DNA from: Larkinella rosea
Lineage (GTDB): Bacteria; Bacteroidota; Bacteroidia; Cytophagales; Spirosomataceae
Assembly: GCF_003858635.1 (NCBI RefSeq)
Contig: NZ_RQJO01000009.1
Location: 124,001 to 188,000 of the forward strand
Direction: 5' to 3'
Length of the DNA: 64,000 nt
Made by a program: the position numbers and the translations under genes. This document shows, piece by piece, positions 1 through 64,000 of this stretch; the stretch's first letter is position 1; every line of letters starts with the position of its first letter. The notes under the pieces are model-generated. The model saw nothing but the letters and a program-made list of their open reading frames with translations. It was not told the DNA's origin and made no database searches.

Positions 1-2933
1 CGCCCCTGCCGGGTGTGAACGTTACCGTGAAAGGGTCGACGCGCGGAACCACCAGCGATGCCGACGGCAATTACCGCCTGGCCATTCCGAACAACAACGC
101 CGTGCTGGTTTTTTCATCCGTTGGGTTTATTTCCCAGGAAATTGCCGTTGGAGCCCGTTCAGTGGTCGATCTTCAACTCAAAGTCGACGACCGGACACTG
201 AATGAAGTCGTTGTGGTCGGGTACGGTACCCAGAAAAAGAGTCAGTTAACGGGGGCTATTACCCAGGTTACGGCAAAAGAAATCCAGGAAATGCCCATCA
301 CGAACCTCGGGCAGGCTTTGCAAGGTCGTGCAGCCGGGGTGGATGTCACGCAAACCGGGTCGAAACCGGGTACGGTGCCGACCATCCGGATTCGGGGACG
401 TCGTTCGTTCAGTGCCAGCAACGATCCGCTCTATGTTGTCGACGGCATTCCGCTGTCGGCGGGGTATGAAGACATGAACCCGAGCGATGTCGCGTCGATG
501 GAAGTACTGAAAGATGCCACCGCTACGGCTATTTACGGGGCACGGGGAGCCAACGGGGTCGTCCTGATTACGACCAAGCGGGGTGGTCAGAAAGGCAAAA
601 CCACGGTATCGTATGATGGGTACGTTGGGGTATCGAAGCCGCTGGATAAACTTGAACTGTTCAATGGTCCGGAGTTTGCCGAGTTTGTTCGGGAGTCATA
701 CCGGGCTACGGGGGGCTACAATGATGCCAGTGGCAAGCCGGTTCCAACGGGCGTTGCCGATACCTACGCCGATTCGAAAGTGGCTGTATTGGGTGGCGAT
801 CCGTCCGTCGCCAAGGGCCTTGCCAACGGAACCGATACCGACTGGCAGAGTTTGATGTTGAAAAACGGGGTGATGCAAAACCATTCCATCGGTATTCAGG
901 GTGGGAATGAACGGACTCAGTTTTACGTGGCAGCGTCCTACTTTAAAGACAAAGGAGTCTCTGACGGTCTGGATTTTACCCGGTATTCATTGCGGGCGAA
1001 TATCGACCACCAGATCAATAGCGTCCTGAAAATTGGTCTTTCGTCGTATCTGATGTACAGCCTGAGGAATGGTGAAAACCTCAACCCCTATCAGTTTACG
1101 ATTCAGCAAAACCCGTTGGCATCACCCTACAACGACGATGGAACGTTGAAATTCTCGCCAACAAACGATGCCCTGCTTACCAACCCGTTGTTTGAAACGA
1201 TTAAGGGGGCTCAGGTCGACCAGACCAAAAAGTACCGCATCTTCAACAGTATCTACGCGGAAGCGAAAATTATCGACGGCCTGAAATACCGGGTTAACTT
1301 CGGTCCCGATTTCACGATAGGTCGCTGGGGGCGGTTTATTGGCGCACAAACGAACGCCCGCAAGTTTGGGGATGCGCAGGCCATGAATGAAAACCGCTTT
1401 GGTTTCAACTGGACCCTGGAAAACTTCCTCACGTACTCGAAGACATTCAAGGAAAAACACAACCTGAATGTAACCTTGCTGCACTCAATCCAGCGGGATA
1501 ATTACGAAACGTACCGGACTGATGTGCAGGGCGTTCCCGCTGAAACGCAGGAGTTTTATAACCTGGGGGCCGCAAGTTCGATTCTGGCAACGGCCAGTGG
1601 ATTGACGGAGTGGACCATCAACTCGTATATGGCCCGCGTTAATTATGATTTCAACGATAAATACCTGATTACGGCCACGATTCGTCGGGATGGTTCGAGT
1701 CGGTTCGGTGAAAACACGAAGTATGGTAATTTTCCGGGTGTTGCCCTCGGCTGGAATGTGAGCAATGAGCCCTTCCTGAAAACCGTAAGCTGGATCGACC
1801 TGTTGAAACTGCGGGCTGGTTACGGTTCGGTGGGTAATACGGCGGTTACGCCTTACCAAACCCAGGGTCTGTTGGCCAGAACCGCCTATGCCTGGAATAC
1901 AACGGCCGCTTTTGGCTATCGTCCTAATACCATTGGAAATCCGGACCTGCGCTGGGAAAGTTCGGCAACTGTCAACTTAGGGGTCGATTTCAGCTTCTGG
2001 AGAGGTCGCCTGCAAGGTTCACTCGAACTGTACCAGACCAACACCACGGCCCTGTTGCTGGCCGACCAGCTTCCGGGTTCTGTTGGGTTCGGTTCCGTAA
2101 CGCGTAACGTTGGTGAAACCCGCAACCGGGGTATTGAACTGGGTTTTACAACCTACAACATCAACGCGCCTTCCGGCTTTAAATGGTCGACCGATTTCAC
2201 GTTCATGAAGAATACCGAAGCCATTGTATCGCTCTACAACGGGAAGATCGACGACCTGGGTAATGGCTGGTTCATTGGCCGGCCGTTAAGTACGGTATTT
2301 GATTACAAGAAAGTGGGCATCTGGCAGACATCAGAAGCCGATCAGGCCAAACAATTCGCCAGCGAAGCCGGTCAGATCAAGATTCAGGATACCAACGGCG
2401 ATGGTCGGATTAATGCCGATGATCGGGTCATCATCGGTTCGGATGTGCCTAAATTCAGTGCGGGTATCACTAACCGCTTAAGTTACAAAGGGTTTGACTT
2501 GTCGTTCTTCTTCTATGGCCGCTTCGGTAACCTGATTCGGAGCGATTTCCACCGCAACCGGAACGCCCTGGCTGGTCGGTATGAGCAAATTAAAGTGGAC
2601 TACTGGACGCCCAACAACCCGACCAACGAATTCCCCCGGCCGAAAAGCAACCAGGAATTCCCGGTTTACAACAGCACCATCTCCTATTTCGATGGAACGT
2701 TCGTGAAGCTTCGGAACATCAACGTTGGTTATAGCTTTAATCAGGCTTTCGCTAAAAAGCTGAGAATGGAGTCGTTACGGGTGTATGCCAGCATTCAGCA
2801 ACCGTTCATCTGGTCGAAATACCGGAGCAAGTACAACGGTGTCGATCCCGAAACAACGGGTCTGGCGCTGAGCGAAACCGGTATTGTGCCCGCCACTTCG
2901 GTAAGCACGTTCGGGCTGAATGTCCGGTTCTAA
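1..2933 (+). CDS. SusC/RagA-family TonB-dependent outer-membrane transporter (5' partial)
   Basis: Outer-membrane importer of the SusC/RagA family, which pairs with a SusD lipoprotein to take up glycans or other large nutrients using TonB energy. The frame is open back to the first base of the window, so the signal peptide and first residues are missing. The visible part starts in the carboxypeptidase-like regulatory domain (PLPGVNVTVKGST), continues through LNEVVVVGYGTQKKSQLTG at the start of the plug and the family-typical DPLYVVDGIP motif, and ends in a long beta-barrel closing with the aromatic strand FGLNVRF. The SusD partner follows 44 bases downstream, so the two are surely co-transcribed. 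Substrate cannot be read from the sequence; the downstream 3-keto-glycoside enzymes suggest a glycoside. Confidence 0.96.
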   Translation, partial: PLPGVNVTVKGSTRGTTSDADGNYRLAIPNNNAVLVFSSVGFISQEIAVGARSVVDLQLKVDDRTLNEVVVVGYGTQKKSQLTGAITQVTAKEIQEMPITNLGQALQGRAAGVDVTQTGSKPGTVPTIRIRGRRSFSASNDPLYVVDGIPLSAGYEDMNPSDVASMEVLKDATATAIYGARGANGVVLITTKRGGQKGKTTVSYDGYVGVSKPLDKLELFNGPEFAEFVRESYRATGGYNDASGKPVPTGVADTYADSKVAVLGGDPSVAKGLANGTDTDWQSLMLKNGVMQNHSIGIQGGNERTQFYVAASYFKDKGVSDGLDFTRYSLRANIDHQINSVLKIGLSSYLMYSLRNGENLNPYQFTIQQNPLASPYNDDGTLKFSPTNDALLTNPLFETIKGAQVDQTKKYRIFNSIYAEAKIIDGLKYRVNFGPDFTIGRWGRFIGAQTNARKFGDAQAMNENRFGFNWTLENFLTYSKTFKEKHNLNVTLLHSIQRDNYETYRTDVQGVPAETQEFYNLGAASSILATASGLTEWTINSYMARVNYDFNDKYLITATIRRDGSSRFGENTKYGNFPGVALGWNVSNEPFLKTVSWIDLLKLRAGYGSVGNTAVTPYQTQGLLARTAYAWNTTAAFGYRPNTIGNPDLRWESSATVNLGVDFSFWRGRLQGSLELYQTNTTALLLADQLPGSVGFGSVTRNVGETRNRGIELGFTTYNINAPSGFKWSTDFTFMKNTEAIVSLYNGKIDDLGNGWFIGRPLSTVFDYKKVGIWQTSEADQAKQFASEAGQIKIQDTNGDGRINADDRVIIGSDVPKFSAGITNRLSYKGFDLSFFFYGRFGNLIRSDFHRNRNALAGRYEQIKVDYWTPNNPTNEFPRPKSNQEFPVYNSTISYFDGTFVKLRNINVGYSFNQAFAKKLRMESLRVYASIQQPFIWSKYRSKYNGVDPETTGLALSETGIVPATSVSTFGLNVRF

Positions 2934-2977
2934 TCCGAAGACGAAGTTGAATTCTAATTTTTAGCCAGTAGGAACTG

Positions 2978-4681
2978 ATGAAAATCAAACATATAACAAA
3001 CTCAATAAAAATTGCTGGTGTAGCGGCTATGTTGCTACTCAGCCAATCGTGTAAAGATGTGCTGGACGAAAAGGTCATTTCGGGCATCGGCAACGATTAC
3101 ATGAATACGACAAAGGGTTTTGATGATGCCGTCAAGGCCGCTTATTCGTCGCTCCGGTATTATTACGCCAGCCAGCAAGGGTTGACCATGTCTGAATACG
3201 GAACGGATATTTACGCGACGGGTGCCGACGGAGGTTACAAAGGCTTTCACTTTTACGATGGCCAGTTAAATCCCACGGTTGACTATCTAATCAATACCTG
3301 GGATGAACTGTATAAAGGCATTAACACCTGCAACGCCATCATTGAACGCGCTCCCAAAGTGACGGGAATTGCCGATGCAACCAAGAAACTGCGGGTGGCT
3401 GAAGCCAAGTTTTTAAGGGCCCACTATTATTACCTGCTGTTTATGCAGTGGGGTGGTGTCGATCTGCGGATGACCGAAACCGTGGTTCCTACCAAGGATA
3501 CGAAGCGGGCCACGGATGCAGAAATGTATACGGCCATTATTAAAGACCTGACCGAGGCCATTACGGATCTGGAAGCCAAGGCCCAATCGGCGGATTATGG
3601 ACGGGCAACCAAACCGCATGCCGAAACCCTGCTGGCCAAAGTGTATCTGACCAAAGCCTATTCGAGCTCGAAAGCGGCTGACGATTTTTCGAAAGCGGCC
3701 GCACTGTGCAAAAACGTAACGACGGCCTACGGATATAAGCTGCTGGATGATTTTGCCAGCGTCTTTGATGAGAACAATCAACTTAATTCGGAAGTGGTGT
3801 TTTCGGTCCAGTATACATCCGATCCGCTGACGAACCTGACCAACAACACGGGAGCGACCAATGGAGGTAACAACCTGCACTTGTTCTTTGGAATGCAGTA
3901 CGATGTTCAGCCGGGGATGAAGCGCGACGTGTTTTACGGACGTCCGTTCAAGCGCTTACGGCCCACCTCCTACTTCCTGAATACGGTTTTTGCCGATCGG
4001 ACCAACGATTCACGCTACAAGAAAACGTTCCGCGATACCTGGTACAGCAACAACCCGGGGACCAACCTGAACGCGGCTTCGTTTGATGATTCAAAAACCA
4101 AAGTATCGTTTGCCGCTGGTGACACGGCTATCTTTATTCCGGGGGTTGAGTGGACGAAAGCCGAGCGTGCTGCCAAGAAATACCAGGTGCTCGTGCCCAG
4201 TGCGTACAGCGAGGCCCTGTTTCCAACGCTGATGAAGTTCTTCGATACCAAACGCCCGGACTTAACGTATGAGGCTGGTAGCCGTGATTATTTTGTGTTC
4301 CGGCTGGCCGACGTCTATTTGATGCAGGCCGAAGCATTGCTGCAATCCGGTAATGTTGCCGATGCCGTTACGGCCATCAATGCGGTGCGGTACCGCGCGG
4401 GCTGGCCGGGTAAAAAAGAGGCTATGCTGTTAACGGCGAACAACCTGACGATGGAAACGATCATGGAGGAACGCGCCCGTGAACTGGCTGGGGAACAAAT
4501 GCGGTGGCTGGATTTGAAGCGCTGGAATCTGTTGATCGACCGGGTTAAAAAATACAACCCACAGGCCGCCGTCAATATCAAGGATTATCACGTATTGCGC
4601 CCGATTCCCCAGACCCAGATCGACCGGAGTGCCAAAGGGACGGACGGTAAATCGGTTTTTGCCCAGAATCCCGGCTATTAA
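2978..4681 (+). CDS. SusD/RagB-family nutrient-binding outer-membrane lipoprotein
   Basis: Surface lipoprotein that caps the SusC-type transporter encoded just upstream and captures the substrate. The N-terminus is a lipoprotein signal with the lipobox cysteine at residue 25 (LLSQSC). The body has the alpha-helical TPR-like SusD fold signatures: DELYKGINTCNAII, AEAKFLRAHYYYLLF near residue 140, and the C-terminal RagB part (YFVFRLADVYLMQAEALL, then EERARELAGEQMRWLDLKRW). At 567 residues it has the usual family length. A strong hairpin terminator follows directly, so the SusCD pair may end its own transcript before the enzyme genes downstream. Confidence 0.96.
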   Translation: MKIKHITNSIKIAGVAAMLLLSQSCKDVLDEKVISGIGNDYMNTTKGFDDAVKAAYSSLRYYYASQQGLTMSEYGTDIYATGADGGYKGFHFYDGQLNPTVDYLINTWDELYKGINTCNAIIERAPKVTGIADATKKLRVAEAKFLRAHYYYLLFMQWGGVDLRMTETVVPTKDTKRATDAEMYTAIIKDLTEAITDLEAKAQSADYGRATKPHAETLLAKVYLTKAYSSSKAADDFSKAAALCKNVTTAYGYKLLDDFASVFDENNQLNSEVVFSVQYTSDPLTNLTNNTGATNGGNNLHLFFGMQYDVQPGMKRDVFYGRPFKRLRPTSYFLNTVFADRTNDSRYKKTFRDTWYSNNPGTNLNAASFDDSKTKVSFAAGDTAIFIPGVEWTKAERAAKKYQVLVPSAYSEALFPTLMKFFDTKRPDLTYEAGSRDYFVFRLADVYLMQAEALLQSGNVADAVTAINAVRYRAGWPGKKEAMLLTANNLTMETIMEERARELAGEQMRWLDLKRWNLLIDRVKKYNPQAAVNIKDYHVLRPIPQTQIDRSAKGTDGKSVFAQNPGY

Positions 4682-4698
4682 AAATACCGTATTAATTC

Positions 4699-4738
4699 AA
4701 ACAGGCCCCGAACCGCCCCGCGTGTTCGGGGCCTGTTT
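4699..4738 (+). terminator. Intrinsic terminator after susD-like gene
   Basis: A perfect 15-bp stem (4699-4713 pairing with 4724-4738) with a 10-base loop and a GC-rich core (ggccccg), followed by a short T-rich run. It lies 17 bases after the SusD stop codon and separates SusCD from the enzyme genes. Confidence 0.85.
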
Positions 4739-4830
4739 GTTTGTAGCCCTGCTGAGTAGATTCAGGCGGGGAGGGTCTTCTTACTGCGGAATCTTTCAAC
4801 CCTAAAACGTTCGGTTAATTGGACAAATTA

Positions 4831-5757
4831 ATGATACAGAATACCGTGAACAGACGCCAGTTTCTGGCCACCGCCGGGTTATCGGCGCTGGTTCTGGCTA
4901 CCAAAACCAATTTGCTGGCCGAAACCGCTAAAAAGTCGGGACTGATGATCGGCTACTCCGGGATTACCTGGGGGGGCAAAGACGAGCAGGCCATCAAAGA
5001 CCTGTCGTCATTGGGGTATAAAGGTATACAGCTCCGGGCCAACACCTTTGCGCCTTACAAATCCAAACCGTCGGAATTAAAAGCCCTGCTCGATCAGCAT
5101 CACATCAAACTGGCGATGTTTTCGAGCGGTAACGTAGAAATTGATCCGGCAAAATTCCAGAGCACCATTGATACGCATGTCGCTCACGCCAGTTTTGTGA
5201 AGGCATTGGGCGGCTCGGCCTTTCAGATGACCAACAGTTTGCGGAAAGACGGCCAGGCCCCCACCACCGACGAGTTGAAACAACTGGCCAAAGTGATGAA
5301 CGAAGTGGGCAAGCAAACCGCCGACATGGGCGTTCAGGCGACTTACCACAACCACATGAAGCAGTGGGGCGAAACCCCCGAAGAAGTAGATATTCTGGTG
5401 CAGGAAATGAATCCGAAATACGTCAAACTGCTGCTCGACATTGCACATTACAAGCAGGGCGGGGGCGACCCGGCCAAGGCGGTTTTGCAATACAAAGACG
5501 TGCTGCACGCGTTGCACCTGAAAGACACGAAAAGCCCGTTGCCCGAAAAACCGGATAATCCGAAAGCGTATAAGTTTGTGGAACTGGGGCAGGGAAATGT
5601 CGACGTCCCGGCGGTTTTTGCAGCCTTGAAAAAAATCAAATTCAAAGGCTGGGGCGTGGTTGAACTCGATCAGGTTCCGGAAACGAACAAAACACCGCTG
5701 CAGTGCGCGCAAATCAACAAAGATTACATTACCAAAACACTCAATTTCCCACTTTAA
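4831..5757 (+). CDS. Tat-exported sugar phosphate isomerase/epimerase-like TIM barrel protein
   Basis: Member of the xylose-isomerase-like TIM-barrel (AP endonuclease 2) superfamily, whose members isomerise, epimerise or dehydrate sugars using a divalent metal. The N-terminus NRRQFLATAGLSALVLA is a twin-arginine export signal, so the folded enzyme acts in the periplasm. Metal-ligand candidates typical of the fold are visible: His in ATYHNHMKQWGE, Asp and His in LLLDIAHYKQGG, His in ALHLKDT and Glu in GVVELDQVPE. The ATG at 4831 is preferred over an upstream in-frame TTG at 4819 because it sits directly before the Tat motif. 308 residues. In Bacteroidota such proteins often sit with Gfo/Idh/MocA and DUF1080 proteins, as here; the exact reaction is unknown. 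Confidence 0.9.
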   Translation: MIQNTVNRRQFLATAGLSALVLATKTNLLAETAKKSGLMIGYSGITWGGKDEQAIKDLSSLGYKGIQLRANTFAPYKSKPSELKALLDQHHIKLAMFSSGNVEIDPAKFQSTIDTHVAHASFVKALGGSAFQMTNSLRKDGQAPTTDELKQLAKVMNEVGKQTADMGVQATYHNHMKQWGETPEEVDILVQEMNPKYVKLLLDIAHYKQGGGDPAKAVLQYKDVLHALHLKDTKSPLPEKPDNPKAYKFVELGQGNVDVPAVFAALKKIKFKGWGVVELDQVPETNKTPLQCAQINKDYITKTLNFPL

Positions 5758-5850
5758 CCCTGATAAACTCTGCTTTTCCCTGATAAACCCTGTGTAATAC
5801 TTATTGGCTGTTACACAGGGTTTATCAGGGAAAATCAGCGTTTATCAGAG
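5758..5850. repeat. Long intergenic inverted repeat (element a)
   Basis: Two 40-base arms (5758-5797 and 5811-5850) that pair with only a few mismatches around a 13-base loop. The core 24 bases of each arm (5774-5797 and 5811-5834) are perfectly complementary. Each arm contains the unit ccctgataaac twice. The element starts on the first base after the upstream stop codon and ends 7 bases before the next ATG, so it is the whole intergenic region. In RNA it would be a very stable hairpin between two co-directional genes. Confidence 0.9.
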
Positions 5851-5857
5851 AAAAATT

Positions 5858-6601
5858 ATGAAAGCATTACTGATAACAGCGGTTTTATGGGTAGGCCTGA
5901 TGGCGGCTGAGGCCCCGCAGGCTCCTAATACGTTGACTGCGAAGGAGAAAAAAGAAGGCTGGAAACTGCTTTTCGACGGAAAAACCTCTAAAGGCTGGCG
6001 GGGCGCTTACAAGGATAATTTCCCCGAAAAAGGCTGGCTGATCGAAGACGGTTCGCTGGTCATTTCAAAGACGGATGGTTCCGAATCGACGCACTACGGT
6101 GACATTGTAACCGACGGCGAATACAGCGATTTTGACCTGACATTTGACTTCAAACTGACCGAAGGTGCCAACAGCGGTTTGAAGTATTTTGTGGTGGAGG
6201 AATCTCCCAAGCCCAAAGGATCGGCTTATGGTCTGGAGTTTCAGGTACTGGACGATGACAAACATCCGGATGCAAAACTGGGCCGCAACGGAAACCGCAC
6301 CGTGGGTTCGCTCTACGACCTGATTCCGGCAAAAGACAAAAAAGCTAACCCGATCGGTCAGTGGAACACCGGGCGCGTGGTATCGAAAGGCACGCACGTC
6401 GAGCACTGGCTGAACGGTAAGAAAGTCGTTGAATACGAGCGGGGTAGCGAAGCATTCCGGAATGAAGTTGCTCAAAGCAAATACAAAGCTCCGTCGTATA
6501 ATGCCCACGGCCGGTTCGGCGAAGCCCCCAAAGGCCACATTCTGTTACAGGATCACGGTGACCGGGTTTCATTCCGGAATATGAAGATTAAAACGCTGTA
6601 G
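5858..6601 (+). CDS. DUF1080 / 3-keto-disaccharide hydrolase family protein
   Basis: Concanavalin-like beta-sandwich protein of the DUF1080 family (Pfam name 3-keto-disaccharide hydrolase), some members of which cleave 3-oxo-glycosides in periplasmic oxidation-elimination routes. Hallmarks are the N-terminal GWKLLFDGKTSKGWRG, the mid-protein ANSGLKYFVVEE, GLEFQVLDDDKHPD and GSLYDLIPA, and the C-terminal ILLQDHGDRVSFRNMKIK. The N-terminus MKALLITAVLWVGLMAAEA is a plausible signal peptide. The ATG at 5858 is chosen; a longer frame from 5804 would run through inverted repeat a and lack a signal peptide at its start. 247 residues, normal for the family. Flanked by long inverted repeats on both sides. 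Confidence 0.93.
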   Translation: MKALLITAVLWVGLMAAEAPQAPNTLTAKEKKEGWKLLFDGKTSKGWRGAYKDNFPEKGWLIEDGSLVISKTDGSESTHYGDIVTDGEYSDFDLTFDFKLTEGANSGLKYFVVEESPKPKGSAYGLEFQVLDDDKHPDAKLGRNGNRTVGSLYDLIPAKDKKANPIGQWNTGRVVSKGTHVEHWLNGKKVVEYERGSEAFRNEVAQSKYKAPSYNAHGRFGEAPKGHILLQDHGDRVSFRNMKIKTL

Positions 6602-6693
6602 GTTTACGGTTTTCAGTTTGTGGTTTACGGTGGCTGACGCGAGCTAACTAGAATGCGTCAGCCACCGTAAACCATAAACTGAAAACCGTAAAC
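6602..6693. repeat. Long intergenic inverted repeat (element b)
   Basis: Two 39-base arms (6602-6640 and 6655-6693) complementary at 38 of 39 positions around a 14-base loop. The left arm holds the unit gtttacggt twice (6602-6610, 6623-6631). It begins on the base after the DUF1080 stop codon. Its sequence is unrelated to element a, though the architecture is the same. Confidence 0.92.
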
Positions 6694-6710
6694 TATTTTA
6701 CAGTATACTT

Positions 6711-6747
6711 CTGACAAATAAATCTTTCAATACTAGTCTTTTGTCAG
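6711..6747. promoter_or_regulatory. Short inverted repeat upstream of Gfo/Idh/MocA gene
   Basis: The 8-base arms ctgacaaa (6711-6718) and tttgtcag (6740-6747) enclose 21 AT-rich bases, 41 bases before the next start codon. It could be an operator or a weak promoter region; no TAnnTTTG box is clear here. Confidence 0.3.
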
Positions 6748-6788
6748 CATTCAGACGTATTCTATTTATCATTTAAACGACCAGCCGC

Positions 6789-8138
6789 ATGGAAAATCGT
6801 CGCGACTTTATAAAGAAATCTGCTCTGGCGGGACTCGGAATGAGTTTCTCAGCCGCCAGTTATGCCCGCATTCTCGGCTCTGCCGACCGCGTTCGGGTCG
6901 GTATTGTTGGTTTCTCAGACCGCTTTCGGGGTGCTTTGGCCCCCAGTTTTGCTGGCCACGCCAAAGAACTCAACTTCGAATTCGTGGCGGTTTCCGACAT
7001 CTGGAGCCGTCGGCGCGACGAAGCGCAGGCGTACCTCAAGGGAAAAGGATTTATCAGCGGTGACAATTTTGTCAAATGCCGCAACAACGACGAGCTTTAC
7101 GACCGCAAGGATGTCGACGCCGTGATCATCAGTACGGCGGATTTTCAGCACGCCCTGCACTGTGCGGAGGCTGTTGACGCCGGACGCGATGTGTACGTCG
7201 AAAAACCGTTTGCCGAATCGCTGGAAGATGCCCGCAAGGCGCTGAAAGCCGTTGAAAAAAGCAAGAAAATTGTGCAGGTGGGTTCACAGCGCCGGAGCAC
7301 GCCAAACTACTGGGCTGCCAATGAATACATCAAATCCGGCAAATTTGGTGACATCACCATGGTGGAAATGACCTGGAATGTCAACCAGCCGGGGCGCTGG
7401 CGCCGGGCCAAACTCGTTTCCGAAATCCGGAAAGAAGACACCGACTGGAAACGGTATTTGATGAACCGCCCGATGGTGGAATGGGATCCGCGTAAGTATT
7501 TGGAATTCCGTCTGTTCTATCCCTATTCATCCGGTATTCCGGGCCAGTGGATGTCACACCAGATCGATACCGTACACTGGTTCAGTGGCTTTGATCATCC
7601 ACGCAGTGTGGTGGCCAATGGTGGTATTTATGTCTGGAAAGACGGTCGTGTAAACCCCGATACGTTCACGGCGGTTTTCGATTATGGCCCGGATGACGAC
7701 AAAAGCAAGGGTTTTCAGGTGCTGTATAGCTCACGGATGAACAACGAAGCGGGCGGAACCAAAGAATTGTACTACTCGAACGGTGGTATGATCAACCTGG
7801 ATACCAACAAAATTAGCCCGGAAGGTGGTCTGGAAGCCAAAGCTGCGGCTGAAATGGGCATGAAACCCAATTTGCTGGTGGCACAGTCGCTGGCAACAAC
7901 CGGTGAAAAACAGGTGACTTCGGCCAATACCGGCGCTGACCCGATGACTTCGGCGCACATGCGGAACTGGATGGAGTGCGTTCGCAGCCGGAAAGAACCG
8001 AATGCACCGGCCAAAGTCGGCTATAATCACTCCGTTGCCAGCATCATGTCGACTATTGCGTACCAAACCGGTGAGCGGGTGACGTTTGATAACTCCAAAC
8101 AGGAAATCCTGGCGAGCGGGAAAACCGTAAAAGTCTAA
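6789..8138 (+). CDS. Tat-exported Gfo/Idh/MocA-family NAD(P)-dependent oxidoreductase
   Basis: Oxidoreductase of the glucose-fructose oxidoreductase/inositol dehydrogenase family, which oxidises or reduces sugar hydroxyls with a tightly bound nicotinamide cofactor. The N-terminus ENRRDFIKKSALAGLGM is a twin-arginine signal, so the enzyme is probably folded with its cofactor and exported to the periplasm. The Rossmann part begins at RVRVGIVGF; the family motif EKPF is at residues 138-141 (Glu138-Lys139-Pro140). The C-terminal half has the usual alpha/beta substrate domain ending in HMRNWMECVRSRKEPNAP. 449 residues, typical for the exported subgroup. With DUF1080 and DUF6807 next door it fits oxidation of glycosides at C3, which is inference. 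Confidence 0.93.
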   Translation: MENRRDFIKKSALAGLGMSFSAASYARILGSADRVRVGIVGFSDRFRGALAPSFAGHAKELNFEFVAVSDIWSRRRDEAQAYLKGKGFISGDNFVKCRNNDELYDRKDVDAVIISTADFQHALHCAEAVDAGRDVYVEKPFAESLEDARKALKAVEKSKKIVQVGSQRRSTPNYWAANEYIKSGKFGDITMVEMTWNVNQPGRWRRAKLVSEIRKEDTDWKRYLMNRPMVEWDPRKYLEFRLFYPYSSGIPGQWMSHQIDTVHWFSGFDHPRSVVANGGIYVWKDGRVNPDTFTAVFDYGPDDDKSKGFQVLYSSRMNNEAGGTKELYYSNGGMINLDTNKISPEGGLEAKAAAEMGMKPNLLVAQSLATTGEKQVTSANTGADPMTSAHMRNWMECVRSRKEPNAPAKVGYNHSVASIMSTIAYQTGERVTFDNSKQEILASGKTVKV

Positions 8139-8157
8139 TTTTGATTGAATTTTGATA

Positions 8158-8237
8158 GGAACGCGGATTAGACGGATTGAACAGATTTGAACGGATTTAT
8201 CAGTTTTAATCTGTTCAATCCGACTAATCCGCGTTCC
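8158..8237. repeat. Long intergenic inverted repeat (element c)
   Basis: Two 30-base arms (8158-8187 and 8208-8237) complementary at 29 of 30 positions, with a 20-base loop that continues the same low-complexity pattern. The hexamer cggatt recurs at 8164, 8173 and 8192. It lies 20 bases after the oxidoreductase stop and 19 bases before the next ATG. It resembles elements a and b in architecture but not in sequence. Confidence 0.92.
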
Positions 8238-8256
8238 CATAAATAGCCACCTGAAA

Positions 8257-9285
8257 ATGAAAAAACTAACTTTTGCCTTCTGCCTGCTGGCGTTTGGTGC
8301 GATGGCTCAGAAGCAGTCCGTTCAGTTGATCAACAATACCGCGCAGAAACGCGTGGATGTGACAATCGACGGAAAACCGTTTACTTCCTACATTTATCCG
8401 GGGCCGGATGTGCTGAAAAAACCGGTGCTGTACCCCATCCGGACGGCGGGTGGAAATTTCATTACCCGTGGCTGGCCGATGGATCCCCGGCCGGGTGAAC
8501 GCGTCGATCACCCGCACCACGTCGGCATGTGGCTGAATTACGGCGACGTAAACGGCCACGATTTCTGGAATAATTCCAACGATGTCAAAGGCCACGGCGG
8601 CCCGTTTGGTACGATCGTTCACACCGCCATCAAGTCTCTGAAAAGTGGGAAAGACGTGGGCGAACTGGTCGTTACGGCTGATTGGCTGGATAAAGACGGC
8701 AAACCGATGTTGCAGGAAACAACCACGTTTGTTTTTCGGGGGACGGCTAAAGACCGCACCATCGACCGGACTACAACGTTGAAAGCGCTGGACAAAGACG
8801 TGACGTTCAAGGACAACAAAGAAGGCATGGTCGCCATTCGGCTGGCTCGCCAGCTGGAACATCCGTCCAACAAACCGGAGGTATTCACGGATGCCAGCGG
8901 AGTGGCTACCAAAGTGTCGCAAATGGACAATACGGGCGTTACCGGTAAATACAAAAGCAGCGAAGGCATTGAAGGCGAAAAAGTGTGGGGCACCCGCGCC
9001 AAATGGATGAACCTGACGGGCGTCATCAACGGCGAGACCGTTTCGGTGGCGCTTATCGATAACCCGAAAAACATTGGTTACCCAACCTACTGGCACTCGC
9101 GGGGGTATGGGTTGTATGCCGCCAATCCATTGGCACCCAGCATCATGAGCGAAGGCAAAGACAAACCGATGAACTACGTGCTGCCTGCCGGGAAATCCGT
9201 CACGTTCAAATACGAGGTATTGATTACATCAGGTGCCGTTTCCGATGAGGTACTAAGCCAGAAAGTCAATCAGCTAGCCAATTAA
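8257..9285 (+). CDS. DUF6807 (PmoA-like) family exported protein
   Basis: Exported beta-sandwich protein of the DUF6807 family (annotated PmoA family in many genomes, with no link to methane oxidation). The signal peptide is MKKLTFAFCLLAFGAMAQ. Family signatures are YIYPGPDVLKKPVLYPI, a His-rich DHPHHVGMWLNYGDVNG, and a Trp/Gly-rich C-terminal part with GYPTYWHSRGYGLYAANPL. The His cluster suggests a metal or sugar site, but no reaction is firmly known for this subgroup. 342 residues. In Bacteroidota these genes recur next to DUF1080 and Gfo/Idh/MocA genes, so a role in the same glycoside pathway is likely. Confidence 0.88.
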   Translation: MKKLTFAFCLLAFGAMAQKQSVQLINNTAQKRVDVTIDGKPFTSYIYPGPDVLKKPVLYPIRTAGGNFITRGWPMDPRPGERVDHPHHVGMWLNYGDVNGHDFWNNSNDVKGHGGPFGTIVHTAIKSLKSGKDVGELVVTADWLDKDGKPMLQETTTFVFRGTAKDRTIDRTTTLKALDKDVTFKDNKEGMVAIRLARQLEHPSNKPEVFTDASGVATKVSQMDNTGVTGKYKSSEGIEGEKVWGTRAKWMNLTGVINGETVSVALIDNPKNIGYPTYWHSRGYGLYAANPLAPSIMSEGKDKPMNYVLPAGKSVTFKYEVLITSGAVSDEVLSQKVNQLAN

Positions 9286-9437
9286 ACCACTAAAACGGTA
9301 ACGAGGCATAGTAATTGCCTGCGCCCTTTTTGTGTAACCAATTTGGCTCGCTATAAATACACTTGATTGGTGTTAGTTTGGCACTGGTTACTCCTTAAAC
9401 CGTATACTAATCGAGTTGTTGCTAAAAGTCACTTCTT

Positions 9438-9469
9438 GCCATCTGCTCCGTCAGATGGCTTTTTTTTTG
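9438..9469 (+). terminator. Intrinsic terminator downstream of DUF6807 gene
   Basis: A perfect 8-bp stem (gccatctg pairing with cagatggc, 9438-9445 and 9452-9459) and a 6-base loop, followed by an uninterrupted run of about ten T. This is a textbook rho-independent terminator in the + direction, about 150 bases after the DUF6807 stop and before the next gene. Confidence 0.88.
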
Positions 9470-9518
9470 ACTATTGTCTGTGTGAGAATAACCCAAATCA
9501 CATTATAAGACAATCAGA

Positions 9519-9950
9519 ATGGAATCATTACAACAACTGCTTGACTCGTACATGAATACGTACCGAGCCATTATGTGGCGAATGAAAGACGGAAACGTAG
9601 ACAGCCGGGGTTTGAGCGAAACCGTCCGTTTAACCGAAAACACCATTCGTCTGCGCCGTCAGAAGCCGGAGCTTTGGCGGGTCAGCGAAGTTCGGTTACT
9701 GGCGGAGTACTTTGGTTTGCCCGAAAATACCTGCGTCCGGCTGGAAAAACAGCTCGTACCTTTTATGAAAAAGGCCCTGCAAATGCCTCCCGCCAAACGT
9801 CGACGCCTGGAGCAGGCGACTCAGTTGCGGTTGCGTCGAATGTCGGCCAACAAGAGCATGGACTGGCCGGTTGAGGATATCGAAAAGTTGAGAAAAGGGT
9901 TACAACTCTTTGAGTCCGACGAGCGCACCGGAATGGTTCCTGGTTTTTAA
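9519..9950 (+). CDS. Small basic protein of unknown function, possible helix-turn-helix
   Basis: 143-residue protein I do not recognise. It is rich in Arg and Leu. The middle part, LSETVRLTENTIRLRRQKP followed by VSEVRLLAEYFGLPENTC, reads like two helices of an XRE-type helix-turn-helix (a 'choose locus, then recognise' pattern with LAEYFGLP), which would suit a DNA-binding or phage-repressor-like role, but this is weak. The C-terminal part is a charged helix (PPAKRRRLEQATQLRLRRM). No signal peptide or membrane segment. It converges with another unknown gene 12 bases away. An internal ATG at 9552 is an alternative start. Confidence 0.65.
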   Translation: MESLQQLLDSYMNTYRAIMWRMKDGNVDSRGLSETVRLTENTIRLRRQKPELWRVSEVRLLAEYFGLPENTCVRLEKQLVPFMKKALQMPPAKRRRLEQATQLRLRRMSANKSMDWPVEDIEKLRKGLQLFESDERTGMVPGF

Positions 9951-9962
9951 CGCAGGTTGCCG

Positions 9963-10364
9963 CTAGTTCAGGTACAAACCGGAGGGTGCTTTATAGGAAA
10001 TCCGGTTTCGTTTCACGTTGATCCACAGGCGAAAATCCGGGCTATTGAGTCCCATTTTACCCAATTCATCGTCGATTTGCCGAAGCAGAAAATTCAGCTG
10101 ATGAATCATCAGCCACTGTCGCCTGACCTGTTGTTTCAATTGGGAAGGGGATTTGATGGCTGATGTTTCGTCCATCAGCCGCCGAACCGTAGCGCGCAAA
10201 TGGTATTGGATAACGACCAGACGCCCAGCCAGGGCATGATCAGACGGATGTTTTTCCAGAAATGAAATGCCATCGGTCAGAAGCTGGTTACGGCCCTGTA
10301 GGTGATGAGTCACGGTGATCCAGGCCTGATCAGCTTTGATCGACTCGTAGGACACGGTTTTCAT
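9963..10364 (-). CDS. Hypothetical helical protein
   Basis: 133-residue soluble protein without signal peptide or recognisable domain. It looks largely alpha-helical, with basic helices (HLRATVRRLMDETSAIKS, LKQQVRRQWLMIHQLNFLL) and a short C-terminal strand-like tail. A match to the Bacteroidota -7 box TAnnTTTG (10403-10410, reverse strand) lies about 38 bases upstream of the ATG, which supports it being a real, independently transcribed gene. It converges with the preceding unknown gene. Confidence 0.6.
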   Translation of the reverse strand: MKTVSYESIKADQAWITVTHHLQGRNQLLTDGISFLEKHPSDHALAGRLVVIQYHLRATVRRLMDETSAIKSPSQLKQQVRRQWLMIHQLNFLLRQIDDELGKMGLNSPDFRLWINVKRNRISYKAPSGLYLN

Positions 10365-10402
10365 AATAGTAGGTTATTTTCAAGTTTTCGGTACGGTTAT
10401 CC

Positions 10403-10410
10403 CAAAAATA
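10403..10410 (-). promoter_or_regulatory. Promoter -7 box for hypothetical gene 9963-10364
   Basis: Reverse-strand TATTTTTG matches the Bacteroidota -7 consensus TAnnTTTG exactly, 38 bases before the start codon. No clear TTTG box is present at the -33 position, so the call rests on one element. Confidence 0.45.
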
Positions 10411-10550
10411 GTAAAATAATCCAAATAAGCTACAGGTATTTATTGCTAAGTAAAGAATTTTAGTTGGTGGTAATTTGAGGGTGGAACAACTGCTTTCTTT
10501 TCGCTGAATTTGTGGATATTTGTCAATTCCTACACTTTCTTCGAATCTTT

Positions 10551-11243
10551 ATGAATTCTGCCATTCGGGCGCTTATCGTCTGCACCAACCATACGGAATA
10601 CAAAACCAAATCGGAAAAAACCGGACTGTGGTTAAGCGAGGCTACGCACTTTTATGATGAATTATCAGACAATGAATTGCCGTATGACATCGTCAGTCCG
10701 AAAGGAGGGAAGGTACCGATCGACGAGCGTAGCTTGAAACGGAAAGACAACACGAACGATAAATGGTACCACAATCCGGAGTTTAGGGCGAAACTGGAGA
10801 ACTCGCTCAAACCGGAGGAAATAACCCCGTCCGATTACCAGTTAATCTACTTCACCGGCGGGCACGGAACGATGTGGGATTTCCCGGATAATGAACGACT
10901 GCAGGCAATAACCCGACAGATATACGAAAGCGGTGGAATGGTTGCTGCGGTTTGTCACGGCGTAGGCGGTTTGTTGAAAACCAGGCTTTCAGACGGTAGC
11001 CTGCTGATTGAAAACCGGCAGATAACGGGCTTCGCCAACATCGAAGAAAAGCTCCTCGGATTAACGGACGAAGTGCCTTTTTTGCTGGAAGATGAACTTC
11101 GGAAACAAAAAGCGGTGTATCGGAAAAGTATCATTCCATTTCTCCCGTTTATTGAGGTGGACGAACGGCTGGTGACGGGGCAAAATCCGTTATCGGCCCG
11201 GAAGGTCGGCAAAAAAGTGATGGAAGAAATGTTTGAGAAATAG
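10551..11243 (+). CDS. DJ-1/PfpI family protein (Hsp31-like class I glutamine amidotransferase fold)
   Basis: Soluble alpha/beta protein of the DJ-1/PfpI superfamily, whose Hsp31-like members act as glyoxalases, deglycases or chaperones. The nucleophile elbow is AAVCHGVGGLL, with the conserved Cys followed by His; the family's FTGGHGTMWDFPDN motif precedes it, and the C-terminal segment ITGFANIEE and VTGQNPLSA complete the Hsp31-type pattern. The ATG at 10551 gives 230 residues; an upstream GTG at 10512 in the same frame adds 13 residues with no family support. It ends one base from the stop codon of the convergent CpsB-like gene, with no visible terminator between them. Confidence 0.88.
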   Translation: MNSAIRALIVCTNHTEYKTKSEKTGLWLSEATHFYDELSDNELPYDIVSPKGGKVPIDERSLKRKDNTNDKWYHNPEFRAKLENSLKPEEITPSDYQLIYFTGGHGTMWDFPDNERLQAITRQIYESGGMVAAVCHGVGGLLKTRLSDGSLLIENRQITGFANIEEKLLGLTDEVPFLLEDELRKQKAVYRKSIIPFLPFIEVDERLVTGQNPLSARKVGKKVMEEMFEK

Positions 11244-11244
11244 A

Positions 11245-12015
11245 CTAAATCAGTGTATTATTTAACAAACCTCCGTCAATAACCTTCTGATAATAGGGAA
11301 GTTTTCGGGCCTGCTTGATGGCGGGCAACTGCGTTTCGTGGTAAATATCCGTTCCGACAAACGAAACCAGCCGCTGATCGATCATCCATTCGGCCAGATT
11401 GCGGGCTTCCCGAGACGGTTGACCGGATAAGGAAAGCAAGTTCAGCTGGAACTTAACCCCTTGGTAATGAAGATCACGAAGGGCTTCCGGATTTTTTTGC
11501 AGGTAAATATATTGCTCCGGGTGGGCCATAACCGGCACCAGATTGCGCTCCTGCAGTGCCGTAATCACTTTATCCAGTTCAAATGGTCGCTTTACCAGAC
11601 TTGTGTCAAACAGCAGATACTTCTCCGTAGTACCCTGCCCGAAGGTTAGTAATTCGGTTTTGGAATATAAAATTCGCAGCAGATTGATGTCAACAAAATA
11701 TTCGGCGGCTACGTCGATGTCGATATTGATCTTCAATTTCTGCAATTCGTACTTCAACAACGTAGCGGCTGCAAATATGCTATCATGGGTGTTTTGATAG
11801 AAACCATCCATGATGTGGAGGGTGGCAATTACCTTTCGAAATCCCAGCGCCGAAAGCTCACGAAGAAGACTAATGCTGTGTTCGACCGAATCGGCTCCGT
11901 CCTGACTGCCGGGTAGCAATTGGGCATGAACGTCGACACGCAACTCGGAAGCCGCAGCCGGTGAATCGGACTTAGCGGTTTTGGTGCGGGAACGTGTCAG
12001 AAAACCGAAATGCAT
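11245..12015 (-). CDS. CpsB/YwqE-like PHP-domain protein with altered metal ligands
   Basis: Relative of CpsB/YwqE manganese-dependent tyrosine phosphatases, which regulate capsule or exopolysaccharide export by dephosphorylating BY-kinases. The PHP order is visible: DVHAQLLPGSQDGADS near residue 30, ATLHIMDGFY at 67, AAEYFVD at 105, VMAHPEQY at 165 and VGTDIYHE at 223. Compared with the family pattern (HxH, TPH, HPER, GSDxH) three expected residues are changed: second His of HxH to Gln32, Arg to Gln168, and the last-motif His to Tyr225. His30, His67, Glu105, His165 and Asp223 remain. It may bind fewer metals or be a pseudoenzyme. rmlC lies upstream on the same strand, consistent with surface polysaccharide. 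Confidence 0.85.
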   Translation of the reverse strand: MHFGFLTRSRTKTAKSDSPAAASELRVDVHAQLLPGSQDGADSVEHSISLLRELSALGFRKVIATLHIMDGFYQNTHDSIFAAATLLKYELQKLKINIDIDVAAEYFVDINLLRILYSKTELLTFGQGTTEKYLLFDTSLVKRPFELDKVITALQERNLVPVMAHPEQYIYLQKNPEALRDLHYQGVKFQLNLLSLSGQPSREARNLAEWMIDQRLVSFVGTDIYHETQLPAIKQARKLPYYQKVIDGGLLNNTLI

Positions 12016-12062
12016 TGTTCTGTTTAACGAAAGATGTTACGGAGGTTGAGCCGGGCTAAAAA

Positions 12063-12117
12063 GTTTGGCACGGCATCGTGGATATCTCTGTTTAATGGAC
12101 ATGAATCGTGCCAAAAC
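12063..12117. promoter_or_regulatory. Inverted repeat upstream of CpsB-like gene
   Basis: Arms tttggcacg and cgtgccaaa (9 bp perfect, about 12 with one bulge; 12063-12072 and 12107-12117) flank a 34-base spacer in the 5' region of the CpsB-like gene. It could be an operator pair or a leader hairpin; no promoter box is clear beside it. Confidence 0.3.
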
Positions 12118-12154
12118 TACTCTTGTGGGATGTAACTTCTCCGGAACAAGGCAC

Positions 12155-12182
12155 AAAAAAACCGCTTTCGAAAGCGGTTTTT
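12155..12182 (-). terminator. Bidirectional terminator-like hairpin after rmlC
   Basis: A perfect palindrome with core accgctttcgaaagcggt flanked by A-runs on one side and T-runs on the other, so it can stop transcription in both directions. It lies about 30 bases past the rmlC stop codon. Confidence 0.8.
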
Positions 12183-12213
12183 GAAAAAATTTATCAGACG
12201 GCTGAATCCAGAC

Positions 12214-12750
12214 TTATTGCGGATACAGTTCGCGAAACCGGGATAACTGCTGATCTTTATCAGACACGGTTGGATTGTCGACACCCCAGTTGATATTCAG
12301 ATCCGGATCATTCCAGATAATGCCTGACTCGCACGACTTATTGTAGACGTTGGTGCATTTGTAACTAAAAATACTGTCTTCCAGGGCTACAAAACCGTGG
12401 GCAAATCCTTCCGGAATGTACGCCATGTTACTCAGCTCGGAGTCGAGAATAAAGGATTCATATTTTCCGAATGTCGGCGAGCCGACGCGCAGGTCTACGG
12501 CAATGTCCAGCACTTTTCCGGTAATGACCCGAACCAGCTTTCCCTGGGCAAAGGGGGCGTTCTGGAAATGCAGTCCGCGCAAAACGCCTTTTGTTGAAAA
12601 CGACTGATTATCCTGCACAAAATGAGCGGGCAATCCCAATCCCTGAAAAACCGGTTGATTGTATGTCTCCAGAAAACTTCCCCGGGAGTCTTTAAATGTC
12701 TGAGGGCGTAGTTCGATCAGCCCTTCGATCGACGTTTTGATAACCTGCAT
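12214..12750 (-). CDS. rmlC: dTDP-4-dehydrorhamnose 3,5-epimerase
   Basis: Cytoplasmic cupin enzyme that epimerises C3 and C5 of dTDP-4-keto-6-deoxyglucose on the way to dTDP-L-rhamnose for surface polysaccharides. Family features are DSRGSFLETYN near residue 21, the catalytic-His region VLRGLHFQ (His61), DIAVDLRVGSPTFGKY, and IPEGFAHGFVAL. 178 residues, normal length. The ATG at 12750 begins MQVIKTSIEG as in other RmlC proteins; the longer frame from 12789 is rejected because a promoter -7 box at 12797-12804 would place the transcript start right there. The rest of the rhamnose genes (rmlA, B, D) are not in the window. Diverges from pyrF. Confidence 0.94.
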   Translation of the reverse strand: MQVIKTSIEGLIELRPQTFKDSRGSFLETYNQPVFQGLGLPAHFVQDNQSFSTKGVLRGLHFQNAPFAQGKLVRVITGKVLDIAVDLRVGSPTFGKYESFILDSELSNMAYIPEGFAHGFVALEDSIFSYKCTNVYNKSCESGIIWNDPDLNINWGVDNPTVSDKDQQLSRFRELYPQ

Positions 12751-12796
12751 GAAATACGTAGTGGCCTGATAAACCGGTTTGTCCGGCATCAGCGGA

Positions 12797-12804
12797 CAAA
12801 TTTA
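12797..12804 (-). promoter_or_regulatory. Promoter -7 box for rmlC
   Basis: Reverse-strand TAAATTTG matches TAnnTTTG. The predicted transcript start near 12790 leaves about 40 bases of leader before the ATG at 12750. The same bases (12801-12804) serve as the -33 region of the pyrF promoter on the other strand. Confidence 0.55.
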
Positions 12805-12833
12805 GGAAACTCTATCTACTTCCAGTAATTTTG
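12801..12833 (+). promoter_or_regulatory. Promoter for pyrF
   Basis: TTTA at 12801-12804 and TAATTTTG (matching TAnnTTTG) at 12826-12833 are separated by 21 bases, as in Bacteroidota housekeeping promoters. The start codon follows about 55 bases downstream. Confidence 0.6.
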
Positions 12834-12888
12834 GGGCGCACCTTTTTAAGGAATCCCAAGTAATTTAACATTCGAAGACGAGGAAGCA

Positions 12889-13701
12889 ATGACGGCTAAG
12901 GAGTTGTACCATACTATTTTAAGTAAAAAATCCTATTTGTGTGTGGGCCTGGATACCGATATTCGTCGAATACCGGCGCATCTCCGGGCTGAGCCGGATC
13001 CGGTGGCGGCTTTTAACCGCCAAATCATCGAAGCCACTGCGGAATATGCTGTAGCCTATAAACCCAACATTGCCTTTTACGAAGCGCAGGGGCCGCGCGG
13101 CTGGGAAAGTCTGCAACGAACGCTGGAGTACATTCCTAAAAATTGCTTTACCATTGCCGATGCCAAGCGGGGCGATATTGGCAACACCTCCGGCTTATAC
13201 GCCCGTACGTTTTTTGATCCGGCTTCGTCCGGTCTGGAGTTCGATTCGGTAACCGTAGCGCCTTACATGGGCCGGGACTCCGTCGAGCCTTTTCTCGAAT
13301 TTGCGGATAAGTGGGTGATTTTGCTGGCCCTGACTTCCAACGCCGGAAGCTCCGACTTCCAGCAGTTGCCGGTTTCGGACGAAAAGCTCTACGAAAAAGT
13401 GATCCGTACATCGCAGACCTGGGCGGGGGCCGACCGGATGATGTACGTGGTGGGCGCCACCCGCGCCGACGAACTGGCCCACATCCGGACGATTATTCCC
13501 GATCATTTTCTGCTGGTCCCGGGCGTGGGCGCGCAGGGCGGCAGCCTGGCCGAAGTTTCGCGCTACGGGTTGAATAGCCAATGCGGTTTGCTGGTCAACG
13601 CATCGCGCAGCATCCTGTATGCCTCCGGCAACACCGATTTTGCCCTGCGAGCCGCCGACGAAGCCCGAACCTTGCAACAGGAAATGGCGAGCTTTCTTTG
13701 A
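12889..13701 (+). CDS. pyrF: Orotidine 5'-phosphate decarboxylase (type 2, long form)
   Basis: Last enzyme of UMP biosynthesis, decarboxylating OMP to UMP in the cytosol. The TIM-barrel motifs are clear: [12 protein letters not shown] near residue 20, [15 protein letters not shown], the catalytic Lys-Asp block [15 protein letters not shown], and [12 protein letters not shown] at the phosphate-binding end. 270 residues is the size of the longer PyrF subfamily found in Bacteroidota and Actinobacteria rather than the 230-residue E. coli type. It has its own promoter 55 bases upstream, divergent from rmlC. Downstream an imperfect inverted repeat fills the gap to a DUF2851 gene. Confidence 0.96.
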
Positions 13702-13801
13702 ATGATGCGTGATGAATTAAGAGTTAAGGATGAAGAAGTAGATGGGAAGTGTGACTTTTTCCTGCTTTTCACTTCTAATTCATAACTCATCATTCATCAC
13801 T
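13702..13801. repeat. Decayed long inverted repeat (element d)
   Basis: The 100 bases between the pyrF stop and the DUF2851 start form an imperfect palindrome: the left part (repeats of tgatg and gaattaagag) reads roughly as the reverse complement of the right part (ttcacttctaattcataa, then catcattcatca), at about 70 percent by eye. Like elements a-c and e it starts directly after a stop codon and ends a few bases before the next start. It looks like an older copy of the same architecture. Confidence 0.6.
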
Positions 13802-13808
13802 CCCCGAG

Positions 13809-15086
13809 GTGTCCGAAGATTTTATTTATTTCCTCTGGCAGTTTCAATATTTCCGGACGACCGATTTGCGGACGGTGGAAGGAGAAGCCGTTCGGGTGAT
13901 TCATCCGGGATTTCGAAATCCTGATGCCGGGCCGGATTTTACGCAGGCCCGGCTGTTTATTGGGGAGGTCGAATGGGCGGGAACGGTTGAAGCGCACGTT
14001 CGGGCTGCCGACTGGCTGGTTCATCGCCACCAGTATGACCGGGCTTATGACAATGTCATTCTGCATATTGTCTGGGATAAGGACCCGGTTTTCCTGCAAC
14101 GATCCGACGGTACGGTTATTCCCACGTTGTGTCTGAGTGAATGGGCCGATGTGACGTTATTGCAACGGTATCAGACTCTTCTGGCCGAGTCGGGCGTGAT
14201 ACCTTGTGCGGGCCGGATCACAACCGTAGAACCAGTGCGCCTGACGGCCATGTTCGATACGGTTTTGCTGAAACGCCTGGAACGAAAAGCCGCCGGGGTG
14301 AAGGTGCTGTACCATCGTGTTGATCAGGATTGGGAAGAAACCACTTATCAACTGCTGGCGGCTGCGTTTGGGTTTCAGGTCAATACCGAACCGTTCGCCC
14401 AGCTGAGCCGTCAGGTGCCGTTGAAGATATTGCTGAAACACCGGGACAATCCCATGCAACTGGAAGCGATGTTGTTCGGAACGGCGGGGCTGCTGAACAG
14501 CGAAAAACCGGATGAGTACGAAGCGGTTTTGCAGCGAGAATATCAGTTTCTGGCGGCAAAATACCAACTTTTGACCCGAAAGCTGCCCGCTTATTCCTGG
14601 AAATGGTCGAAGCTTCGTCCGGCAAATTTCCCGACACTCCGGTTGGCTCAGCTTGTCAAACTCCTTGCATCGACGGGTAGCCTGTTTTCGTATCTGATCG
14701 AAACCAGCAACAGTGCGGTTTTACTAAAACAGTTGCAGGTAACGCCTTCGGCCTATTGGCAATCGCATTACCGGTTTGGGAAGACTTCGGAAAAAGTATT
14801 GGCAACATTGGGTCAGACAGCGGCTGAAAACCTAATTGTCAACGCCATTGTTCCGTTACTGATGGCTTATTCGCACCACAAAGATTGGCCGGACTATCGG
14901 GAGCGGGCCGTCGGTTTACTGGAACAGTTACCGGCCGAAAATAATCGGATAACCCGAATCTGGCAGGGGTTGAACATTCCGGTTCGTACGGCTTTCGACT
15001 CGCAGGCTTCCATTGAACTATACAAGATGTATTGTCAATCGAAAAAGTGCCTGTCGTGTCAGATTGGGGTGAGCTTGTTAAAATAG
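13809..15086 (+). CDS. DUF2851 family protein
   Basis: Cytosolic protein of the Bacteroidota/Chlorobi DUF2851 family, function unknown. The N-terminus DFIYFLWQFQYFRTTDL, followed by VIHPGFRNPDAGPDFTQAR and GTVEAHVRAADWLVHRHQ, is the conserved core (an acidic, His-containing pattern that looks like an enzyme site). The C-terminus carries a Cys pair, KMYCQSKKCLSCQIG, that may bind metal. 425 residues, typical. Translation probably starts at GTG 13809, 7 bases after the end of inverted repeat d; no ATG is suitably placed. Confidence 0.85.
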   Translation: MSEDFIYFLWQFQYFRTTDLRTVEGEAVRVIHPGFRNPDAGPDFTQARLFIGEVEWAGTVEAHVRAADWLVHRHQYDRAYDNVILHIVWDKDPVFLQRSDGTVIPTLCLSEWADVTLLQRYQTLLAESGVIPCAGRITTVEPVRLTAMFDTVLLKRLERKAAGVKVLYHRVDQDWEETTYQLLAAAFGFQVNTEPFAQLSRQVPLKILLKHRDNPMQLEAMLFGTAGLLNSEKPDEYEAVLQREYQFLAAKYQLLTRKLPAYSWKWSKLRPANFPTLRLAQLVKLLASTGSLFSYLIETSNSAVLLKQLQVTPSAYWQSHYRFGKTSEKVLATLGQTAAENLIVNAIVPLLMAYSHHKDWPDYRERAVGLLEQLPAENNRITRIWQGLNIPVRTAFDSQASIELYKMYCQSKKCLSCQIGVSLLK

Positions 15087-15113
15087 AGGAGTGACCGGCG
15101 CCGGTCACTCCTC
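15086..15113. terminator. Bidirectional terminator between convergent genes
   Basis: A 28-base perfect palindrome (14-bp arms, core gtgaccggcgccggtcac) starts on the last base of the DUF2851 stop codon and precedes the convergent DUF892 gene. GC-rich but without a long T-run. Confidence 0.7.
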
Positions 15114-15114
15114 G

Positions 15115-15145
15115 TGTTAGATAGTCGTTTGTTAGATAGTCGTTA
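15115..15145. repeat. Short tandem direct repeat
   Basis: The 15-base unit beginning gttagatagtcgtt occurs twice in a row just before the DUF892 stop codon. The core tagtcgttt recurs in the hairpin at 53724-53752. Confidence 0.6.
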
Positions 15146-15748
15146 AAAAACGGGGTCGCGTACCTGATCCCGCAGGCTTTCGCGGTCGGTATCGTCGTCG
15201 CTGTCCGATTCCATTTTGGCGCGTTCGTTAATGAACGATTCCGCAATCTCGGTTAGCTTTTTGTCCGTATTTTTCTCTTCCTCCAGGCTTTCTTCAATTA
15301 GGCGGGCAGCTTCATGAAAGCCCAGGAGTCGGGCCAGTGAATGGAGTGAGCCGTAAGCTGCGATTTCGTGGTGTTCAACCTTTTGTCCGGCAATGATCAA
15401 ACCGGCATCCCGGGTTAACGAACCGGCGTCCGTGTCGGAAATAACCACTTCACCATCATCGATCAGGCCATCGACGGCATTGCAGGTTTTCTCGTCGGCT
15501 TCAACGCCCAAATGTTGAAAAATCTGCTCGACCCGCCGAATTTGATTCCCGGTTTCGGAAAGATGTTGCCGGAACGCATCGCGTACCACGTCGGTGGTTG
15601 CAGCCTCGGCCATGTCGGGCAGTGCTTCGGCAATTTGTTTTTCGGCATAGTAAATGCCTTTCAATTCGCTGATAAACAGCGCACGGAGGGAGGTGTCCGT
15701 TTCATTGGCGCCAAACAATTTGGCTAACTGATCGGTGAACGAAGCCAT
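15143..15748 (-). CDS. DUF892 / YciF-like ferritin-fold protein
   Basis: Ferritin-like four-helix protein of the YciE/YciF (DUF892) family, linked in other bacteria to general stress and with a diiron-type site. The signature ELKGIYYAEKQIAEALPDMA (residues about 29-48) and the later AGQKVEHHEIAAYGSLHSLAR and LIEESLEEEKNTDKKL contain the Glu and His residues expected for the diiron centre. The C-terminal 25 residues are very acidic (SDSDDDTDRES). 201 residues. Cytosolic, no signal. A near-consensus box (TA, three bases, TTTG) lies upstream, so it is likely monocistronic. Confidence 0.9.
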   Translation of the reverse strand: MASFTDQLAKLFGANETDTSLRALFISELKGIYYAEKQIAEALPDMAEAATTDVVRDAFRQHLSETGNQIRRVEQIFQHLGVEADEKTCNAVDGLIDDGEVVISDTDAGSLTRDAGLIIAGQKVEHHEIAAYGSLHSLARLLGFHEAARLIEESLEEEKNTDKKLTEIAESFINERAKMESDSDDDTDRESLRDQVRDPVF

Positions 15749-15917
15749 ACCGGTATCTGATTATTGGGTTAACTGAATGGTTTTGTAACCATCAGTGCCC
15801 AAATGTTATACCAGTTATTAAATGACTGATTGGTAATAGATTACAGTTAAATCGATGTGGATAAACAACCCCGATTCGGGAAGGTAGTTCCTCGGCACCT
15901 GAACGGTAAAAGGGGGA

Positions 15918-16121
15918 CTACGAGTTATTGATTAGGCTCACACCGGACCCCAAAAAGACCAGACCGACAATAAAAGGGGCCAGCGATTCCCATTTGTTGA
16001 TGCTCATGCCCAAAACCGGTTTGGCATCCGACAAAAAAGCCACGCAGGCAAACAACACGACGATGATGCCTAGAATGGTGAGTGTTGCGCCAAAAAAACG
16101 CCGAAAGTTATTCTTATCCAT
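15918..16121 (-). CDS. Small two-helix membrane protein
   Basis: 67-residue protein with two predicted membrane helices (TLTILGIIVVLFACVAFL and the C-terminal APFIVGLVFLGSGVSLI) joined by a short loop containing the motif INKWESL, and a positively charged start MDKNNFRRFF. Function unknown; similar tiny proteins are common in Cytophagales. It lies upstream of the CCA-adding enzyme's 3' end on the same strand, separated by about 35 bases. Confidence 0.7.
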   Translation of the reverse strand: MDKNNFRRFFGATLTILGIIVVLFACVAFLSDAKPVLGMSINKWESLAPFIVGLVFLGSGVSLINNS

Positions 16122-16157
16122 TGTGCAGTAAATGAAATGATAGGTGGTTTCGTGAAT

Positions 16158-17726
16158 CTAATTCGTATTTTCCGATGACGTTGAGTTCAGAATTGTCAGA
16201 TCCTTCACGGGTTCCAGTCCCATTTTACGCCCTTCTTCAATCATAAACGGGATAGCCGCTTCGAGCGTGTTGACGACGGTTCCTTCCAGAATGGCTTCCC
16301 GAATGGCAATCTTGATCAGCCCGACTTCCTTCGACGGTTTCAGACCAAAGGCTTCCATGATGAGTTCGCCCGTGATAACCGGCTGAAAGTTACGGAGTTT
16401 ATCCCGTTCGTCAAGCTCGCGGAGTTTGCGCTCCACTTTGTCGAAATTGGCGATGTGTTTCTTGACCTTTTCGTAATTTTTCGAGGTAATATCGGCCCGG
16501 CACAGATTCATCAGCGCTTCCAGATCATCGCCCGCTTCGATCAACAACCGCCGGAGTGCCGAGTCCGTAATTTGTTCCTTCACCAGCGCAATGGGCCTTA
16601 AATGCAAGCGAACAAGCTTTTTGACAAACCGCATCTTCTCGTTCAGCGGCAGTTTCATCTGGCGGAAAATCCCGGGGACCTGTTTGGCACCCAGATCCTC
16701 ATGGCCGTGAAACGTCCAGCCGACTCGCGGATCGAAGCGCTTGGTGGCGGGTTTGGCAATGTCATGCAGCAAAGCGGCCCAGCGCAGCCAGAGGTCGTCC
16801 GAGCGTTCGGCCACGTTGTCCAGCACTTGCAGCGTGTGGTAAAAATTATCCTTATGTCCCTTACCCTCAATGGTTTCGACGCCTTTCAGGAGCAACAGTT
16901 CCGGGAAAATAAAATCGAGCAAACCGGCGTGGTACAGCAGTTTAAAACCGTAGGACGGTTTGGCCGAAAGAATGATCTTGTTCAGCTCGTCGGTAATCCG
17001 TTCGCGCGAAACGATGGACAGCCGGTCTTTCATTTCCACAATCGCGTCGAACGTATCCGGCTCAATGTCGAAACCGAGCTGCGACGCAAACCGGATGGCC
17101 CGCATCATGCGCAACGGATCGTCGGAAAACGTAATGGCCGGACTTAAAGGCGTTCGGATCGTTTTCCGGCGCAAATCCTCCAGCCCGTCAAACGGATCGA
17201 GTAATTGACCGAAGTCGTTCTCGTTCAGGCTAATGCCCATCGCGTTGATTGTGAAATCCCGGCGGTTCTGGTCGTCTTCTAGGGTGCCGTCCTCCACGAT
17301 CGGTTTTCGGGATTCCGAACGGTAGGACTCTTTCCGGGCGCCCACAAATTCCACTTCCCACCCCAGCGTTTGACCCGTCGGAACGGTTTCGGAATCTTCG
17401 GTTGCTACGTCCGGTTCCTTGCCGGACGGCAACATGGCTGTTCCGAAATTTTTAAAAACGATCACCGGTACTTTCAACTCCCGGCCAACGGCTTCGGCCA
17501 GGTCGATGCCGCTGCCAATGCACACAATATCAATGTCTTTCGACGGACGTTTCAGAATCAAATCCCGCACAAAACCGCCAATGACGTACGCACGCACGTC
17601 CAGCGCAGCCGCCTGCCGGGCGATTACTTCAAAAATGGGATTGGTATGTAAGGTTTCAGCAAAATTCATAGAACGAATCAACAATGAATCGGGCCACGGA
17701 CGGTCGGCGACTGCGGTTTGGCTCAT
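16158..17726 (-). CDS. cca: CCA tRNA nucleotidyltransferase with HD domain
   Basis: Adds or repairs the 3'-CCA end of tRNAs. The N-terminal polymerase head has the class II signature YVIGGFVRDLILKRPSKDID (Gly-Gly and Asp-x-Asp metal site), followed by RRDFTINAMG, the FSDDPLRMMRAIRFAS neck motif, and an HD phosphohydrolase-like domain with WAALLHDIAKPAT. 522 residues. The ATG at 17726 overlaps the stop codon of the upstream YrdC-like gene (TAATG), which implies translational coupling and supports this start; the internal Met at about residue 20 (MNFAETLHTN) is an alternative matching other family N-termini. Confidence 0.94.
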   Translation of the reverse strand: MSQTAVADRPWPDSLLIRSMNFAETLHTNPIFEVIARQAAALDVRAYVIGGFVRDLILKRPSKDIDIVCIGSGIDLAEAVGRELKVPVIVFKNFGTAMLPSGKEPDVATEDSETVPTGQTLGWEVEFVGARKESYRSESRKPIVEDGTLEDDQNRRDFTINAMGISLNENDFGQLLDPFDGLEDLRRKTIRTPLSPAITFSDDPLRMMRAIRFASQLGFDIEPDTFDAIVEMKDRLSIVSRERITDELNKIILSAKPSYGFKLLYHAGLLDFIFPELLLLKGVETIEGKGHKDNFYHTLQVLDNVAERSDDLWLRWAALLHDIAKPATKRFDPRVGWTFHGHEDLGAKQVPGIFRQMKLPLNEKMRFVKKLVRLHLRPIALVKEQITDSALRRLLIEAGDDLEALMNLCRADITSKNYEKVKKHIANFDKVERKLRELDERDKLRNFQPVITGELIMEAFGLKPSKEVGLIKIAIREAILEGTVVNTLEAAIPFMIEEGRKMGLEPVKDLTILNSTSSENTN

Positions 17727-18244
17727 TATTTTCTTAAAAAGGCTACTTCTCCTTTCGGGCCCAACTCCATGATGCGCGGCAATTGGATTTTAACCGGCAA
17801 TTCACCCCAGGAAACGGGCGGTTTTGCCAGACCAACCGGCCACTCGGCATCTTCAAACGGCAGCGTCAGCAGTCCCCGGCCAAACGCACCGATCAGTTTG
17901 CGCACCGGTTCGCTGAGCGTTTTCCGCACCGGAACCTGCGCCCGGAACGCTTCGGGCAGGTTGACGCCGTTGGATAACAAAACCGTCAATGGATTTTCCG
18001 CAAAATCGATCAAATCCCAGGCCACATCGGGCACCGGGCGAACATACAAGTTCAACTGACCACTATCAGTAATTAAAATTGTGGGCAATGGGGCCGGAAC
18101 CAAATCTTTCCGGACGTCCAGCAAATGCTCAACGGCTTCAGCATGACCCGGATCGCAGGCCAGCGAAACCCCGGTTTCGTCGGCCAGCCGGATGAGTCGT
18201 CCCTGCCGGAGTTCGGCAACAATATCGCGCGGAGTTGGTGTCAT
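17726..18244 (-). CDS. Degenerate YrdC/Sua5-like protein
   Basis: 172-residue protein related to the YrdC/Sua5 domain, which makes threonylcarbamoyl-AMP for the t6A tRNA modification. The alignment-like pattern is readable (GRLIRLADETGVSLACDP, AVEHLLDVRK, NPLTVLLSNG), but key residues are changed: the usual PT(E/D)T becomes ADET, the Lys-x-Arg nucleotide motif becomes RKD, and the late Ser-x-Asn motif is not evident. It may be a paralogue with another role, and a true Sua5 probably lies elsewhere. ATG 18244 is chosen because a -7 promoter box at 18260-18267 overlaps the longer TTG start. Its stop overlaps the cca start, linking two tRNA-related functions. Confidence 0.72.
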   Translation of the reverse strand: MTPTPRDIVAELRQGRLIRLADETGVSLACDPGHAEAVEHLLDVRKDLVPAPLPTILITDSGQLNLYVRPVPDVAWDLIDFAENPLTVLLSNGVNLPEAFRAQVPVRKTLSEPVRKLIGAFGRGLLTLPFEDAEWPVGLAKPPVSWGELPVKIQLPRIMELGPKGEVAFLRK

Positions 18245-18259
18245 AATTAGTATAGTCCG

Positions 18260-18267
18260 CAAAAGTA
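18260..18267 (-). promoter_or_regulatory. Promoter -7 box for YrdC-like/cca operon
   Basis: Reverse-strand TACTTTTG, followed by CGG, matches the Bacteroidota TAnnTTTG element. The expected transcript start near 18253 leaves a leader of only about 9 bases before the ATG at 18244. Confidence 0.6.
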
Positions 18268-18354
18268 CAGCAAGTTTTTGGAATGCTTATTGAGGTTATA
18301 GAGTTTTCATATTTGCTAACCTAGGTGCGGATGCTTAACTTAACCCCAAAAAAG

Positions 18355-18591
18355 ATGATTTACATTGCAGAACGAATAACGGTTGACGAAAACCTTTGTA
18401 ACGGTAAACCAACGATCAGGGGTTTGGGAATTACGGTTAAAACGATCCTTGAGTTTTTGTTTGCTGGGGAAAGCCGTGAAGAAATTTTGCATCAGTACCC
18501 GGATCTGGAAATGGAAGATCTTGATGCCTGCTTAAATTTTGCTTTACAAATGGCAGACCACAAGCATACTATTTTGCCAATTGCTGCCTAA
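18355..18591 (+). CDS. DUF433 antitoxin-like protein
   Basis: Small protein of the DUF433 family (VapB45-like), the usual antitoxin partner of DUF5615 PIN-like toxins. The pattern ERITVDENLCNGKPTIRG followed by AGESREEILHQYPDL and LDACLNFALQMAD is the family's helix-turn-helix-like core. The ATG at 18355 gives 78 residues, the standard length; in-frame upstream starts (GTG 18325, ATG 18331) would add an unconserved stretch. Its stop codon overlaps the start of the toxin-like gene (TAATG). The region is visibly more AT-rich than its neighbours, a sign of possible horizontal transfer. Confidence 0.85.
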   Translation: MIYIAERITVDENLCNGKPTIRGLGITVKTILEFLFAGESREEILHQYPDLEMEDLDACLNFALQMADHKHTILPIAA

Positions 18592-18938
18592 TGTCTTCAC
18601 TTCGCTATTTGATTGATACAAATCTTCCGTATTATTTCTCTATTTGGCGCTCAGACCAATATATTCACCAACGTGATATTAATAGCAAGGCTGCCGATAC
18701 GGATATCTGGGCTTATGCAAAAGCCAATAATTTAACCATAATTACAAAAGACCGTGATTATTCAGACCGTATGTTGTTGAGTTCAACTCCTCCAAGAATA
18801 ATCCATATTAAAACGGGCAACATGAAAATGCGCGAGTTCTATACTTTTATAGATGCTAATTGGCAGCTTATACTTGAATTAAGCGAAACCCATAAGCTCG
18901 TGTATGTTTTTCGGGATCACATTGAGGGAGTTGAATAG
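18591..18938 (+). CDS. DUF5615 PIN-like toxin protein
   Basis: PIN-like nuclease-fold protein of the DUF5615 family, presumed RNase toxin paired with the DUF433 protein. Acidic residues typical of the fold are visible: Asp in RYLIDTNLPYYF at the N-terminus, Asp in SKAADTDIWAYAKANN, and the Asp pair in IITKDRDYSDRML. 115 residues. The start overlaps the antitoxin stop by one base, the expected toxin-antitoxin layout with antitoxin first. Base composition is AT-rich relative to flanking genes. The next gene starts only 6 bases later on the same strand, so it may be read from the same transcript. Confidence 0.83.
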   Translation: MSSLRYLIDTNLPYYFSIWRSDQYIHQRDINSKAADTDIWAYAKANNLTIITKDRDYSDRMLLSSTPPRIIHIKTGNMKMREFYTFIDANWQLILELSETHKLVYVFRDHIEGVE

Positions 18939-18944
18939 TCAACC

Positions 18945-20357
18945 ATGAAGAAAATAGTTTTAGTCGGATTTTTTTGCTGGCTGTTGCCACTTTTGATACA
19001 GGCGCAGAAACCCGTTGCAGCCTCCAAAGAAGCTATTGCGCTTTCCAAACTCTACATCATTCCCGACAAACGCTATATTATGCGGGGCGACGGAAAACCG
19101 TTTTTCTGGCTGGGCGACACCGCCTGGGAATTGTTTCATCGGCTAAACAAAGAAGAGGCTGATTTGTACCTGAAAAACCGGGCGGCCAAAGGCTTTACCG
19201 TGATTCAGGCGGTTATTCTGGCCGATATCGACGGACTCAAACAGCCGAATCAATACGGCCAGATTCCCTTGATCGACAGCGACCCGGCCAGGCCGAACGA
19301 AGCCTATTTCCAGCACGTGGACTGGGTCGTCAACCGGGCGGCAGAGTTGGGGTTGGTGATGGGCTTACTGCCCACCTGGGGCGACAAATTCAATAAGAAA
19401 ACCGGGTTTGGTCCCGAAATTTTCAATACCGCTAACGCCAGGACCTACGGCGAATTTATCGGGAAACGGTATCGGGGAAAACCGGTCGTCTGGATTCTGG
19501 GCGGAGACCGGAATCCGGAAGGTGAGCAGCGGCTGGCCATCATCCGGGCCATGGCCGAAGGCATCAAAAAAGGTGACGGTGGCTCCAAACTAATGACCTA
19601 CCATCCGCAGGGCGATAGTAATTCGGCCGGTTTTTTTCATAGTGACAAGTGGCTGAACATTAACATGTTCCAGTCGGGGCACAATGCGAAAAACAAAAAG
19701 AATTACGTGATGCAGCGGCAGAACTACGCGATGTTTCCACCCAAACCAACGCTGGACGGCGAACCGCGCTACGAAGATCACCCGGTGAACTGGAAACCGG
19801 AATTGGGATATTTCGACGACTTCGATGTGCGGCAGGCGGCCTGGTGGGCGGTTTTGTCGGGCGGTTGCGGCCATACGTACGGTGACCACAACATCTGGCA
19901 GTTTTTCGATGCCGATCGGAATCCTCCGGCCGGTTTGGCACGCACGCACTGGAAGCGCGCACTCGATCATTCCGGGGCGTTTCAGATGGGGATTCTGCGC
20001 CGGTTGTACGAATCACATCCGTGGACGCGGCTGATGCCCGACGAGCGGTTGCTCCAGAACACCAATCCCGACGACGGGAATCATCAGGTGGCCGCTATTT
20101 CGGAGGATGACAACTTTTTGTTTGCCTACACGCCCAACGGTAGTCCGCTGAAAATTGACCTCGCCCGGCTGACGGCGGCCCCGAAAATTCTGGCCTACTG
20201 GTACAATCCCCGCGATGGAAAAAGCCAGAAGATCGGCGAGTTTCCCAACACCGGTCCGCAGGAATTCAAACCCACCATTGCCGGGCCGACGACCGATTGG
20301 GTGCTGGTGCTGGACGACGCCAAAGCGCCGTTTGCGGGGTTTGGGTTGAAGAAATGA
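18945..20357 (+). CDS. GH140-like glycoside hydrolase (DUF4038, apiosidase-like)
   Basis: Exported glycosidase of the DUF4038/GH140-like TIM-barrel group; GH140 includes endo-apiosidase acting on rhamnogalacturonan II. Signal peptide MKKIVLVGFFCWLLPLLIQAQ, then the family start YIMRGDGKPFFWLGDTAWELFHRL. Later motifs are FTVIQAVILADIDG, VWILGGDRNPEG, SKLMTYHPQGDSNSAGFFH and the catalytic-region AWWAVLSGGCGHTYGDHN. The C-terminal DUF5060/collagen-binding-like module (FLFAYTPNGSPLKIDL) is present. 470 residues, complete. The substrate here is not certain. It follows the toxin-antitoxin pair by 6 bases and converges with a broken PD40 gene. Confidence 0.88.
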   Translation: MKKIVLVGFFCWLLPLLIQAQKPVAASKEAIALSKLYIIPDKRYIMRGDGKPFFWLGDTAWELFHRLNKEEADLYLKNRAAKGFTVIQAVILADIDGLKQPNQYGQIPLIDSDPARPNEAYFQHVDWVVNRAAELGLVMGLLPTWGDKFNKKTGFGPEIFNTANARTYGEFIGKRYRGKPVVWILGGDRNPEGEQRLAIIRAMAEGIKKGDGGSKLMTYHPQGDSNSAGFFHSDKWLNINMFQSGHNAKNKKNYVMQRQNYAMFPPKPTLDGEPRYEDHPVNWKPELGYFDDFDVRQAAWWAVLSGGCGHTYGDHNIWQFFDADRNPPAGLARTHWKRALDHSGAFQMGILRRLYESHPWTRLMPDERLLQNTNPDDGNHQVAAISEDDNFLFAYTPNGSPLKIDLARLTAAPKILAYWYNPRDGKSQKIGEFPNTGPQEFKPTIAGPTTDWVLVLDDAKAPFAGFGLKK

Positions 20358-20425
20358 TTGAGAAGAAAGCGACAAAGACCAGCGATGTGAGAGAAAATGG
20401 GGTTTGTTTTACTTCGAAATCCGTT

Positions 20426-21391
20426 TCATTTCAACGTCCACAAAACTGCCGAGCTGACCCAGTAAATATCTTCAAAACCGTTCTGTACGCCGTTCAGCCG
20501 CTGCCGGAGCGTTTCCGCGGTAAATCGTTGCGTCGGTTTCGGCTGCGTGCGTTTACTGGAAAAAAAGAACCATTTTCCGTCGGGCGAAACGTACGGGCAA
20601 TAGTCGATCTGGCGGGAATTGAGCGGTTCCGGAAGCATTTTGGCGGGCTGCCAGTTACCGGCTGCATCGCGGAAACTGATGAAAAGGTCCCCGCGACCTA
20701 AACCTGCGGGTCGGCCATATGCCGTGTAAATGAGAAACCGTTCCTGCGGATCGACAAATGCGTTGAATTCGTAGTTTTTCGAATTGACAGCTTCCGGCAG
20801 CAGCACCGGTTTTTGGTATTGTCCGTCTTGGATTCGACTGACGTAAATGTCTTCTTCGCCGGTGCCGCCGGAATAATTGGCCGTAAAGTATAAGTTACCG
20901 TTTTGGGCAATGCTAGGGTAATATTCGTCTTTTTCGGTATTAACCGGACCCTCCAGCCGGACCGGTTCCTGCCAGACGCCATTTTTACGGTCCGAAAACC
21001 AGATGTCGTAGTCTTTTGAAGAACCGCCCGGTTGTTTGGGGCGATTGGACGAAAAATAAAGGCGGTTGTCGTTGTGTGCCAGAAAAGGCTCAATGTCGTT
21101 GTATTGACCGGAAAAAGAAACCACTTCGGGCTTGCTCCACCTTCCGGCGGTTTTTCGGGAAAACAGAATCACGCTGATTTCACCCGACTGCCCCTGAATC
21201 GTGAAGAAGACTTCATCCTATTTCGCCGAAATGGCCATGTCGCGCTCCAGATACGGCCCGCAAATAAAACCGGGGGCAAACAGTTGGGGCGTTTCGCCGG
21301 GTTGATCGGTGGTGAAAAGAGCGTTTTTCTGGGCCAGAACCGGATTGAGAAAACCGCAAAAAAGGATAATTTGGGGGAGAAGTCGAGGCAT
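20426..21391 (-). pseudogene. PD40 beta-propeller exported protein interrupted by one in-frame stop
   Basis: Exported WD40-like (PD40/TolB-type) beta-propeller protein. Read from ATG 21391 the frame gives a signal peptide (MPRLLPQIILFCGFLNPVLAQ), then FTTDQPGETPQLFAPGF and a blade ending ISAK, a single TAG codon at 21218-21220 (reverse strand), and continues without frameshift as DEVFFTIQGQSGEISVILF through several propeller repeats (NRLYFSSNRP, GNLYFTANYSGG, KWFFFSSKR) to the stop at 20426. The whole is 322 codons with only this one lesion, so it is either a young nonsense pseudogene, a sequencing error, or read through. Without the first 58 residues the remaining frame has no export signal. 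Paralogues in Bacteroidota often carry ISxDGDEIFFT at the lesion. Confidence 0.85.
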
Positions 21392-21487
21392 AGGCGATCA
21401 GGATGAGCGATTTTGAAACAAATTAATCAACTCGCTGGTGAATCGCTATCCCGCATTTTGGGTTATAAGCGCAAAAGGCTCACGGAA

Positions 21488-21507
21488 TAAAGTCCGTGGG
21501 TACGTTT
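21488..21507. repeat. Dispersed repeat, solo arm
   Basis: Twenty bases here (from taaagtccgtg to gggtacgttt) are identical to 31201-31220, and 19 of them occur inverted at 31127-31145. Here it is a single arm with a small hairpin (cacgga/tccgtg) in the divergent gap between the broken PD40 gene and DUF2905. Confidence 0.8.
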
Positions 21508-21517
21508 TAGGTAGGTT

Positions 21518-21745
21518 ATGAACGCAGGAATTGGTAAATACCTGATTGGCATCGGGATTGCGGTGATTCTGATCGGGTTGGTCGTCTATTTCTTTGGCGA
21601 CAAGCTTGGCTGGCTCGGGCGGCTGCCGGGCGATATTCGGGTGGAAGGAAAAAACGGCGGTTTTTATTTCCCGATCGTCACCTGCATCATCGTCAGCATT
21701 TTGCTGAATCTGATTATTGTTTTGATTCGGAAGTTTTTCGGGTAG
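21518..21745 (+). CDS. DUF2905 family small membrane protein
   Basis: 75-residue inner-membrane protein with two hydrophobic helices (IGIGIAVILIGLVVYFFG and the C-terminal IIVSILLNLIIVLIRKF) joined by the DUF2905 hallmark LGRLPGDIRVEGKNGGFYFP. Function unknown; the family is widespread in bacteria as a single small gene. Its last 32 bases overlap, tail to tail, the coding end of the large gene on the opposite strand. Confidence 0.9.
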   Translation: MNAGIGKYLIGIGIAVILIGLVVYFFGDKLGWLGRLPGDIRVEGKNGGFYFPIVTCIIVSILLNLIIVLIRKFFG

Positions 21746-23339
21746 CATTTCCGCCTTCCGGATTAGACGACCAGTTGGCTGGATTGGCGTTCAGATCCTT
21801 GAAGTTACAGGTCACTTTATTGATGTAAAATACCTCGCGTGGGGGGGCCATGGAGCGCTCCGTGGAGATTTTCTGAATACCGCAGGCCAGAAAATGGCCG
21901 TCGTACCAGGCTTCCAATTGATCATTTTCGGAATACACCACTTTTTCGTGTTCGCCCAATTTTTTCAGCGAATATTTCTCCTGAACTTTCACCACTTTAC
22001 CGCCCTGAATGACTTCCGCAGTGATTTCGCCCTCGTGCGGATAGGCCAGCACCGTTGAATTGCCGTGCCGGACTACCTGAACCATCTGGTGCAGATCGTA
22101 GCTGCTCAGGTCGGGAATAGACAGTGAATTATCCCACAGCAACTTTCCTTTTTTGTCAAAACCACACAGAAACGCGTGGGTATACCGGTAGCCTTCCTGA
22201 TACCGGTCATACGCACGGCCACTGCCCAGATACGGATATGCACCCCCGCGGTATTGGGGATAATAGACCTCGGCCAGCAGCATCAAGCCCTCATCAGTCG
22301 GCACCAGATCGTGCACCAGCAGCCGGTAACGGAACTTGGTGTCTTTGCCCTGATCTTTCCGACGAGCCAGCCGCTCCAGCAGCTTCTGCTGGCGCTTGGG
22401 TTTCATGTAGTTAAAGAAATTCTGAAGCTCCGAAAAGTCGATGAAGCGGGTATCTTCCGTGGGCGTAATCGCCATATTTTCACCCGTTTCGGACGCGCCG
22501 ACCGTAGCCGCCGAATTGCGAATCCGGGTCATGTAAACGCCTTGTGAATAGGGCGTACAATCGTTCGAATAATTACCGACCAGCAGGGATTCTTCGTCGT
22601 TGATGGGGAGCAATTTGCCCGAAATCAGGCTGTGTGCCCGCCCGTCCAGATTGACCGTTCGAACCAGTTTTCCTTCGTAGGAATACGTCCGAACCGTAAA
22701 TTCACAATTGCGCTGGTGCGTAGCGTCGGTCATGACGTGCACCAGTCGCCGTTCTTCATCGACTTCGATGTTGTTGAGCTGGATGTGATTCGTGTATAAA
22801 CCGGGTAAAACTTTGGAAGTCAGATCGAAAAAGGAAAACGAAACCACCACCGGGCGGGAGCGGTAATAACCGCCGAGGTAGGCCACGTTGTCGAGCACTT
22901 TGAAGTGGAAAATATCCATGGGCGTCACCAGATCACCCTTAAAGGTTTCAATGACACCGTCTGCCAGATGAACCCGCATTACCGCAACCTTTTCATTCTG
23001 CGTTTCTTTGAGTAGCCAGTAAACATACTGTTCCGTTCGGCAGGAGCGCACCGGTTCGTAAAACGGATCGATTTTATACTCGTTGGCCCACAATTGCTTG
23101 AAGTTGGTATCCAGCCGCCGGAACAAAAATTTGGTGGGTGCGGATGAATAATAGTCGCTTTGCCGGATGTTGAGCAGTAAGCCCTGATCGCCAAGGGTAG
23201 TTACGTCGAAAAACTCTTCCGTGTTCGGGCTAATGGGTAATTCCAGCCGGGCGGAAGGTTCAAACTGGGCCAGTGCCGGAAGACACGCCACCAGCAGCAA
23301 GCTCCACAACCCGATCGCGAGACGTTTGATCATCAGCAT
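21714..23339 (-). CDS. Large exported protein of unknown function
   Basis: About 541 residues, exported: the N-terminus MLMIKRLAIGLWSLLLVACLPALAQ is a signal peptide (ATG 23339, or 23333 for MIKRL). The longer open frame from 23387 is rejected because the promoter boxes at 23357-23389 lie inside it. No known domain is recognised; repeated segments such as LFRRLDTNFKQLWANEY and HAFLCGFDKKGKLLWDNS look like beta-propeller or quinoprotein-like blades of Bacteroidota cell-envelope proteins. A basic stretch MKPKRQQKLLERLARRKDQG lies in the middle. Its 3' end overlaps DUF2905 by 32 bases on the opposite strand. Confidence 0.75.
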   Translation of the reverse strand: MLMIKRLAIGLWSLLLVACLPALAQFEPSARLELPISPNTEEFFDVTTLGDQGLLLNIRQSDYYSSAPTKFLFRRLDTNFKQLWANEYKIDPFYEPVRSCRTEQYVYWLLKETQNEKVAVMRVHLADGVIETFKGDLVTPMDIFHFKVLDNVAYLGGYYRSRPVVVSFSFFDLTSKVLPGLYTNHIQLNNIEVDEERRLVHVMTDATHQRNCEFTVRTYSYEGKLVRTVNLDGRAHSLISGKLLPINDEESLLVGNYSNDCTPYSQGVYMTRIRNSAATVGASETGENMAITPTEDTRFIDFSELQNFFNYMKPKRQQKLLERLARRKDQGKDTKFRYRLLVHDLVPTDEGLMLLAEVYYPQYRGGAYPYLGSGRAYDRYQEGYRYTHAFLCGFDKKGKLLWDNSLSIPDLSSYDLHQMVQVVRHGNSTVLAYPHEGEITAEVIQGGKVVKVQEKYSLKKLGEHEKVVYSENDQLEAWYDGHFLACGIQKISTERSMAPPREVFYINKVTCNFKDLNANPANWSSNPEGGNATRKTSESKQ

Positions 23340-23356
23340 TTTGATTAAATACTGAT

Positions 23357-23389
23357 TAAAGGTACACAATCCCCTTAGATTGTGCAAAA
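23357..23389 (-). promoter_or_regulatory. Promoter with operator-like palindrome filling its spacer
   Basis: On the reverse strand a TTTG box (23388-23385) and TACCTTTA (23364-23357, one mismatch from TAnnTTTG) are spaced 20 bases apart. The spacer is exactly an inverted repeat, cacaatc-6 bases-gattgtg (23365-23384). A repressor bound there would block polymerase. It drives the large exported unknown gene. Confidence 0.6.
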
Positions 23390-23535
23390 CCGAACGGATG
23401 AACTTATCACTGAAATTCTCCTGACAATTGATCCGGTCGGAAAGAAAATAAAGTGATAGGAACTGATTCGGATGGCTGAAAAGTAGAGAGAAAATCAGTG
23501 CAGTATACGGTTTTTCGGATGTTTAAAGGAAATCC

Positions 23536-23640
23536 ATGAAAGAAGACGCAAAAACAGGTTCATCAGAAGAAGAGTTAGCGTATTTTTGCAACCGGATTGG
23601 CCAAAACCGTACTTGTCGGTCCGAATTGTATACTCGTTAA
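23536..23640 (+). other. Possible 34-codon upstream ORF before argS
   Basis: An ATG-initiated frame (MKEDAKTGSSEEELAYF at the start) ends 4 bases before the argS start and carries four Arg codons in its last 15 residues. A good -7 box at 23581-23588 lies inside it, which would exclude its start from the argS transcript. It is listed as a possibility only. Confidence 0.2.
23581..23588 (+). promoter_or_regulatory. Promoter -7 box for argS
   Basis: TATTTTTG matches TAnnTTTG exactly; the expected transcript start near 23595 leaves about 50 bases of leader before the argS ATG. The -33 region is weak. Confidence 0.5.
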
Positions 23641-23644
23641 TTGA

Positions 23645-25423
23645 ATGGACATTCAGGCACAACTCAAACAGGCCGTTGCGGAAGCGATCACGTCGCTGTA
23701 CAACTTACCCGTTGAAAACGTTTTAATTCAACCGACTAAAAAGGAATTTGAAGGATTATACACCTTTGTTACCTTCCCGCTAACCAAATCAACCCGAAAA
23801 CCGCCGGTCGAAATCGGGCAGGCCATCGGGACATATCTGAAAGAAAACACGCACCTGGTCAGCAAATTCAACGTGGTTCAGGGCTTTCTCAATCTGAGCA
23901 TTTCGGATGCGGTCTGGGTCGACGAAGTGAGCGGTATGCTGGCCGACCCCCATTGGGGCCAGTTGCCGTCGCGGAACGAATCGGTGATGGTGGAGTTTTC
24001 GTCGCCGAATACCAATAAACCGCTTCACCTCGGCCACTTGCGCAACAATTTTCTGGGCGATTCGGTCAGCCGGATTCTGAAAGCCAGCGGTTACGATGTC
24101 GTAAAAGCCTGTCTGGTCAATGATCGGGGCATTCACATCTGCAAGTCGATGCTGGCGTATCAGGAGTTTGGCAACGGCGAAACGCCCGAATCGACGGGCA
24201 TGAAGGGCGATCACCTGATTGGGAAATACTACGTCTGGTTTGACAAAGCCCACAAGCAGCAGATCGAGGAGTTGATTGAGGAAGGCATGTCGAAAGAGGA
24301 GGCCGAGAAAAAAACGCCGTTGCTGCTCAAAGTCCAGGAAATGCTGCGGAAGTGGGAGCAGGGAGATCCCGAAACCGTCGAACTCTGGAAACTGATGAAC
24401 AGTTGGGTGTATGCCGGTTTTGCCGAAACCTACCACGAAATCGGCGTCCGTTTCGATAAAACCTACTACGAGTCCGAGACCTATCTGCTGGGCAAAGATG
24501 TTATCGAAGACGGTTTGCAAAAAAATGTGTTTTACCGGAAACCCGACGGTTCGGTCTGGATCGATCTCGCCGACGAAGGACTTGACCAGAAGCTGGTGCT
24601 GCGGTCGGATGGCACGTCGGTGTACATGACGCAGGATTTGGGTACCACCGACCTGAAATTCCAGGATTTTCCGATTCAGCGCGGCATCTGGGTGGTGGGC
24701 AACGAGCAGGATTACCATTTTGCGGTTTTGTTTGCCATTCTGCGCCGGTTGGGCCGTCCGTACGCCGACGGTTTATTCCACCTGTCGTACGGCATGGTCG
24801 ATCTGCCAAGCGGCAAGATGAAATCCCGCGAAGGAACGGTCGTCGATGCCGATGATCTGATCGAAGAAATGGTGGAAACCGCCCGAAACCGCACGCGGGA
24901 TCTGGGGAAAATTGACGATTTTGAGAGCGAAGAAGCCACGCTGTTGTACCACATGCTGGCGATGGGGGCGCTGAAATACTATTTATTGAAAGTCGATCCG
25001 AAAAAACGGATGACCTTCAATCCGGAAGAATCGATTGATTTTCAAGGCCATACGGGTCCGTTTATCCAATATACGCACGCCCGAATCTGCTCGGTTTTGC
25101 GGAAAGCCGAGCAATTGGGCGTAAATCCTGTCGGTACATTAAATTCGGTTGAACTGGCTGAGAGTGAGCAACAATTGGTATATTTGCTGACGCAGTTTGT
25201 TCAGCGGATTACCGAAGCTGGCACCGACTATGCACCGTCGTATCTGGCCCAGTATGCCTTCGAATTAGCCAAGGCGTACAACCAGTTTTACGGTGAGTTG
25301 TCGATCCTGTCGGAACCGAATGCCGACAAACTGAAATTTCGGGTAGCCTTATCAAAAGCCGTTGTCGAAACTATCCGGAAAAGTATGGAGTTATTAGGCA
25401 TTGAAGTACCTTCAAAAATGTAA
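23645..25423 (+). CDS. argS: Arginine-tRNA ligase
   Basis: Class I aminoacyl-tRNA synthetase charging tRNA-Arg in the cytosol. It has the ArgRS N-terminal domain, the HIGH signature as KPLHLGHLRNNF (His128-Leu-Gly-His131), a catalytic domain with LRSDGTSVYMTQDLGT and YGMVDLPSGKMKSREGT (the KMSKS equivalent), and the C-terminal DALR anticodon-binding domain from about residue 465 (FIQYTHARICSVLRKAE). 592 residues, complete and typical for Bacteroidota. A glutathione peroxidase gene starts 19 bases after its stop codon. Confidence 0.98.
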   Translation: MDIQAQLKQAVAEAITSLYNLPVENVLIQPTKKEFEGLYTFVTFPLTKSTRKPPVEIGQAIGTYLKENTHLVSKFNVVQGFLNLSISDAVWVDEVSGMLADPHWGQLPSRNESVMVEFSSPNTNKPLHLGHLRNNFLGDSVSRILKASGYDVVKACLVNDRGIHICKSMLAYQEFGNGETPESTGMKGDHLIGKYYVWFDKAHKQQIEELIEEGMSKEEAEKKTPLLLKVQEMLRKWEQGDPETVELWKLMNSWVYAGFAETYHEIGVRFDKTYYESETYLLGKDVIEDGLQKNVFYRKPDGSVWIDLADEGLDQKLVLRSDGTSVYMTQDLGTTDLKFQDFPIQRGIWVVGNEQDYHFAVLFAILRRLGRPYADGLFHLSYGMVDLPSGKMKSREGTVVDADDLIEEMVETARNRTRDLGKIDDFESEEATLLYHMLAMGALKYYLLKVDPKKRMTFNPEESIDFQGHTGPFIQYTHARICSVLRKAEQLGVNPVGTLNSVELAESEQQLVYLLTQFVQRITEAGTDYAPSYLAQYAFELAKAYNQFYGELSILSEPNADKLKFRVALSKAVVETIRKSMELLGIEVPSKM

Positions 25424-25442
25424 ACCTTTTTACCCAGCAAAA

Positions 25443-26045
25443 ATGAAAAAACTGCTTTTTATCCTGACCGTAGGCGTTGTAGCTGTAACATTATCCAGCT
25501 TTATGTCCGTCAAAACCATTGTCAACATGTTGGCGCGCGATAATAGCGCAGCGGCAGTTGCCCCAACCAAAAAATTGTACGATTTTACGATGACCTCCAT
25601 TGAGGGAAAAACCGTGCCTCTGAAACAGTACAGAGGTAAAAAAGTGGTCATTCTGAACACCGCTTCGAAGTGTGGTTATACCAAGCAGTTTGCTGATTGG
25701 GAAACATTTTACAAGGAACACGGCGATAAAGTTGTCGTTTTGGGTTTCCCTTCCAACAACTTCAAGAGCCAGGATCCGGGTACGAACGCCGAAATTGCTG
25801 AGTTTTGCAAAAAGAATTATGGTGTATCGTTCCCGATGTTCGAGAAAATCGAAGTGATTGGCGAAAATCAGGCTCCGCTATACAAGTGGCTGTCAGACAA
25901 ACAGTTGAATGGTGGCGTAAACGACCAGGTTCCGAGCTGGAATTTCTGTAAATACGTGATCAACGAAAAAGGCGAACTGGTCGCTTTCTTCCCATCCAAA
26001 GTGTTACCAACCGACGCTGAATTCAAAGCAGCCGTTGGAATTTAA
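25443..26045 (+). CDS. Glutathione peroxidase-family thiol peroxidase, exported
   Basis: Cys-type GPx-like peroxidase that reduces hydroperoxides, probably with thioredoxin rather than glutathione as donor. The peroxidatic Cys77 is in NTASKCGYTKQF; the catalytic Gln/Trp-Asn region is recognisable as KSQDPG and VPSWNFCKYVI. The usual FPCNQF is FPSNNF here, and a Cys in AEFCKKNYGV may be the resolving residue. The start MKKLLFILTVGVVAVTLSSF is a signal or anchor sequence, so it likely works in the periplasm. The ATG at 25443 is used; the longer TTG frame overlaps argS. 200 residues. Inverted repeat e separates it from menA. Confidence 0.92.
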   Translation: MKKLLFILTVGVVAVTLSSFMSVKTIVNMLARDNSAAAVAPTKKLYDFTMTSIEGKTVPLKQYRGKKVVILNTASKCGYTKQFADWETFYKEHGDKVVVLGFPSNNFKSQDPGTNAEIAEFCKKNYGVSFPMFEKIEVIGENQAPLYKWLSDKQLNGGVNDQVPSWNFCKYVINEKGELVAFFPSKVLPTDAEFKAAVGI

Positions 26046-26050
26046 TTACT

Positions 26051-26121
26051 AATGAACAATGAATAATGAATAATGAAAACCGGTGCGATTCCTTTTCATT
26101 GTTCATTATTCATTGTTCATT
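26051..26121. repeat. Long intergenic inverted repeat (element e)
   Basis: Two 29-base arms (26051-26079, 26093-26121) complementary at 28 of 29 positions around a 13-base loop. The arms are runs of the unit aatgaa with variants (aatgaac, aatgaat). It begins 5 bases after the peroxidase stop; further aatgaaa-type sequence continues on both sides of the menA start codon at 26135. Confidence 0.92.
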
Positions 26122-26134
26122 TTTCATTCGAAAA

Positions 26135-27028
26135 ATGAAAAGTTGGCTTGCGGCTGCCCGGCCGCGTACTTTACCGCTGTCTTTGGCCAGCATCATTCTG
26201 GGTAGTTTTTTGGCTTCATCGACAGGCCAGTTTAGCTGGACGATCTTCGTTCTGGCTTCTCTCACCACGATTTTTCTGCAAATCCTCTCCAATTTTGCCA
26301 ATGATTACGGCGATGCGGTTTCGGGGAAAGATACTGCCGAGCGCGTTGGCCCTCGCCGGGCCGTTGCCACCGGCTTGATCACCAAAGAATCCATGTTTCG
26401 CGCCATCATCTTGATGTCGGTGCTGGCGTTGATTTCCGGTATCTGGCTACTGGTTGAGGCATTGAAAGAGGCCCCCTCAGCCTATTTCTGGATTTTTATG
26501 GGGCTGGGCGTTTTGTGCATTGGAGCCGCCATCGCCTATACCAATGGGAAACATCCGTATGGCTATAGCGGTTTTGGTGACCTTGCCGTACTGCTCTTTT
26601 TTGGTTGGACGGGCGTTCTGGGAACCTACTTCCTGCATACGCTATCGTTCGAACCGCTACTCCTTTTACCGGCTACCAGTGTGGGTTTTCTGGCAACGGG
26701 TGTACTGAATATCAACAACATCCGCGATATTGAAACCGATGCCAAAACCGGGAAAGTCTCCATTCCGGTACGACTGGGCCGCGAGCGCGCTATTCGCTAC
26801 CACTGGCTTTTGTTACTGGGCGGAATGATTTGCGCCGTTGGCTACACCCTGATTATTGGTCACAACTGGTTTAGCTGGCTCTACCTGCTCGCTTTTCCCC
26901 TGTTCGTATTGAACGGTCGGGCGGTTGCCAACCACCAGAAACCAGGGGAGTTGAACCCGCGACTGGGCCAACTGGCCTTGTCGACGCTGCTCTTTGTCGT
27001 GCTGTGGGGCGTGGCGATGGTCATCTGA
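26135..27028 (+). CDS. menA: 1,4-dihydroxy-2-naphthoate polyprenyltransferase
   Basis: Integral membrane UbiA-family enzyme that attaches the polyprenyl tail to 1,4-dihydroxy-2-naphthoate, giving demethylmenaquinone. Start MKSWLAAARPRTLPLSLA matches other MenA proteins, and the Asp-rich prenyl-diphosphate motif NFANDYGDAVSGKDT is clear, with the second motif NNIRDIETDAKTGK later. About nine membrane segments fill 297 residues. ATG 26135 is chosen; the longer frame from 26066 would translate inverted repeat e. Indicates menaquinone-based respiration. Confidence 0.95.
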   Translation: MKSWLAAARPRTLPLSLASIILGSFLASSTGQFSWTIFVLASLTTIFLQILSNFANDYGDAVSGKDTAERVGPRRAVATGLITKESMFRAIILMSVLALISGIWLLVEALKEAPSAYFWIFMGLGVLCIGAAIAYTNGKHPYGYSGFGDLAVLLFFGWTGVLGTYFLHTLSFEPLLLLPATSVGFLATGVLNINNIRDIETDAKTGKVSIPVRLGRERAIRYHWLLLLGGMICAVGYTLIIGHNWFSWLYLLAFPLFVLNGRAVANHQKPGELNPRLGQLALSTLLFVVLWGVAMVI

Positions 27029-27060
27029 AAACCGTATTCTTTCAGTAACTTTCTCAGAAA

Positions 27061-27771
27061 ATGAAAACCATCGGTATCATTGGCGGCATGACCTGGGAAA
27101 GCTCAGCAGTCTACTATCGAGTTATCAATCAGGAAATCGGGCGACGATTAGGTGGTCATCATTCGGCGAAACTGGTGATGGCAAGTGCTGATTTTGAGGA
27201 TTATACGATCTGGCAAAAAGCCGATGACTGGGCATCTATCGAAAAAGCCGTCGATGCGCTGGCGCAAAGCCTTGTTCGGGCCGGAGCCGATTGCGTGGTC
27301 ATTGCCTGCAACACCCAACATGAAGTGGCCGAGGGCGTTACCGAACGGTTGTCTGTGCCGCTTCTGCACATTACCGATGTAACCGCCGAAGCCATTCAGA
27401 TAGCCGGTTTTCGGAAAGTGGGGTTACTCGGAACCCGCTTCACGATGGAGCGCTCGTTTTTTCGCGGGCGGTTGAAAAACCGTTATGGGATTGATGTCAT
27501 TCTGCCCGATGAGGAGGAACAGGCATACGTTCACCAGAAAATCTACGAAGAATTCAGCAGGGGAATTTTCAGTGAAAGTACCCGAAACCGCTTTGTTGCC
27601 ATTATTGAAAAACTGGCGGAGCAGGGGGCCGAAGGCGTTATTCTGGGCTGTACTGAAATCCCGCTGCTGGTTCAGGCCGAACATACCACCGTTCCGTTGT
27701 TTGATACCACGACTCTGCACGCGATGGCTGCCGTCGAATTCAGTCTGGAAACCAGCCCGGCTGTGGACTAA
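27061..27771 (+). CDS. Aspartate/glutamate racemase family protein
   Basis: Cofactor-independent racemase of the Asp/Glu/hydantoin family, likely making D-aspartate or acting on a related amino acid. The N-terminal IGIIGGMTWESSAVYYR is the aspartate-racemase signature. The two catalytic cysteines are Cys83 in VVIACNTQHE and Cys197 in VILGCTEIPLL. 236 residues, cytosolic. The gene follows menA by about 30 bases on the same strand and could be co-transcribed. Confidence 0.92.
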   Translation: MKTIGIIGGMTWESSAVYYRVINQEIGRRLGGHHSAKLVMASADFEDYTIWQKADDWASIEKAVDALAQSLVRAGADCVVIACNTQHEVAEGVTERLSVPLLHITDVTAEAIQIAGFRKVGLLGTRFTMERSFFRGRLKNRYGIDVILPDEEEQAYVHQKIYEEFSRGIFSESTRNRFVAIIEKLAEQGAEGVILGCTEIPLLVQAEHTTVPLFDTTTLHAMAAVEFSLETSPAVD

Positions 27772-27857
27772 ATTTGGCGTTCGATAAATACTTTACAAAA
27801 TAGGCTCATCTGAGCATTAGTTTTAAACAATCCCACCCTGCCGGTGTTTATTTTGGT

Positions 27858-27910
27858 AAGATGGTGGGTGAGTGTGACGTATGGAATGTGCAGGATGTGC
27901 CCACCATCTT
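27858..27910 (+). promoter_or_regulatory. Hairpin between racemase gene and GH9 gene
   Basis: Perfect 11-bp arms aagatggtggg and cccaccatctt (27858-27868, 27900-27910) with a 31-base loop. A TATTTTG box just upstream, one base short of TAnnTTTG, could be the GH9 promoter, which would put this hairpin in the GH9 5' leader. Alternatively it ends the racemase transcript, though no T-run follows. Confidence 0.4.
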
Positions 27911-27999
27911 CTCTTTCAGATTCTTGATACTAGTAATTGTCAGACACTAATGGTATTATTGTAGTAAGGTATGTTTCTATCTTTTACTGCAATAATGCT

Positions 28000-30900
28000 A
28001 TGAAAAACCGGTTTACCCGTCTGGCCAATTCGGCAGCGACATTTTATCGCTTCTTCTGTTGTTGCTTCATATTCAGCTTGCTGTACCTTTCTCTTCCGGT
28101 TAAAGCCCAAACCCTCAGCAAACAAATCATCGTCGATCAGTTTGGCTGGCGCGCTAATGCGAAAAAGATCATTGTTTTCTCCGATCCAATTAACGGACAG
28201 AACGGGAGCATTGGTTATACGCCAGGAACGCAATTTCAGGTTCGGAAAAAGTCAGACAACAGCGTCGTTTTTACCGGAAATGTGGTGGGCTGGAACAACG
28301 GAAACACCCACGGTGATTCGGGTGATAAAATCTGGCATGGCGATTTTTCCGGCTTGACAACGCCCGGAACCTACTACATCGTTGATCCGACCCGAAACGT
28401 CAAATCGTATGATTTTGAAATCAAAAACGACATTTACGCACCGGTTTTAAAAACGTCGGTCAAGACCTTCTTCTACCAGCGCAGTGGCACCGCCATTTCG
28501 GCCACCCACGGCGGCAACTGGAATCACCCGATGGCCCACGGTCAGGATACGAACGCACTACTTTACACCACTTCGGCCCAAACCGGTACGGCCCGGAATG
28601 TAACCGGCGGCTGGTACGACGCGGGTGATTACAACAAATACATTCCGTTTTTGAGCGGTACGCTCTGGGATTTACTGGTGGCTTACGAATTGCGTCCGGC
28701 GGTTTTTACGGACAATACCGCTATTCCGGAATCGGGCAATGGTATTCCGGATGTGCTCGACGAGCTGAAATGGGAGCTGGATTGGATGCTGAAAATGCAG
28801 CAAAGCAACGGCGGAGTTAATAACCGCGTGGCGGTAACGAGCTACGAAAATGGCACCGACAATCCGGCGACCGACACCCAGCCCCGGTATTATACCAATG
28901 TTACCACCTGGGCAACAGCCACTTTTGCGGCTTTGACCGCTCATGCGGCCCGGACTTATCAGACCGCTAATCCCGCATATGCCACCACGCTTAGGACGGC
29001 TTCTGAAAAAGCCTGGATGTATTTGGAAGCCAACGCGTCGATGAGTCCGGCGTCGGGAACGGACGGAGCGGCCCTAGCCGCTGCTGATGCCGGAGCCAAT
29101 ACCAACGCCGACAAACGCCTGCGCGTTTACGCGGCTGCCGAGTTGTGGCGCACCACCGGAACGGCTAAATACAAAACATATTTTGAGAGTAATTACAAAA
29201 ATATCAATGCGACCAGTGAGAACGGTTTTCATCCTTTCTCAAACGGCAATCTGGATGCCTCGCTGTGCCTGGATTTGAACCGGGCATATTTTGTGTATTG
29301 TCAAACGCCGAATGCGACATCCTCTATTGTTACCGAGTTAAAAAGCCGTTTCCAGAACGCGATGGACTGGAACATCGAGTCAAATTACGTTAGTAAAAAC
29401 GACCCGTATCTGGGCTTCATGTGGAGCGGTCACTACACCTGGGGTTCCAATCAGTTAAAAATGAAATGGGCTCAAATTGCTATCCTATCGGCCGAATTGG
29501 GCATCAATCCGGCTAAAACCGCTCTCTATAAGGAAATTGCCGAAGAGTACCTGCATTACATGCACGGCCGAAACCCGCTGGCGTGGCTGTATTTGAGCAA
29601 CATGGGCACGAAAGGGGCCAATCTGGGTGGCGACAACAGCGTGATGGAAATTTACCACAGCTGGTATCGCGACGGTTCGGCGAAGTATGACGGCGCTGGT
29701 TCGCAATTTGGCCCGGCACCCGGTTTTGTGGCGGGTGGTGCCAATCAATATTATTCCGGCACAGCGACGCCCCCGAAAGGCGAGCCGCCGATGAAAGCCT
29801 ACCGCGATTGGAATACGGTTTGGCCGGATGCGTCGTGGGAAGTCACGGAACCTGCCATTTATTACCAGGCGGCCTACACGTTTGTGGTGGCTTATTTTTC
29901 CGAAAACGGTGGAACAACTCCACCGACAGTTGCCGCATCGAGCAACAGCCCGGTTTGTGCCGGACAAACGCTGAACCTGCTGGCATCGAACATCGGAACC
30001 GGCGCGACCTATTCCTGGCGTGGGCCGAACGGGTTTACATCCACCCAGCAAAATCCGACAATTCCCAACGCCAATACCACTGCAACCGGTTCGTACACAC
30101 TGACAGCGACGCCATCGGGCGGGACGTCGCAAACCGCGACGACCTCCGTAACCGTCAATGCGATTCCGACGGCGGTGGCGGCTAGCAATAGTCCGGTAGC
30201 AGCCGGTCAAACGCTGAACCTGTCGGCGACAAATGCCGGAACGGGCGCAACGTACAACTGGCGCGGGCCGAATAATTTTACGGCCAACACGCAGAATCCG
30301 TCCATTGTCAACGTGACAACGGCGGCTACCGGATCGTACTCGCTGACGGTGGGGCTCAACTCCTGCACCAAAACCGCCACTACTTCGGTGACAGTAACCG
30401 GTTCATCAGCAATAACTTATTTGATCTACGAAGATGCGCTCAATAGCAATTGGGCCGATTGGTCGTGGAGTACCACCCGGAATTTCAGCAACACAACGCC
30501 GGTTCAAAGCGGTACGAAATCATTGTCGGTGAAATACGATGCGGGCTGGGCCGGGTTGTATCTGCACGCCAATTCTCCGGTGAGTCTGTCGGGATTGACG
30601 CACCTGAAATTCTGGATTCACGGCGGTACCAATACCGGGCAGCAAATTCGCATTATCCTGAATGGGGGAGGACCGTATTATACTGTCACGACAACAGCCA
30701 ATCAGTGGAAGCAAATCACCATTCCGCTTTCGACATTCAATAGCCCAACTTCGGTGTCTGATATTTACTTCCAGGAAGCGACGGGAAGTGCCCGACCGGT
30801 TTGTTATGTGGATAAAATTTACCTGGCCAGTTCGGCTTCGGCGCGGGAAGGAATTGTGATTGAAAATGGAGAAAAAACCGATGTACTGGTTTTCCCAAAT

Positions 30901-31128
30901 CCAGTCACCACTCAGTCGGATGTAACTCTGCGATTTTTGGGTTTTGGCGCTCACGAAACCGTTCAGACGACGCTGACCGATGTTCAGGGACGGCTCATTC
31001 AGGAACAGGCTTTCCAGTTGAATGGAAACGAAAAGCGGTTTTTGCTTCCGAAATTATCCAGCGGCCCGTATTTTATTCAGATTACAGGAGAAAACCGGCA
31101 GTTCGTGAAGAAACTGCTGGTGAAATAA
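28000..31128 (+). CDS. GH9 endoglucanase-like enzyme with Ig-like modules, CBM-like module and T9SS tail
   Basis: Secreted multi-domain glycoside hydrolase family 9 enzyme acting on beta-1,4-glucan or a related polymer. From ATG 28000 (1042 residues): signal peptide ending PVKAQ near residue 37; CelD_N Ig-like domain about 40-140; GH9 (alpha/alpha)6 barrel about 145-630 with Asp207 and Asp210 in GGWYDAGDYNKY, MHGRNPLAWLY, and catalytic acid near Glu617 in VTEPAIYYQ. Two near-identical 80-residue Ig/PKD-like repeats follow (640-800, each with AGQTLNL and GTGATYxWRGPN), then a beta-sandwich CBM-like module (805-945), and a type IX sorting domain from 957 (VLVFPNP to the basic end). So it is secreted across the outer membrane by T9SS. 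Confidence 0.92.
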   Translation: MKNRFTRLANSAATFYRFFCCCFIFSLLYLSLPVKAQTLSKQIIVDQFGWRANAKKIIVFSDPINGQNGSIGYTPGTQFQVRKKSDNSVVFTGNVVGWNNGNTHGDSGDKIWHGDFSGLTTPGTYYIVDPTRNVKSYDFEIKNDIYAPVLKTSVKTFFYQRSGTAISATHGGNWNHPMAHGQDTNALLYTTSAQTGTARNVTGGWYDAGDYNKYIPFLSGTLWDLLVAYELRPAVFTDNTAIPESGNGIPDVLDELKWELDWMLKMQQSNGGVNNRVAVTSYENGTDNPATDTQPRYYTNVTTWATATFAALTAHAARTYQTANPAYATTLRTASEKAWMYLEANASMSPASGTDGAALAAADAGANTNADKRLRVYAAAELWRTTGTAKYKTYFESNYKNINATSENGFHPFSNGNLDASLCLDLNRAYFVYCQTPNATSSIVTELKSRFQNAMDWNIESNYVSKNDPYLGFMWSGHYTWGSNQLKMKWAQIAILSAELGINPAKTALYKEIAEEYLHYMHGRNPLAWLYLSNMGTKGANLGGDNSVMEIYHSWYRDGSAKYDGAGSQFGPAPGFVAGGANQYYSGTATPPKGEPPMKAYRDWNTVWPDASWEVTEPAIYYQAAYTFVVAYFSENGGTTPPTVAASSNSPVCAGQTLNLLASNIGTGATYSWRGPNGFTSTQQNPTIPNANTTATGSYTLTATPSGGTSQTATTSVTVNAIPTAVAASNSPVAAGQTLNLSATNAGTGATYNWRGPNNFTANTQNPSIVNVTTAATGSYSLTVGLNSCTKTATTSVTVTGSSAITYLIYEDALNSNWADWSWSTTRNFSNTTPVQSGTKSLSVKYDAGWAGLYLHANSPVSLSGLTHLKFWIHGGTNTGQQIRIILNGGGPYYTVTTTANQWKQITIPLSTFNSPTSVSDIYFQEATGSARPVCYVDKIYLASSASAREGIVIENGEKTDVLVFPNPVTTQSDVTLRFLGFGAHETVQTTLTDVQGRLIQEQAFQLNGNEKRFLLPKLSSGPYFIQITGENRQFVKKLLVK

Positions 31129-31219
31129 CGTACCCACGGACTTTAGTTCGTGAGATCCTAATAATTCCAAAATTCAAGCTGTAATTGGGATCTTACGGAC
31201 TAAAGTCCGTGGGTACGTT
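31127..31219. repeat. Inverted repeat between convergent GH9 and ileS genes (element f)
   Basis: Arms 31127-31159 and 31187-31219 are complementary at about 30 of 33 positions. The outer 19 bases are perfect and contain cgtacccacggac. Each arm begins within the stop codon of its neighbouring gene, so the element is the whole gap and can act as a bidirectional terminator. One arm also occurs alone at 21488-21507. Confidence 0.9.
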
Positions 31220-34200
31220 TACGCGACTTTGACGGATAACCGCAGCAGGAATTCATCCATTTCGATTTCCGTCGCGTTGCCGTTCAGATCGCTGACCAAC
31301 TCCAGCGACAACGCCTGTACTTCCTGACAAATGTAGTCCCGGTGTGTTTCAATCGCGCTGGCCAGAACATCGTTCGGGCCTTCAGCCCGGTTTTGCTCCA
31401 ACTCGATCCGAATCTTATCCGTGACGTCGAAATTCTGGTCTTTCCGCAGATTCTGGATGCGGTTGATGAAGTCGCGGGCAATGCCTTCCTGACGCAATTC
31501 GGGCGTGATGGTCACGTCCAGCGCCACCGTCAACCCATTCTGGCTGGCGACAATCCAGCCCGGCACATCCTCCGTCCGAATCTCCACGTCAGCCATTGTG
31601 ATCTCCCCGATAGCCAGTTGCATGCTTCCGGCGGCTTCGAGTTTGCGGATATCGTCTTCGGTCATCGTGTTGATCGTGGTCGCTACGTCCTTCATCATCG
31701 GACCAAATTTCGGTCCCAGCGTTTTGAAGTTGGGCTTGATTTTCTTCTTCAGAATACCGGACGCATCGTCGATAAACTCCACAGATTTTACGTTTACTTC
31801 CGACTGAATGATGGGTGAAACGTGCTCGATCTGCCGCCGGGTGGTTTCGTTCAAAACCGGGATCAGGACCTTCGTCAGTGGCTGGCGAACCTTAATTTTG
31901 TGCCCTTTCCGCAGCGAGTGAACCAGCGAACAAATGTCCTGACCCAGTTGCATGGATGTCTCCAGGTCGCTGTCGATCAGGGCGGTTTCTGCTTTCGGAA
32001 ATTCCGTGAGGTGAACCGACAATTCGGCTTCTTTGGTCAGGTTGCGGTACAGCCAGTCGGCGTAGAACGGAGCAATGGGCGACATCAGTTTTGAAACCGT
32101 TATCAGACACTCATGCAGGGTTTCGTAAGCCGCGCGGGTGTCTTCGGTTAATTCGCCCGTTGCGGTTTTCGGGGCATTCCAGAAACGCCGGCGTGAAAGC
32201 CGGACGTACCAGTTCGACAACTGGTCGTTAACAAAATCCTGAACTGCCCGCCCGGCTTTGGTCGGGTTATAGTTCTCAAACTGCTGTTCCACTTCCAGCA
32301 CCAGCGATTGCAGTTTCGATAGAATCCAGCGATCCAGTTCCGGCCGCTGATCAACGGGAATCGTGCGCACACCGTCGAAATCGAACTGGTCGAGGTTGGC
32401 GTACAGCGCGAAGAACGAATACGTATTCGAGAGCGTTCCGAAAAACCGGCGCTGTACCTCAGCAATGCCGTCGATGTTGAATTTCAGGTTGTCCCAGGGC
32501 TCGGCGTTGGTAATCATGTACCAGCGCGTGGCGTCGGCGCCGTAGGTTTCCAGCGTCGCAAACGGATCGACAGCGTTCCCCAGCCGCTTCGACATTTTGT
32601 TGCCGTTTTTGTCCAGCACCAAACCGGTCGAAACCACATTTCTGAACGCGACCGACGAATCATTTTCGCCATCCATGCGGCCGAGCATGGTCGAAATGGC
32701 GTGGAGCGTAAAGAACCAGCCACGCGTCTGATCGACCCCTTCGGAAATGAAATCGGCGGGGTACGCCTTATCAAAGACGTCCTTGTTCGCGAACGGATAA
32801 TGCCATTGGGCGTAGGGCATGGCCCCCGAATCGAACCAGACGTCGATCAGATCGGTTTCGCGTTGCAGCACTTTACCAGACTCCGAGACGAGGTAAATAT
32901 CGTCGACATAGGGCCGGTGGAGGTCATAATCGCCCGTTGCCAGATGGTCCAGATAGGCTTCATTTTGTGCTTTTTGCACGTCTGATAACAGGCCGGAAGC
33001 AATGGCTTTTTCAACACCGGTTTTCAGCTCGGCAACGGAACCGATGCAGATTTCGTCGCCGGTTTCGTTGCGCCAGATCGGCAGGGGCGTTCCCCAAAAC
33101 CGGCTGCGGCTCAGGTTCCAGTCAACGAGGTTTTCGAGCCAGTTACCAAACCGCCCGGTTCCGGTGCTTTCGGGATTCCAGTTGATGGTTTTGTTCAGCG
33201 CCACCAGTTGGTCTTTCACCGCTGTCGTTTTGACAAACCAGCTATCGAGCGGGTAATACAAAACCGGTTTGTCGGTCCGCCAGCAGTGCGGATAGGGGTG
33301 TTCGTATTTTTCAACGTGGAACGCCTTGCCTTCAGCCTTCAGTTTGATGGCAATCAGAACGTCCGTCGGTTTGAACTCCGGAGCTTCCTGTTCTTCGTCG
33401 GAATAATATTGCTCTTTCACGTAGCGGCCGCCGAATTCACCGATTTCTTTCACGAACTGGCCGTGTTTGTCGACAATAGGCACCTCTTTTCCGTTCTCGT
33501 CCTTCACCATGATGGGCGGAATGCCGTTTTGCTGGGCAACCCGGAAGTCATCAGCACCGAAGGTCGGGGCTGTATGCACCACGCCCGTACCGTCTTCAGT
33601 TGTCACGAAATCACCGAGGATGACGCGGAAAGCTGGCGTTTCGGGCTGAACGTAGGGGAGGAGTTGCTCGTATTCGATTCCGGCCAGTTCCGACCCATTA
33701 AACTCGCCCACGATCGTCCACGGAACCAGCTTTTTGTCCGAAGCCGCATACCCTTCAAAATCGCCGTCCCGTCCTTTTTCGTTGAACCAGCGACCCAGCA
33801 AGGCTTTTGCCAAGACCACATTCACCGGTTCATACGTGTACGGATTGAATGTTTTCACCAACACGTAGTCGATATCCTTCCCAACGGTCAGCGCCGAGTT
33901 GGCGGGCAGGGTCCAGGGGGTGGTCGTCCAGGCGAGGATGTAGGTAGAAGGGGGAAAGGAGGAAAGGAGGAGGGGAGGAGAGGAGACCGTATCCGTTCCT
34001 CCTTTATTCCCTTCCTCCACTTTCCCTTTGATCTTAAACATCGCCACAATTGTGGTGTCCTTCACGTCTTTGTACGTGCCGGGCATGTTCAGTTCGTGCG
34101 ACGACAGACCGGTTCCGGCTTTGGGCGAATACGGCTGAATGGTATACCCTTTGTATAATAATCCCTTGTCGTAGAGCTTCTTGAGTAAATTCCAGACGGA

Positions 34201-34686
34201 TTCGATATACTCGCTCTGGTAGGTAACATACGGATTTTCCAGATCGACCCAGTAGCCCATTTTTTCGGTCAGGTCGTTCCAGAGGTCCGTGTATTTCATG
34301 ACGGCTTCCCGGCACTTTTTGTTGTATTCCTCAATGCTGATGCCGCCTTCAGATTCGGGTTTGCCGATGTGATCTTTCGTGATTCCGAGTTCTTTTTCAA
34401 CCTGCAACTCAATGGGCAAACCGTGGGTATCCCAACCGCCTTTGCGTTTTACCTGAAAACCCTGCAGCGTTTTGTACCGGCAAAAAATATCCTTGATCGC
34501 CCGCGCCATGACGTGGTGAATACCCGGTTTTCCGTTGGCCGACGGAGGGCCTTCATAAAACGTGAATGTCGGTCGGCCCTCGCGGGTTTCGACGGACTGT
34601 TCAAAGACGCGATTGGCTTTCCAGAAGGCTAAAACGGCATCGCCAACCTGCGCGTAATTCAGGTTCTTATGTTCTTTGTAACTCAC
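31219..34686 (-). CDS. ileS: Isoleucine-tRNA ligase
   Basis: Class I synthetase charging and proofreading tRNA-Ile. The HIGH region is PSANGKPGIHHVMARAIKD, the CP1 editing domain has AWTTTPWTLPANSA and later GTGVVHTAPTFGADDF, and the KMSKS loop is GNKMSKRLGNAVDPF; a long C-terminal anticodon and DUF5915-like part follows. The start is set to GTG 34686 (1155 residues): no ATG is near, and the TTG at 34716 lies inside the -7 promoter box. In the editing domain a stretch of about 25 residues rich in Ser and Pro (PPLLLSSFPPST and flank) is encoded by a purine/pyrimidine inverted repeat (33947-34029), see separate entry. Confidence 0.97.
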   Translation of the reverse strand: MSYKEHKNLNYAQVGDAVLAFWKANRVFEQSVETREGRPTFTFYEGPPSANGKPGIHHVMARAIKDIFCRYKTLQGFQVKRKGGWDTHGLPIELQVEKELGITKDHIGKPESEGGISIEEYNKKCREAVMKYTDLWNDLTEKMGYWVDLENPYVTYQSEYIESVWNLLKKLYDKGLLYKGYTIQPYSPKAGTGLSSHELNMPGTYKDVKDTTIVAMFKIKGKVEEGNKGGTDTVSSPPLLLSSFPPSTYILAWTTTPWTLPANSALTVGKDIDYVLVKTFNPYTYEPVNVVLAKALLGRWFNEKGRDGDFEGYAASDKKLVPWTIVGEFNGSELAGIEYEQLLPYVQPETPAFRVILGDFVTTEDGTGVVHTAPTFGADDFRVAQQNGIPPIMVKDENGKEVPIVDKHGQFVKEIGEFGGRYVKEQYYSDEEQEAPEFKPTDVLIAIKLKAEGKAFHVEKYEHPYPHCWRTDKPVLYYPLDSWFVKTTAVKDQLVALNKTINWNPESTGTGRFGNWLENLVDWNLSRSRFWGTPLPIWRNETGDEICIGSVAELKTGVEKAIASGLLSDVQKAQNEAYLDHLATGDYDLHRPYVDDIYLVSESGKVLQRETDLIDVWFDSGAMPYAQWHYPFANKDVFDKAYPADFISEGVDQTRGWFFTLHAISTMLGRMDGENDSSVAFRNVVSTGLVLDKNGNKMSKRLGNAVDPFATLETYGADATRWYMITNAEPWDNLKFNIDGIAEVQRRFFGTLSNTYSFFALYANLDQFDFDGVRTIPVDQRPELDRWILSKLQSLVLEVEQQFENYNPTKAGRAVQDFVNDQLSNWYVRLSRRRFWNAPKTATGELTEDTRAAYETLHECLITVSKLMSPIAPFYADWLYRNLTKEAELSVHLTEFPKAETALIDSDLETSMQLGQDICSLVHSLRKGHKIKVRQPLTKVLIPVLNETTRRQIEHVSPIIQSEVNVKSVEFIDDASGILKKKIKPNFKTLGPKFGPMMKDVATTINTMTEDDIRKLEAAGSMQLAIGEITMADVEIRTEDVPGWIVASQNGLTVALDVTITPELRQEGIARDFINRIQNLRKDQNFDVTDKIRIELEQNRAEGPNDVLASAIETHRDYICQEVQALSLELVSDLNGNATEIEMDEFLLRLSVKVA
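33947..34029. repeat. Purine-rich inverted repeat inside ileS (element g)
   Basis: On the + strand a run of ggaaagg/ggagg units (33947-33985) is followed 12 bases later by the near reverse complement (cctcctttattccc, cttcctcc, 33998-34029). The pattern of a palindrome built of short tandem repeats is that of the intergenic elements, but here it lies in frame within the ileS editing domain just before AWTTTPW. Confidence 0.8.
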
Positions 34687-34713
34687 GATCGTACGGGGAT
34701 TTGAAATCAAGCG

Positions 34714-34721
34714 CAAAGATA
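34714..34721 (-). promoter_or_regulatory. Promoter -7 box for ileS
   Basis: Reverse-strand TATCTTTG followed by CGC matches the Bacteroidota -7 element. The expected transcript start near 34707 leaves about 20 bases before GTG 34686 and excludes the TTG at 34716. Confidence 0.6.
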
Positions 34722-35131
34722 CGGATTTTTAAAGTGCGTAGCAGCGAATCGCTCAAAGTAGAATCTTTTGATGGGAAGGATTCACACCGCTGACGTATAG
34801 TAATAGGAACAGAAACGTTCGGGCAATGGAATCTGCTTTACGAGGTTTTCGCCTGGTTTGAAAATGGATTTGGATTGCCAAAGAGCGAATCCCGGATCGG
34901 CTGGTGACAAAATGGTAAGAAATGGGCTGTATGCGGCTCGTTGGCTTGTCGGGCAATATCCGGTGGAATTGAAACTATTTTCTACAAAATTATCCCTATT
35001 TTGGCATTAACTTTGTGCGGATTTCCTTGGAAACGAGGAACAAAAACTAAATTGCATCAGAAGCCGGTTAATGCTCAACCAGAAGGTCTGCATCTGATTA
35101 ATGCGAATTTGTTTCATTAATATGGGATGGC
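34722..35131. other. Divergent intergenic region ileS / sigma-like gene
   Basis: About 410 bases without a convincing gene. It holds the ileS promoter at its left edge, a + strand -7 box at 35008-35015, and an AT-rich leader of about 110 bases before the sigma-like gene. Short frames here have no family resemblance. Confidence 0.6.
35008..35015 (+). promoter_or_regulatory. Promoter -7 box for sigma/anti-sigma pair
   Basis: TAACTTTG followed by TGCGG matches TAnnTTTG exactly. The start codon is about 115 bases further on. Confidence 0.5.
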
Positions 35132-35584
35132 ATGAATGAATTTGATCGATCAAATGGGAATGGGGCCTTACGGCAACAACAAACTCCTGTTGATCAGCGA
35201 GCCTTATACGATCGCTTTGGCGCAATGGCTTACGGGGTTATCCTGCAAATACTCCCGCAAACTCATTTAGCTCAGGAAGCTTTATTGCAGGTCTTTACAT
35301 CCACACAACTAGCTTCATTTTCGAATACAACGGTCAATCCTGCTATCTCGATTATCCGGGTAGCGCGTTCCAAAGCACTGGAATTGAAAGGGAGGTTGAT
35401 GGAACGGGATACGGCCTGTCAGGAACCATTTTCGTCCACCGGAAGTTACTCACCGGAGTCTGTTTTTGATTTATCATTTCGTCAGGGATACTCATTTGAA
35501 GTAATTTCCGAACAATCGGGCCTGTCAAAACCAGAGTTGCTAAAAGCCGTTCGTGATTTTATTCATGTGTTTCGCAGATCGTAA
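35132..35584 (+). CDS. Reduced sigma-70 (ECF)-like protein
   Basis: 150-residue protein resembling a shortened ECF sigma factor. Region 2 is recognisable in RALYDRFGAMAYGVILQILP and LAQEALLQVFTSTQLASF, where ECF sigmas have LYDRYG and AEDVLQEVF. Region 4 is suggested by SFRQGYSFEVISEQSGLSK followed by ELLKAVRDFIHVFRRS. Conserved acidic and aromatic residues of region 2.3/2.4 are weak, and the protein is shorter than usual (about 165-190). It sits 12 bases upstream of a membrane anti-sigma-like gene, the classic pairing. It may be a diverged functional sigma or a sigma-like regulator. Confidence 0.65.
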   Translation: MNEFDRSNGNGALRQQQTPVDQRALYDRFGAMAYGVILQILPQTHLAQEALLQVFTSTQLASFSNTTVNPAISIIRVARSKALELKGRLMERDTACQEPFSSTGSYSPESVFDLSFRQGYSFEVISEQSGLSKPELLKAVRDFIHVFRRS

Positions 35585-35596
35585 TTAGGTAGAAAA

Positions 35597-36079
35597 TTGG
35601 ATATTCAGCAATATATAGCGAGTGGCGTTTTAGAAGCCTATTTGTTGGGAATAGCCTCCGAAGAGGAACAGCACGAAGTCCAGCAGATGAAGGTGCTTTA
35701 TCCGGAAATATCCTCCGCAATAGACGATCTTGAAGTGGTCATTGAATCATATTGCCTTGAAAATTCAGTTCCACCACCTACGGGCACCTGGGAGCTGATC
35801 GAGGCCCGAACCGTTCGCCGGGATATTAAAAAGCGGGAAAAAAGCAATGACGATGGCAAAACCGCCGAACCTCAACCCGAAAAACCGGATTACTTAGAAG
35901 TTGCCTTTAGCGATACCTACATTCGCGTCCATAAATACTGGCGCATCGCTTTCGTTGCCGTCTTTATTCTATCCAAGATCTTTCTGATTGCCGGTTTGTA
36001 TTATTACTTCAAAGCCGACAGCCAGAATCAGGAAATCGAACGCCTGAAAACCGTCATTCAACAGCAATCCACGCGCTGA
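35597..36079 (+). CDS. Membrane anti-sigma factor-like protein (short)
   Basis: 160-residue partner of the sigma-like protein. The N-terminus MDIQQYIASGVLEAYLLGIASEEE, here starting with TTG, is the pattern of Bacteroidota RskA-type anti-sigma factors, with a helical cytoplasmic domain (EVQQMKVLYPEISSAID, then PPPTGTWELI). One membrane helix, IAFVAVFILSKIFLIAGLYYYF, lies at about 117-138. The usual large periplasmic RskA domain is absent: only a short coiled-coil-like tail (SQNQEIERLKTVIQQQ) follows. So it can hold a sigma but has little outside the membrane to sense with. Confidence 0.75.
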   Translation: MDIQQYIASGVLEAYLLGIASEEEQHEVQQMKVLYPEISSAIDDLEVVIESYCLENSVPPPTGTWELIEARTVRRDIKKREKSNDDGKTAEPQPEKPDYLEVAFSDTYIRVHKYWRIAFVAVFILSKIFLIAGLYYYFKADSQNQEIERLKTVIQQQSTR

Positions 36080-36110
36080 TTTCCCGGTTCTGTTCAGCCT
36101 GCCACCTCTT

Positions 36111-37163
36111 TTACGGATTCGGCCATTGCCCATTCTGAATCTCCGTCAGTTTTAAGTTGGCCGGGTCCAACACCACGTATTTTATTTTTTTCCGGTGATG
36201 CGTGTAGGTAATGTGCACCAGCCCGTCGCGGGTTTGGATCACCGCCGGATACGAAAATTCACCACCGGGCTCGTTTTCCAGCACCACAGCCGCCTGCCAG
36301 CGTTTGCCATCGGGCGATACGGCCACATTGAGCGGTGAGCGTCCTTTTGGGGTGTGGTTATACACCAGCAATTGCCGGCCGTCTTTCAAGGTCACGGCAT
36401 CCGTTCCGGAGTTGGGATTGGGCAATTCCGTGGGTTTCAACGCCGTCCAGTTCGTGCCGCCATCGTCCGACCAGGATTCCAGCACTTTCTTGTTTTTACT
36501 GCGGCACAGCAACTGCAACCGCCCGTTGGGATGGAACAGAATACTGGGCTGAATGGCACTGAATTCCTTGCCATCGTTGAGGGCAGCGGTTTTTTGCCAG
36601 GTTTTGCCACCGTCGGTGCTGCTTTCCATGTGTAACCGCCAGCCGTTGTCTTCGCTGCTCGACGGGCAAAGCAATTTGCCGGAAGCCAGCAACACCGGTT
36701 TGTTCTTGATCGGACCTACAATGCCGTCGGGCAGCCGCGTGGGTTTCGTCCAGGTTTTACCACCGTCGTCCGAACGCATCAGCATGCCCCACCAGGTCGA
36801 AGGACTGGGGCCGACTTTATAAAACAGGAGCAGCGGGCCTTTGGGCATCTGAAATAAAACGGGGTTCCAGGTCGGTTGCCGGGGGCCGGTGGCCTGAATC
36901 CCGTTGGCCAGTTCGACGGGTGCCGTCCAGCCCGAACCGGTTTTGCGACTGAACCAGATGCCCACATCGGGATCGCGTTCATCCGTGCCGCCAAACCAGG
37001 CCGCTACGACGCCCTCGGGTGTTTCGGCCAGCGTCGACGCGTGACAGGATGGGAACGGTGCGGTTTCATAAATAAACTCGGATTTAACAACGCCAATGGC
37101 GGTTTGGGCCATGACAAAACCGGGGAACAGGCTGATCAGGAAACTAAGAACTCGAATTTTCAT
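36111..37163 (-). CDS. Exported BNR-repeat sialidase-like protein
   Basis: Six-bladed beta-propeller related to exo-alpha-sialidases (GH33-like) with three Asp-box repeats (SDDGGKTW, STDGGKTW, SDDGGTNW). Signal peptide MKIRVLSFLISLFPGFVMAQ. Typical of the Bacteroidota 'exo-alpha-sialidase' group with FPSCHASTLAETPEG near the start and GGEFSYPAVIQTRDGLVHITYT near the end. 350 residues. Whether it cleaves sialic acid is unknown: many of these act on other sugars. It follows the lipase-like gene by 80 bases. Confidence 0.86.
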   Translation of the reverse strand: MKIRVLSFLISLFPGFVMAQTAIGVVKSEFIYETAPFPSCHASTLAETPEGVVAAWFGGTDERDPDVGIWFSRKTGSGWTAPVELANGIQATGPRQPTWNPVLFQMPKGPLLLFYKVGPSPSTWWGMLMRSDDGGKTWTKPTRLPDGIVGPIKNKPVLLASGKLLCPSSSEDNGWRLHMESSTDGGKTWQKTAALNDGKEFSAIQPSILFHPNGRLQLLCRSKNKKVLESWSDDGGTNWTALKPTELPNPNSGTDAVTLKDGRQLLVYNHTPKGRSPLNVAVSPDGKRWQAAVVLENEPGGEFSYPAVIQTRDGLVHITYTHHRKKIKYVVLDPANLKLTEIQNGQWPNP

Positions 37164-37243
37164 TGAAACGAAATGCGGTTTTTGAAAGGGTTAGGAAGTT
37201 GAATTGATTGTAAAATTGGCTAAGCGGTTTTACCGGAAAACCG

Positions 37244-38329
37244 TTATTTCAGGCGGTTTCCGAGAAACAGGTAGGGTTTCAGCAGGTGGTTTTTGAACAA
37301 CTGCTTTTCCTCGACCGGAAACTGCTGGTAATACGTTTCGTCGGCATCCAGCACGATGGTTTGTCCCGCCCGAACGAAATGACTGCTCGGGAAATAGGCG
37401 GCTGGCTGATAATCCGGCAGCGTTTTTCGAACGATCTTGCCGACATAGCCACCCAGGGTCTTTTGATACCGCCGTTGGGCTTTGCGGCTCGGTTTGTCCA
37501 GCTTGTTAAAGACGTAGTTGAGGGCCAGCCGGTTGATGAATTTCTGTTTTTTGATGGCCTTTTTGAGGGTCGTAAACGGATTGGTCAGGTTGAAGTCGTC
37601 GGTCGTTTGCACCGTCATCGGAAATTCGGGCACCCAATCCGCCGAGTTCACTACGTTGAAAGCCCAGCCGCCCTGGGTCATCACCTCGTAATCGTAGGCA
37701 TACGAAAGGTTGCCCGGTTTGGGGGCGGCAATGCAATAGGTCTTAAACTGCAGATCGGCGGGCAGGCGGTTTCCCAGCAGACTATGCAGATACGAATTCA
37801 TTAAAAAGGAAATGGCCCCGCCCTGGCTGTCGCCGGTGATGATAAACTCCTTCGTTCCTTTCTGAATGCAGGAATCCAGTTTGGGAAGTATGTCTTTGGC
37901 GAGATAAACCGTACCAATGAGCCAACCGGCATGTACCCCCGCCCGTGGATTTTTGGCCAGTTTGTAGGAAACGGTTTCCGTCGAACTCAGTTTAATCTGG
38001 CCCGCAGCGGGTACCATCGCGGCATGGAAGTTTTCTACCCAACCCAACGGATCGAGCGTCGTTCCCCGAATGCTGATGATACCGACGCCGTCGTCACGCT
38101 GCCAGAGTTCCCATTTGTTGTCCAGGCCGACGGTGGGCGAGCGGTATAGTTTCTTGCATCGCTGGGGCAAATCAATCGTTACGGAGTCGACATGACCAGC
38201 CGCTACCCGGAGCATTTCGATGAATTCAGCTTTTTCAAAACCGGGTTTCAGCCGGTTTTGCTGGGCCGATGCGGAACCGGCTACCAGTCCAAGAAGCAAA
38301 ACCGGGAAGAGTAGAAATCGTGTTTTCAT
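37244..38329 (-). CDS. Exported class-3 lipase-like protein
   Basis: Alpha/beta-hydrolase of the fungal-type lipase_3 family. Signal peptide MKTRFLLFPVLLLGLVAGSASAQ. The nucleophile elbow is FIITGDSQGGAIS (Gly-Asp-Ser168-Gln-Gly), preceded by the oxyanion-region GIISIRGTTLDPLGWVENFHA. Catalytic Asp and His are likely in VVNSADWVPEFP and near PSSHFVRAG. 361 residues; secreted or periplasmic. Substrate unknown (lipid or other ester). A TATAGTTTG box about 70 bases upstream may be its promoter. Confidence 0.85.
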   Translation of the reverse strand: MKTRFLLFPVLLLGLVAGSASAQQNRLKPGFEKAEFIEMLRVAAGHVDSVTIDLPQRCKKLYRSPTVGLDNKWELWQRDDGVGIISIRGTTLDPLGWVENFHAAMVPAAGQIKLSSTETVSYKLAKNPRAGVHAGWLIGTVYLAKDILPKLDSCIQKGTKEFIITGDSQGGAISFLMNSYLHSLLGNRLPADLQFKTYCIAAPKPGNLSYAYDYEVMTQGGWAFNVVNSADWVPEFPMTVQTTDDFNLTNPFTTLKKAIKKQKFINRLALNYVFNKLDKPSRKAQRRYQKTLGGYVGKIVRKTLPDYQPAAYFPSSHFVRAGQTIVLDADETYYQQFPVEEKQLFKNHLLKPYLFLGNRLK

Positions 38330-38577
38330 CGGGAAAACTGGTTAGTAGAAACAGTTTATAGTCGAACGTTTATGGTTCATTGGCAGGTGATTAGAGTCCC
38401 AAACTATACACTTTATCCGATAAACAAATGAAACGGCTTATGGATCGGCAACGGAAGGGTTGGTTGCAAGATACAGGACATTCCGAAAGGTGCCGGTTTT
38501 CCAGACAACTTTTTCTTTCCGTCGTGCTGAAAACCGGGTATTTTGCTGACGGTTTTTTCTCAAAACCACATAAACAA

Positions 38578-38624
38578 AAACCGCCGGGCTGTAAAGCGAT
38601 TTCTCCCTTACAGCCCGGCGGTTT
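38578..38624 (-). terminator. Terminator of the SusCD-esterase-CocE operon
   Basis: A perfect 17-bp stem (accgccgggctgtaa and its complement) with a 13-base loop and A-rich flank on the + strand, giving a U-run on the reverse-strand transcript. It lies 18 bases after the CocE-like stop codon. Confidence 0.85.
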
Positions 38625-38641
38625 GTTTATTCACAAAACGC

Positions 38642-40546
38642 TTACATACTCTTGTTCAACACCCGCACTTTGACGTGCGACGGATTTTTGTTCGAAAAGT
38701 AAACCCGTTGGGTCGTTTTCTGGAAATCGGCTTCCGTGGCGTCATAAATGTTCATGAATTTGCCCGGATTTCGGTCCACCAGCGGAAACCACGAACTTTG
38801 CACCTGCACCATCAGTTTGTGCCCTTTTTTGAACGTATGGGCCGCATCCTGCATGTCGAACTTCACTTCCGAAACCTCGCCCGGTTTCATCGGCTCCGGT
38901 TTCGAGAAGCTGTTGCGGAACTTCGCCCGCATGACTTCACCCCGCACCAGCAGCTGAAAACCGGCCATTTTGGTCGTCGGAATCGGGCTGGTCAGCGTCG
39001 TGGAATCGGGATAAACGTCGATCAGTTTCACCACAAAATCGGCGTCGGTGCCGCTCGTCGTCACAAACAGATTCGCCATCACGTTTCCGGTAATCGTCAG
39101 GTCTTCGGTCAACGCTTCCGACTCGTACACCATCACATCCGGGCGGGCAGCTGCAAACCGCTGGTCTTCGTACATGAAGTCACTGCCCCGAATGATCTGG
39201 ACGTTGTTGGTATACGGAACCGGTTTTTTGGGATCGTTCGTGTATTCGTCAAAAACCGGCTCATTTTCCTTCGGCGGTTCAAACGACAGTTTGCCGCCGG
39301 TGTGCAGGTAAATGTTCCGTTCCTGCGACTCTTTCGGCGGCCACTGGCTGTATTGTTTCCACTCGTTGGCCCCCGTCAGGAAGATCGACGCATCCGGAAG
39401 TTGCGGGTCCGGACCGTCTTTCAGGTAATGATTGAAGAACGGAAACTCGATTTTCTCCCGGTAATACGGGGCGGTTTTGGCACCAAACCGGATGTTTCCC
39501 AGCGTTTCGCCCGTGCTGCGCGCCCAGCCGCCGTGAATCCACGGACCCATCACCAGTTTGTTGGTCGTCTTCGGGTTTTTACTTTCGATCCCCGCGTAGA
39601 CTTTCAGCGGACCGTATAAATCCTCCTGATCGAACCAGCCGCCAACGGTCAAAATCGCCGGTTTGATGTTCTTCAAATGCGGAACGACTGCCCGGCTTTG
39701 CCAGTATTCGTCGTAATTGTCGTGCACCATCATCTCCTGCCAGAGCGCGTTTTCGCCTTTAAAATACTTCTCGTTGACCTTCGACAGTGGCCCGACATTC
39801 ATGTAAAACTTGTAGGAATCCGGCGTGTCGTAGCCGGTAAAACGTGGCCCTCCCTTCGATGTCGGAACGGGGCGAGGCTGGCCGTACGACGACAGGAAGG
39901 CAAAGGTTCCCATCAGGAAAAACGCGCCGTTGTGGTGCCGGTCGTCGCCCATGTACCAATCTGTAACCGGTGCCTGGGGCGAAACCACTTTCAGCGCCGG
40001 ATGCGCGTCGATGGCCGTCATGGTGGTGTAAAAACCGGGTGCCGAAATGCCCCAGGTGCCCACACGTCCGTTGTTGTTCGGGATATTTTTGATCAGCCAG
40101 TCAATGGAATCATACGTATCCGAACTCTCGTCCACATCGGTTTTGGATTTTTTGTTGGCGATGTGCGGCCGAACCGCTACGAAATTTCCTTCTGACATCC
40201 AGCGGCCCCGAACGTCCTGATAGACAAAGATATACCCGTCGCGCGCGAACACCATCGAAGGCCCCAGCGAGGTTTTATACTTGTCTTCGCCGTAGGGTGC
40301 CACGCTGTAGGGCGTCCGGTCGAACATGATCGGGTATTTCTGCGAGGTGTTTTTCGGAACGTAGATCGACGTAAACAGTTTCACGCCGTCACGCATCGGC
40401 ACCATCCGCTCCAGCTTGGTGTAATTTTCCAGGATGTACAGCGAATCCGCTTTATTGGCGGGCAATTGCGCCAGCAGTGGCTGTTCCAATCCCCGCCAGA
40501 CGATCAGCAGCAGGATCAGCGACAGTATTTTGACAGTAGTTTTCAT
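38642..40546 (-). CDS. CocE/NonD-family alpha/beta hydrolase
   Basis: Serine hydrolase of the X-Pro dipeptidyl-peptidase/CocE family (acylases, esterases, peptidases). Signal-like N-terminus (ILSLILLLIVWRGLEQPLLAQ). The core is VPMRDGVKLFTSIYVPK, DVRGRWMSEGNF, the nucleophile elbow VGTWGISAPGFYTTM with Ser168, and APVTDWYMGDDRHHNGAFFL. The C-terminal jelly-roll domain (CocE_C) runs from about residue 430 to KSM. 634 residues, full length. Start lies 12 bases after the upstream esterase stop, last gene of the SusC-SusD operon. This suggests hydrolysis of an ester or amide substrate brought to the periplasm. Confidence 0.9.
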   Translation of the reverse strand: MKTTVKILSLILLLIVWRGLEQPLLAQLPANKADSLYILENYTKLERMVPMRDGVKLFTSIYVPKNTSQKYPIMFDRTPYSVAPYGEDKYKTSLGPSMVFARDGYIFVYQDVRGRWMSEGNFVAVRPHIANKKSKTDVDESSDTYDSIDWLIKNIPNNNGRVGTWGISAPGFYTTMTAIDAHPALKVVSPQAPVTDWYMGDDRHHNGAFFLMGTFAFLSSYGQPRPVPTSKGGPRFTGYDTPDSYKFYMNVGPLSKVNEKYFKGENALWQEMMVHDNYDEYWQSRAVVPHLKNIKPAILTVGGWFDQEDLYGPLKVYAGIESKNPKTTNKLVMGPWIHGGWARSTGETLGNIRFGAKTAPYYREKIEFPFFNHYLKDGPDPQLPDASIFLTGANEWKQYSQWPPKESQERNIYLHTGGKLSFEPPKENEPVFDEYTNDPKKPVPYTNNVQIIRGSDFMYEDQRFAAARPDVMVYESEALTEDLTITGNVMANLFVTTSGTDADFVVKLIDVYPDSTTLTSPIPTTKMAGFQLLVRGEVMRAKFRNSFSKPEPMKPGEVSEVKFDMQDAAHTFKKGHKLMVQVQSSWFPLVDRNPGKFMNIYDATEADFQKTTQRVYFSNKNPSHVKVRVLNKSM

Positions 40547-40558
40547 AGGATCGATTCA

Positions 40559-42196
40559 CTAGTTGGCTTTTGTGGTCGCACTTTTTGCCGGAGCCATTTT
40601 TTTAATGTGGGCATCCATGATCTTGAGCAATTCGCCGTTGGAATAGGGTCGCCAGCTATGACCTCCCCGGTCGCCGTACGTTACCGAACCGCCATAAGCC
40701 GGATTGGTCGTTTTGCTCAAAAACTCGTCGACTTTATACACCCCAAAGTTAAGGAAGAAATCATCCATCCGCCCCACAATAATGTTCAGTTTACCCACCA
40801 GTTTCGGACCCACCGTCGCCCAGTTTTTCTCCAGGTAGTAGTGCAGGTCGTAATGCTCTTTCCAGTAAGTGGCTACGCTGGGATCGATCACCCCGGTTTT
40901 TTTGTCGAACAGCGGTTTGAAATACCCGTCGGCACCCACCGGCCCGAACACCGAGCTCCAGATGTCGAGCTGACCCCCCGAGCGGCCTTTCGTGCCGTTC
41001 ACCAGTTCCATTGTGTTCCGCTGCTCGGAGGTCAGACGGGCTTCACCCGTGGCCGGAATCCGCGTGTTCGTCGTCGGAACCTTGTACCATTCATACTCTT
41101 TATAGAACGCATTTTTGTCCTTGTAAATATCGATGCCTTCGACATTCCAGAAATCGAGCGGATCGGGCGCAAACGACCAGGTTCCGCCGTAAAAATCCGG
41201 GTACCAAACCTGTAGCGCGAACGATTCCCAGCCGCCGGTCGAACCGCCGGTCAATAACCGGGCGTAACCTTCGCGGATGCAGCGGAATTTCTTCTCGATT
41301 TCCGGAATCAGCTCTTCGTGAATGGCGTCGCCAAACGGGCCGTTGTTGGCCGAGTTGACCGCGTACGAATCATCGAAATACGGCGACGGATGTTGCAGCG
41401 TAATGGCGATAAACTTGGGCGCATTGTCCGCCGTCCAGTCTTTGTAAAACTCGTTGTTCGGATTTTCGGCAAACCGGAACGGGGGGGCGGTGGAGAAGTG
41501 TCCCTGCTGATAAACCGTCGGATACATCCGGCCCGGTTCTTCGTCGTAGCCTTTTGGTAACAAAATAGTCGCGCCGATGAAAATCGGGTGACCCCAGAAT
41601 TTCGTCAGTTTTTCGCTCTGAATTTTGATGTGCTTCACCCACTTGGTGTCGGCTGGCACCGAAATCGGCGGAATTACTTTCGAGACTTCCAGCTTGATGG
41701 TTTCGCTTTTCGTCGGATCGATCGTAATTTTCTGAACGGGGCTATAGACATTGCCCGGCGAGCGGGTCCACTGCTGGCCTTCCCACTGATCCATGTGCAT
41801 CCAGACCGTATGCCCGTCCGACCGCTTGAATTCCGTGTATTTGTTCAAAACCGCCTGTACAAAATACTCGCCTTTGGGAACGTCTTTCAGGGCGTTGATC
41901 GGGTAGCCCAGCGTTGTGCCGTCGATGGTCACGGCCTTGCCCGAAGCCAGTTTCTCGAAATCGACACCCCAGAACTGCGTCCCGTAACGGCCCACCTGAA
42001 GTCGCGGTTCGGTGCTGTCTTTGCGTGAAATGATCAGAAACATCCGGCCCGTGAGCGGAGTCGAACTGATGGCCGTTGGATACGAAATATCAAACTTGAG
42101 CTTCGTCTGGGCAAAACCGGTCAGTGTGGTGAGCAGGGTCAGCATGACCAATGCCCACCGGACCGGCGGAGTTGAATGGATTCGTGTCATAGTCAT
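40559..42196 (-). CDS. Exported esterase D/enterochelin esterase-like hydrolase
   Basis: Periplasmic alpha/beta-hydrolase of the putative esterase (EstD/Fes-like) family. From ATG 42196 (545 residues, alternative 42190) it has a signal peptide with TLLTTLTGFAQ, an N-terminal beta domain, then a hydrolase domain with VYQQGHFSTAPP, FGDAIHEELIPEIEKKF and the nucleophile elbow LLTGGSTGGWESFAL (Gly-Gly-Ser-Thr-Gly-Gly). C-terminal GHSWRPYSNGE likely holds the catalytic His. The longer frame from 42259 would overlap the SusD stop region. Lies 25 bases after SusD and 12 before CocE, so one operon. Confidence 0.88.
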   Translation of the reverse strand: MTMTRIHSTPPVRWALVMLTLLTTLTGFAQTKLKFDISYPTAISSTPLTGRMFLIISRKDSTEPRLQVGRYGTQFWGVDFEKLASGKAVTIDGTTLGYPINALKDVPKGEYFVQAVLNKYTEFKRSDGHTVWMHMDQWEGQQWTRSPGNVYSPVQKITIDPTKSETIKLEVSKVIPPISVPADTKWVKHIKIQSEKLTKFWGHPIFIGATILLPKGYDEEPGRMYPTVYQQGHFSTAPPFRFAENPNNEFYKDWTADNAPKFIAITLQHPSPYFDDSYAVNSANNGPFGDAIHEELIPEIEKKFRCIREGYARLLTGGSTGGWESFALQVWYPDFYGGTWSFAPDPLDFWNVEGIDIYKDKNAFYKEYEWYKVPTTNTRIPATGEARLTSEQRNTMELVNGTKGRSGGQLDIWSSVFGPVGADGYFKPLFDKKTGVIDPSVATYWKEHYDLHYYLEKNWATVGPKLVGKLNIIVGRMDDFFLNFGVYKVDEFLSKTTNPAYGGSVTYGDRGGHSWRPYSNGELLKIMDAHIKKMAPAKSATTKAN

Positions 42197-42221
42197 ATAG
42201 GAAAGGATTGGGTTTGGATTC

Positions 42222-43601
42222 TTACTGCGGATTTTTTGCGTCCCACTGCACTTCGGCAAACGGCCGGATCAACTGATCGTACACCTTGTGGTTGGGTTGA
42301 TCGTTGGGCAATTGAGTTAACCGACCATACCGGCGCATATCGAACCAGCGGTGACCTTCGTAAAACAGCGAATACCGGCGTTGATTCAGCAATTCGTCGA
42401 TCAGGCCGTTTTTGTCGTTGACAATCGCCGGTTTGGCCGTCGCCAGGTCTTTCAACCCGGCAGCCACCCGCACCTTGTTCAGGGCCGTAACGGCCTCGGC
42501 CAGTTTTCCGGTTTGAATCATGGCTTCGGCATACATCAGAATCAGTTCTTCGTTCCGGATGATCGAAATTGGCGCGGTGCTGGTCGTATAGAGGGACGCA
42601 TCGTATTCCCCGATAATTCCACTTAAAGCGCGCGATGACGTCCGTTTCGTTACTTTTTTCAAACGCGTATCGCCCGCTTCGGCCTGCGAAATGAACAGCG
42701 CCTGGGCCACCACGGGCGAAGCCGTAGTATTCATTTGCTGGAACTGCGGATTCACAATGTCGCCCGAAGTGGTGGAATACGTGAAGTTCGGACCGGTCGT
42801 CATCGCACCGTTCAGATCGAAAAATGAGTCGTTCAGGAGCGTCAGTAAACCGGTCCAGTCCGATTGGTACATGGCCGTGCGGGCCGCCAATGCCCGGTTG
42901 AATTTCCGGAAGTTGGCAGGCGTGTTAAAACCGGCGTAGCCGCTCGTCACCGTAAAGCCAAACGCCGTACCGCCAGCCGCCAGTTGCGTGGCTCCTTCGT
43001 CGAGCAGTCGCCGAATTTCCTTCAGACCGTCTTCGTACGAAACAAACGGACCCGGTTTCAGCATGTCGCCCGGGCTGTACAAATCCGTATACTTGATCCG
43101 AATGCCATTTTTATACTGCATGTTCAGCATAATCAGCATCGTGTAGGCATCCACCGTATTGACGAAACCCTTGATCCCTTCCTTCTCGGCATCGGTCAGG
43201 GCGCCCGGTGCGGAGTTTTCGGCGGCAATCCGGAAGTACTCAGCCCGTCGACGGGTCTGGGCGAAGTCGGCATAATACCCGTTGAACAGGGTCGTGGCGC
43301 TAAAACCGCCGTTGGTACTGCCGAGCAATTCGGTGGTCCAGGTCAACTCGGTCGACGCCAGGTTGTAGATTTCCCGGCCAATCGACCCGGCCACCAGAAC
43401 GTAGTTGGACCGCCCGTTGCGGATGGCCGACTGAATCCCGATGCCCAGCTGGTTGATCTGAATGCGGGACGCATTGGTCAAAACCGATTCGAGCGGAGGG
43501 TTGTTGGGATCGATGCTGTTTTCGACCTCGAAAAAGCTGCAGGAAAGCAGGGTAAATGCCAGTCCGGCCAGTAGAACGATATGTTTCAGAGAGAATTTCA
43601 T
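42222..43601 (-). CDS. SusD/RagB-family outer-membrane lipoprotein
   Basis: Substrate-capturing lipoprotein of the second SusCD pair. Lipoprotein signal with lipobox LLSCSF (Cys21). SusD-fold features include FNGYYADFAQTRRRAEYF, KGFVNTVDAYTMLIML, and the C-terminal EELILMYAEAMIQTG and LNQRRYSLFYEGHRWFDMRRYGRL. At 459 residues it is shorter than average, with the reduced loops seen in SusD proteins for small substrates. Starts 27 bases after the SusC stop and ends 25 bases before the esterase start. Confidence 0.94.
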   Translation of the reverse strand: MKFSLKHIVLLAGLAFTLLSCSFFEVENSIDPNNPPLESVLTNASRIQINQLGIGIQSAIRNGRSNYVLVAGSIGREIYNLASTELTWTTELLGSTNGGFSATTLFNGYYADFAQTRRRAEYFRIAAENSAPGALTDAEKEGIKGFVNTVDAYTMLIMLNMQYKNGIRIKYTDLYSPGDMLKPGPFVSYEDGLKEIRRLLDEGATQLAAGGTAFGFTVTSGYAGFNTPANFRKFNRALAARTAMYQSDWTGLLTLLNDSFFDLNGAMTTGPNFTYSTTSGDIVNPQFQQMNTTASPVVAQALFISQAEAGDTRLKKVTKRTSSRALSGIIGEYDASLYTTSTAPISIIRNEELILMYAEAMIQTGKLAEAVTALNKVRVAAGLKDLATAKPAIVNDKNGLIDELLNQRRYSLFYEGHRWFDMRRYGRLTQLPNDQPNHKVYDQLIRPFAEVQWDAKNPQ

Positions 43602-43628
43602 GTAGAATAATGTTGGGTTAACCGTGAC

Positions 43629-46600
43629 TTAAAAATCGACCGCCAGGTGGAAGAACAACCGCTTGCTGTTCGGGAAAGCCGCGTTATCGACGCTGGCACC
43701 CACCGACTGGTTTCCGAAGTTGGAAACTTCCGGATCGTAGCCCTTGTAGTTGGTCCAGGTGAGCGGATTCTGCGCCGACGCGCCGACCTTTACGTTGGAA
43801 ACCACGTTACCAAACGCCTTGGTTAACAGTGCTTTCGGAATGGTGTAGTACAACGAAACTTCCCGCAGCCGCACGTAGCTGGCATCCTGAATGAATTCGC
43901 GGGCCGTGACGTTCGGGTTGGTTGGGAGCCGCGCCCGGCCGTTTGGCAGACCCACATTGCCGTACAGGTTCTCAACTTTGCTCCAGTCGGTGGTGGTGCC
44001 GCCCGTATCTTTCTGCTTGATCGTCAGGTTGGAGTTGTAATTACCCTGGCTGGTGTGCAGCAGGAACGACAGATCGAAGTGCTGGAACAGTTTGAACTGG
44101 TTCGAAAACGAAATCTGGTAGCGAGGCTGGGCGTCTTCGTAACGGGTTGCCTGCGCAACGCCCTGGGCATCCGCTACGTTCGGGGAGCCAAACCAGCGCG
44201 TCGGCGACTCGCCGAGCCGCAACTGGTTCCGGCCGTAAATACTGAAACCAGAGCCAACCGTCGTGTTCGGAATTTCGAGCCGCGTGATTTTGCTGCGGTT
44301 GAACCAGTACTGCACCTGCGAGGTCCAGGTGAAGTTCGACAGTTCGACCGGTACGACGTTCAAACCCAGCTCAACCCCTTTGTTTTGCAAATCACCAACC
44401 GGATACGCGTTGAACTGCGTTACGCCCGTTCCTGATGCTAACGTATACGGATTCAGGAGGTTAAAGACTTTTTTGTCGTAGTAGGTCGCTTCCAGATTGA
44501 TGCGATTTTTGAACAAGCCGAGGTCAACGCCCCATTCCACTTCCTGCGCGGTTTCGGGCTCGATGGTCGGATTCCCCACGCTCGTTGGCGTTACCGAACC
44601 AAGCTGACCGTCGATGATCGTCGTACCCAACGAGGTAAAGATGTTACCATATGCCGGCACACCCCCGGTTCGACCGAACGCTCCGCGCAGTTTCAACTGG
44701 CTGATCGGTTCGTAATCCCAGAAACCGAACTTCGCGACGTTGACGGCCAGCGATGCCCGTGGAAAACCGTACCACTTCTCGTTGTCGCCGTTCAGACTCG
44801 ATTTGTCAAACCGAATCCCAACCGTACCGATAATCTTGTCCTGGTAGTTAGCTTCCTGTTGGGCCACCATACCCACATCCTGCCAGGCCTGCCAGGTTTC
44901 GCTGAACGTCCGGACGCTACCGGTATTCGGGTTTTTCTGTTTCGGTAACAAACCGTCGCCCTGAATCCAGCTAAAGTCATTGTCGGTCGTTAACCGAACC
45001 GTTCCCACCTGCGAGGTCAAATCAAGTTTGCCACCCATCAACTGCCAGTTGTAGATCAGGAAAGCCTGCAAATTGGTGTTGAAGCTCCGGTTTTTCGAAT
45101 ACCGCGACGCCCCCGGAGTCGCCCGCGTCAACTGCGACTGCAAATCTTCCGGGAAATAAACCTCGGCTTCCGTGTTCACATAATCCAAACCGCCCTGCAA
45201 GGCCAGTTTCAGCGTGCTGTTGGGTTTTTGCAGGAAGTAAATGTTGCTGGTGAACGACTGAATAAACCGGTTGGTATTTTCATCGTTGATCGTGCGCTCG
45301 GCAATGGCAATCGGACTGTCGCCGGTGTAGCGTGAGAGCGGATACACGCCGTTGACCGGGAACAGTTGGGCGTAATTGGGTGTGTACGCCAGCGTGTAAC
45401 CGATCGAAACCCCGCGGTTGTCGTTTCCGCTGAAGCTCCGTTGCGCACCGGTTCGCATGTAGTTGGAGCCAATCGAGAAGTCGACCCACTTCGCCAGTTT
45501 GTGATCCACATTCAACCGGATCGATTTTCGCTGAAAACCGGTGCCTTTCTGAATGCCGGTTTCGTCGTTCAGCGCCGTAGCGAAGTAAAACTTCGTTTTG
45601 TCGTTCCCGCCCGAAACGCTCAGGCGGGTGTTGGTGATTTTTCCGGTATTGCCGTAAATGTATTTTTCGTAATCGTAGATTTTCCCTTCGGCGGTGGCTT
45701 TCTGCCAGAGTTCGATCTCGGTTTTACTCCCGCTGCCGACCGTTCCGTTCCCGAATACATAATCAAATTTAGTCTGTCCTTCCGGGCCGATCGGGTCCAG
45801 GCTCCAGCCTTCCGAACCCAATAATTTGATCGCCGACGAGAAACCCACGTCCTGCCCAAAGCTTACTTTGGTTTTCCCGGCTTTCCCTTTTTTGGTCGTA
45901 ATGATGATGACCCCGGCATTGGCGCGCGTTCCGTAGATGGCGGCTGCACTGGGGCCTTTCAGGATTTCCATCGACTCGATGTCGGCAGGGTTGATGTCCG
46001 AAATCCGGTTGGGTGCCTGGTCCTGATTTGTACCAGCCCCGCTGAACGATCCGGAACCCGCACCGGTAGCAAACTGCGAGTTGTTAACAAACACACCATC
46101 AACGACATACAGCGGTTCAGAGCTTCCGTTGATGGACGAAATACCGCGCAGTTTCACGGAAATACCACCACCGGGCGCTCCGCTGTTCTGGACAATGTTG
46201 GCCCCGACAATTTTTCCGCTCATGGCCGCATCGAGCGTTACCGGGCGGGTTTTACCCACCAGCTCATCCGACGAAATCCGGGTAACGGCGTTGGCCGCGT
46301 TGCTTCGTTTGACGCTCGTCGCCAAACCCGAAATAATGACTTCATCGAGACTCTGGGCGGCTTCCGTCATCGAAATGTTGTAGACGTTGGTCGAGGCCGA
46401 AACGGGCGATTCCTGCGTCAGAAAACCGATGTACGAGAAAACCAGTGTTTTCGTACCGGCCGGTGCGAGCAGCGTATAATTTCCGTTAACGTCCGAAACG
46501 CTCCCCTTCGAGGAACCTTTGGCAACGACGTTGACGCCGGGTAACGGAGAGCCATCGGCTGAACTGGAGATTTTTCCGGATAACGTTCGGTCCTGAGCCC

Positions 46601-46661
46601 AGGCTTTTCCGACTCCGCCGACAACGATCCAGACGAGCAGCAGTGCATAGATTTGCTTCAT
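43629..46661 (-). CDS. SusC/RagA-family TonB-dependent outer-membrane transporter
   Basis: Complete SusC-type importer, 1010 residues. Signal peptide MKQIYALLLVWIVVGGVGKAWAQ, carboxypeptidase-like regulatory domain (LPGVNVVAKGSSKGSVSD), SLDEVIISGLATSVKRSNA before the plug, plug motif GSSEPLYVVDGVF, then a 22-stranded barrel ending in the aromatic KRLFFHLAVDF. First gene of the operon with SusD, an esterase and a CocE-like hydrolase. A palindromic operator and promoter lie about 240 bases upstream. Unlike most glycan PULs there is no glycosidase in the operon, so the substrate may be an ester, acyl-sugar or peptide. Confidence 0.96.
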   Translation of the reverse strand: MKQIYALLLVWIVVGGVGKAWAQDRTLSGKISSSADGSPLPGVNVVAKGSSKGSVSDVNGNYTLLAPAGTKTLVFSYIGFLTQESPVSASTNVYNISMTEAAQSLDEVIISGLATSVKRSNAANAVTRISSDELVGKTRPVTLDAAMSGKIVGANIVQNSGAPGGGISVKLRGISSINGSSEPLYVVDGVFVNNSQFATGAGSGSFSGAGTNQDQAPNRISDINPADIESMEILKGPSAAAIYGTRANAGVIIITTKKGKAGKTKVSFGQDVGFSSAIKLLGSEGWSLDPIGPEGQTKFDYVFGNGTVGSGSKTEIELWQKATAEGKIYDYEKYIYGNTGKITNTRLSVSGGNDKTKFYFATALNDETGIQKGTGFQRKSIRLNVDHKLAKWVDFSIGSNYMRTGAQRSFSGNDNRGVSIGYTLAYTPNYAQLFPVNGVYPLSRYTGDSPIAIAERTINDENTNRFIQSFTSNIYFLQKPNSTLKLALQGGLDYVNTEAEVYFPEDLQSQLTRATPGASRYSKNRSFNTNLQAFLIYNWQLMGGKLDLTSQVGTVRLTTDNDFSWIQGDGLLPKQKNPNTGSVRTFSETWQAWQDVGMVAQQEANYQDKIIGTVGIRFDKSSLNGDNEKWYGFPRASLAVNVAKFGFWDYEPISQLKLRGAFGRTGGVPAYGNIFTSLGTTIIDGQLGSVTPTSVGNPTIEPETAQEVEWGVDLGLFKNRINLEATYYDKKVFNLLNPYTLASGTGVTQFNAYPVGDLQNKGVELGLNVVPVELSNFTWTSQVQYWFNRSKITRLEIPNTTVGSGFSIYGRNQLRLGESPTRWFGSPNVADAQGVAQATRYEDAQPRYQISFSNQFKLFQHFDLSFLLHTSQGNYNSNLTIKQKDTGGTTTDWSKVENLYGNVGLPNGRARLPTNPNVTAREFIQDASYVRLREVSLYYTIPKALLTKAFGNVVSNVKVGASAQNPLTWTNYKGYDPEVSNFGNQSVGASVDNAAFPNSKRLFFHLAVDF

Positions 46662-47040
46662 TACTTATTAGTTTGGGTTGTATAAAAAAGTTAAGAAATT
46701 CACGCTGAATGGGTGGAGGTAAAGGCAAAGCAAAACCGTAGCTCCCGATTGGCCGGAAGACCTCAAAAAGAGTCAATGCGGGGAGGAATAATTGGCAAAC
46801 CGGAAGTTTGCAAGAGATTGTATTCGCCTGGAGGTTTTGTTGTAAGGAGTCAGGTTGCTGACGATACAATTATAGGTATTTATTCTTAAGCTACAAATTA
46901 TATTTTGACAATATTGGAATTGTCAAAATAATAAGTAAATTATTACTGGTCTTTTAGAATTAAAATTGGTATATTTTTATCTTTATTGTAATATTTTGCA
47001 GAAATAGGGTTGTAGGATACAAACTATTGCCTTTAAGTAG
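46662..47040. other. Intergenic region before the SusCD-hydrolase operon
   Basis: About 380 AT-rich bases. Apart from the promoter/operator at 46894-46930 I see no gene. A leader of about 230 bases would separate the promoter from the SusC start and could fold. Confidence 0.6.
46894..46930 (-). promoter_or_regulatory. Promoter with palindromic operator for SusC operon
   Basis: A perfect inverted repeat with 12-base arms tattttgacaat and attgtcaaaata (46901-46912, 46919-46930) around 6 bases. On the reverse strand a TTTG box (46927-46924) and a TATAATTTG box (46902-46894, one base longer than TAnnTTTG) are about 21 bases apart. The palindrome thus covers the promoter from -33 to -7, where a repressor or sensor could act. 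Confidence 0.55.
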
Positions 47041-47643
47041 TTATTCGGCTAATCGTATCACAAAATTCTTAATAGAGTTCTTTTTTATAATTTTTATCAA
47101 TTTTCCTTTTTCATAAAAATACTCGTCTTCCCGGTCGGCGACTCTAACGCGGTAACTTCCTTTTTTAGTTGGCTCGATGGTGGCGTAATCACCAAAATAT
47201 TCCGCAAAAACGCGGGTGCGGCCAATGGGTTCTTCGTAGTATAACCGCATGGCCGTGAAGTCGATAGGCTGCGATTCAGTCGCTTTCCGTTCGTATTTAT
47301 ATTGCCGGACATTGATATCGTAATGATCTTTTTGCCAGATAATGTCTGACTGATAATTCCCGTGGTTCGATAGGGCGTCGATGTCGGAATGGAGGAGTTG
47401 GCGAGTAGCCGGGTCGAAGCGGGATACGGTTTTGTAAAGCACTTTCACCTTCCCGAAAAACCAGCATTCGACGTCGCTGACCTGATCGTATACCACCGAA
47501 TTCGGGCTGGTAATTTGCGCGACTGCCATCGTTCCAATCCGAAAACCGGCCACTTCGATGTTGTATTTTTGCGTAACCGTCTGGCAGAAACACCGCGCTC
47601 CGGTCAGTACCAGTAAAGCAATAATGAGAAATCCGTGTAGCAC
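47041..47643 (-). CDS. DUF6134 family exported protein
   Basis: 200-residue exported protein resembling DUF6134, function unknown. GTG start at 47643, signal peptide LHGFLIIALLVLTGARCFCQ. Beta-rich body: KYNIEVAGFRIGTMAVAQ, SDVECWFFGKVKVLYKT, AMRLYYEEPIGRTRVFAEYF, YEKGKLIKIIKK, similar to periplasmic lipocalin-like proteins that are read as 'DUF3108-like'. The start lies only 27 bases from the divergent GH20 start, so its promoter must overlap one of the two genes. Confidence 0.78.
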   Translation of the reverse strand: MLHGFLIIALLVLTGARCFCQTVTQKYNIEVAGFRIGTMAVAQITSPNSVVYDQVSDVECWFFGKVKVLYKTVSRFDPATRQLLHSDIDALSNHGNYQSDIIWQKDHYDINVRQYKYERKATESQPIDFTAMRLYYEEPIGRTRVFAEYFGDYATIEPTKKGSYRVRVADREDEYFYEKGKLIKIIKKNSIKNFVIRLAE

Positions 47644-47670
47644 GCTGGGACTTGTTTTCGTTATTATTGA

Positions 47671-50052
47671 ATGATCAATACTTTATCTGACTTGATTATG
47701 CCCGGAATTGTTTGGTTGTCGTTGGGTTTGTTGTTGTCGTTGACCGGTTTTTGCCAGTCGGTTCATTCCTATTCGATCATTCCAAAACCCGCTAAACTGG
47801 AAGCCCGCGACGGGCGGTTTTCGTTGACCGGTTCGACAACCGTGCGAGTGCCTTCGGGTCATTCGGAACTGCAAACGATTGCCGAAAACTTTATTCATCA
47901 ATTCAATACCGCCAGCGGTTTTACGATCCCGATCCAGACTGCTTCCGAAACCCGATCGACCGGTAGTTTGCTTTCGTTTGTGTCTGTCAATGAAGCTTCT
48001 TTGGGTACGGAAGGCTACCGGATTGATTGCAAACCCAACACGATAACGATTGAAGCCGCCAAACCCGCCGGTTTTTTTTACGCGGTTCAGTCGATTTACC
48101 AATTGCTGCCACCCGAAATTTTCCGTTCGAGTCCGGCAACTGCGCCGGTGAACTGGTCGATTCCGGCCTGCCGGATCGAAGACAAGCCACGTTTTAACTA
48201 CCGCGGCTTGCACCTCGACGTAGCCCGGCACTTCTTTCCGGTTTCGTACATCAAAAAATACATTGACCTGCTGGCGCTGCACAAATTCAACACGTTTCAC
48301 TGGCACCTGACCGACGATCAGGGCTGGCGAATTGAAATCAAAAAATACCCCAAACTGACGCAGGTTGGCGGTTGGCGTAAGGAAACCCTGATTGGTCATT
48401 ATTACGAGTCGGATCCGCAACAGTTTGACGGCCAACCCTATGGCGGTTTCTATACGCAGGATGAAGTGCGTGATGTGGTGCAGTATGCGAAATCCAAATA
48501 TGTAACTATTATTCCTGAAATAGAAACACCGGGCCACGCGCTGGCGATTTTAGCGGCTTATCCGGAGTTTGGTTGTTCGGTTGGTCCGTACGAAACCGCT
48601 ACGAAGTGGGGCATTTTCAGTGATATTTTATGTCCGTCCGAAAAGACGTTTACGTTTCTGCAGGACGTGCTCACCGAAGTCATGGATTTATTTCCCGGTC
48701 CTTACATTCACATTGGTGGGGACGAATGCCCGAAAACTGCCTGGAAAAACAGTGCATTTTGTCAGCAGTTGATGAAGCAGTTGAAGTTAAAAAATGAGAA
48801 CCAGCTGCAGCGCTATTTTACGGCCCGCATTGATCGCTGGGTGAACTCGAAAGGGCGAAAAATCATTGGCTGGGACGAAATTATGGATGGCGAAAGCCCG
48901 GCGGCCCGCGTATCGGCCCGGGCGGTGGTGATGAGCTGGCGCGGGACCGAAGGCGGTTTGAAAGCCGCCCGGCAGAACCACGATGTGATTATGACACCCG
49001 AAAACTACGTGTATCTGGATCATTATCAGGCTGATCGCTCGCAGGAACCACTGGCATTCGGGCGGTTTACTCCCCTGGAAGAAACCTATTCGTACGATCC
49101 TACTCCGGCGGATTTACCGGCTGGTGTTCAGCAACATATCCTCGGTGTACAGGCCAGTGTCTGGACGGAATACCTGAAAACCGCCGGAGAGGTTGAATAC
49201 ATGGTCTGGCCGCGGGCGGCCGCGGGCGCTGAAGTTGCCTGGACTCCTTCCGAACAGAAAGACTGGCCGGATTTTACGCAGCGTCTTCCACAACTTTTTC
49301 AGCGGCTCGAAAACGTAGGAGTGACCTATTCCCGATCGTATTACGACGTACTGGCCGAACAAACGTCCCTGATGGATGGACGTTTGCAGATACGCCTTGA
49401 ATCGAAAGAAAAGACGGCCGAGATTCGGTTTTCGACGGATGGCTCAGACCCCACGGCGCAATCGAATCGCTACGAAAAACCGGTCGATCTGACAAAACCG
49501 ACAACAATAAAAGCCGTTACGGTCAAAAGCGGTCGGATCATCGGCGAAGTGCAATCGTGGAATTTTGCGGTTTCAAAAGTGACTGGTAAAACCATTCAAT
49601 TGGCGACGGCAACTACCAAACCGAGGAATGCGGATGCGCCGATCCTGATCGATGGCCGATACGGCAGCACCATTGGCTACCTGGAAGAGATGCAGAATGT
49701 CGCCGGGGTGAAAACCGCTGACCTGAATGCGACCATTGATCTGACTGAAATTCAGTCGATTCAATCGGTGACGATCGGGCTGGTGAAAGCAACTGCCGGA
49801 AATATCCTGCTTCCCAAAGCGGTTGAGGTAGCGGTTTCGGACGATGGAAAGGCGTTTCGGTCGGTCAAAAACGTACCGATGGACCCAACGGAACGCGGGA
49901 AAAAGGCAATTATCCGCCAGACCCTCACCTTTGAACCGGTTTTGTGTCGTTATATACGGATAATTGCCCGAAATGTAGGCAAAGTGCCGGTTGGAATGCC
50001 CAAAGCCGGACAGGATGCCTGGGTAATGGCCGACGAAATTACGGTCGAATAA
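47671..50052 (+). CDS. Beta-N-acetylhexosaminidase (GH20) with C-terminal carbohydrate-binding part
   Basis: Glycoside hydrolase family 20 enzyme releasing terminal N-acetylhexosamine from chitin fragments or glycans. N-terminal GH20b-like domain (SYSIIPKPAKLEARDGRF), (beta/alpha)8 catalytic domain with RFNYRGLHLDVARHFFP, FHWHLTDDQGWRIEIKKYP and the catalytic pair Asp351-Glu352 in IHIGGDECPKTAW. The C-terminal part has the CHB_HEX_C module (IRFSTDGSDPTAQSNRY) and a discoidin-like F5/8C domain. 793 residues. ATG 47671 is used; ATG 47698 (MPGIVWLSLGLLLSL) is an alternative for the signal peptide. Converges with a cytochrome c gene 8 bases away. Confidence 0.94.
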   Translation: MINTLSDLIMPGIVWLSLGLLLSLTGFCQSVHSYSIIPKPAKLEARDGRFSLTGSTTVRVPSGHSELQTIAENFIHQFNTASGFTIPIQTASETRSTGSLLSFVSVNEASLGTEGYRIDCKPNTITIEAAKPAGFFYAVQSIYQLLPPEIFRSSPATAPVNWSIPACRIEDKPRFNYRGLHLDVARHFFPVSYIKKYIDLLALHKFNTFHWHLTDDQGWRIEIKKYPKLTQVGGWRKETLIGHYYESDPQQFDGQPYGGFYTQDEVRDVVQYAKSKYVTIIPEIETPGHALAILAAYPEFGCSVGPYETATKWGIFSDILCPSEKTFTFLQDVLTEVMDLFPGPYIHIGGDECPKTAWKNSAFCQQLMKQLKLKNENQLQRYFTARIDRWVNSKGRKIIGWDEIMDGESPAARVSARAVVMSWRGTEGGLKAARQNHDVIMTPENYVYLDHYQADRSQEPLAFGRFTPLEETYSYDPTPADLPAGVQQHILGVQASVWTEYLKTAGEVEYMVWPRAAAGAEVAWTPSEQKDWPDFTQRLPQLFQRLENVGVTYSRSYYDVLAEQTSLMDGRLQIRLESKEKTAEIRFSTDGSDPTAQSNRYEKPVDLTKPTTIKAVTVKSGRIIGEVQSWNFAVSKVTGKTIQLATATTKPRNADAPILIDGRYGSTIGYLEEMQNVAGVKTADLNATIDLTEIQSIQSVTIGLVKATAGNILLPKAVEVAVSDDGKAFRSVKNVPMDPTERGKKAIIRQTLTFEPVLCRYIRIIARNVGKVPVGMPKAGQDAWVMADEITVE

Positions 50053-50060
50053 ACCCGGTT

Positions 50061-51035
50061 TTATTTGGCTGCCAGGGCTTCTTTTTCCTTGTGGGCGATG
50101 TCATTCTTAATTTTCGGTACGGTTTTGAGGTACTCAAAAATGGCTCCCGCTTCATAATCCGTCAGTTGGTGCGGGAACATCGGGCCGCGAATCAGGCCGC
50201 CATCCGGCCGAACGCAGGCTTTCACGGCCTGAATAAACTGCTGTTTGGTATATTTTTTGGCGATACCGGTTTCCTCATCGAAGGTCAGGTTTGCCGTAAA
50301 AATGGGTTTTCCATCGGCGGTTTTCATCTCGTTGCCACCTCCGTAATAGCCTTCCGACAATTCCGGATGCAGCGGATTCTGTTTGGTGAAGTCAGCCGAG
50401 TGGCATACATAGCAGGTTCCCAGACCGTCGGCCACGTAGCGGCCAAAGGCCAGTTCATTCGTGCTATCCGGAATCAGAATCGCTTTTTCGGGAAAGGGGA
50501 GCGGTTTGATAACGGTATTGGCCAGCAATTTGGAAAACAACGAAAAATCAGATTTGGGCGCTTCTTTCGCCACCGCCTGAACCGGTGCCTCGCCGGAGCG
50601 TAGCCAGACAATCACCGATTGCAGATCTTCGTCGGCCATCGTCGCAAATTTTGGCATGATCGGGGCAAATGAGCCGTCTTTCCGCAAACCGGTTCGCAAA
50701 AAATAATACAGTTCACCATCGGTCCAATTACCGATTCCGACGGTTTTATCCTGGGTAATATTCATCGAATAAATGGTTCCGAACAGGCTGGGAAGGTCGC
50801 TCAGCTGGCGACCGGTCAACTGTTTGTTTTCATCGGCATGGCAGGCAATGCAGTGCATCTGGGCAATTTTCGCCCCCCGTGCCAGTCGCGCCGGTGAAGC
50901 GTTAACGGAAATGTCCTGAATGACAGGCGCATCGTAACTGGGAACGCCCCGGATGGCCGCGAAACTGATAAAGCCGAGCAGAGCTACCACCACAAAGCCG
51001 ACGACGAACAGGAGTATACGCAGTGCTTTTTTCAT
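50061..51035 (-). CDS. Membrane-anchored di-heme cytochrome c
   Basis: Periplasmic electron carrier with two heme c sites: Cys62-Ile-Ala-Cys65-His66 and Cys208-Tyr-Val-Cys211-His212. One N-terminal membrane anchor (ALRILLFVVGFVVVALLGF). Axial Met candidates are in FAPIMPKFATM and GPMFPHQL. 324 residues from ATG 51035; the longer frame from 51077 lacks support. Related cytochromes serve alcohol/aldehyde dehydrogenases or molybdenum hydroxylases such as IorAB, but no such gene is adjacent (an IorA-like gene lies at 63.4 kb). Confidence 0.92.
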   Translation of the reverse strand: MKKALRILLFVVGFVVVALLGFISFAAIRGVPSYDAPVIQDISVNASPARLARGAKIAQMHCIACHADENKQLTGRQLSDLPSLFGTIYSMNITQDKTVGIGNWTDGELYYFLRTGLRKDGSFAPIMPKFATMADEDLQSVIVWLRSGEAPVQAVAKEAPKSDFSLFSKLLANTVIKPLPFPEKAILIPDSTNELAFGRYVADGLGTCYVCHSADFTKQNPLHPELSEGYYGGGNEMKTADGKPIFTANLTFDEETGIAKKYTKQQFIQAVKACVRPDGGLIRGPMFPHQLTDYEAGAIFEYLKTVPKIKNDIAHKEKEALAAK

Positions 51036-51301
51036 ACAGAGAAAGTGAGTGAGTACTTGTGTGTTTATAATCCGCAAAATAAAGGCGTTATGCCAGCCAT
51101 GCTACTGTCGGAACACGTCAAAAAAGAGTCATTTCCCGACAGAAACGGGCCATACGCTCAATGCGGTTTCTTTACAAGGTAGTTTTTGTCGAAGAAGTTG
51201 TTTTCGGTGACCTAAAACTTGTTTTTCAGACCGGTTTTACCGAATCAGTGGATTTTTTCTTTATCTTCCGCTTCCATCCGTTCCAAGCCTAAAACCCACC
51301 T

Positions 51302-52765
51302 ATGTCTGATTCTACAAACCTCCTAACTGAAGAAAAAACCGAACTAAAACGCTCGCTGGGTTTTATCGACGCGACCCTGCTGGTATCCGGTTCCATGATT
51401 GGTTCCGGTATTTTTATTGTGAGTGCCGATATGTCGCGCAACGTCGGATCGGCGGGCTGGCTGATCTTTCTTTGGGTATTGACGGGCGTTATTACGGTTA
51501 CGGCGGCCCTCAGTTACGGCGAACTGGCGGGGATGATGCCCAAAGCGGGCGGCCAGTTTGTGTACATTCAGCGCGCTTACGGTTCGCTGCTGGGTTTCGT
51601 ATATGGTTGGACGGTATTTGCGGTGATTCAGACCGGCACGATTGCCGCCGTCGCCGTGGCTTTTACCAAGTTTACGGCGGTTTTTGTCCCCGCCTTAAAT
51701 CCCGAAAATATTCTTTTTTCCATTGGGTCGTTCCCGATGAAAGCGTCGGCGCTGTTTGCCATTGGTAGTATTGTTTTGCTGACCTGGATCAACAGCCGGG
51801 GAATCCAGAGCGGAAAGCTGATTCAAAATGTGTTCACCTCAGCCAAATTGCTGGCCTTGCTGGGTCTGATCATTGTCGGAATCGGGTTCGGCTCAAAAAC
51901 CGGCACACTTTCGGCGAATTTCCAGAACGCCTGGGACGCAACCCAAACCACAGCCGACGGTTCTGTACTGCCGATCAGCGGCATGGCGTTGCTGCTGGCC
52001 CTGGGCGTGGCCATGATCGGCTCTCTTTTCTCCGCGGATTCGTGGAATAACGTAACGTTCATTGCCGGCGAAATCCGGAATCCACGCAAAAATATTCCGC
52101 TGAGTTTGTTCGTCGGAACGCTACTGGTAACTACAATTTATACCCTGGCGAATATCGCCTACCTCTCGTTGCTTCCCCTGCAAGGTTCGGCCAGTGCCAT
52201 GGATGTGGTGGGCCGGGGCATTCAGTTTGCGTCGTACGACCGGGTAGCTACGGCTTCGGTTTCGCTCATTTTTGGCGATGTGGCCGTCGCCATCATGGCG
52301 GTTTTAATCATGGTTTCCACGTTTGGCTGCAACAATGGACTGATTCTTTCGGGTGCCCGGCTGTATTACGCGATGGCCAAAGAAGGGTTGTTTCTAAAAA
52401 CCGCTGCAAATTTAAACCGCAACGCCGTTCCCGGAATTGCGCTCTGGTTGCAATGTGTCTGGGCATCCGTCCTCTGTTTGTCTGGCACTTACGGCGACTT
52501 GCTGGATTATTGTACGTTTACGTCGCTCGTCTTTTACACCGTCACCATTGGCGGACTGTTTTTGCTTCGACGGAAAGAACCCAATGCCGAACGGCCCTAC
52601 AAAGCGTTTGGTTATCCGCTGATCCCTGCCATTTACATGGTGGTAGCGATCGTCATCTGCCTCATCTTACTCAAGGAAAAAACGTTCAACACCGGCATGG
52701 GTTTACTGATCGCCGGGTTGGGAATTCCGATTTATTTCATGACGTCGCGGGGACGGAAAAACTGA
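51302..52765 (+). CDS. APC-family amino acid permease
   Basis: Twelve-helix inner-membrane transporter of the amino acid-polyamine-organocation superfamily, probably an amino acid uptake or exchange system (LAT-like). The first helix has the unwound GSG motif in LVSGSMIGSGIFIV. Membrane segments continue to VVAIVICLILLKEK. 487 residues. It has no transport partners nearby; followed by an orphan LytTR regulator about 140 bases downstream. Confidence 0.94.
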   Translation: MSDSTNLLTEEKTELKRSLGFIDATLLVSGSMIGSGIFIVSADMSRNVGSAGWLIFLWVLTGVITVTAALSYGELAGMMPKAGGQFVYIQRAYGSLLGFVYGWTVFAVIQTGTIAAVAVAFTKFTAVFVPALNPENILFSIGSFPMKASALFAIGSIVLLTWINSRGIQSGKLIQNVFTSAKLLALLGLIIVGIGFGSKTGTLSANFQNAWDATQTTADGSVLPISGMALLLALGVAMIGSLFSADSWNNVTFIAGEIRNPRKNIPLSLFVGTLLVTTIYTLANIAYLSLLPLQGSASAMDVVGRGIQFASYDRVATASVSLIFGDVAVAIMAVLIMVSTFGCNNGLILSGARLYYAMAKEGLFLKTAANLNRNAVPGIALWLQCVWASVLCLSGTYGDLLDYCTFTSLVFYTVTIGGLFLLRRKEPNAERPYKAFGYPLIPAIYMVVAIVICLILLKEKTFNTGMGLLIAGLGIPIYFMTSRGRKN

Positions 52766-52903
52766 GCATTTCGTGCGGGTAAATTGCAATTCCCACGGCG
52801 GTTTATACAGTACAAACTTCAGAAAAAACAATTCGGTCGGTATTCTTTTCAGAAATTGAAAGAAATACGATTACTTGCTATCGTTTCCTGAAAAGATGTT
52901 CTG

Positions 52904-53686
52904 ATGAATGTATTAATTGTTGAAGATGAAGACCTGGCCGTGCGGAAGTTGCGAAAACTGGTGCAGGAAGTGGATCCCTCGCTTGAAATTGCGGGTGTAA
53001 CGGCCAGCATTGAAGATACCGTCGACTGGCTGAAAACGAATGCGTCGCCCGATTTGATTTTTATGGATATTGAACTGGCCGACGGGCAGAGTTTTGAAAT
53101 ATTCGAACAGGTCGAGGTGAAAAGCACGGTTATTTTTACGACTTCCTACGACGAATACGCGCTGCAGGCGTTCAAGGTGAACAGCATCGACTATTTACTG
53201 AAACCGATCCAAAAGGATGATTTACAGCGCAGTCTGAAAAAATTCCGGGATCTGAATGTTCGCCGGACCGAGGTAAATGAGTCTTCCAATCAGGCGATCA
53301 ATCTGGATAAACTGCTGCGCGAACTCCAGCTACAGCAACCAAAAGAATACCGTCGGCGGTTTCTGGTGCGGCTGGGACAACGATTGCTGTCGGTCGAAGT
53401 GCAGGATATTGCTTTTTTCTTCACCGACGAACGGTTTAGCTTTTTCAAAACCTGGAACAACCAGAAATACCTCATTGACTATACGCTCGACGAACTGGAA
53501 GAAGCACTCGACCCCGGTATGTTTTTCCGCATCAACCGGGGCGTTATCGTTACCCACGGCACGGTCGAGCAAATTCAGCCTTATTTCGGCAACCGCCTGT
53601 CACTGACCCTGAAACCGGTTTTTGAAAAAGAAGCCATCGTCAGCCGCGAAAAGGTCAGCGATTTCAAGATCTGGATGGGCAAATAA
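52904..53686 (+). CDS. LytTR-family response regulator
   Basis: DNA-binding two-component regulator, 260 residues. Receiver domain with acidic pocket (Glu7, Asp8, Asp10 in LIVEDEDLA), phosphoacceptor Asp55 in LIFMDIELADG, and YLLKPIQKDD (Lys). The LytTR DNA-binding domain runs from about residue 158 (RRRFLVRLGQRLLSVEV to FFRINRGVIVTH). No histidine kinase gene is adjacent, so its LytS-type partner must lie elsewhere. Confidence 0.94.
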   Translation: MNVLIVEDEDLAVRKLRKLVQEVDPSLEIAGVTASIEDTVDWLKTNASPDLIFMDIELADGQSFEIFEQVEVKSTVIFTTSYDEYALQAFKVNSIDYLLKPIQKDDLQRSLKKFRDLNVRRTEVNESSNQAINLDKLLRELQLQQPKEYRRRFLVRLGQRLLSVEVQDIAFFFTDERFSFFKTWNNQKYLIDYTLDELEEALDPGMFFRINRGVIVTHGTVEQIQPYFGNRLSLTLKPVFEKEAIVSREKVSDFKIWMGK

Positions 53687-53723
53687 ACTGCCGGGTGGTT
53701 TTTTCTGAAAACCTTGCCCCCTG

Positions 53724-53752
53724 AGTAGTCGTTTAAATCGTAAACGACTACT
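53724..53752 (+). terminator. Hairpin between LytTR and M23 peptidase genes
   Basis: Perfect 12-bp arms (agtagtcgttta and its complement) around a 5-base loop, ending 5 bases before the M23 start codon. It could end the regulator transcript or act as a leader hairpin of the peptidase gene. Confidence 0.5.
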
Positions 53753-53757
53753 TCTTC

Positions 53758-55095
53758 ATGTGCCGATTCTTCATCAACCGACTTCTAATTATACTCTTGC
53801 CGGGTTTGCTGGGTGCCTGTACAAGTGTGGGGCCGGGGCAATTGTTTCGCTCGACCTCACCACACGATCAATACGCTCAATCGCTTCGCAGCGCCCACCT
53901 GGAACAAACCGCTTTGGGTACCGACTGGTTGACCACCGCCGATCGGGCGTTGAAAGATTCGGTACTGGTCAATGCGCCCTACCGCGAAAGCGGTTATTTT
54001 TCGGCCACCCGGCCTTTTGCCCTCGGTTACCGCCTGAATGGCCAGCGGGGCGACAAATTCATCATCAAGGTGGACGTGCAGGGGCAGGAATCGGTTCAGG
54101 TTTTTATCGACGTTTTTGAACTCGACGAACGCAATCAGGACCCGAACCGGATGGCATCCGCTAAAGCCGATACCAATCAGCTGGAACTGGAAATCCGCCG
54201 AACCCGAACTCACCTCATCCGGATTCAGCCCGAATTGCTGCGCAGCGGCCGTTATACGCTCTCCATCAGCCGCGAACCGGTGTTGAGCTTCCCGGTCAGC
54301 GGCCGCGACAGCCGCCAGATCAGCAGTTACTTTGGCGTTCCGCGCGACGCCGGTCGTCGGCGACACGAAGGCATCGATATTTTTGCACCCCGGGGCACAC
54401 CCGCTCTGGCCGCGTCCGACGGGACGGTTTCGGGCGTTGGCACCAATAATCTGGGCGGCAACGTCGTCTACGTATCGGATTCCCGGCGGAACCAGACATT
54501 GTACTACGCCCACCTGGATTCCCAGGCGGTCCGGCCGGGACAAAAGGTTTCGGTGGGTGATACGGTCGGGTTTGTGGGAAATACCGGTAACGCCCGGACG
54601 ACCAGCCCGCACCTTCATTTTGGTATTTACAGCTCGAACACCGGTGCGGTCGATCCGTTGCCCTTCGTTCGTCGCGGAACGGGGCCGGCCCGGCAGTCGC
54701 TGATTGCCGCCGAAACATTGGGCGATTCTGCCCGGGTTTCCGCCGTTCGGACGGTCATTCGGCAGTCGCCCAACGGTGATGCACCCATTCTGCGCACGCT
54801 GCCACGTTCGTCGGCCTTTATCATTACGGGTGGAACCGCCACCTGGCCGCGGGTGGAATTACCGGATGGCATAATGGGTTATATTGCCAGCAACGCCATC
54901 GAACCCGCCCGAAAATCGTTGCGTCGGGCTTCTTTGCCCGTTGGGACGGATTTACTGGAAGCCGCCACTCTAAAAGCAGCGGTTATGGAAACGTTGCCAG
55001 CCGGAACCGCCGTGGACGTGCTGGGCGTTTTTGGCTCCTACCAACTGGTTCGTCGGGCGAGCGGAGGAACGGGCTGGTTGTCGCAAACGCCCTAA
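53758..55095 (+). CDS. M23 (LytM-type) metallopeptidase lipoprotein with SH3-like part
   Basis: Envelope peptidoglycan endopeptidase. Lipobox LLGAC gives Cys21. A beta domain (about 60-180) precedes the M23 domain with zinc ligands His203 and Asp207 in RRHEGIDIFAPRGTP and His285/His287 in SPHLHFGIYS. The C-terminus carries two SH3b-like modules (from about residue 325; TVIRQSPNGDAPILRTLPR, then VMETLPAGTAVDVLGV). 445 residues. It likely remodels cell wall at the outer membrane. Confidence 0.92.
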   Translation: MCRFFINRLLIILLPGLLGACTSVGPGQLFRSTSPHDQYAQSLRSAHLEQTALGTDWLTTADRALKDSVLVNAPYRESGYFSATRPFALGYRLNGQRGDKFIIKVDVQGQESVQVFIDVFELDERNQDPNRMASAKADTNQLELEIRRTRTHLIRIQPELLRSGRYTLSISREPVLSFPVSGRDSRQISSYFGVPRDAGRRRHEGIDIFAPRGTPALAASDGTVSGVGTNNLGGNVVYVSDSRRNQTLYYAHLDSQAVRPGQKVSVGDTVGFVGNTGNARTTSPHLHFGIYSSNTGAVDPLPFVRRGTGPARQSLIAAETLGDSARVSAVRTVIRQSPNGDAPILRTLPRSSAFIITGGTATWPRVELPDGIMGYIASNAIEPARKSLRRASLPVGTDLLEAATLKAAVMETLPAGTAVDVLGVFGSYQLVRRASGGTGWLSQTP

Positions 55096-55096
55096 A

Positions 55097-55138
55097 ATCA
55101 AAAACCGCTCACTTCGTTGGAAGCAAGCGGTTTTTGAT
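55097..55138. terminator. Bidirectional terminator between M23 and DUF4136 genes
   Basis: Arms aaaaaccgct and agcggttttt (55097-55138) close an inner stem (acttc/gaagc) with a small loop; A-run and T-run on the two sides suit both directions between convergent genes. Confidence 0.8.
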
Positions 55139-55159
55139 AAAACCGTTTAGACCGGTTTC

Positions 55160-55738
55160 TTACCGTTCTCTTGCCGAACCGTAGTCCGATCCGGCGCTTT
55201 CCGGCAATTGTTTCATGATGCTGTCGACGGTAGTCCGATACGCCACATCGCGGCTACGGTCTTTTTTGCTCTGGTTCAGCTGACCCGAAGCCCAGCCCTG
55301 CCAGATGATGTCGTTTGTGCGGGAATCATACACATTGACAACCACCCGGTTTTCTTCGTACTGGCGCGTATAAACGTTGTTGTAACCGGGGTTATACCAC
55401 ATGGCATACGGTGACCACATATTGTTCGACTGCACTTGCTGACGGTCTTTTGAATCGGAGAAGAACCGGATTACGAGATCGGCCTCTCCACCCACGACGG
55501 GCTTGTACCCTTTTGCCAGCATTGCTTTTTCGATCTGATCGGCAATCCGGCGTTGGTTCAGGTTGCTGCCCGCAATCGGGTCAGCATTACTACGGCGTTG
55601 GTCGGCTTCAACACGGAAGGTGCTGAACTGGCGAACATTTACTTTTGGGTCGTAGTCATATTTGACGTTAATGGATGGCGAACAGCTTGCCAACAGACCC
55701 AACATGAACAGACTGGCAATTATGCTCCGGGTATTCAT
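55160..55738 (-). CDS. DUF4136 family lipoprotein
   Basis: 192-residue lipoprotein of DUF4136, function unknown. Lipobox LLASCS (Cys19) and the family start NVKYDYDPKVNVRQFSTFR. The middle has QIEKAMLAKGYKPVVGGEADLVIRF and a Tyr/Asn-rich stretch (YNPGYNNVYTRQYEENR), then DIIWQGWASGQL. An exact -7 promoter box at 55853-55860 lies about 115 bases upstream. Confidence 0.9.
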   Translation of the reverse strand: MNTRSIIASLFMLGLLASCSPSINVKYDYDPKVNVRQFSTFRVEADQRRSNADPIAGSNLNQRRIADQIEKAMLAKGYKPVVGGEADLVIRFFSDSKDRQQVQSNNMWSPYAMWYNPGYNNVYTRQYEENRVVVNVYDSRTNDIIWQGWASGQLNQSKKDRSRDVAYRTTVDSIMKQLPESAGSDYGSARER

Positions 55739-55852
55739 AGGTGATTTGCGTTATGAGAGTTAATGTAATCGGGTTTACTATTCAAGTGAACTACTTGTTA
55801 ACGCTTACTGATTTCTCGTTAGTATTTTGTCAGTTAAATAACTAATTTTTAA

Positions 55853-55860
55853 CAAAGTTA
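55853..55860 (-). promoter_or_regulatory. Promoter -7 box for DUF4136 gene
   Basis: Reverse-strand TAACTTTG matches TAnnTTTG; a TTT run 20 bases upstream could be the -33 element. Confidence 0.45.
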
Positions 55861-55972
55861 GTTCGATCATTCAATTGTAGAAATTGCTACCGGTTTTTTC
55901 TGAATGTTGGCTTTAAATGACTGAAAATCACATTTATGAGATCAGGTGTTGCCGACGCTAAGCCCATAAAAA

Positions 55973-56000
55973 AACCATTCATCCGGGGAGATGAATGGTT
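55973..56000 (-). terminator. Terminator after yceI-like gene
   Basis: Arms aaccattcatc and gatgaatggtt (11 bp perfect) with a 6-base loop; A-run on the + strand gives a U-run on the reverse transcript. About 22 bases after the YceI stop. Confidence 0.85.
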
Positions 56001-56022
56001 AAAAATAGTTAAAATAAAATGC

Positions 56023-56571
56023 TTATTGATGAGCGATCTGAACGTCCAGCAAAAGTTTGACATCGTCGCTGACCACGACGCCACCGGCTTCGGTAACGGC
56101 GTCCCACGACAGGCCAAATTCTTTCCGTTTGATGGTTCCGCTCAACTCAAACCCGGCTTTGGTATTGCCGTAGAAATCGCCCATCTGTCCGCCGTGTTCG
56201 GCTTTCAGCGTGATTGATTTCGTCGTTCCCCGGATCGTCAGATCACCCGTGATGTCGTAGGTATCGTCGCCGGTTTTTGTAACCGAGGTTGATTGGAAGG
56301 TTAGTTTCGGGTGATTTGCGGCATCAAAGAAATCGGCGGACTTCAGGTGACCGTCGCGTTGCTCATTGCCCGTTGTAATGCTATCGATATCGGCCGAGAA
56401 AGAAACCGAAGCGTTTTCGAAATCGTCACCAACGGTTTCAACTTTGCCGTCGAATGAGGTGAATTTACCGGTTACGTTAGACACCATCAGGTGACGTACT
56501 TTAAACTGAATGACGGTATGGGAATGATCGATCGTCCAGGTAATGGTTTCGGGAGCAGCAGTTGTTGCCAT
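56023..56571 (-). CDS. YceI family protein
   Basis: Lipocalin-like polyisoprenoid-binding protein of the YceI family. Typical start TWTIDHSHTVIQFKVRHL, then VTGKFTSFDGKVETV, DGHLKSADFFDAANHPKLTF and the C-terminal LSWDAVTEAGGVVVSDDVKL. 182 residues. No signal peptide (starts MATTAAPETI), so unlike E. coli YceI it is probably cytoplasmic. A clear terminator follows. Confidence 0.94.
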   Translation of the reverse strand: MATTAAPETITWTIDHSHTVIQFKVRHLMVSNVTGKFTSFDGKVETVGDDFENASVSFSADIDSITTGNEQRDGHLKSADFFDAANHPKLTFQSTSVTKTGDDTYDITGDLTIRGTTKSITLKAEHGGQMGDFYGNTKAGFELSGTIKRKEFGLSWDAVTEAGGVVVSDDVKLLLDVQIAHQ

Positions 56572-56733
56572 GATTGTGTTTTATCTTTCGTTAATAATGT
56601 AGTGACATTTAATGTTAATACATTTAAAGCTCAAAAAATGTTTCATCAACTTTAACTTTTTTTGTAAAAAGTTCGATCTCCAGGCTGAAACAGCTACAAG
56701 AATGAATCAAAATAGTGTATATTTTTTTGATTA

Positions 56734-56970
56734 TCAGCCAAATAACAGATCGAGCGCTGCGCCCAGATTATCCTTTCCTTCTAAAATTTCCGGATTATAA
56801 AATTCGGTATAACTGCAACGAGCGCAGGAACAGGCGATAAATACATTGTGTTCGATGTCAAAAATACGTGAGAAGCCCGTGCCCGTTGTAGCAATTCGCT
56901 TGATATACACTTCATGATTCCGGCATTTGGGGCAGGAGTACCGGTTGGCAATTTCTTGTTCGATGAACAT
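56734..56970 (-). CDS. Small zinc-ribbon protein
   Basis: 78-residue protein with a four-cysteine ribbon: Cys13 and Cys16 (SCPKC) and Cys49 and Cys52 (CSCARC), with Cys47 extra. Such small ribbons occur as nucleic-acid-binding or adaptor proteins; function unknown. Cytosolic; monocistronic between atpG terminator and yceI. Confidence 0.78.
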   Translation of the reverse strand: MFIEQEIANRYSCPKCRNHEVYIKRIATTGTGFSRIFDIEHNVFIACSCARCSYTEFYNPEILEGKDNLGAALDLLFG

Positions 56971-57094
56971 TGGACGCGCGGTTTTGTTTAAATCAGAAAC
57001 CGGGTCAAAGCTAAAATTTCCATCAAAACCACACGGAATTACTGGTAGAGAGTTATTGACGCCTATAAAGGGTTCAAAAAAGTTACTGACATAA

Positions 57095-57131
57095 AAAAAC
57101 CGTTACCTACCGGAGTAGCGTAACGGTTTTT
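57095..57131 (-). terminator. Terminator of atpA-atpG
   Basis: Arms aaaaaccgttac and gtaacggttttt (12 bp) with a 13-base loop, A-run at the left giving a U-run for the reverse transcript. About 18 bases after atpG. Confidence 0.88.
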
Positions 57132-57148
57132 CGGTTCAGATCAGTCTA

Positions 57149-58036
57149 TTATTGTTGCGCGAGCGCTTCGGCACCGCCGACAATTTCGAGGATTTCCTTG
57201 GTAATGGCCGCCTGACGAGTCCGGTTGTAAACCAGTTTGAGTTCTTTCAACAACTCCCCGGCATTTTCAGTGGCCTTGTCCATCGCCGTCATCCGAGCGC
57301 CGTGTTCCGATGCGTTGGATTCCAAAACGGCTTTATACAACTGAATTTTCAGCGTTTTCGGAATCAGTTCGGTAATGATTTCCTCTTCCGAAGGTTCAAA
57401 GATGTAGTTGACATTGTTCGCTTTGGTAGCCGAATGCGTCGGTGCTGCCACGATCGGCAGGAATTGCTCGGTACGAATGATCTGCGTCGCGACGTTCTTA
57501 AACTCATTGAAGACAATTTCCACTACATCGTATTGACCCGCCGTGAAAGCCGCCATTACCTCTTCGGCAGCTGCCCGAACTTTGGCAAAGCTCAACGACT
57601 GAAACGTATCAATAAAATGGGTATTGACCGTAAAACCCCGGCGTTGAAACGCTTCTGCGCCTTTTTTGCCGATGGCCATAATTTCGACATTGCCCCGACG
57701 CGCCTGTTCCGCGTAGCGGTTATTGATCACGGAAAGCGCTTCCTTGAGCACGTTGGTGTTGAACGCCCCGGCCAAACCACGATCCGAGGTTACCACAATG
57801 AGCAGCACCTTTTCGATCGGGCGAATCTGGTTGTACGGACTTTCGGCCGCCAGTTCGGCACCGGCCGCCACCGTGCTCAGCATGTCGCTGAGTTTACGGG
57901 CGTAGGGGCGCATCTGAATGATATTGTCCTGTGCCCGGCGCAACTTAGCCGCAGCCACCATTTTCATGGCTTTGGTAATCTGCTGCGTCGAGATGATAGA
58001 AGTAATCCGGCTTCGTACTTCTTTTAATGAGGCCAT
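57149..58036 (-). CDS. atpG: ATP synthase F1 subunit gamma
   Basis: Central rotor shaft of the F1 part of ATP synthase at the inner membrane. N-terminal helix MASLKEVRSRITSIISTQQIT and KMVAAAKLRRAQ, the core TSDRGLAGAFNTNV and the C-terminal helix RMTAMDKATENAGELLKELKLVYNRTRQAAIT are characteristic. 295 residues. Follows atpA by 77 bases with an intra-operon hairpin between, and ends at a terminator. Confidence 0.97.
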   Translation of the reverse strand: MASLKEVRSRITSIISTQQITKAMKMVAAAKLRRAQDNIIQMRPYARKLSDMLSTVAAGAELAAESPYNQIRPIEKVLLIVVTSDRGLAGAFNTNVLKEALSVINNRYAEQARRGNVEIMAIGKKGAEAFQRRGFTVNTHFIDTFQSLSFAKVRAAAEEVMAAFTAGQYDVVEIVFNEFKNVATQIIRTEQFLPIVAAPTHSATKANNVNYIFEPSEEEIITELIPKTLKIQLYKAVLESNASEHGARMTAMDKATENAGELLKELKLVYNRTRQAAITKEILEIVGGAEALAQQ

Positions 58037-58049
58037 TGTTGTCAGTTGT

Positions 58050-58092
58050 GGCTTTTGGGGTTCGAGACGTTAATTCCCGAACCCCAAAAGCC
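58050..58092 (-). promoter_or_regulatory. Intra-operon hairpin between atpA and atpG
   Basis: Arms ggcttttggggttcg and its complement (15 bp perfect, 58050-58064 and 58078-58092) with a 13-base loop, inside the 77-base gap. It has no long T-run, so it more likely tunes RNA processing or the ratio of alpha to gamma than ends transcription. Confidence 0.7.
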
Positions 58093-58113
58093 TATATTTC
58101 AAAACTTGAAATG

Positions 58114-59691
58114 TTAAGCGTAACGAACTGCCAGTTCCGTCGCCACTTTCTTGATAACGGCAATGATGCTGTCGTCAAGTTTGCCGGCACGAAGCTGATC
58201 GAGGGTACTTTGGTATTGCGTCGTCAGCAGAATAGAGAATTCAGTTTCGAATTCTTTCACCTTATTGACGGGCACTTTGTCGAGAAAACCGTTGGTCGAG
58301 GCCAGAATGATCGCAACCTGGTGTTCCACCAATACCGGCGAATACTGCGGTTGTTTCAGAATTTCCTGGTTCCGGCGACCGCGCTCGATGGTCAGTTTCG
58401 TCGAGGCATCAAGGTCCGAACCAAATTTGGCAAACGCTTCCAGCTCGCGGAACTGCGCCTGATCCAGTTTCAGTGTACCGGCCACTTTCTTCATCGACTT
58501 GATCTGGGCGTTACCACCCACCCGCGATACCGAGATACCCACGTTGATGGCGGGCCGGATACCGGAGTTGAAGAGGTTGGTTTCCAGGAAGATCTGTCCG
58601 TCCGTAATTGAAATTACGTTTGTTGGAATATACGCCGAAACGTCACCCGCCTGGGTTTCGATGATCGGAAGCGCCGTCAGCGAACCACCTCCTTTGACTT
58701 TGCCCTTCAGCGAAGGTGGCAGGTCATTCATGGTAGCCGCAATGGCGTCGTTGTTGATGATCTTAGCCGCCCGCTCCAGCAGACGGCTGTGCAGGTAGAA
58801 AACGTCTCCCGGATAGGCTTCGCGGCCCGGTGGGCGACGCAGCAGCAGCGATACTTCGCGGTACGATACGGCCTGTTTCGACAAGTCATCGTATACCACC
58901 AGGGCCGGACGACCCGTATCCCGGAAGTACTCACCAATGGCAGCACCCGTAAACGGCGCAAAGAATTGCATCGGCGACGGGTCAGCGGCAGGAGCGGCCA
59001 CAATTACCGTATAAGCCATCGCTCCGGCCCGGCGCAGGGTTGCTTCCACCTGCTTAACGGTCGATGCTTTCTGGCCACAGGCTACGTAGATACAGAAAAC
59101 CGGCTGGCCTTTGTCGTAAAATTCCTTTTGATTAATGATGGTGTCGATTGCCACGGCGGTTTTGCCCGTCTGGCGGTCACCAATGATCAATTCGCGCTGA
59201 CCCCGACCGATGGGAATCATGGCGTCGATGGATTTGATACCGGTTTGCAGCGGTTCGGTTACCGGCTGACGGAAAATTACCCCCGGTGCTTTCCGCTCCA
59301 GCGGCATGGCAAACGTTTCGCCAACGATCGGTCCTAAACCGTCGATGGGAATACCGAGTGTATTGACAACGCGCCCCAGAATGCCTTCGCCAACATTGAC
59401 GTAAGCAATCTGATTCGTCCGCTTTACCGTGTCACCTTCTTTAACTTCGCTGTAGTCACCCAGCAATACGGTTCCGACGTTGTCTTCTTCGAGGTTCAGG
59501 GCTAATGCCTGTAATCCGTTTTCAAACACCAGCAATTCACCGGCCTGGACTTTGGAAAGTCCGTAAATGCGGGCTACCCCGTCACCGATCTGCAATACCG
59601 TACCGATTTCCTCGAGTTCGGCGGTGGTTCTGGAGTTCGATAGCTGTTCCCGGAGAATGGCCGAAACCTCGTCGGGTCTAACTGATACCAT
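58114..59691 (-). CDS. atpA: ATP synthase F1 subunit alpha
   Basis: Regulatory/catalytic-interface subunit of F1-ATPase. Walker [15 protein letters not shown], the alpha signature [20 protein letters not shown], and C-terminal domain ending ATELAVRYA. 525 residues. Starts [14 protein letters not shown] near the N-terminus. Followed by atpG only; the genes for delta, b, c and a do not lie upstream, where a divergent FKBP gene begins instead. An exact -7 promoter box is at 59736-59743. Confidence 0.98.
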
Positions 59692-59735
59692 ATGAGTGGA
59701 AGAATCGTTTTATGATGGTTCTAAGAATTCGGGTG

Positions 59736-59743
59736 CAAAGTTA
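59736..59743 (-). promoter_or_regulatory. Promoter -7 box for atpA-atpG
   Basis: Reverse-strand TAACTTTG followed by CACCC matches TAnnTTTG; a TTTT box 20 bases upstream is a fair -33. Leader of about 40 bases. Confidence 0.6.
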
Positions 59744-59904
59744 CGCACTAAATTTCACTAAAACAGACGTTATCAAGAAAATTCATCGCTAAAGTTTATA
59801 CTTTTCTAAGAATTGGGGATCTGGGTTTGGGGAATATGGACCCGGATGGTTTTAATCGCATTTTAACGGCTTGGGAGTCGTCGCTCAAAAAAATTAACAA
59901 TAAT

Positions 59905-59912
59905 TAACTTTG
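59905..59912 (+). promoter_or_regulatory. Possible promoter -7 box for FKBP gene
   Basis: TAACTTTG matches TAnnTTTG, but it is 233 bases before the start codon and has no visible -33 element. Confidence 0.35.
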
Positions 59913-60145
59913 GCTAGTTGAGATACTAACATTTGTTTTTTACTTTAGTGAGTTGTGAGCATTTCAGAGTCAGACAGCGGTTTTGTTGGTTGATCGATTT
60001 GTCCGTCGGAGACGCCCGCTAACCCTTGCCCGTCGCCATTCATCAATAATTTGTTTTATTAAATCCCGCTATTGCCAAACTTTTGACTCACATCTTTACG
60101 TTTTCAGCTTAAGCACTTTTTGAATACAACTTTTGTATCGAACAC

Positions 60146-60898
60146 ATGACGATTAAACAATGGACTTTGGCCGGCCTGCTGTCGGCTGTAATGGTAACGG
60201 GTCAGGTCGTGGCTCAAACGAAAAAGCCGGCTGTGAAGCCTAAACCGAAAGCTCCGGCAGGTGCTGCCGTTCCGGGAACTTCTTCCCCTCTCAAACTAAA
60301 TAATGCCATTGATTCCGTTAGTTATAGCATTGGAGTGAATGTTGGGTTAGGTTTGAAACAGCAAAATCTGGGCAATGCGAACCTTCAGGCCCTGACAAAA
60401 GCGTTGCAGGATGCCCTTCAGACGCAGAATACGCAGATTGCTCCGGAGCAGGCCAACCGGATCATTCAGGAGTTTTTTATGAAGGAACGCTCGGCAAAAG
60501 CGGACGCCAACAAGAAGATCGGGGAGCAGTTTCTGGCTGAAAATAAAAAGAAGCCCGGCGTTAAAATTACCGCCAGCGGTTTGCAATACGAAATTGTAAA
60601 AGAAGGTACCGGTCCGAAGCCGATGACCACCGATACCGTTAAAGCACATTACACCGGACGACTCATTGACGGAACGGTTTTTGACAGTTCCGTTGAACGG
60701 GGGCAACCGCTCGAAATTCCAGTCAATCAGGTGATTCAGGGCTGGAGTGAAGCGTTGCAGTTGATGCCGGTCGGTTCAAAATGGAAACTCTTTATTCCGT
60801 CGGCACTGGCGTATGGCCCGCAGGGAACCGGTCCGCAGATCGGGCCGAATTCAACGCTCGTTTTTGATATTGAATTATTGGAAATAGTGAAGAAGTAA
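60146..60898 (+). CDS. FKBP-type peptidyl-prolyl isomerase, exported
   Basis: Periplasmic folding catalyst of the FkpA/Mip type. Signal peptide MTIKQWTLAGLLSAVMVTGQ, a Lys/Pro/Ala linker (KKPAVKPKPKAPAG), the dimerising FKBP_N helical domain (NAIDSVSYSIGVNVGLGLK to about residue 135), and the FKBP domain with TVKAHYTGRLIDGTVFDSS, EIPVNQVIQGWSEALQLM and IPSALAYGPQ. 250 residues. Decayed inverted repeat follows before the protease gene. Confidence 0.95.
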   Translation: MTIKQWTLAGLLSAVMVTGQVVAQTKKPAVKPKPKAPAGAAVPGTSSPLKLNNAIDSVSYSIGVNVGLGLKQQNLGNANLQALTKALQDALQTQNTQIAPEQANRIIQEFFMKERSAKADANKKIGEQFLAENKKKPGVKITASGLQYEIVKEGTGPKPMTTDTVKAHYTGRLIDGTVFDSSVERGQPLEIPVNQVIQGWSEALQLMPVGSKWKLFIPSALAYGPQGTGPQIGPNSTLVFDIELLEIVKK

Positions 60899-61040
60899 TA
60901 ATGGAATGATTGGATGGTCAGCTGGTTAAATAATGGTTAAAAATGGCTGAAAGGTTGAAAATGGTTGGATTGTTTTACCCATTTTACAGTTATTCAGTCA
61001 CCTAATCATCCTTAGCCAGTAAGCCATTCACCCCTGATTA
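60899..61040. repeat. Low-complexity decayed inverted repeat (element i)
   Basis: Between the FKBP and protease genes the left half is made of variants of atggttaaa and aatgattgg, and the right half (taatcatcc, ttagccag, agccattcacc) reads roughly as its reverse complement at about two-thirds identity. It resembles the cleaner elements a-e in starting after the stop codon and in arm composition. Confidence 0.5.
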
Positions 61041-61079
61041 GTTAAGAGTGATGCTACATTAATCATACGAAAGAGGAGC

Positions 61080-63158
61080 ATGAGAAAGTACCTCATTACA
61101 CTAGTCCCGGTGCTGATGCTAAGCCTTCAGCCGGGTCCACAGGCAGGGATGTCAGCGGTGCCGCTGCCTCCTCCAAGCGCTGACGATCTGAAACCGTCGG
61201 TGTCGCAGGAACATGTCGAACAACTGGTCGCGCGCTTGCTGACGACTCATCACTACCGCAAAGTGAAACTGAACGACTCCCTGTCGTCGGTCGTTTTCGA
61301 CAATTATCTCAAAGAATTAGACGGTAATAAAGCCTATTTTCTGGCTTCAGACGTGAACACGTTTGAGAAATACCGCAATAACATCGACGATCAATTGATC
61401 AATGGTGAGTTGACCGCTGCTTACGATATTTACAATGTTTTCCGGAAACGCTATCAGGAGCGGAATAAATTTGTTCAGGAGAACATGGTAAAACCGTTTG
61501 ATTTCACCGTCGATGAGACGTTCAATACCGACCGCGAGAAAGCCAATTGGCCGAAAAGCATCGACGAACAGAACGATCTGTGGCGTAAACTGCTAAAAAA
61601 CCAGTCGCTCGAACTGAAACTGACCGGCAAAGCCGACACCTCGGTGGTCAACAGCATGAAGTCGCGGTACAAAAACCTCGATCGGTACATGAACCGGATC
61701 AAAGCCGAGGATGTGTTCCAGATCTACATGAACTCGTTTGCCGAATCACTCGATCCGCACACGAACTATATGTCGCCCCGTTCGGCCGATCGCTTTAATC
61801 AGGAGATGAGCGCATCGTTGGAAGGAATCGGAGCCTTGTTGCAGGAAGATGGTGACTACATCAAAATTTCCGAGGTAATTCCCGGCGGCCCGGCTTTCAA
61901 AAGCAAACTCCTGACGAAAGGCGATAAGATTCTGGCGGTTGCGCAGGGCGACGGTCAATTTGTAAACATTGTCGGCTACCAGGTCGATGACGCGGTCAAA
62001 CTGATCAAAGGCCCCAAAGGAACGACCGTCCGGATGCATATTCAGTCGCTGGACGCCATTGCCGGTGCTCCGCCGAAGGAAATCAGACTGGTCCGCGAAA
62101 AAATCAAGCTGGAAGAACAACGCGCCAAAAAAGAAGTGATCGAAGTTACCCAGAACCAGAAAAAATACAAATTGGGTGTCATCACGATCCCGGTTTTCTA
62201 CCGTGATTTTGAAGGTGCCCGCAAACGCGAAGAAGGATACGCCAGCACAACCGGCGACGTTCAGCGGTATTTGAATGAACTCAAAACCGAGAAAGTAGAC
62301 GGCGTGGTGATCGATTTGCGTGACAACGGGGGTGGATCGCTCACCGAAGCCATTACGCTGACCGGTTTGTTCATCTCGCGCGGCCCGGTGGTTCAGGTGA
62401 AAGAAGCGCAGGGTGATATCGAGGTGCAAACTGACCCGGATCCGTCGATTGTTTATGACGGTCCGCTGGCCGTGATGGTCAATCGGTTTAGTGCGTCGGC
62501 ATCCGAAATTTTTGCCGCTGCCATTCAGGATTACAAACGCGGTTTGATTATCGGAAGCCAGACCTACGGCAAAGGAACCGTTCAGACGATGGTTGACCTG
62601 AACACCTGGTTGAAGGAAGCGGATAAAGTAGGGCAGGTCAAGATGACAATTGCCAAATTCTACCGCATCAATGGCAGCAGCACGCAGCACAAAGGTGTTA
62701 CACCGGATATTGAATTTCCATCGGCCTTCAGCGCGGAAGAATTTGGCGAAAGCTCGCAACCCAGCGCCTTGCCCTGGGACCAGATTGCTTCGGCACGCTT
62801 TGAAGTTACCCGCAGTCTGGACGATAAAATTATCAATAAATTACGTGACCGGTATGAACAACGGCTGAAATCAGATTCCGACATGAAGCAGTTGATCGCC
62901 GATTTTGCGGAACTGAAGAGGGCCAAAGAAAAAACCGTTGTATCACTCCAGGAATCGAAACGGAAGAAAGAACGCGACGACGCTGAAAAACGCCGGAAGT
63001 CGATCAGCGCTTCCGCCGGTGAGCCGGTAGCGACGAACGATTCGTCGACACCCGCCAAAGATCCGAAGGATGCTAAAGCCCCGAAAAAGGATTTATTCCT
63101 GGATGAGTGCGGTAAAGTACTGGCCGATTACATCGCCTTTACGAAGAATCCGCAGTAA
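61080..63158 (+). CDS. prc: Tail-specific S41 protease (Prc/Tsp-type)
   Basis: Periplasmic C-terminal-processing serine protease. Signal peptide ending AGMSA, an N-terminal Tsp domain (SQEHVEQLVARLLTTHHYRKVKL), PDZ domain at about 240-330, and S41 catalytic domain with Ser473 in NRFSASASEIFAA and Lys498 in GSQTYGKGTVQ (spacing of 25 as in E. coli Tsp). The C-terminal DUF3340 part has a long charged helix (KRKKERDDAEKRRKS). 692 residues. The RBS aggag lies 4 bases before the ATG, unusual here where most genes lack one. A strong terminator follows. Confidence 0.95.
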   Translation: MRKYLITLVPVLMLSLQPGPQAGMSAVPLPPPSADDLKPSVSQEHVEQLVARLLTTHHYRKVKLNDSLSSVVFDNYLKELDGNKAYFLASDVNTFEKYRNNIDDQLINGELTAAYDIYNVFRKRYQERNKFVQENMVKPFDFTVDETFNTDREKANWPKSIDEQNDLWRKLLKNQSLELKLTGKADTSVVNSMKSRYKNLDRYMNRIKAEDVFQIYMNSFAESLDPHTNYMSPRSADRFNQEMSASLEGIGALLQEDGDYIKISEVIPGGPAFKSKLLTKGDKILAVAQGDGQFVNIVGYQVDDAVKLIKGPKGTTVRMHIQSLDAIAGAPPKEIRLVREKIKLEEQRAKKEVIEVTQNQKKYKLGVITIPVFYRDFEGARKREEGYASTTGDVQRYLNELKTEKVDGVVIDLRDNGGGSLTEAITLTGLFISRGPVVQVKEAQGDIEVQTDPDPSIVYDGPLAVMVNRFSASASEIFAAAIQDYKRGLIIGSQTYGKGTVQTMVDLNTWLKEADKVGQVKMTIAKFYRINGSSTQHKGVTPDIEFPSAFSAEEFGESSQPSALPWDQIASARFEVTRSLDDKIINKLRDRYEQRLKSDSDMKQLIADFAELKRAKEKTVVSLQESKRKKERDDAEKRRKSISASAGEPVATNDSSTPAKDPKDAKAPKKDLFLDECGKVLADYIAFTKNPQ

Positions 63159-63171
63159 GGCCTTTTTAGAT

Positions 63172-63217
63172 AAAAACAAAAAACCGTGTCGAGCAGCTCG
63201 ACACGGTTTTTTGTTTT
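63172..63217 (+). terminator. Terminator after S41 protease gene
   Basis: Near-perfect palindrome with stem aaaaccgtgtcgagc and its complement, with A-run before and T-run after. Bidirectional type; 14 bases after the stop codon. Confidence 0.9.
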
Positions 63218-63358
63218 TGTGCAACTGGCGAATTCCACTGGTCAATGAAAGCGTGCCGTTGAGCTATCGTTTCTTGCATATCGTCAATCTAATTTTCCTG
63301 CCAAAATTGATATCATTAATTTGAAGACTCGTTTGGCTCACGCTATTCTCTTTCTTCC

Positions 63359-63826
63359 ATGCCGAAATACACCTTATCGATCAACGGAAAAAAACACACG
63401 GTGGAAGCCGACGCCCAAATGCCCCTGCTTTGGGTCATTCGGGACCTGGTGGGCCTGACGGGAACCAAATACGGTTGCGGCATTGCCCAATGTGGTGCCT
63501 GTACCGTCCACTTCAACGGGGCACCGATCCGGTCCTGTTCGTTTCCGGTATCAGCCGCCACGGGTCAGCCGATCACCACCATTGAAGGGATCTCGAAGGA
63601 CAACTCGCATCCCGTGCAAAAAGCCTGGATTGCCGAGCAGGTGCCCCAATGCGGGTATTGCCAAAGCGGGCAGATTATGTCGGCTGTCGCCCTGCTAAAG
63701 ACCAATCCGCATCCCACCGATGCGGAAATTGATGCGGCCATGCAGGGAAATATCTGCCGTTGCGGCACCTACCAACGTATCCGAAAAGCGATCAAATCGG
63801 CTGCTGGTGCAACCAGCCTAAAATAA
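63359..63826 (+). CDS. (2Fe-2S) subunit of IorAB-type molybdenum hydroxylase
   Basis: Small iron-sulfur subunit of the xanthine dehydrogenase family, similar to isoquinoline 1-oxidoreductase alpha. The N-terminal plant-type [2Fe-2S] site uses Cys40, Cys45, Cys48 and Cys60 ([14 protein letters not shown]), and the second, helical site uses Cys98, Cys101, Cys133 and Cys135 ([21 protein letters not shown]). 155 residues. It is followed 5 bases later by the large molybdopterin subunit, so they form one operon that runs out of the window. Electrons probably go to a cytochrome c, as in related systems. Confidence 0.95.
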
Positions 63827-63831
63827 TTCTG

Positions 63832-64000
63832 ATGAAAAACCGTAACCAGAAACGATCCCGACGGGATTTTATCCGTTCGGCCGGACTTTCCGGTATGACC
63901 CTGATGCTTGGGATTTCTGCACCGGTTCTGGGTAAGCCGACAACGGAAATCATCAATCTATTGTCGGCGGATGACCGGGGCACGGAGCTTATTGCCTGGA
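63832..64000 (+). CDS. Molybdopterin-binding large subunit of IorAB-type hydroxylase (3' partial)
   Basis: Only the first 56 codons are in the window. The N-terminus MKNRNQKRSRRDFIRSAGL is a twin-arginine signal, as in IorB-type aldehyde/isoquinoline oxidoreductase large subunits, so the enzyme is exported fully folded with its molybdenum cofactor. Immediately after the [2Fe-2S] subunit gene. The rest lies beyond the right edge, so the assignment rests on the context and the Tat start. Confidence 0.85.
   Translation, partial: MKNRNQKRSRRDFIRSAGLSGMTLMLGISAPVLGKPTTEIINLLSADDRGTELIAW

Follow-up and report, generated by a model that had tools for sequence, protein, structure and literature searches.

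Long hairpins of short tandem repeats behind Larkinella stop codons are probably kept near-perfect by copying between their arms

Some genes of this Larkinella have long DNA hairpins behind them, often of 7-nt repeats, whose shape is kept while their letters differ from species to species. Our data suggest that arm-to-arm template switching together with repeat slippage, rather than selection for RNA pairing, probably keeps these long DNA hairpins near-perfect; their halves seem to be rewritten jointly, one of them being the copying template of the other. The hairpins are dispersed, their arms change in concert with no wobble bias, tracer insertions are mirrored from arm to arm, and at one site half a hairpin is a copy of the other half with inversion of the loop.

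The window analysed here, 64,000 nt of one contig of Larkinella rosea (Bacteroidota), contains the following elements, positioned by a repeat search and a purpose-made hairpin detector:

5758..5850, + strand: hairpin; arms 5760-5797 and 5811-5848, 38 nt, 95% match; units of about 10 nt, CTGATAAACC type
6602..6693, + strand: hairpin; 39-nt arms, 97% match; outer 7-nt units GTTTACG/GTTTTCA
8158..8237, + strand: hairpin; 30-nt arms, 97% match; 9-nt units, CGGATTGAA type
13699..13796, + strand: imperfect hairpin; 29-nt arms, 83% match
26051..26121, + strand: hairpin; 29-nt arms, 97% match; 7-nt units AATGAAC/AATGAAT
31127..31219, no strand assigned: REP-like palindrome; 36-nt arms, 92% match; ACCCACGGACTTTAGTCCGTGGGTACGTT type; between two convergent genes
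60899..61040, + strand: degraded long hairpin; ATGGTT-type words
63172..63218, no strand assigned: ordinary intrinsic-terminator-like hairpin with A/T ends, a contrast case

As the initial annotation had proposed, the five main elements (5758, 6602, 8158, 26051 and 31127) are palindromes, recovered with arms of 29-39 nt that match at 92-97%; all five start at a stop codon or within about 20 nt of one (31127 overlaps the stop). Imperfect short repeats, with units of about 10, 7, 9 and 7 nt, respectively, make up the arms of the first four. Its claim that they usually stop just short of the next start is borne out by 5758 (7 nt), by 26051 (about 13 nt, with the start chosen by us) and by 8158 (19 nt), but not by 6602 (95 nt) or by 31127-31219 between its convergent genes. 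Its statement that the sequences are unrelated holds between the elements; in the rest of the genome, however, each of them has numerous relatives, as a member of a dispersed multi-copy family with 16 places for 5758-5850, 18 for 8158-8237 and at least 40 each for 6602-6693, 26051-26121 and 31127-31219. The core flanking the loop of 6602-6693 is GGTGGCTGACGC / GCGTCAGCCACC. The palindrome at 31127-31219 is a REP-like exception, of another class than the remaining four, with a sequence conserved among copies, no heptads and, in several copies, exact arms of 24-25 nt. Of two further stretches taken for decayed copies, the one given as 13702-13801 is the imperfect hairpin at 13699-13796, whose ortholog in genome G004 is a better hairpin that resembles it in the loop but differs in the heptad arms. 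The fold of 60899-61040 is just moderately stronger than those of its shuffles (z -3.9, 1/200 shuffles as good), as fits a degraded hairpin.

The palindromes are real and far above chance. A census of 400 kb from each of five Larkinella genomes, with genes called simply as longest ORFs, gave 160 hairpins with arms of at least 20 nt, REP-like and terminator-like ones included. Counted in gaps only, the five genomes have 118 hairpins, and dinucleotide shuffling of the gaps, done 5 times per genome, left 0, so the objection that shuffled sequence would yield equal palindromes falls away. The internal periodicity of the arms is mainly 7 nt: lag-7 identity over 80 arms is 0.46 versus 0.297 in shuffles (z 16.2), lag 14 gives z 12.0, and periods of 8-10 nt are rarer. 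Intergenic short-unit arrays found by TRF in the same five samples overlap a hairpin in 130/170 rows and lie outside in 40/170, where several rows are possible per hairpin. Dense hairpins are limited to some of the sampled genera.

At orthologous sites the hairpin is often kept while its words have changed in both arms together. Site 5758 has a hairpin in 9/9 Larkinella, with wholly different arm words in two (G004 and G008), and site 8158 has one in 8/9. At site 6602 it is found in 6/9, four of these six with TTATTCG-type words, and at site 26051 G004 has the same heptads and G003, G006 and G001 have others. The outcome was scored as 'different' in 100/256 comparisons, which share species and sites and so are not independent; this class covers both diverged relatives and words that are entirely new. 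In one set of 80 loci, 40 were tabulated. For seven species at site 5758, 13/40 pairs are changed on both sides (26 cells), a value matched by 0/500 shuffles; for one measure out of five, that of further pair types, 37/500 shuffles came as high as the real data. The 21 best-scoring copies of the 6602 family have differing arms, and most of them share the core; arm identity is 0.92 within a hairpin against 0.62 between copies, and the closest arm is the hairpin's own partner in 19/21.

Paired changes of this kind could reflect compensatory mutations selected on the transcript, with the hairpins acting as 3′-end terminators or exonuclease barriers. Position would suit this reading, since 100 of the 129 hairpins in tandem or convergent gaps begin within 20 nt of a stop codon and divergent gaps are depleted (12 hairpins versus 39 expected, p 1.6e-8). 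It would also agree with the strong RNA folds of the five main elements (energies between -36 and -72 kcal/mol, with z from -11 to -17) and with hairpin persistence at orthologous gaps (0.49 vs 0.10), although the orthologous pairs behind this and the wobble and double-change counts share species and sites and are not independent. Over 734 base pairs compared in such pairs there are 43 double Watson-Crick changes and 64 single ones, and hairpins ruled terminator-like by a rough rule, a set that also holds a few heptad hairpins, show 18 double, 0 single and 1 other; as terminator-like hairpins also have double changes, coupling alone does not single out a mechanism. On the gene strand of 135 tandem-gap hairpins there are 132 G-T against 140 A-C mismatches, while the terminator-like control of 89 hairpins does show a wobble excess (42 G-T vs 18 A-C; Fisher p 0.0027). 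The lack of a G-T excess suggests that complementarity is maintained in DNA and not in RNA. Transversion-type doubles are common (20/43), and T-runs are missing by eye behind three of the five window elements, at 5850, 8237 and 31219, with TATTTTA behind 6693 and five T across the end of 26121. Rfam gave 0 matches at gathering score in the window, ruling out a known RNA family there. We therefore consider selection at the RNA level unlikely, and the earlier suggestion that the elements serve as RNA processing or termination signals is not supported at that level.

Point compensation could also not produce the mirrored inserts and the half-copy. A GC-rich module of 16 nt (CGGGGCCGCCCGNGCG) occurs at 62 places, orthologous ones included, mostly in one arm, and is mirrored in both arms at 8/62. 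At site 8158, a 16-nt insert is seen by eye in both arms of G003 and its equivalent in one arm of G007. For the 54 loci with no module partner, the hairpin score with the module disregarded is higher by 4 or more in 29/54, lower in 2/54 and little changed in 23/54. The A before and GT after the module are there by construction, because the search pattern demanded them; a search of 2 Mb free of this condition gave A before in 5/5 and GT after in 4/5. A second module has 21 places, 11 of which were inspected. At another orthologous site (L273/L286), the module lies in one arm of G003 and both arms of G007, and the loop is inverted. The flanks are identical at 144/150 and 137/150 positions, and the 3′ half of G007 agrees with the reverse complement of the G003 5′ half at 57/60 against 32/60 for the G003 3′ half, a 60-nt half-copy. 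The 5′ halves are only 49/60 alike, so more than one change separates the two genomes, and the direction of change, unpolarized by an outgroup, is inferred. This is one clear case only. Loop inversion as a general feature is rejected, with 0 strong cases in 71 orthologous pairs scanned for it, against 4 pairs whose loops are strongly alike in the same sense, and a search for half-copies in 68 pairs gave only small margins and no second clear case.

We also considered REPIN- or MITE-like non-autonomous elements that insert after stops and replace each other, with mobility supplied by a transposase, either Y1 (RAYT) or another. Every window element belongs to a dispersed family, whole units are cleanly present or absent between species, Y1_Tnp matches occur in 18/19 genomes searched (17 over cut-off), and 31127-31219 resembles a classical REP. 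However, in the 6602 family it is the core and not the arms that is conserved, target duplication is not evident by eye in 24 empty-site comparisons, and the single Y1_Tnp locus inspected in G000 (L114) shows other palindromes. A word series and kept loop at one site further argue for change in place. Carriage by plasmids or phages is rejected on one hairpin per collection: 6602-6693, queried against plasmids, and 26044-26128, queried against phages, had no match. A single REP family is rejected for the four elements, which are mutually unrelated and have variable arms in the 6602 family; all elements are multi-copy, and 31127-31219 resembles a REP, yet the families are many. Transposition as the general explanation is thus improbable. 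Selection purely on DNA structure, through a cruciform-binding protein or a need in supercoiling, with arms mutating independently, would fit the equal G-T and A-C mismatches, but is very improbable, as the mirrored inserts and half-copy require copying and it gives no reason for tandem heptads in the arms. Loss of SbcCD, a nuclease that cuts palindromes, is rejected as a cause, with SbcD matches over cut-off in all nine Larkinella genomes. The idea that solitary one-arm arrays are precursors is rejected too: among 12 that were followed, an orthologous stretch was lacking for 6 and the rest showed no clear precursor.

We favour copying between the arms. During DNA synthesis, a strand would occasionally switch template inside the palindrome, either by snapping back on itself or by jumping across to its complement, and would thereby remake one arm, at times together with the loop, in reverse complement to its partner. 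Where arms consist of tandem units (7 nt, also 8-10 nt), mutation and unit slippage would alter them, and a change in one arm would then be written into its partner. Such copying would allow the letters of a hairpin to drift between 'families' within the genus although its place behind a given stop codon is kept. The replication setting, and slippage as the source of unit turnover, are inferred. The 3′-end position is most likely explained by hairpins being tolerated where the DNA is neither coding nor promoter; slight insulation may contribute. Template switching does not account for the dozens of copies of one arm family. The initial interpretation thus survives in its idea of a common process making hairpins from intergenic short repeats, well supported by the overlapping arrays, the mutually closest arms and the half-hairpin copy, and not in its RNA-signal part. 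It is conceivable, though we propose it with some doubt, that Larkinella and its relatives continuously rewrite self-copying hairpins through tandem-unit arms and template switching, with letters replaced in place, and that the module is a separate tiny mobile DNA, which would enter one arm, seemingly between A and GT, before the hairpin itself copies it to the other.

Paired stem changes are usually taken as evidence of a functional RNA. Here they seem to come from DNA copying in a frequent bacterial class, which can mislead searches for covariation in genomes of this kind, and the wobble test and the tracer separate the two. The hairpins also offer many natural sites for measuring template switching, in bacteria partly in culture, and a case of fast sequence replacement with the structure left in place. 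We found no published description of such hairpins in the open-licence PubMed Central literature. Small dispersed repeats of cyanobacteria, reportedly described by Elhai in 2008 as 21-27 nt long, are like the 16-nt Larkinella module in being tiny modules inside other repeats. PMC3116915 names these cyanobacterial repeats SDR. REP/REPIN and GTAG/CGTC-tagged palindromes are short, dispersed and intergenic (PMC3116915, PMC3733652). A palindrome sequence common to all copies is found at 31127-31219, which fits this type, and not in the window elements generally, the other four having variable arms, longer stems and tandem units.

Heptamer arrays are a second relative. MacGregor (2015; PMC4679880) reports TAACTGA direct repeats and intergenic 7-nt arrays, including in Bacteroidetes and Cyanobacteria, and refers to Mrazek (2007) for two points, that in most genomes heptanucleotides outnumber other repeats of this sort and that polymerase slippage is a possible cause. 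The Larkinella arms share the tandem intergenic 7-nt units of these arrays (LSSR/STRR), with the mirrored layout as an extra; the TAACTGA arrays are direct, of one word and mostly before start codons in the Beggiatoaceae genome described there, whereas the Larkinella heptads have many words, are mirrored into hairpins and lie behind stop codons. The palindromes of Nematomorpha mitochondria, long perfect inverted repeats, are numerous like those of Larkinella but lie inside mitochondrial coding genes, and the abstract mentions no heptads (PMC6649704). Quasipalindrome template switching, as presented by Monttinen and Loytynoja (2022; PMC8794818), creates and maintains RNA hairpins and was inferred in the histories of rRNA and microRNA, with mostly short stems. 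In both systems one arm is taken to template the other and paired changes span several bases, and the inter-strand form is expected to invert the loop. In Larkinella the arms change together with no wobble bias, alongside single changes (64 vs 43 double), and a half that is a reverse-complement copy, with possible loop inversion, occurs at one orthologous site. Compared with the cases in that paper, the Larkinella hairpins have arms of 20-60 nt, often of tandem repeats, at many bacterial sites, and carry a 16-nt module as tracer.

Inverted-repeat detection and reading located all five palindromes where the initial annotation had placed them, and its description of the arms as imperfect tandem units held for four elements and did not extend to the fifth:

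5758-5850: palindrome, arm units of about 10 nt
6602-6693: palindrome, arm units of about 7 nt
8158-8237: palindrome, arm units of about 9 nt
26051-26121: palindrome, arm units of about 7 nt
31127-31219: REP-like palindrome of conserved sequence, without tandem units

RNA folding energies of the five range from -36 to -72 kcal/mol (z -11 to -17 vs shuffles). The host genome, of the genus Larkinella, measures 8.17 Mb, and the ten neighbouring proteins scanned for domains are all ordinary: xylose isomerase-like barrel, 3-keto-disaccharide hydrolase, Gfo/Idh oxidoreductase, DUF6807 and orotidine decarboxylase, followed by DUF2851, glutathione peroxidase, UbiA, glycosyl hydrolase 9 and class I tRNA synthetase. 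At 33950-34018 an imperfect, purine-rich inverted repeat with 27-nt arms (78%) falls within a long minus-strand ORF that encodes tRNA synthetase domains.

We surveyed 400 kb each of five Larkinella genomes for hairpins whose arms span 20 nt or more at 85% identity or better, REP-like and terminator-like hairpins being counted in, and obtained 36 in L. rosea (G000), 21 in G004, 57 in G003, 29 in G006 and 17 in G001 (sum 160). Gap-only detection gave 118 real hairpins vs 0 in dinucleotide shuffles (five per genome). Tandem gaps hold 88 of the 160, convergent gaps 41, divergent gaps 12 and called ORFs 19, corresponding to 1.34 hairpins per kb of convergent, 0.66 of tandem and 0.19 of divergent gap; divergent gaps are depleted (12 observed vs 39 expected by length, p 1.6e-8). 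Among the 129 tandem or convergent hairpins, 100 start within 20 nt of the nearest upstream stop, overlaps included. This position may reflect tolerance, since few other sites lack both coding and promoter DNA, or a mild role at 3′ ends. In 80-kb samples of other genera we counted seven hairpins (G010), five (G012), one (G016) and none (G011 and G009); the G010 loci L237 and L239 carry other palindromes, of CCTTCGACAAGCTCAGG and TCATCCCGACGCAGGAGGGATC types, amid that genus's hairpins, alongside a few built of 7-nt units (heptads).

Periodicity was measured in 80 arms, each 25 nt or longer, taken from three of the surveyed genomes. Identity at lag 7 was 0.46 vs 0.297 in shuffles (z 16.2), with z 12.0 at lag 14 and weak signals at lags 8 (z 2.4) and 10 (z 1.9). 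Taken singly, 43 arms were periodic at p<0.05, the period being 7 in 27, 10 in eight, 8 in five, 9 in two and 5 in one. Hairpins overlapped 130 of 170 intergenic TRF rows with 5-12-nt units.

Places with relatives in the element's own genome, counted by hand from match listings with the element itself included, number 16 distinct ones for 5758, 18 for 8158, and at least 40 each for 6602, 26051-26121 (queried as 26044-26128) and 31127. Among the best 21 copies by score of the at least 40 places of the 6602 family, heptads vary in order and kind and most copies have the core GGTGGCTGACGC/GCGTCAGCCACC in common; arm identity averages 0.92 within a locus vs 0.62 between loci, and the closest arm is the locus's own partner in 19 of the 21. 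Sorted by arm word, the core motif occurs in 17/19 GTTTACG, 7/9 GAGTTAA, 4/14 GATGAAT, 1/5 TAATGAA, 1/12 CCCCTAAA and 2/64 unclassified hairpins, and in none of the CGGATT (14), CTGATAA/CTCTG (12) and ACCCACGGAC (7) hairpins or of four other classes; the background is 68 of 3941 random 50-nt gap windows. At G000:C12:231832-231903, which has orthologues in G003 and G006, a 31127-type REP-like palindrome is nested in what appear to be the remains of an earlier GTATTCGGT hairpin. Palindromes of AGGGCGATGCCC type flank the clear Y1_Tnp (RAYT-like) gene in this genome (L114, G000:C11:866232); by eye, the families of the window do not.

The two arms change in concert. Directional orthologous comparisons (256) gave a similar hairpin in 61 cases, an ambiguous one in 19, one not detectably similar in 100 and none in 76. 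Counted by gap (1325 directional comparisons), the target held a hairpin in 0.49 of cases with a source hairpin vs 0.10 without; leaving related pairs out, the first figure was 0.36. Around the gene at 6789-8138, a hairpin is present at the 5758 site in all nine Larkinella, at 6602 in six and at 8158 in eight. At 5758, seven species have decamer-type arms in common and mostly similar loops; by eye, the arms in G004 and G008 are built of octamers. Among the seven species the arms differ on both sides together: 13 of 40 arm pairings changed on both sides (26 cells), a level that 0 of 500 shuffles attained; slid versions gave at most 9 cells, and for 'further pair types' 37 of 500 shuffles attained the observed value. 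Among the 40 loci tabulated of 80 fetched, a hairpin follows the orthologue of the same gene in 10 of 11 listed Spirosoma loci, each with its own words, and Dyadobacter has none in eight of nine listed loci and a weak one in the other. At 13699-13796 the G000 and G004 hairpins have TGTGACTTTT in common within their loops and differ in their arms; G003 and G001 have the motif there with no detected hairpin.

A GC-rich 16-nt module, CGGGGCCGCCCGNGCG (loci L257-L319), with no match in the window, served as a tracer. Species alignments yielded 48 well-flanked insertions of 10-60 nt, four of them 16 nt in length, of which three were the module. The 19-nt word ACGGRGYCGCCCGNGCGGT has 66 matches in eight of the nine Larkinella genomes; read backwards, it has none in the nine. 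With the 16 nt skipped, heptad phase continues across 68 junctions (lag 7 identity 0.458; 0.25-0.29 at lags 5, 6 and 8-10, 0.375 at lag 4). Besides hairpin arms, the module occupies the centre of a REP (L266) and, by eye, ORFs resembling insertion-sequence transposases (L262, L280, L300). Its insertion point is apparently between A and GT, no target duplication was seen at L257-L319, and it is possibly a very small mobile DNA.

The census of 63 module loci represents 62 distinct places (L263 and L302 are identical), at eight of which the opposite arm carries a mirrored copy. Leaving the module out of the 54 unmirrored loci raised the hairpin score by at least 4 in 29, lowered it in two and changed it little in 23. 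A second dispersed module, GGTTCCCCGCCGGGAC, has 24 matches in six of nine genomes; of 21 places we examined 11, ten in hairpins (five in both arms, five in one) and, by eye, one outside any hairpin. In the loci read (L321-L328; G003:C13:659144-660169) it lies at a constant point of the GTTTACG hairpin core, except at L320. Mirrored modules strongly suggest arm copying, and at one site the copying is visible. L273 (G003) and L286 (G007) are the same site, with flank identities of 144/150 and 137/150. In G003 only the 5′ arm carries the module, and the loop reads TGTGTCAGC; in G007 both arms carry it, and the loop, GCTGACACA, is the reverse complement of the G003 loop. The G007 3′ half matches the reverse complement of the G003 5′ half at 57/60, module and loop included, vs 32/60 for the G003 3′ half; the G007 5′ half matches the G003 5′ half at 49/60 vs 35/55 for the reverse complement of the G003 3′ half. 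In this comparison, which is unpolarised by an outgroup, a template switch of ~60 nt explains the G007 3′ half and independent changes do not. Another site, judged orthologous by eye on its shared flank, has the module in both arms in L274 (G003) and L310 (G002) and in one arm in L288 (G007); at 8158, by eye, a 16-nt insert occupies both arms in G003 and its equivalent one arm in G007. We found no second strong loop inversion in 71 orthologous pairs and no second clear half-copy in 68.

The initial annotation had proposed a common process or RNA signals. A stem selected as RNA tolerates G-U, so G-T mismatches should exceed A-C on the gene strand. Relaxed detection in tandem gaps (135 hairpins, 4301 pairs) gave 132 G-T and 140 A-C, a G-T share of 0.485 (95% interval 0.43-0.54); the 88 hairpins of the strict set gave 34 and 45, and the heptad part 53 and 52. 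The control of 89 short terminator-like hairpins gave 42 and 18 (binomial p 0.0027; Fisher p 0.0027 vs the long set). Among 734 base pairs of orthologous long hairpins, 620 were unchanged, 43 were double Watson-Crick changes (20 of transversion type), 64 single (19 G-T, 20 A-C, 25 other) and seven other. Terminator-like hairpins, by a rule that admits a few heptad hairpins, are also coupled (18 double, 0 single, 1 other). The wobble and paired-change results point to DNA; since changes on one side alone are more numerous than double ones (64 vs 43), copying is not immediate.

We consider it likely that arm-to-arm template switching, copying one arm onto the other, keeps the arms alike, and that unit slippage and mutation supply the change. 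Slippage, which we infer, and mutation would bring in new letters, and together with copying would rewrite hairpins at their site; we also infer a replication setting for the copying. A missing palindrome nuclease is not the cause, since SbcD is present in all nine Larkinella genomes.

Template switching has been described as maker and keeper of hairpins (PMC8794818), and heptamer arrays (PMC4679880) and REP/REPIN families (PMC3116915, PMC3733652) are already published. In the open-licence PubMed Central literature we found no description of bacterial tandem-unit hairpins rewritten in place. The bacterial inverted-repeat survey of PMC10434271 was limited to arms of 6-30 bp, spacers no longer than 10 bp and a single mismatch at most, and many Larkinella hairpins exceed these limits.
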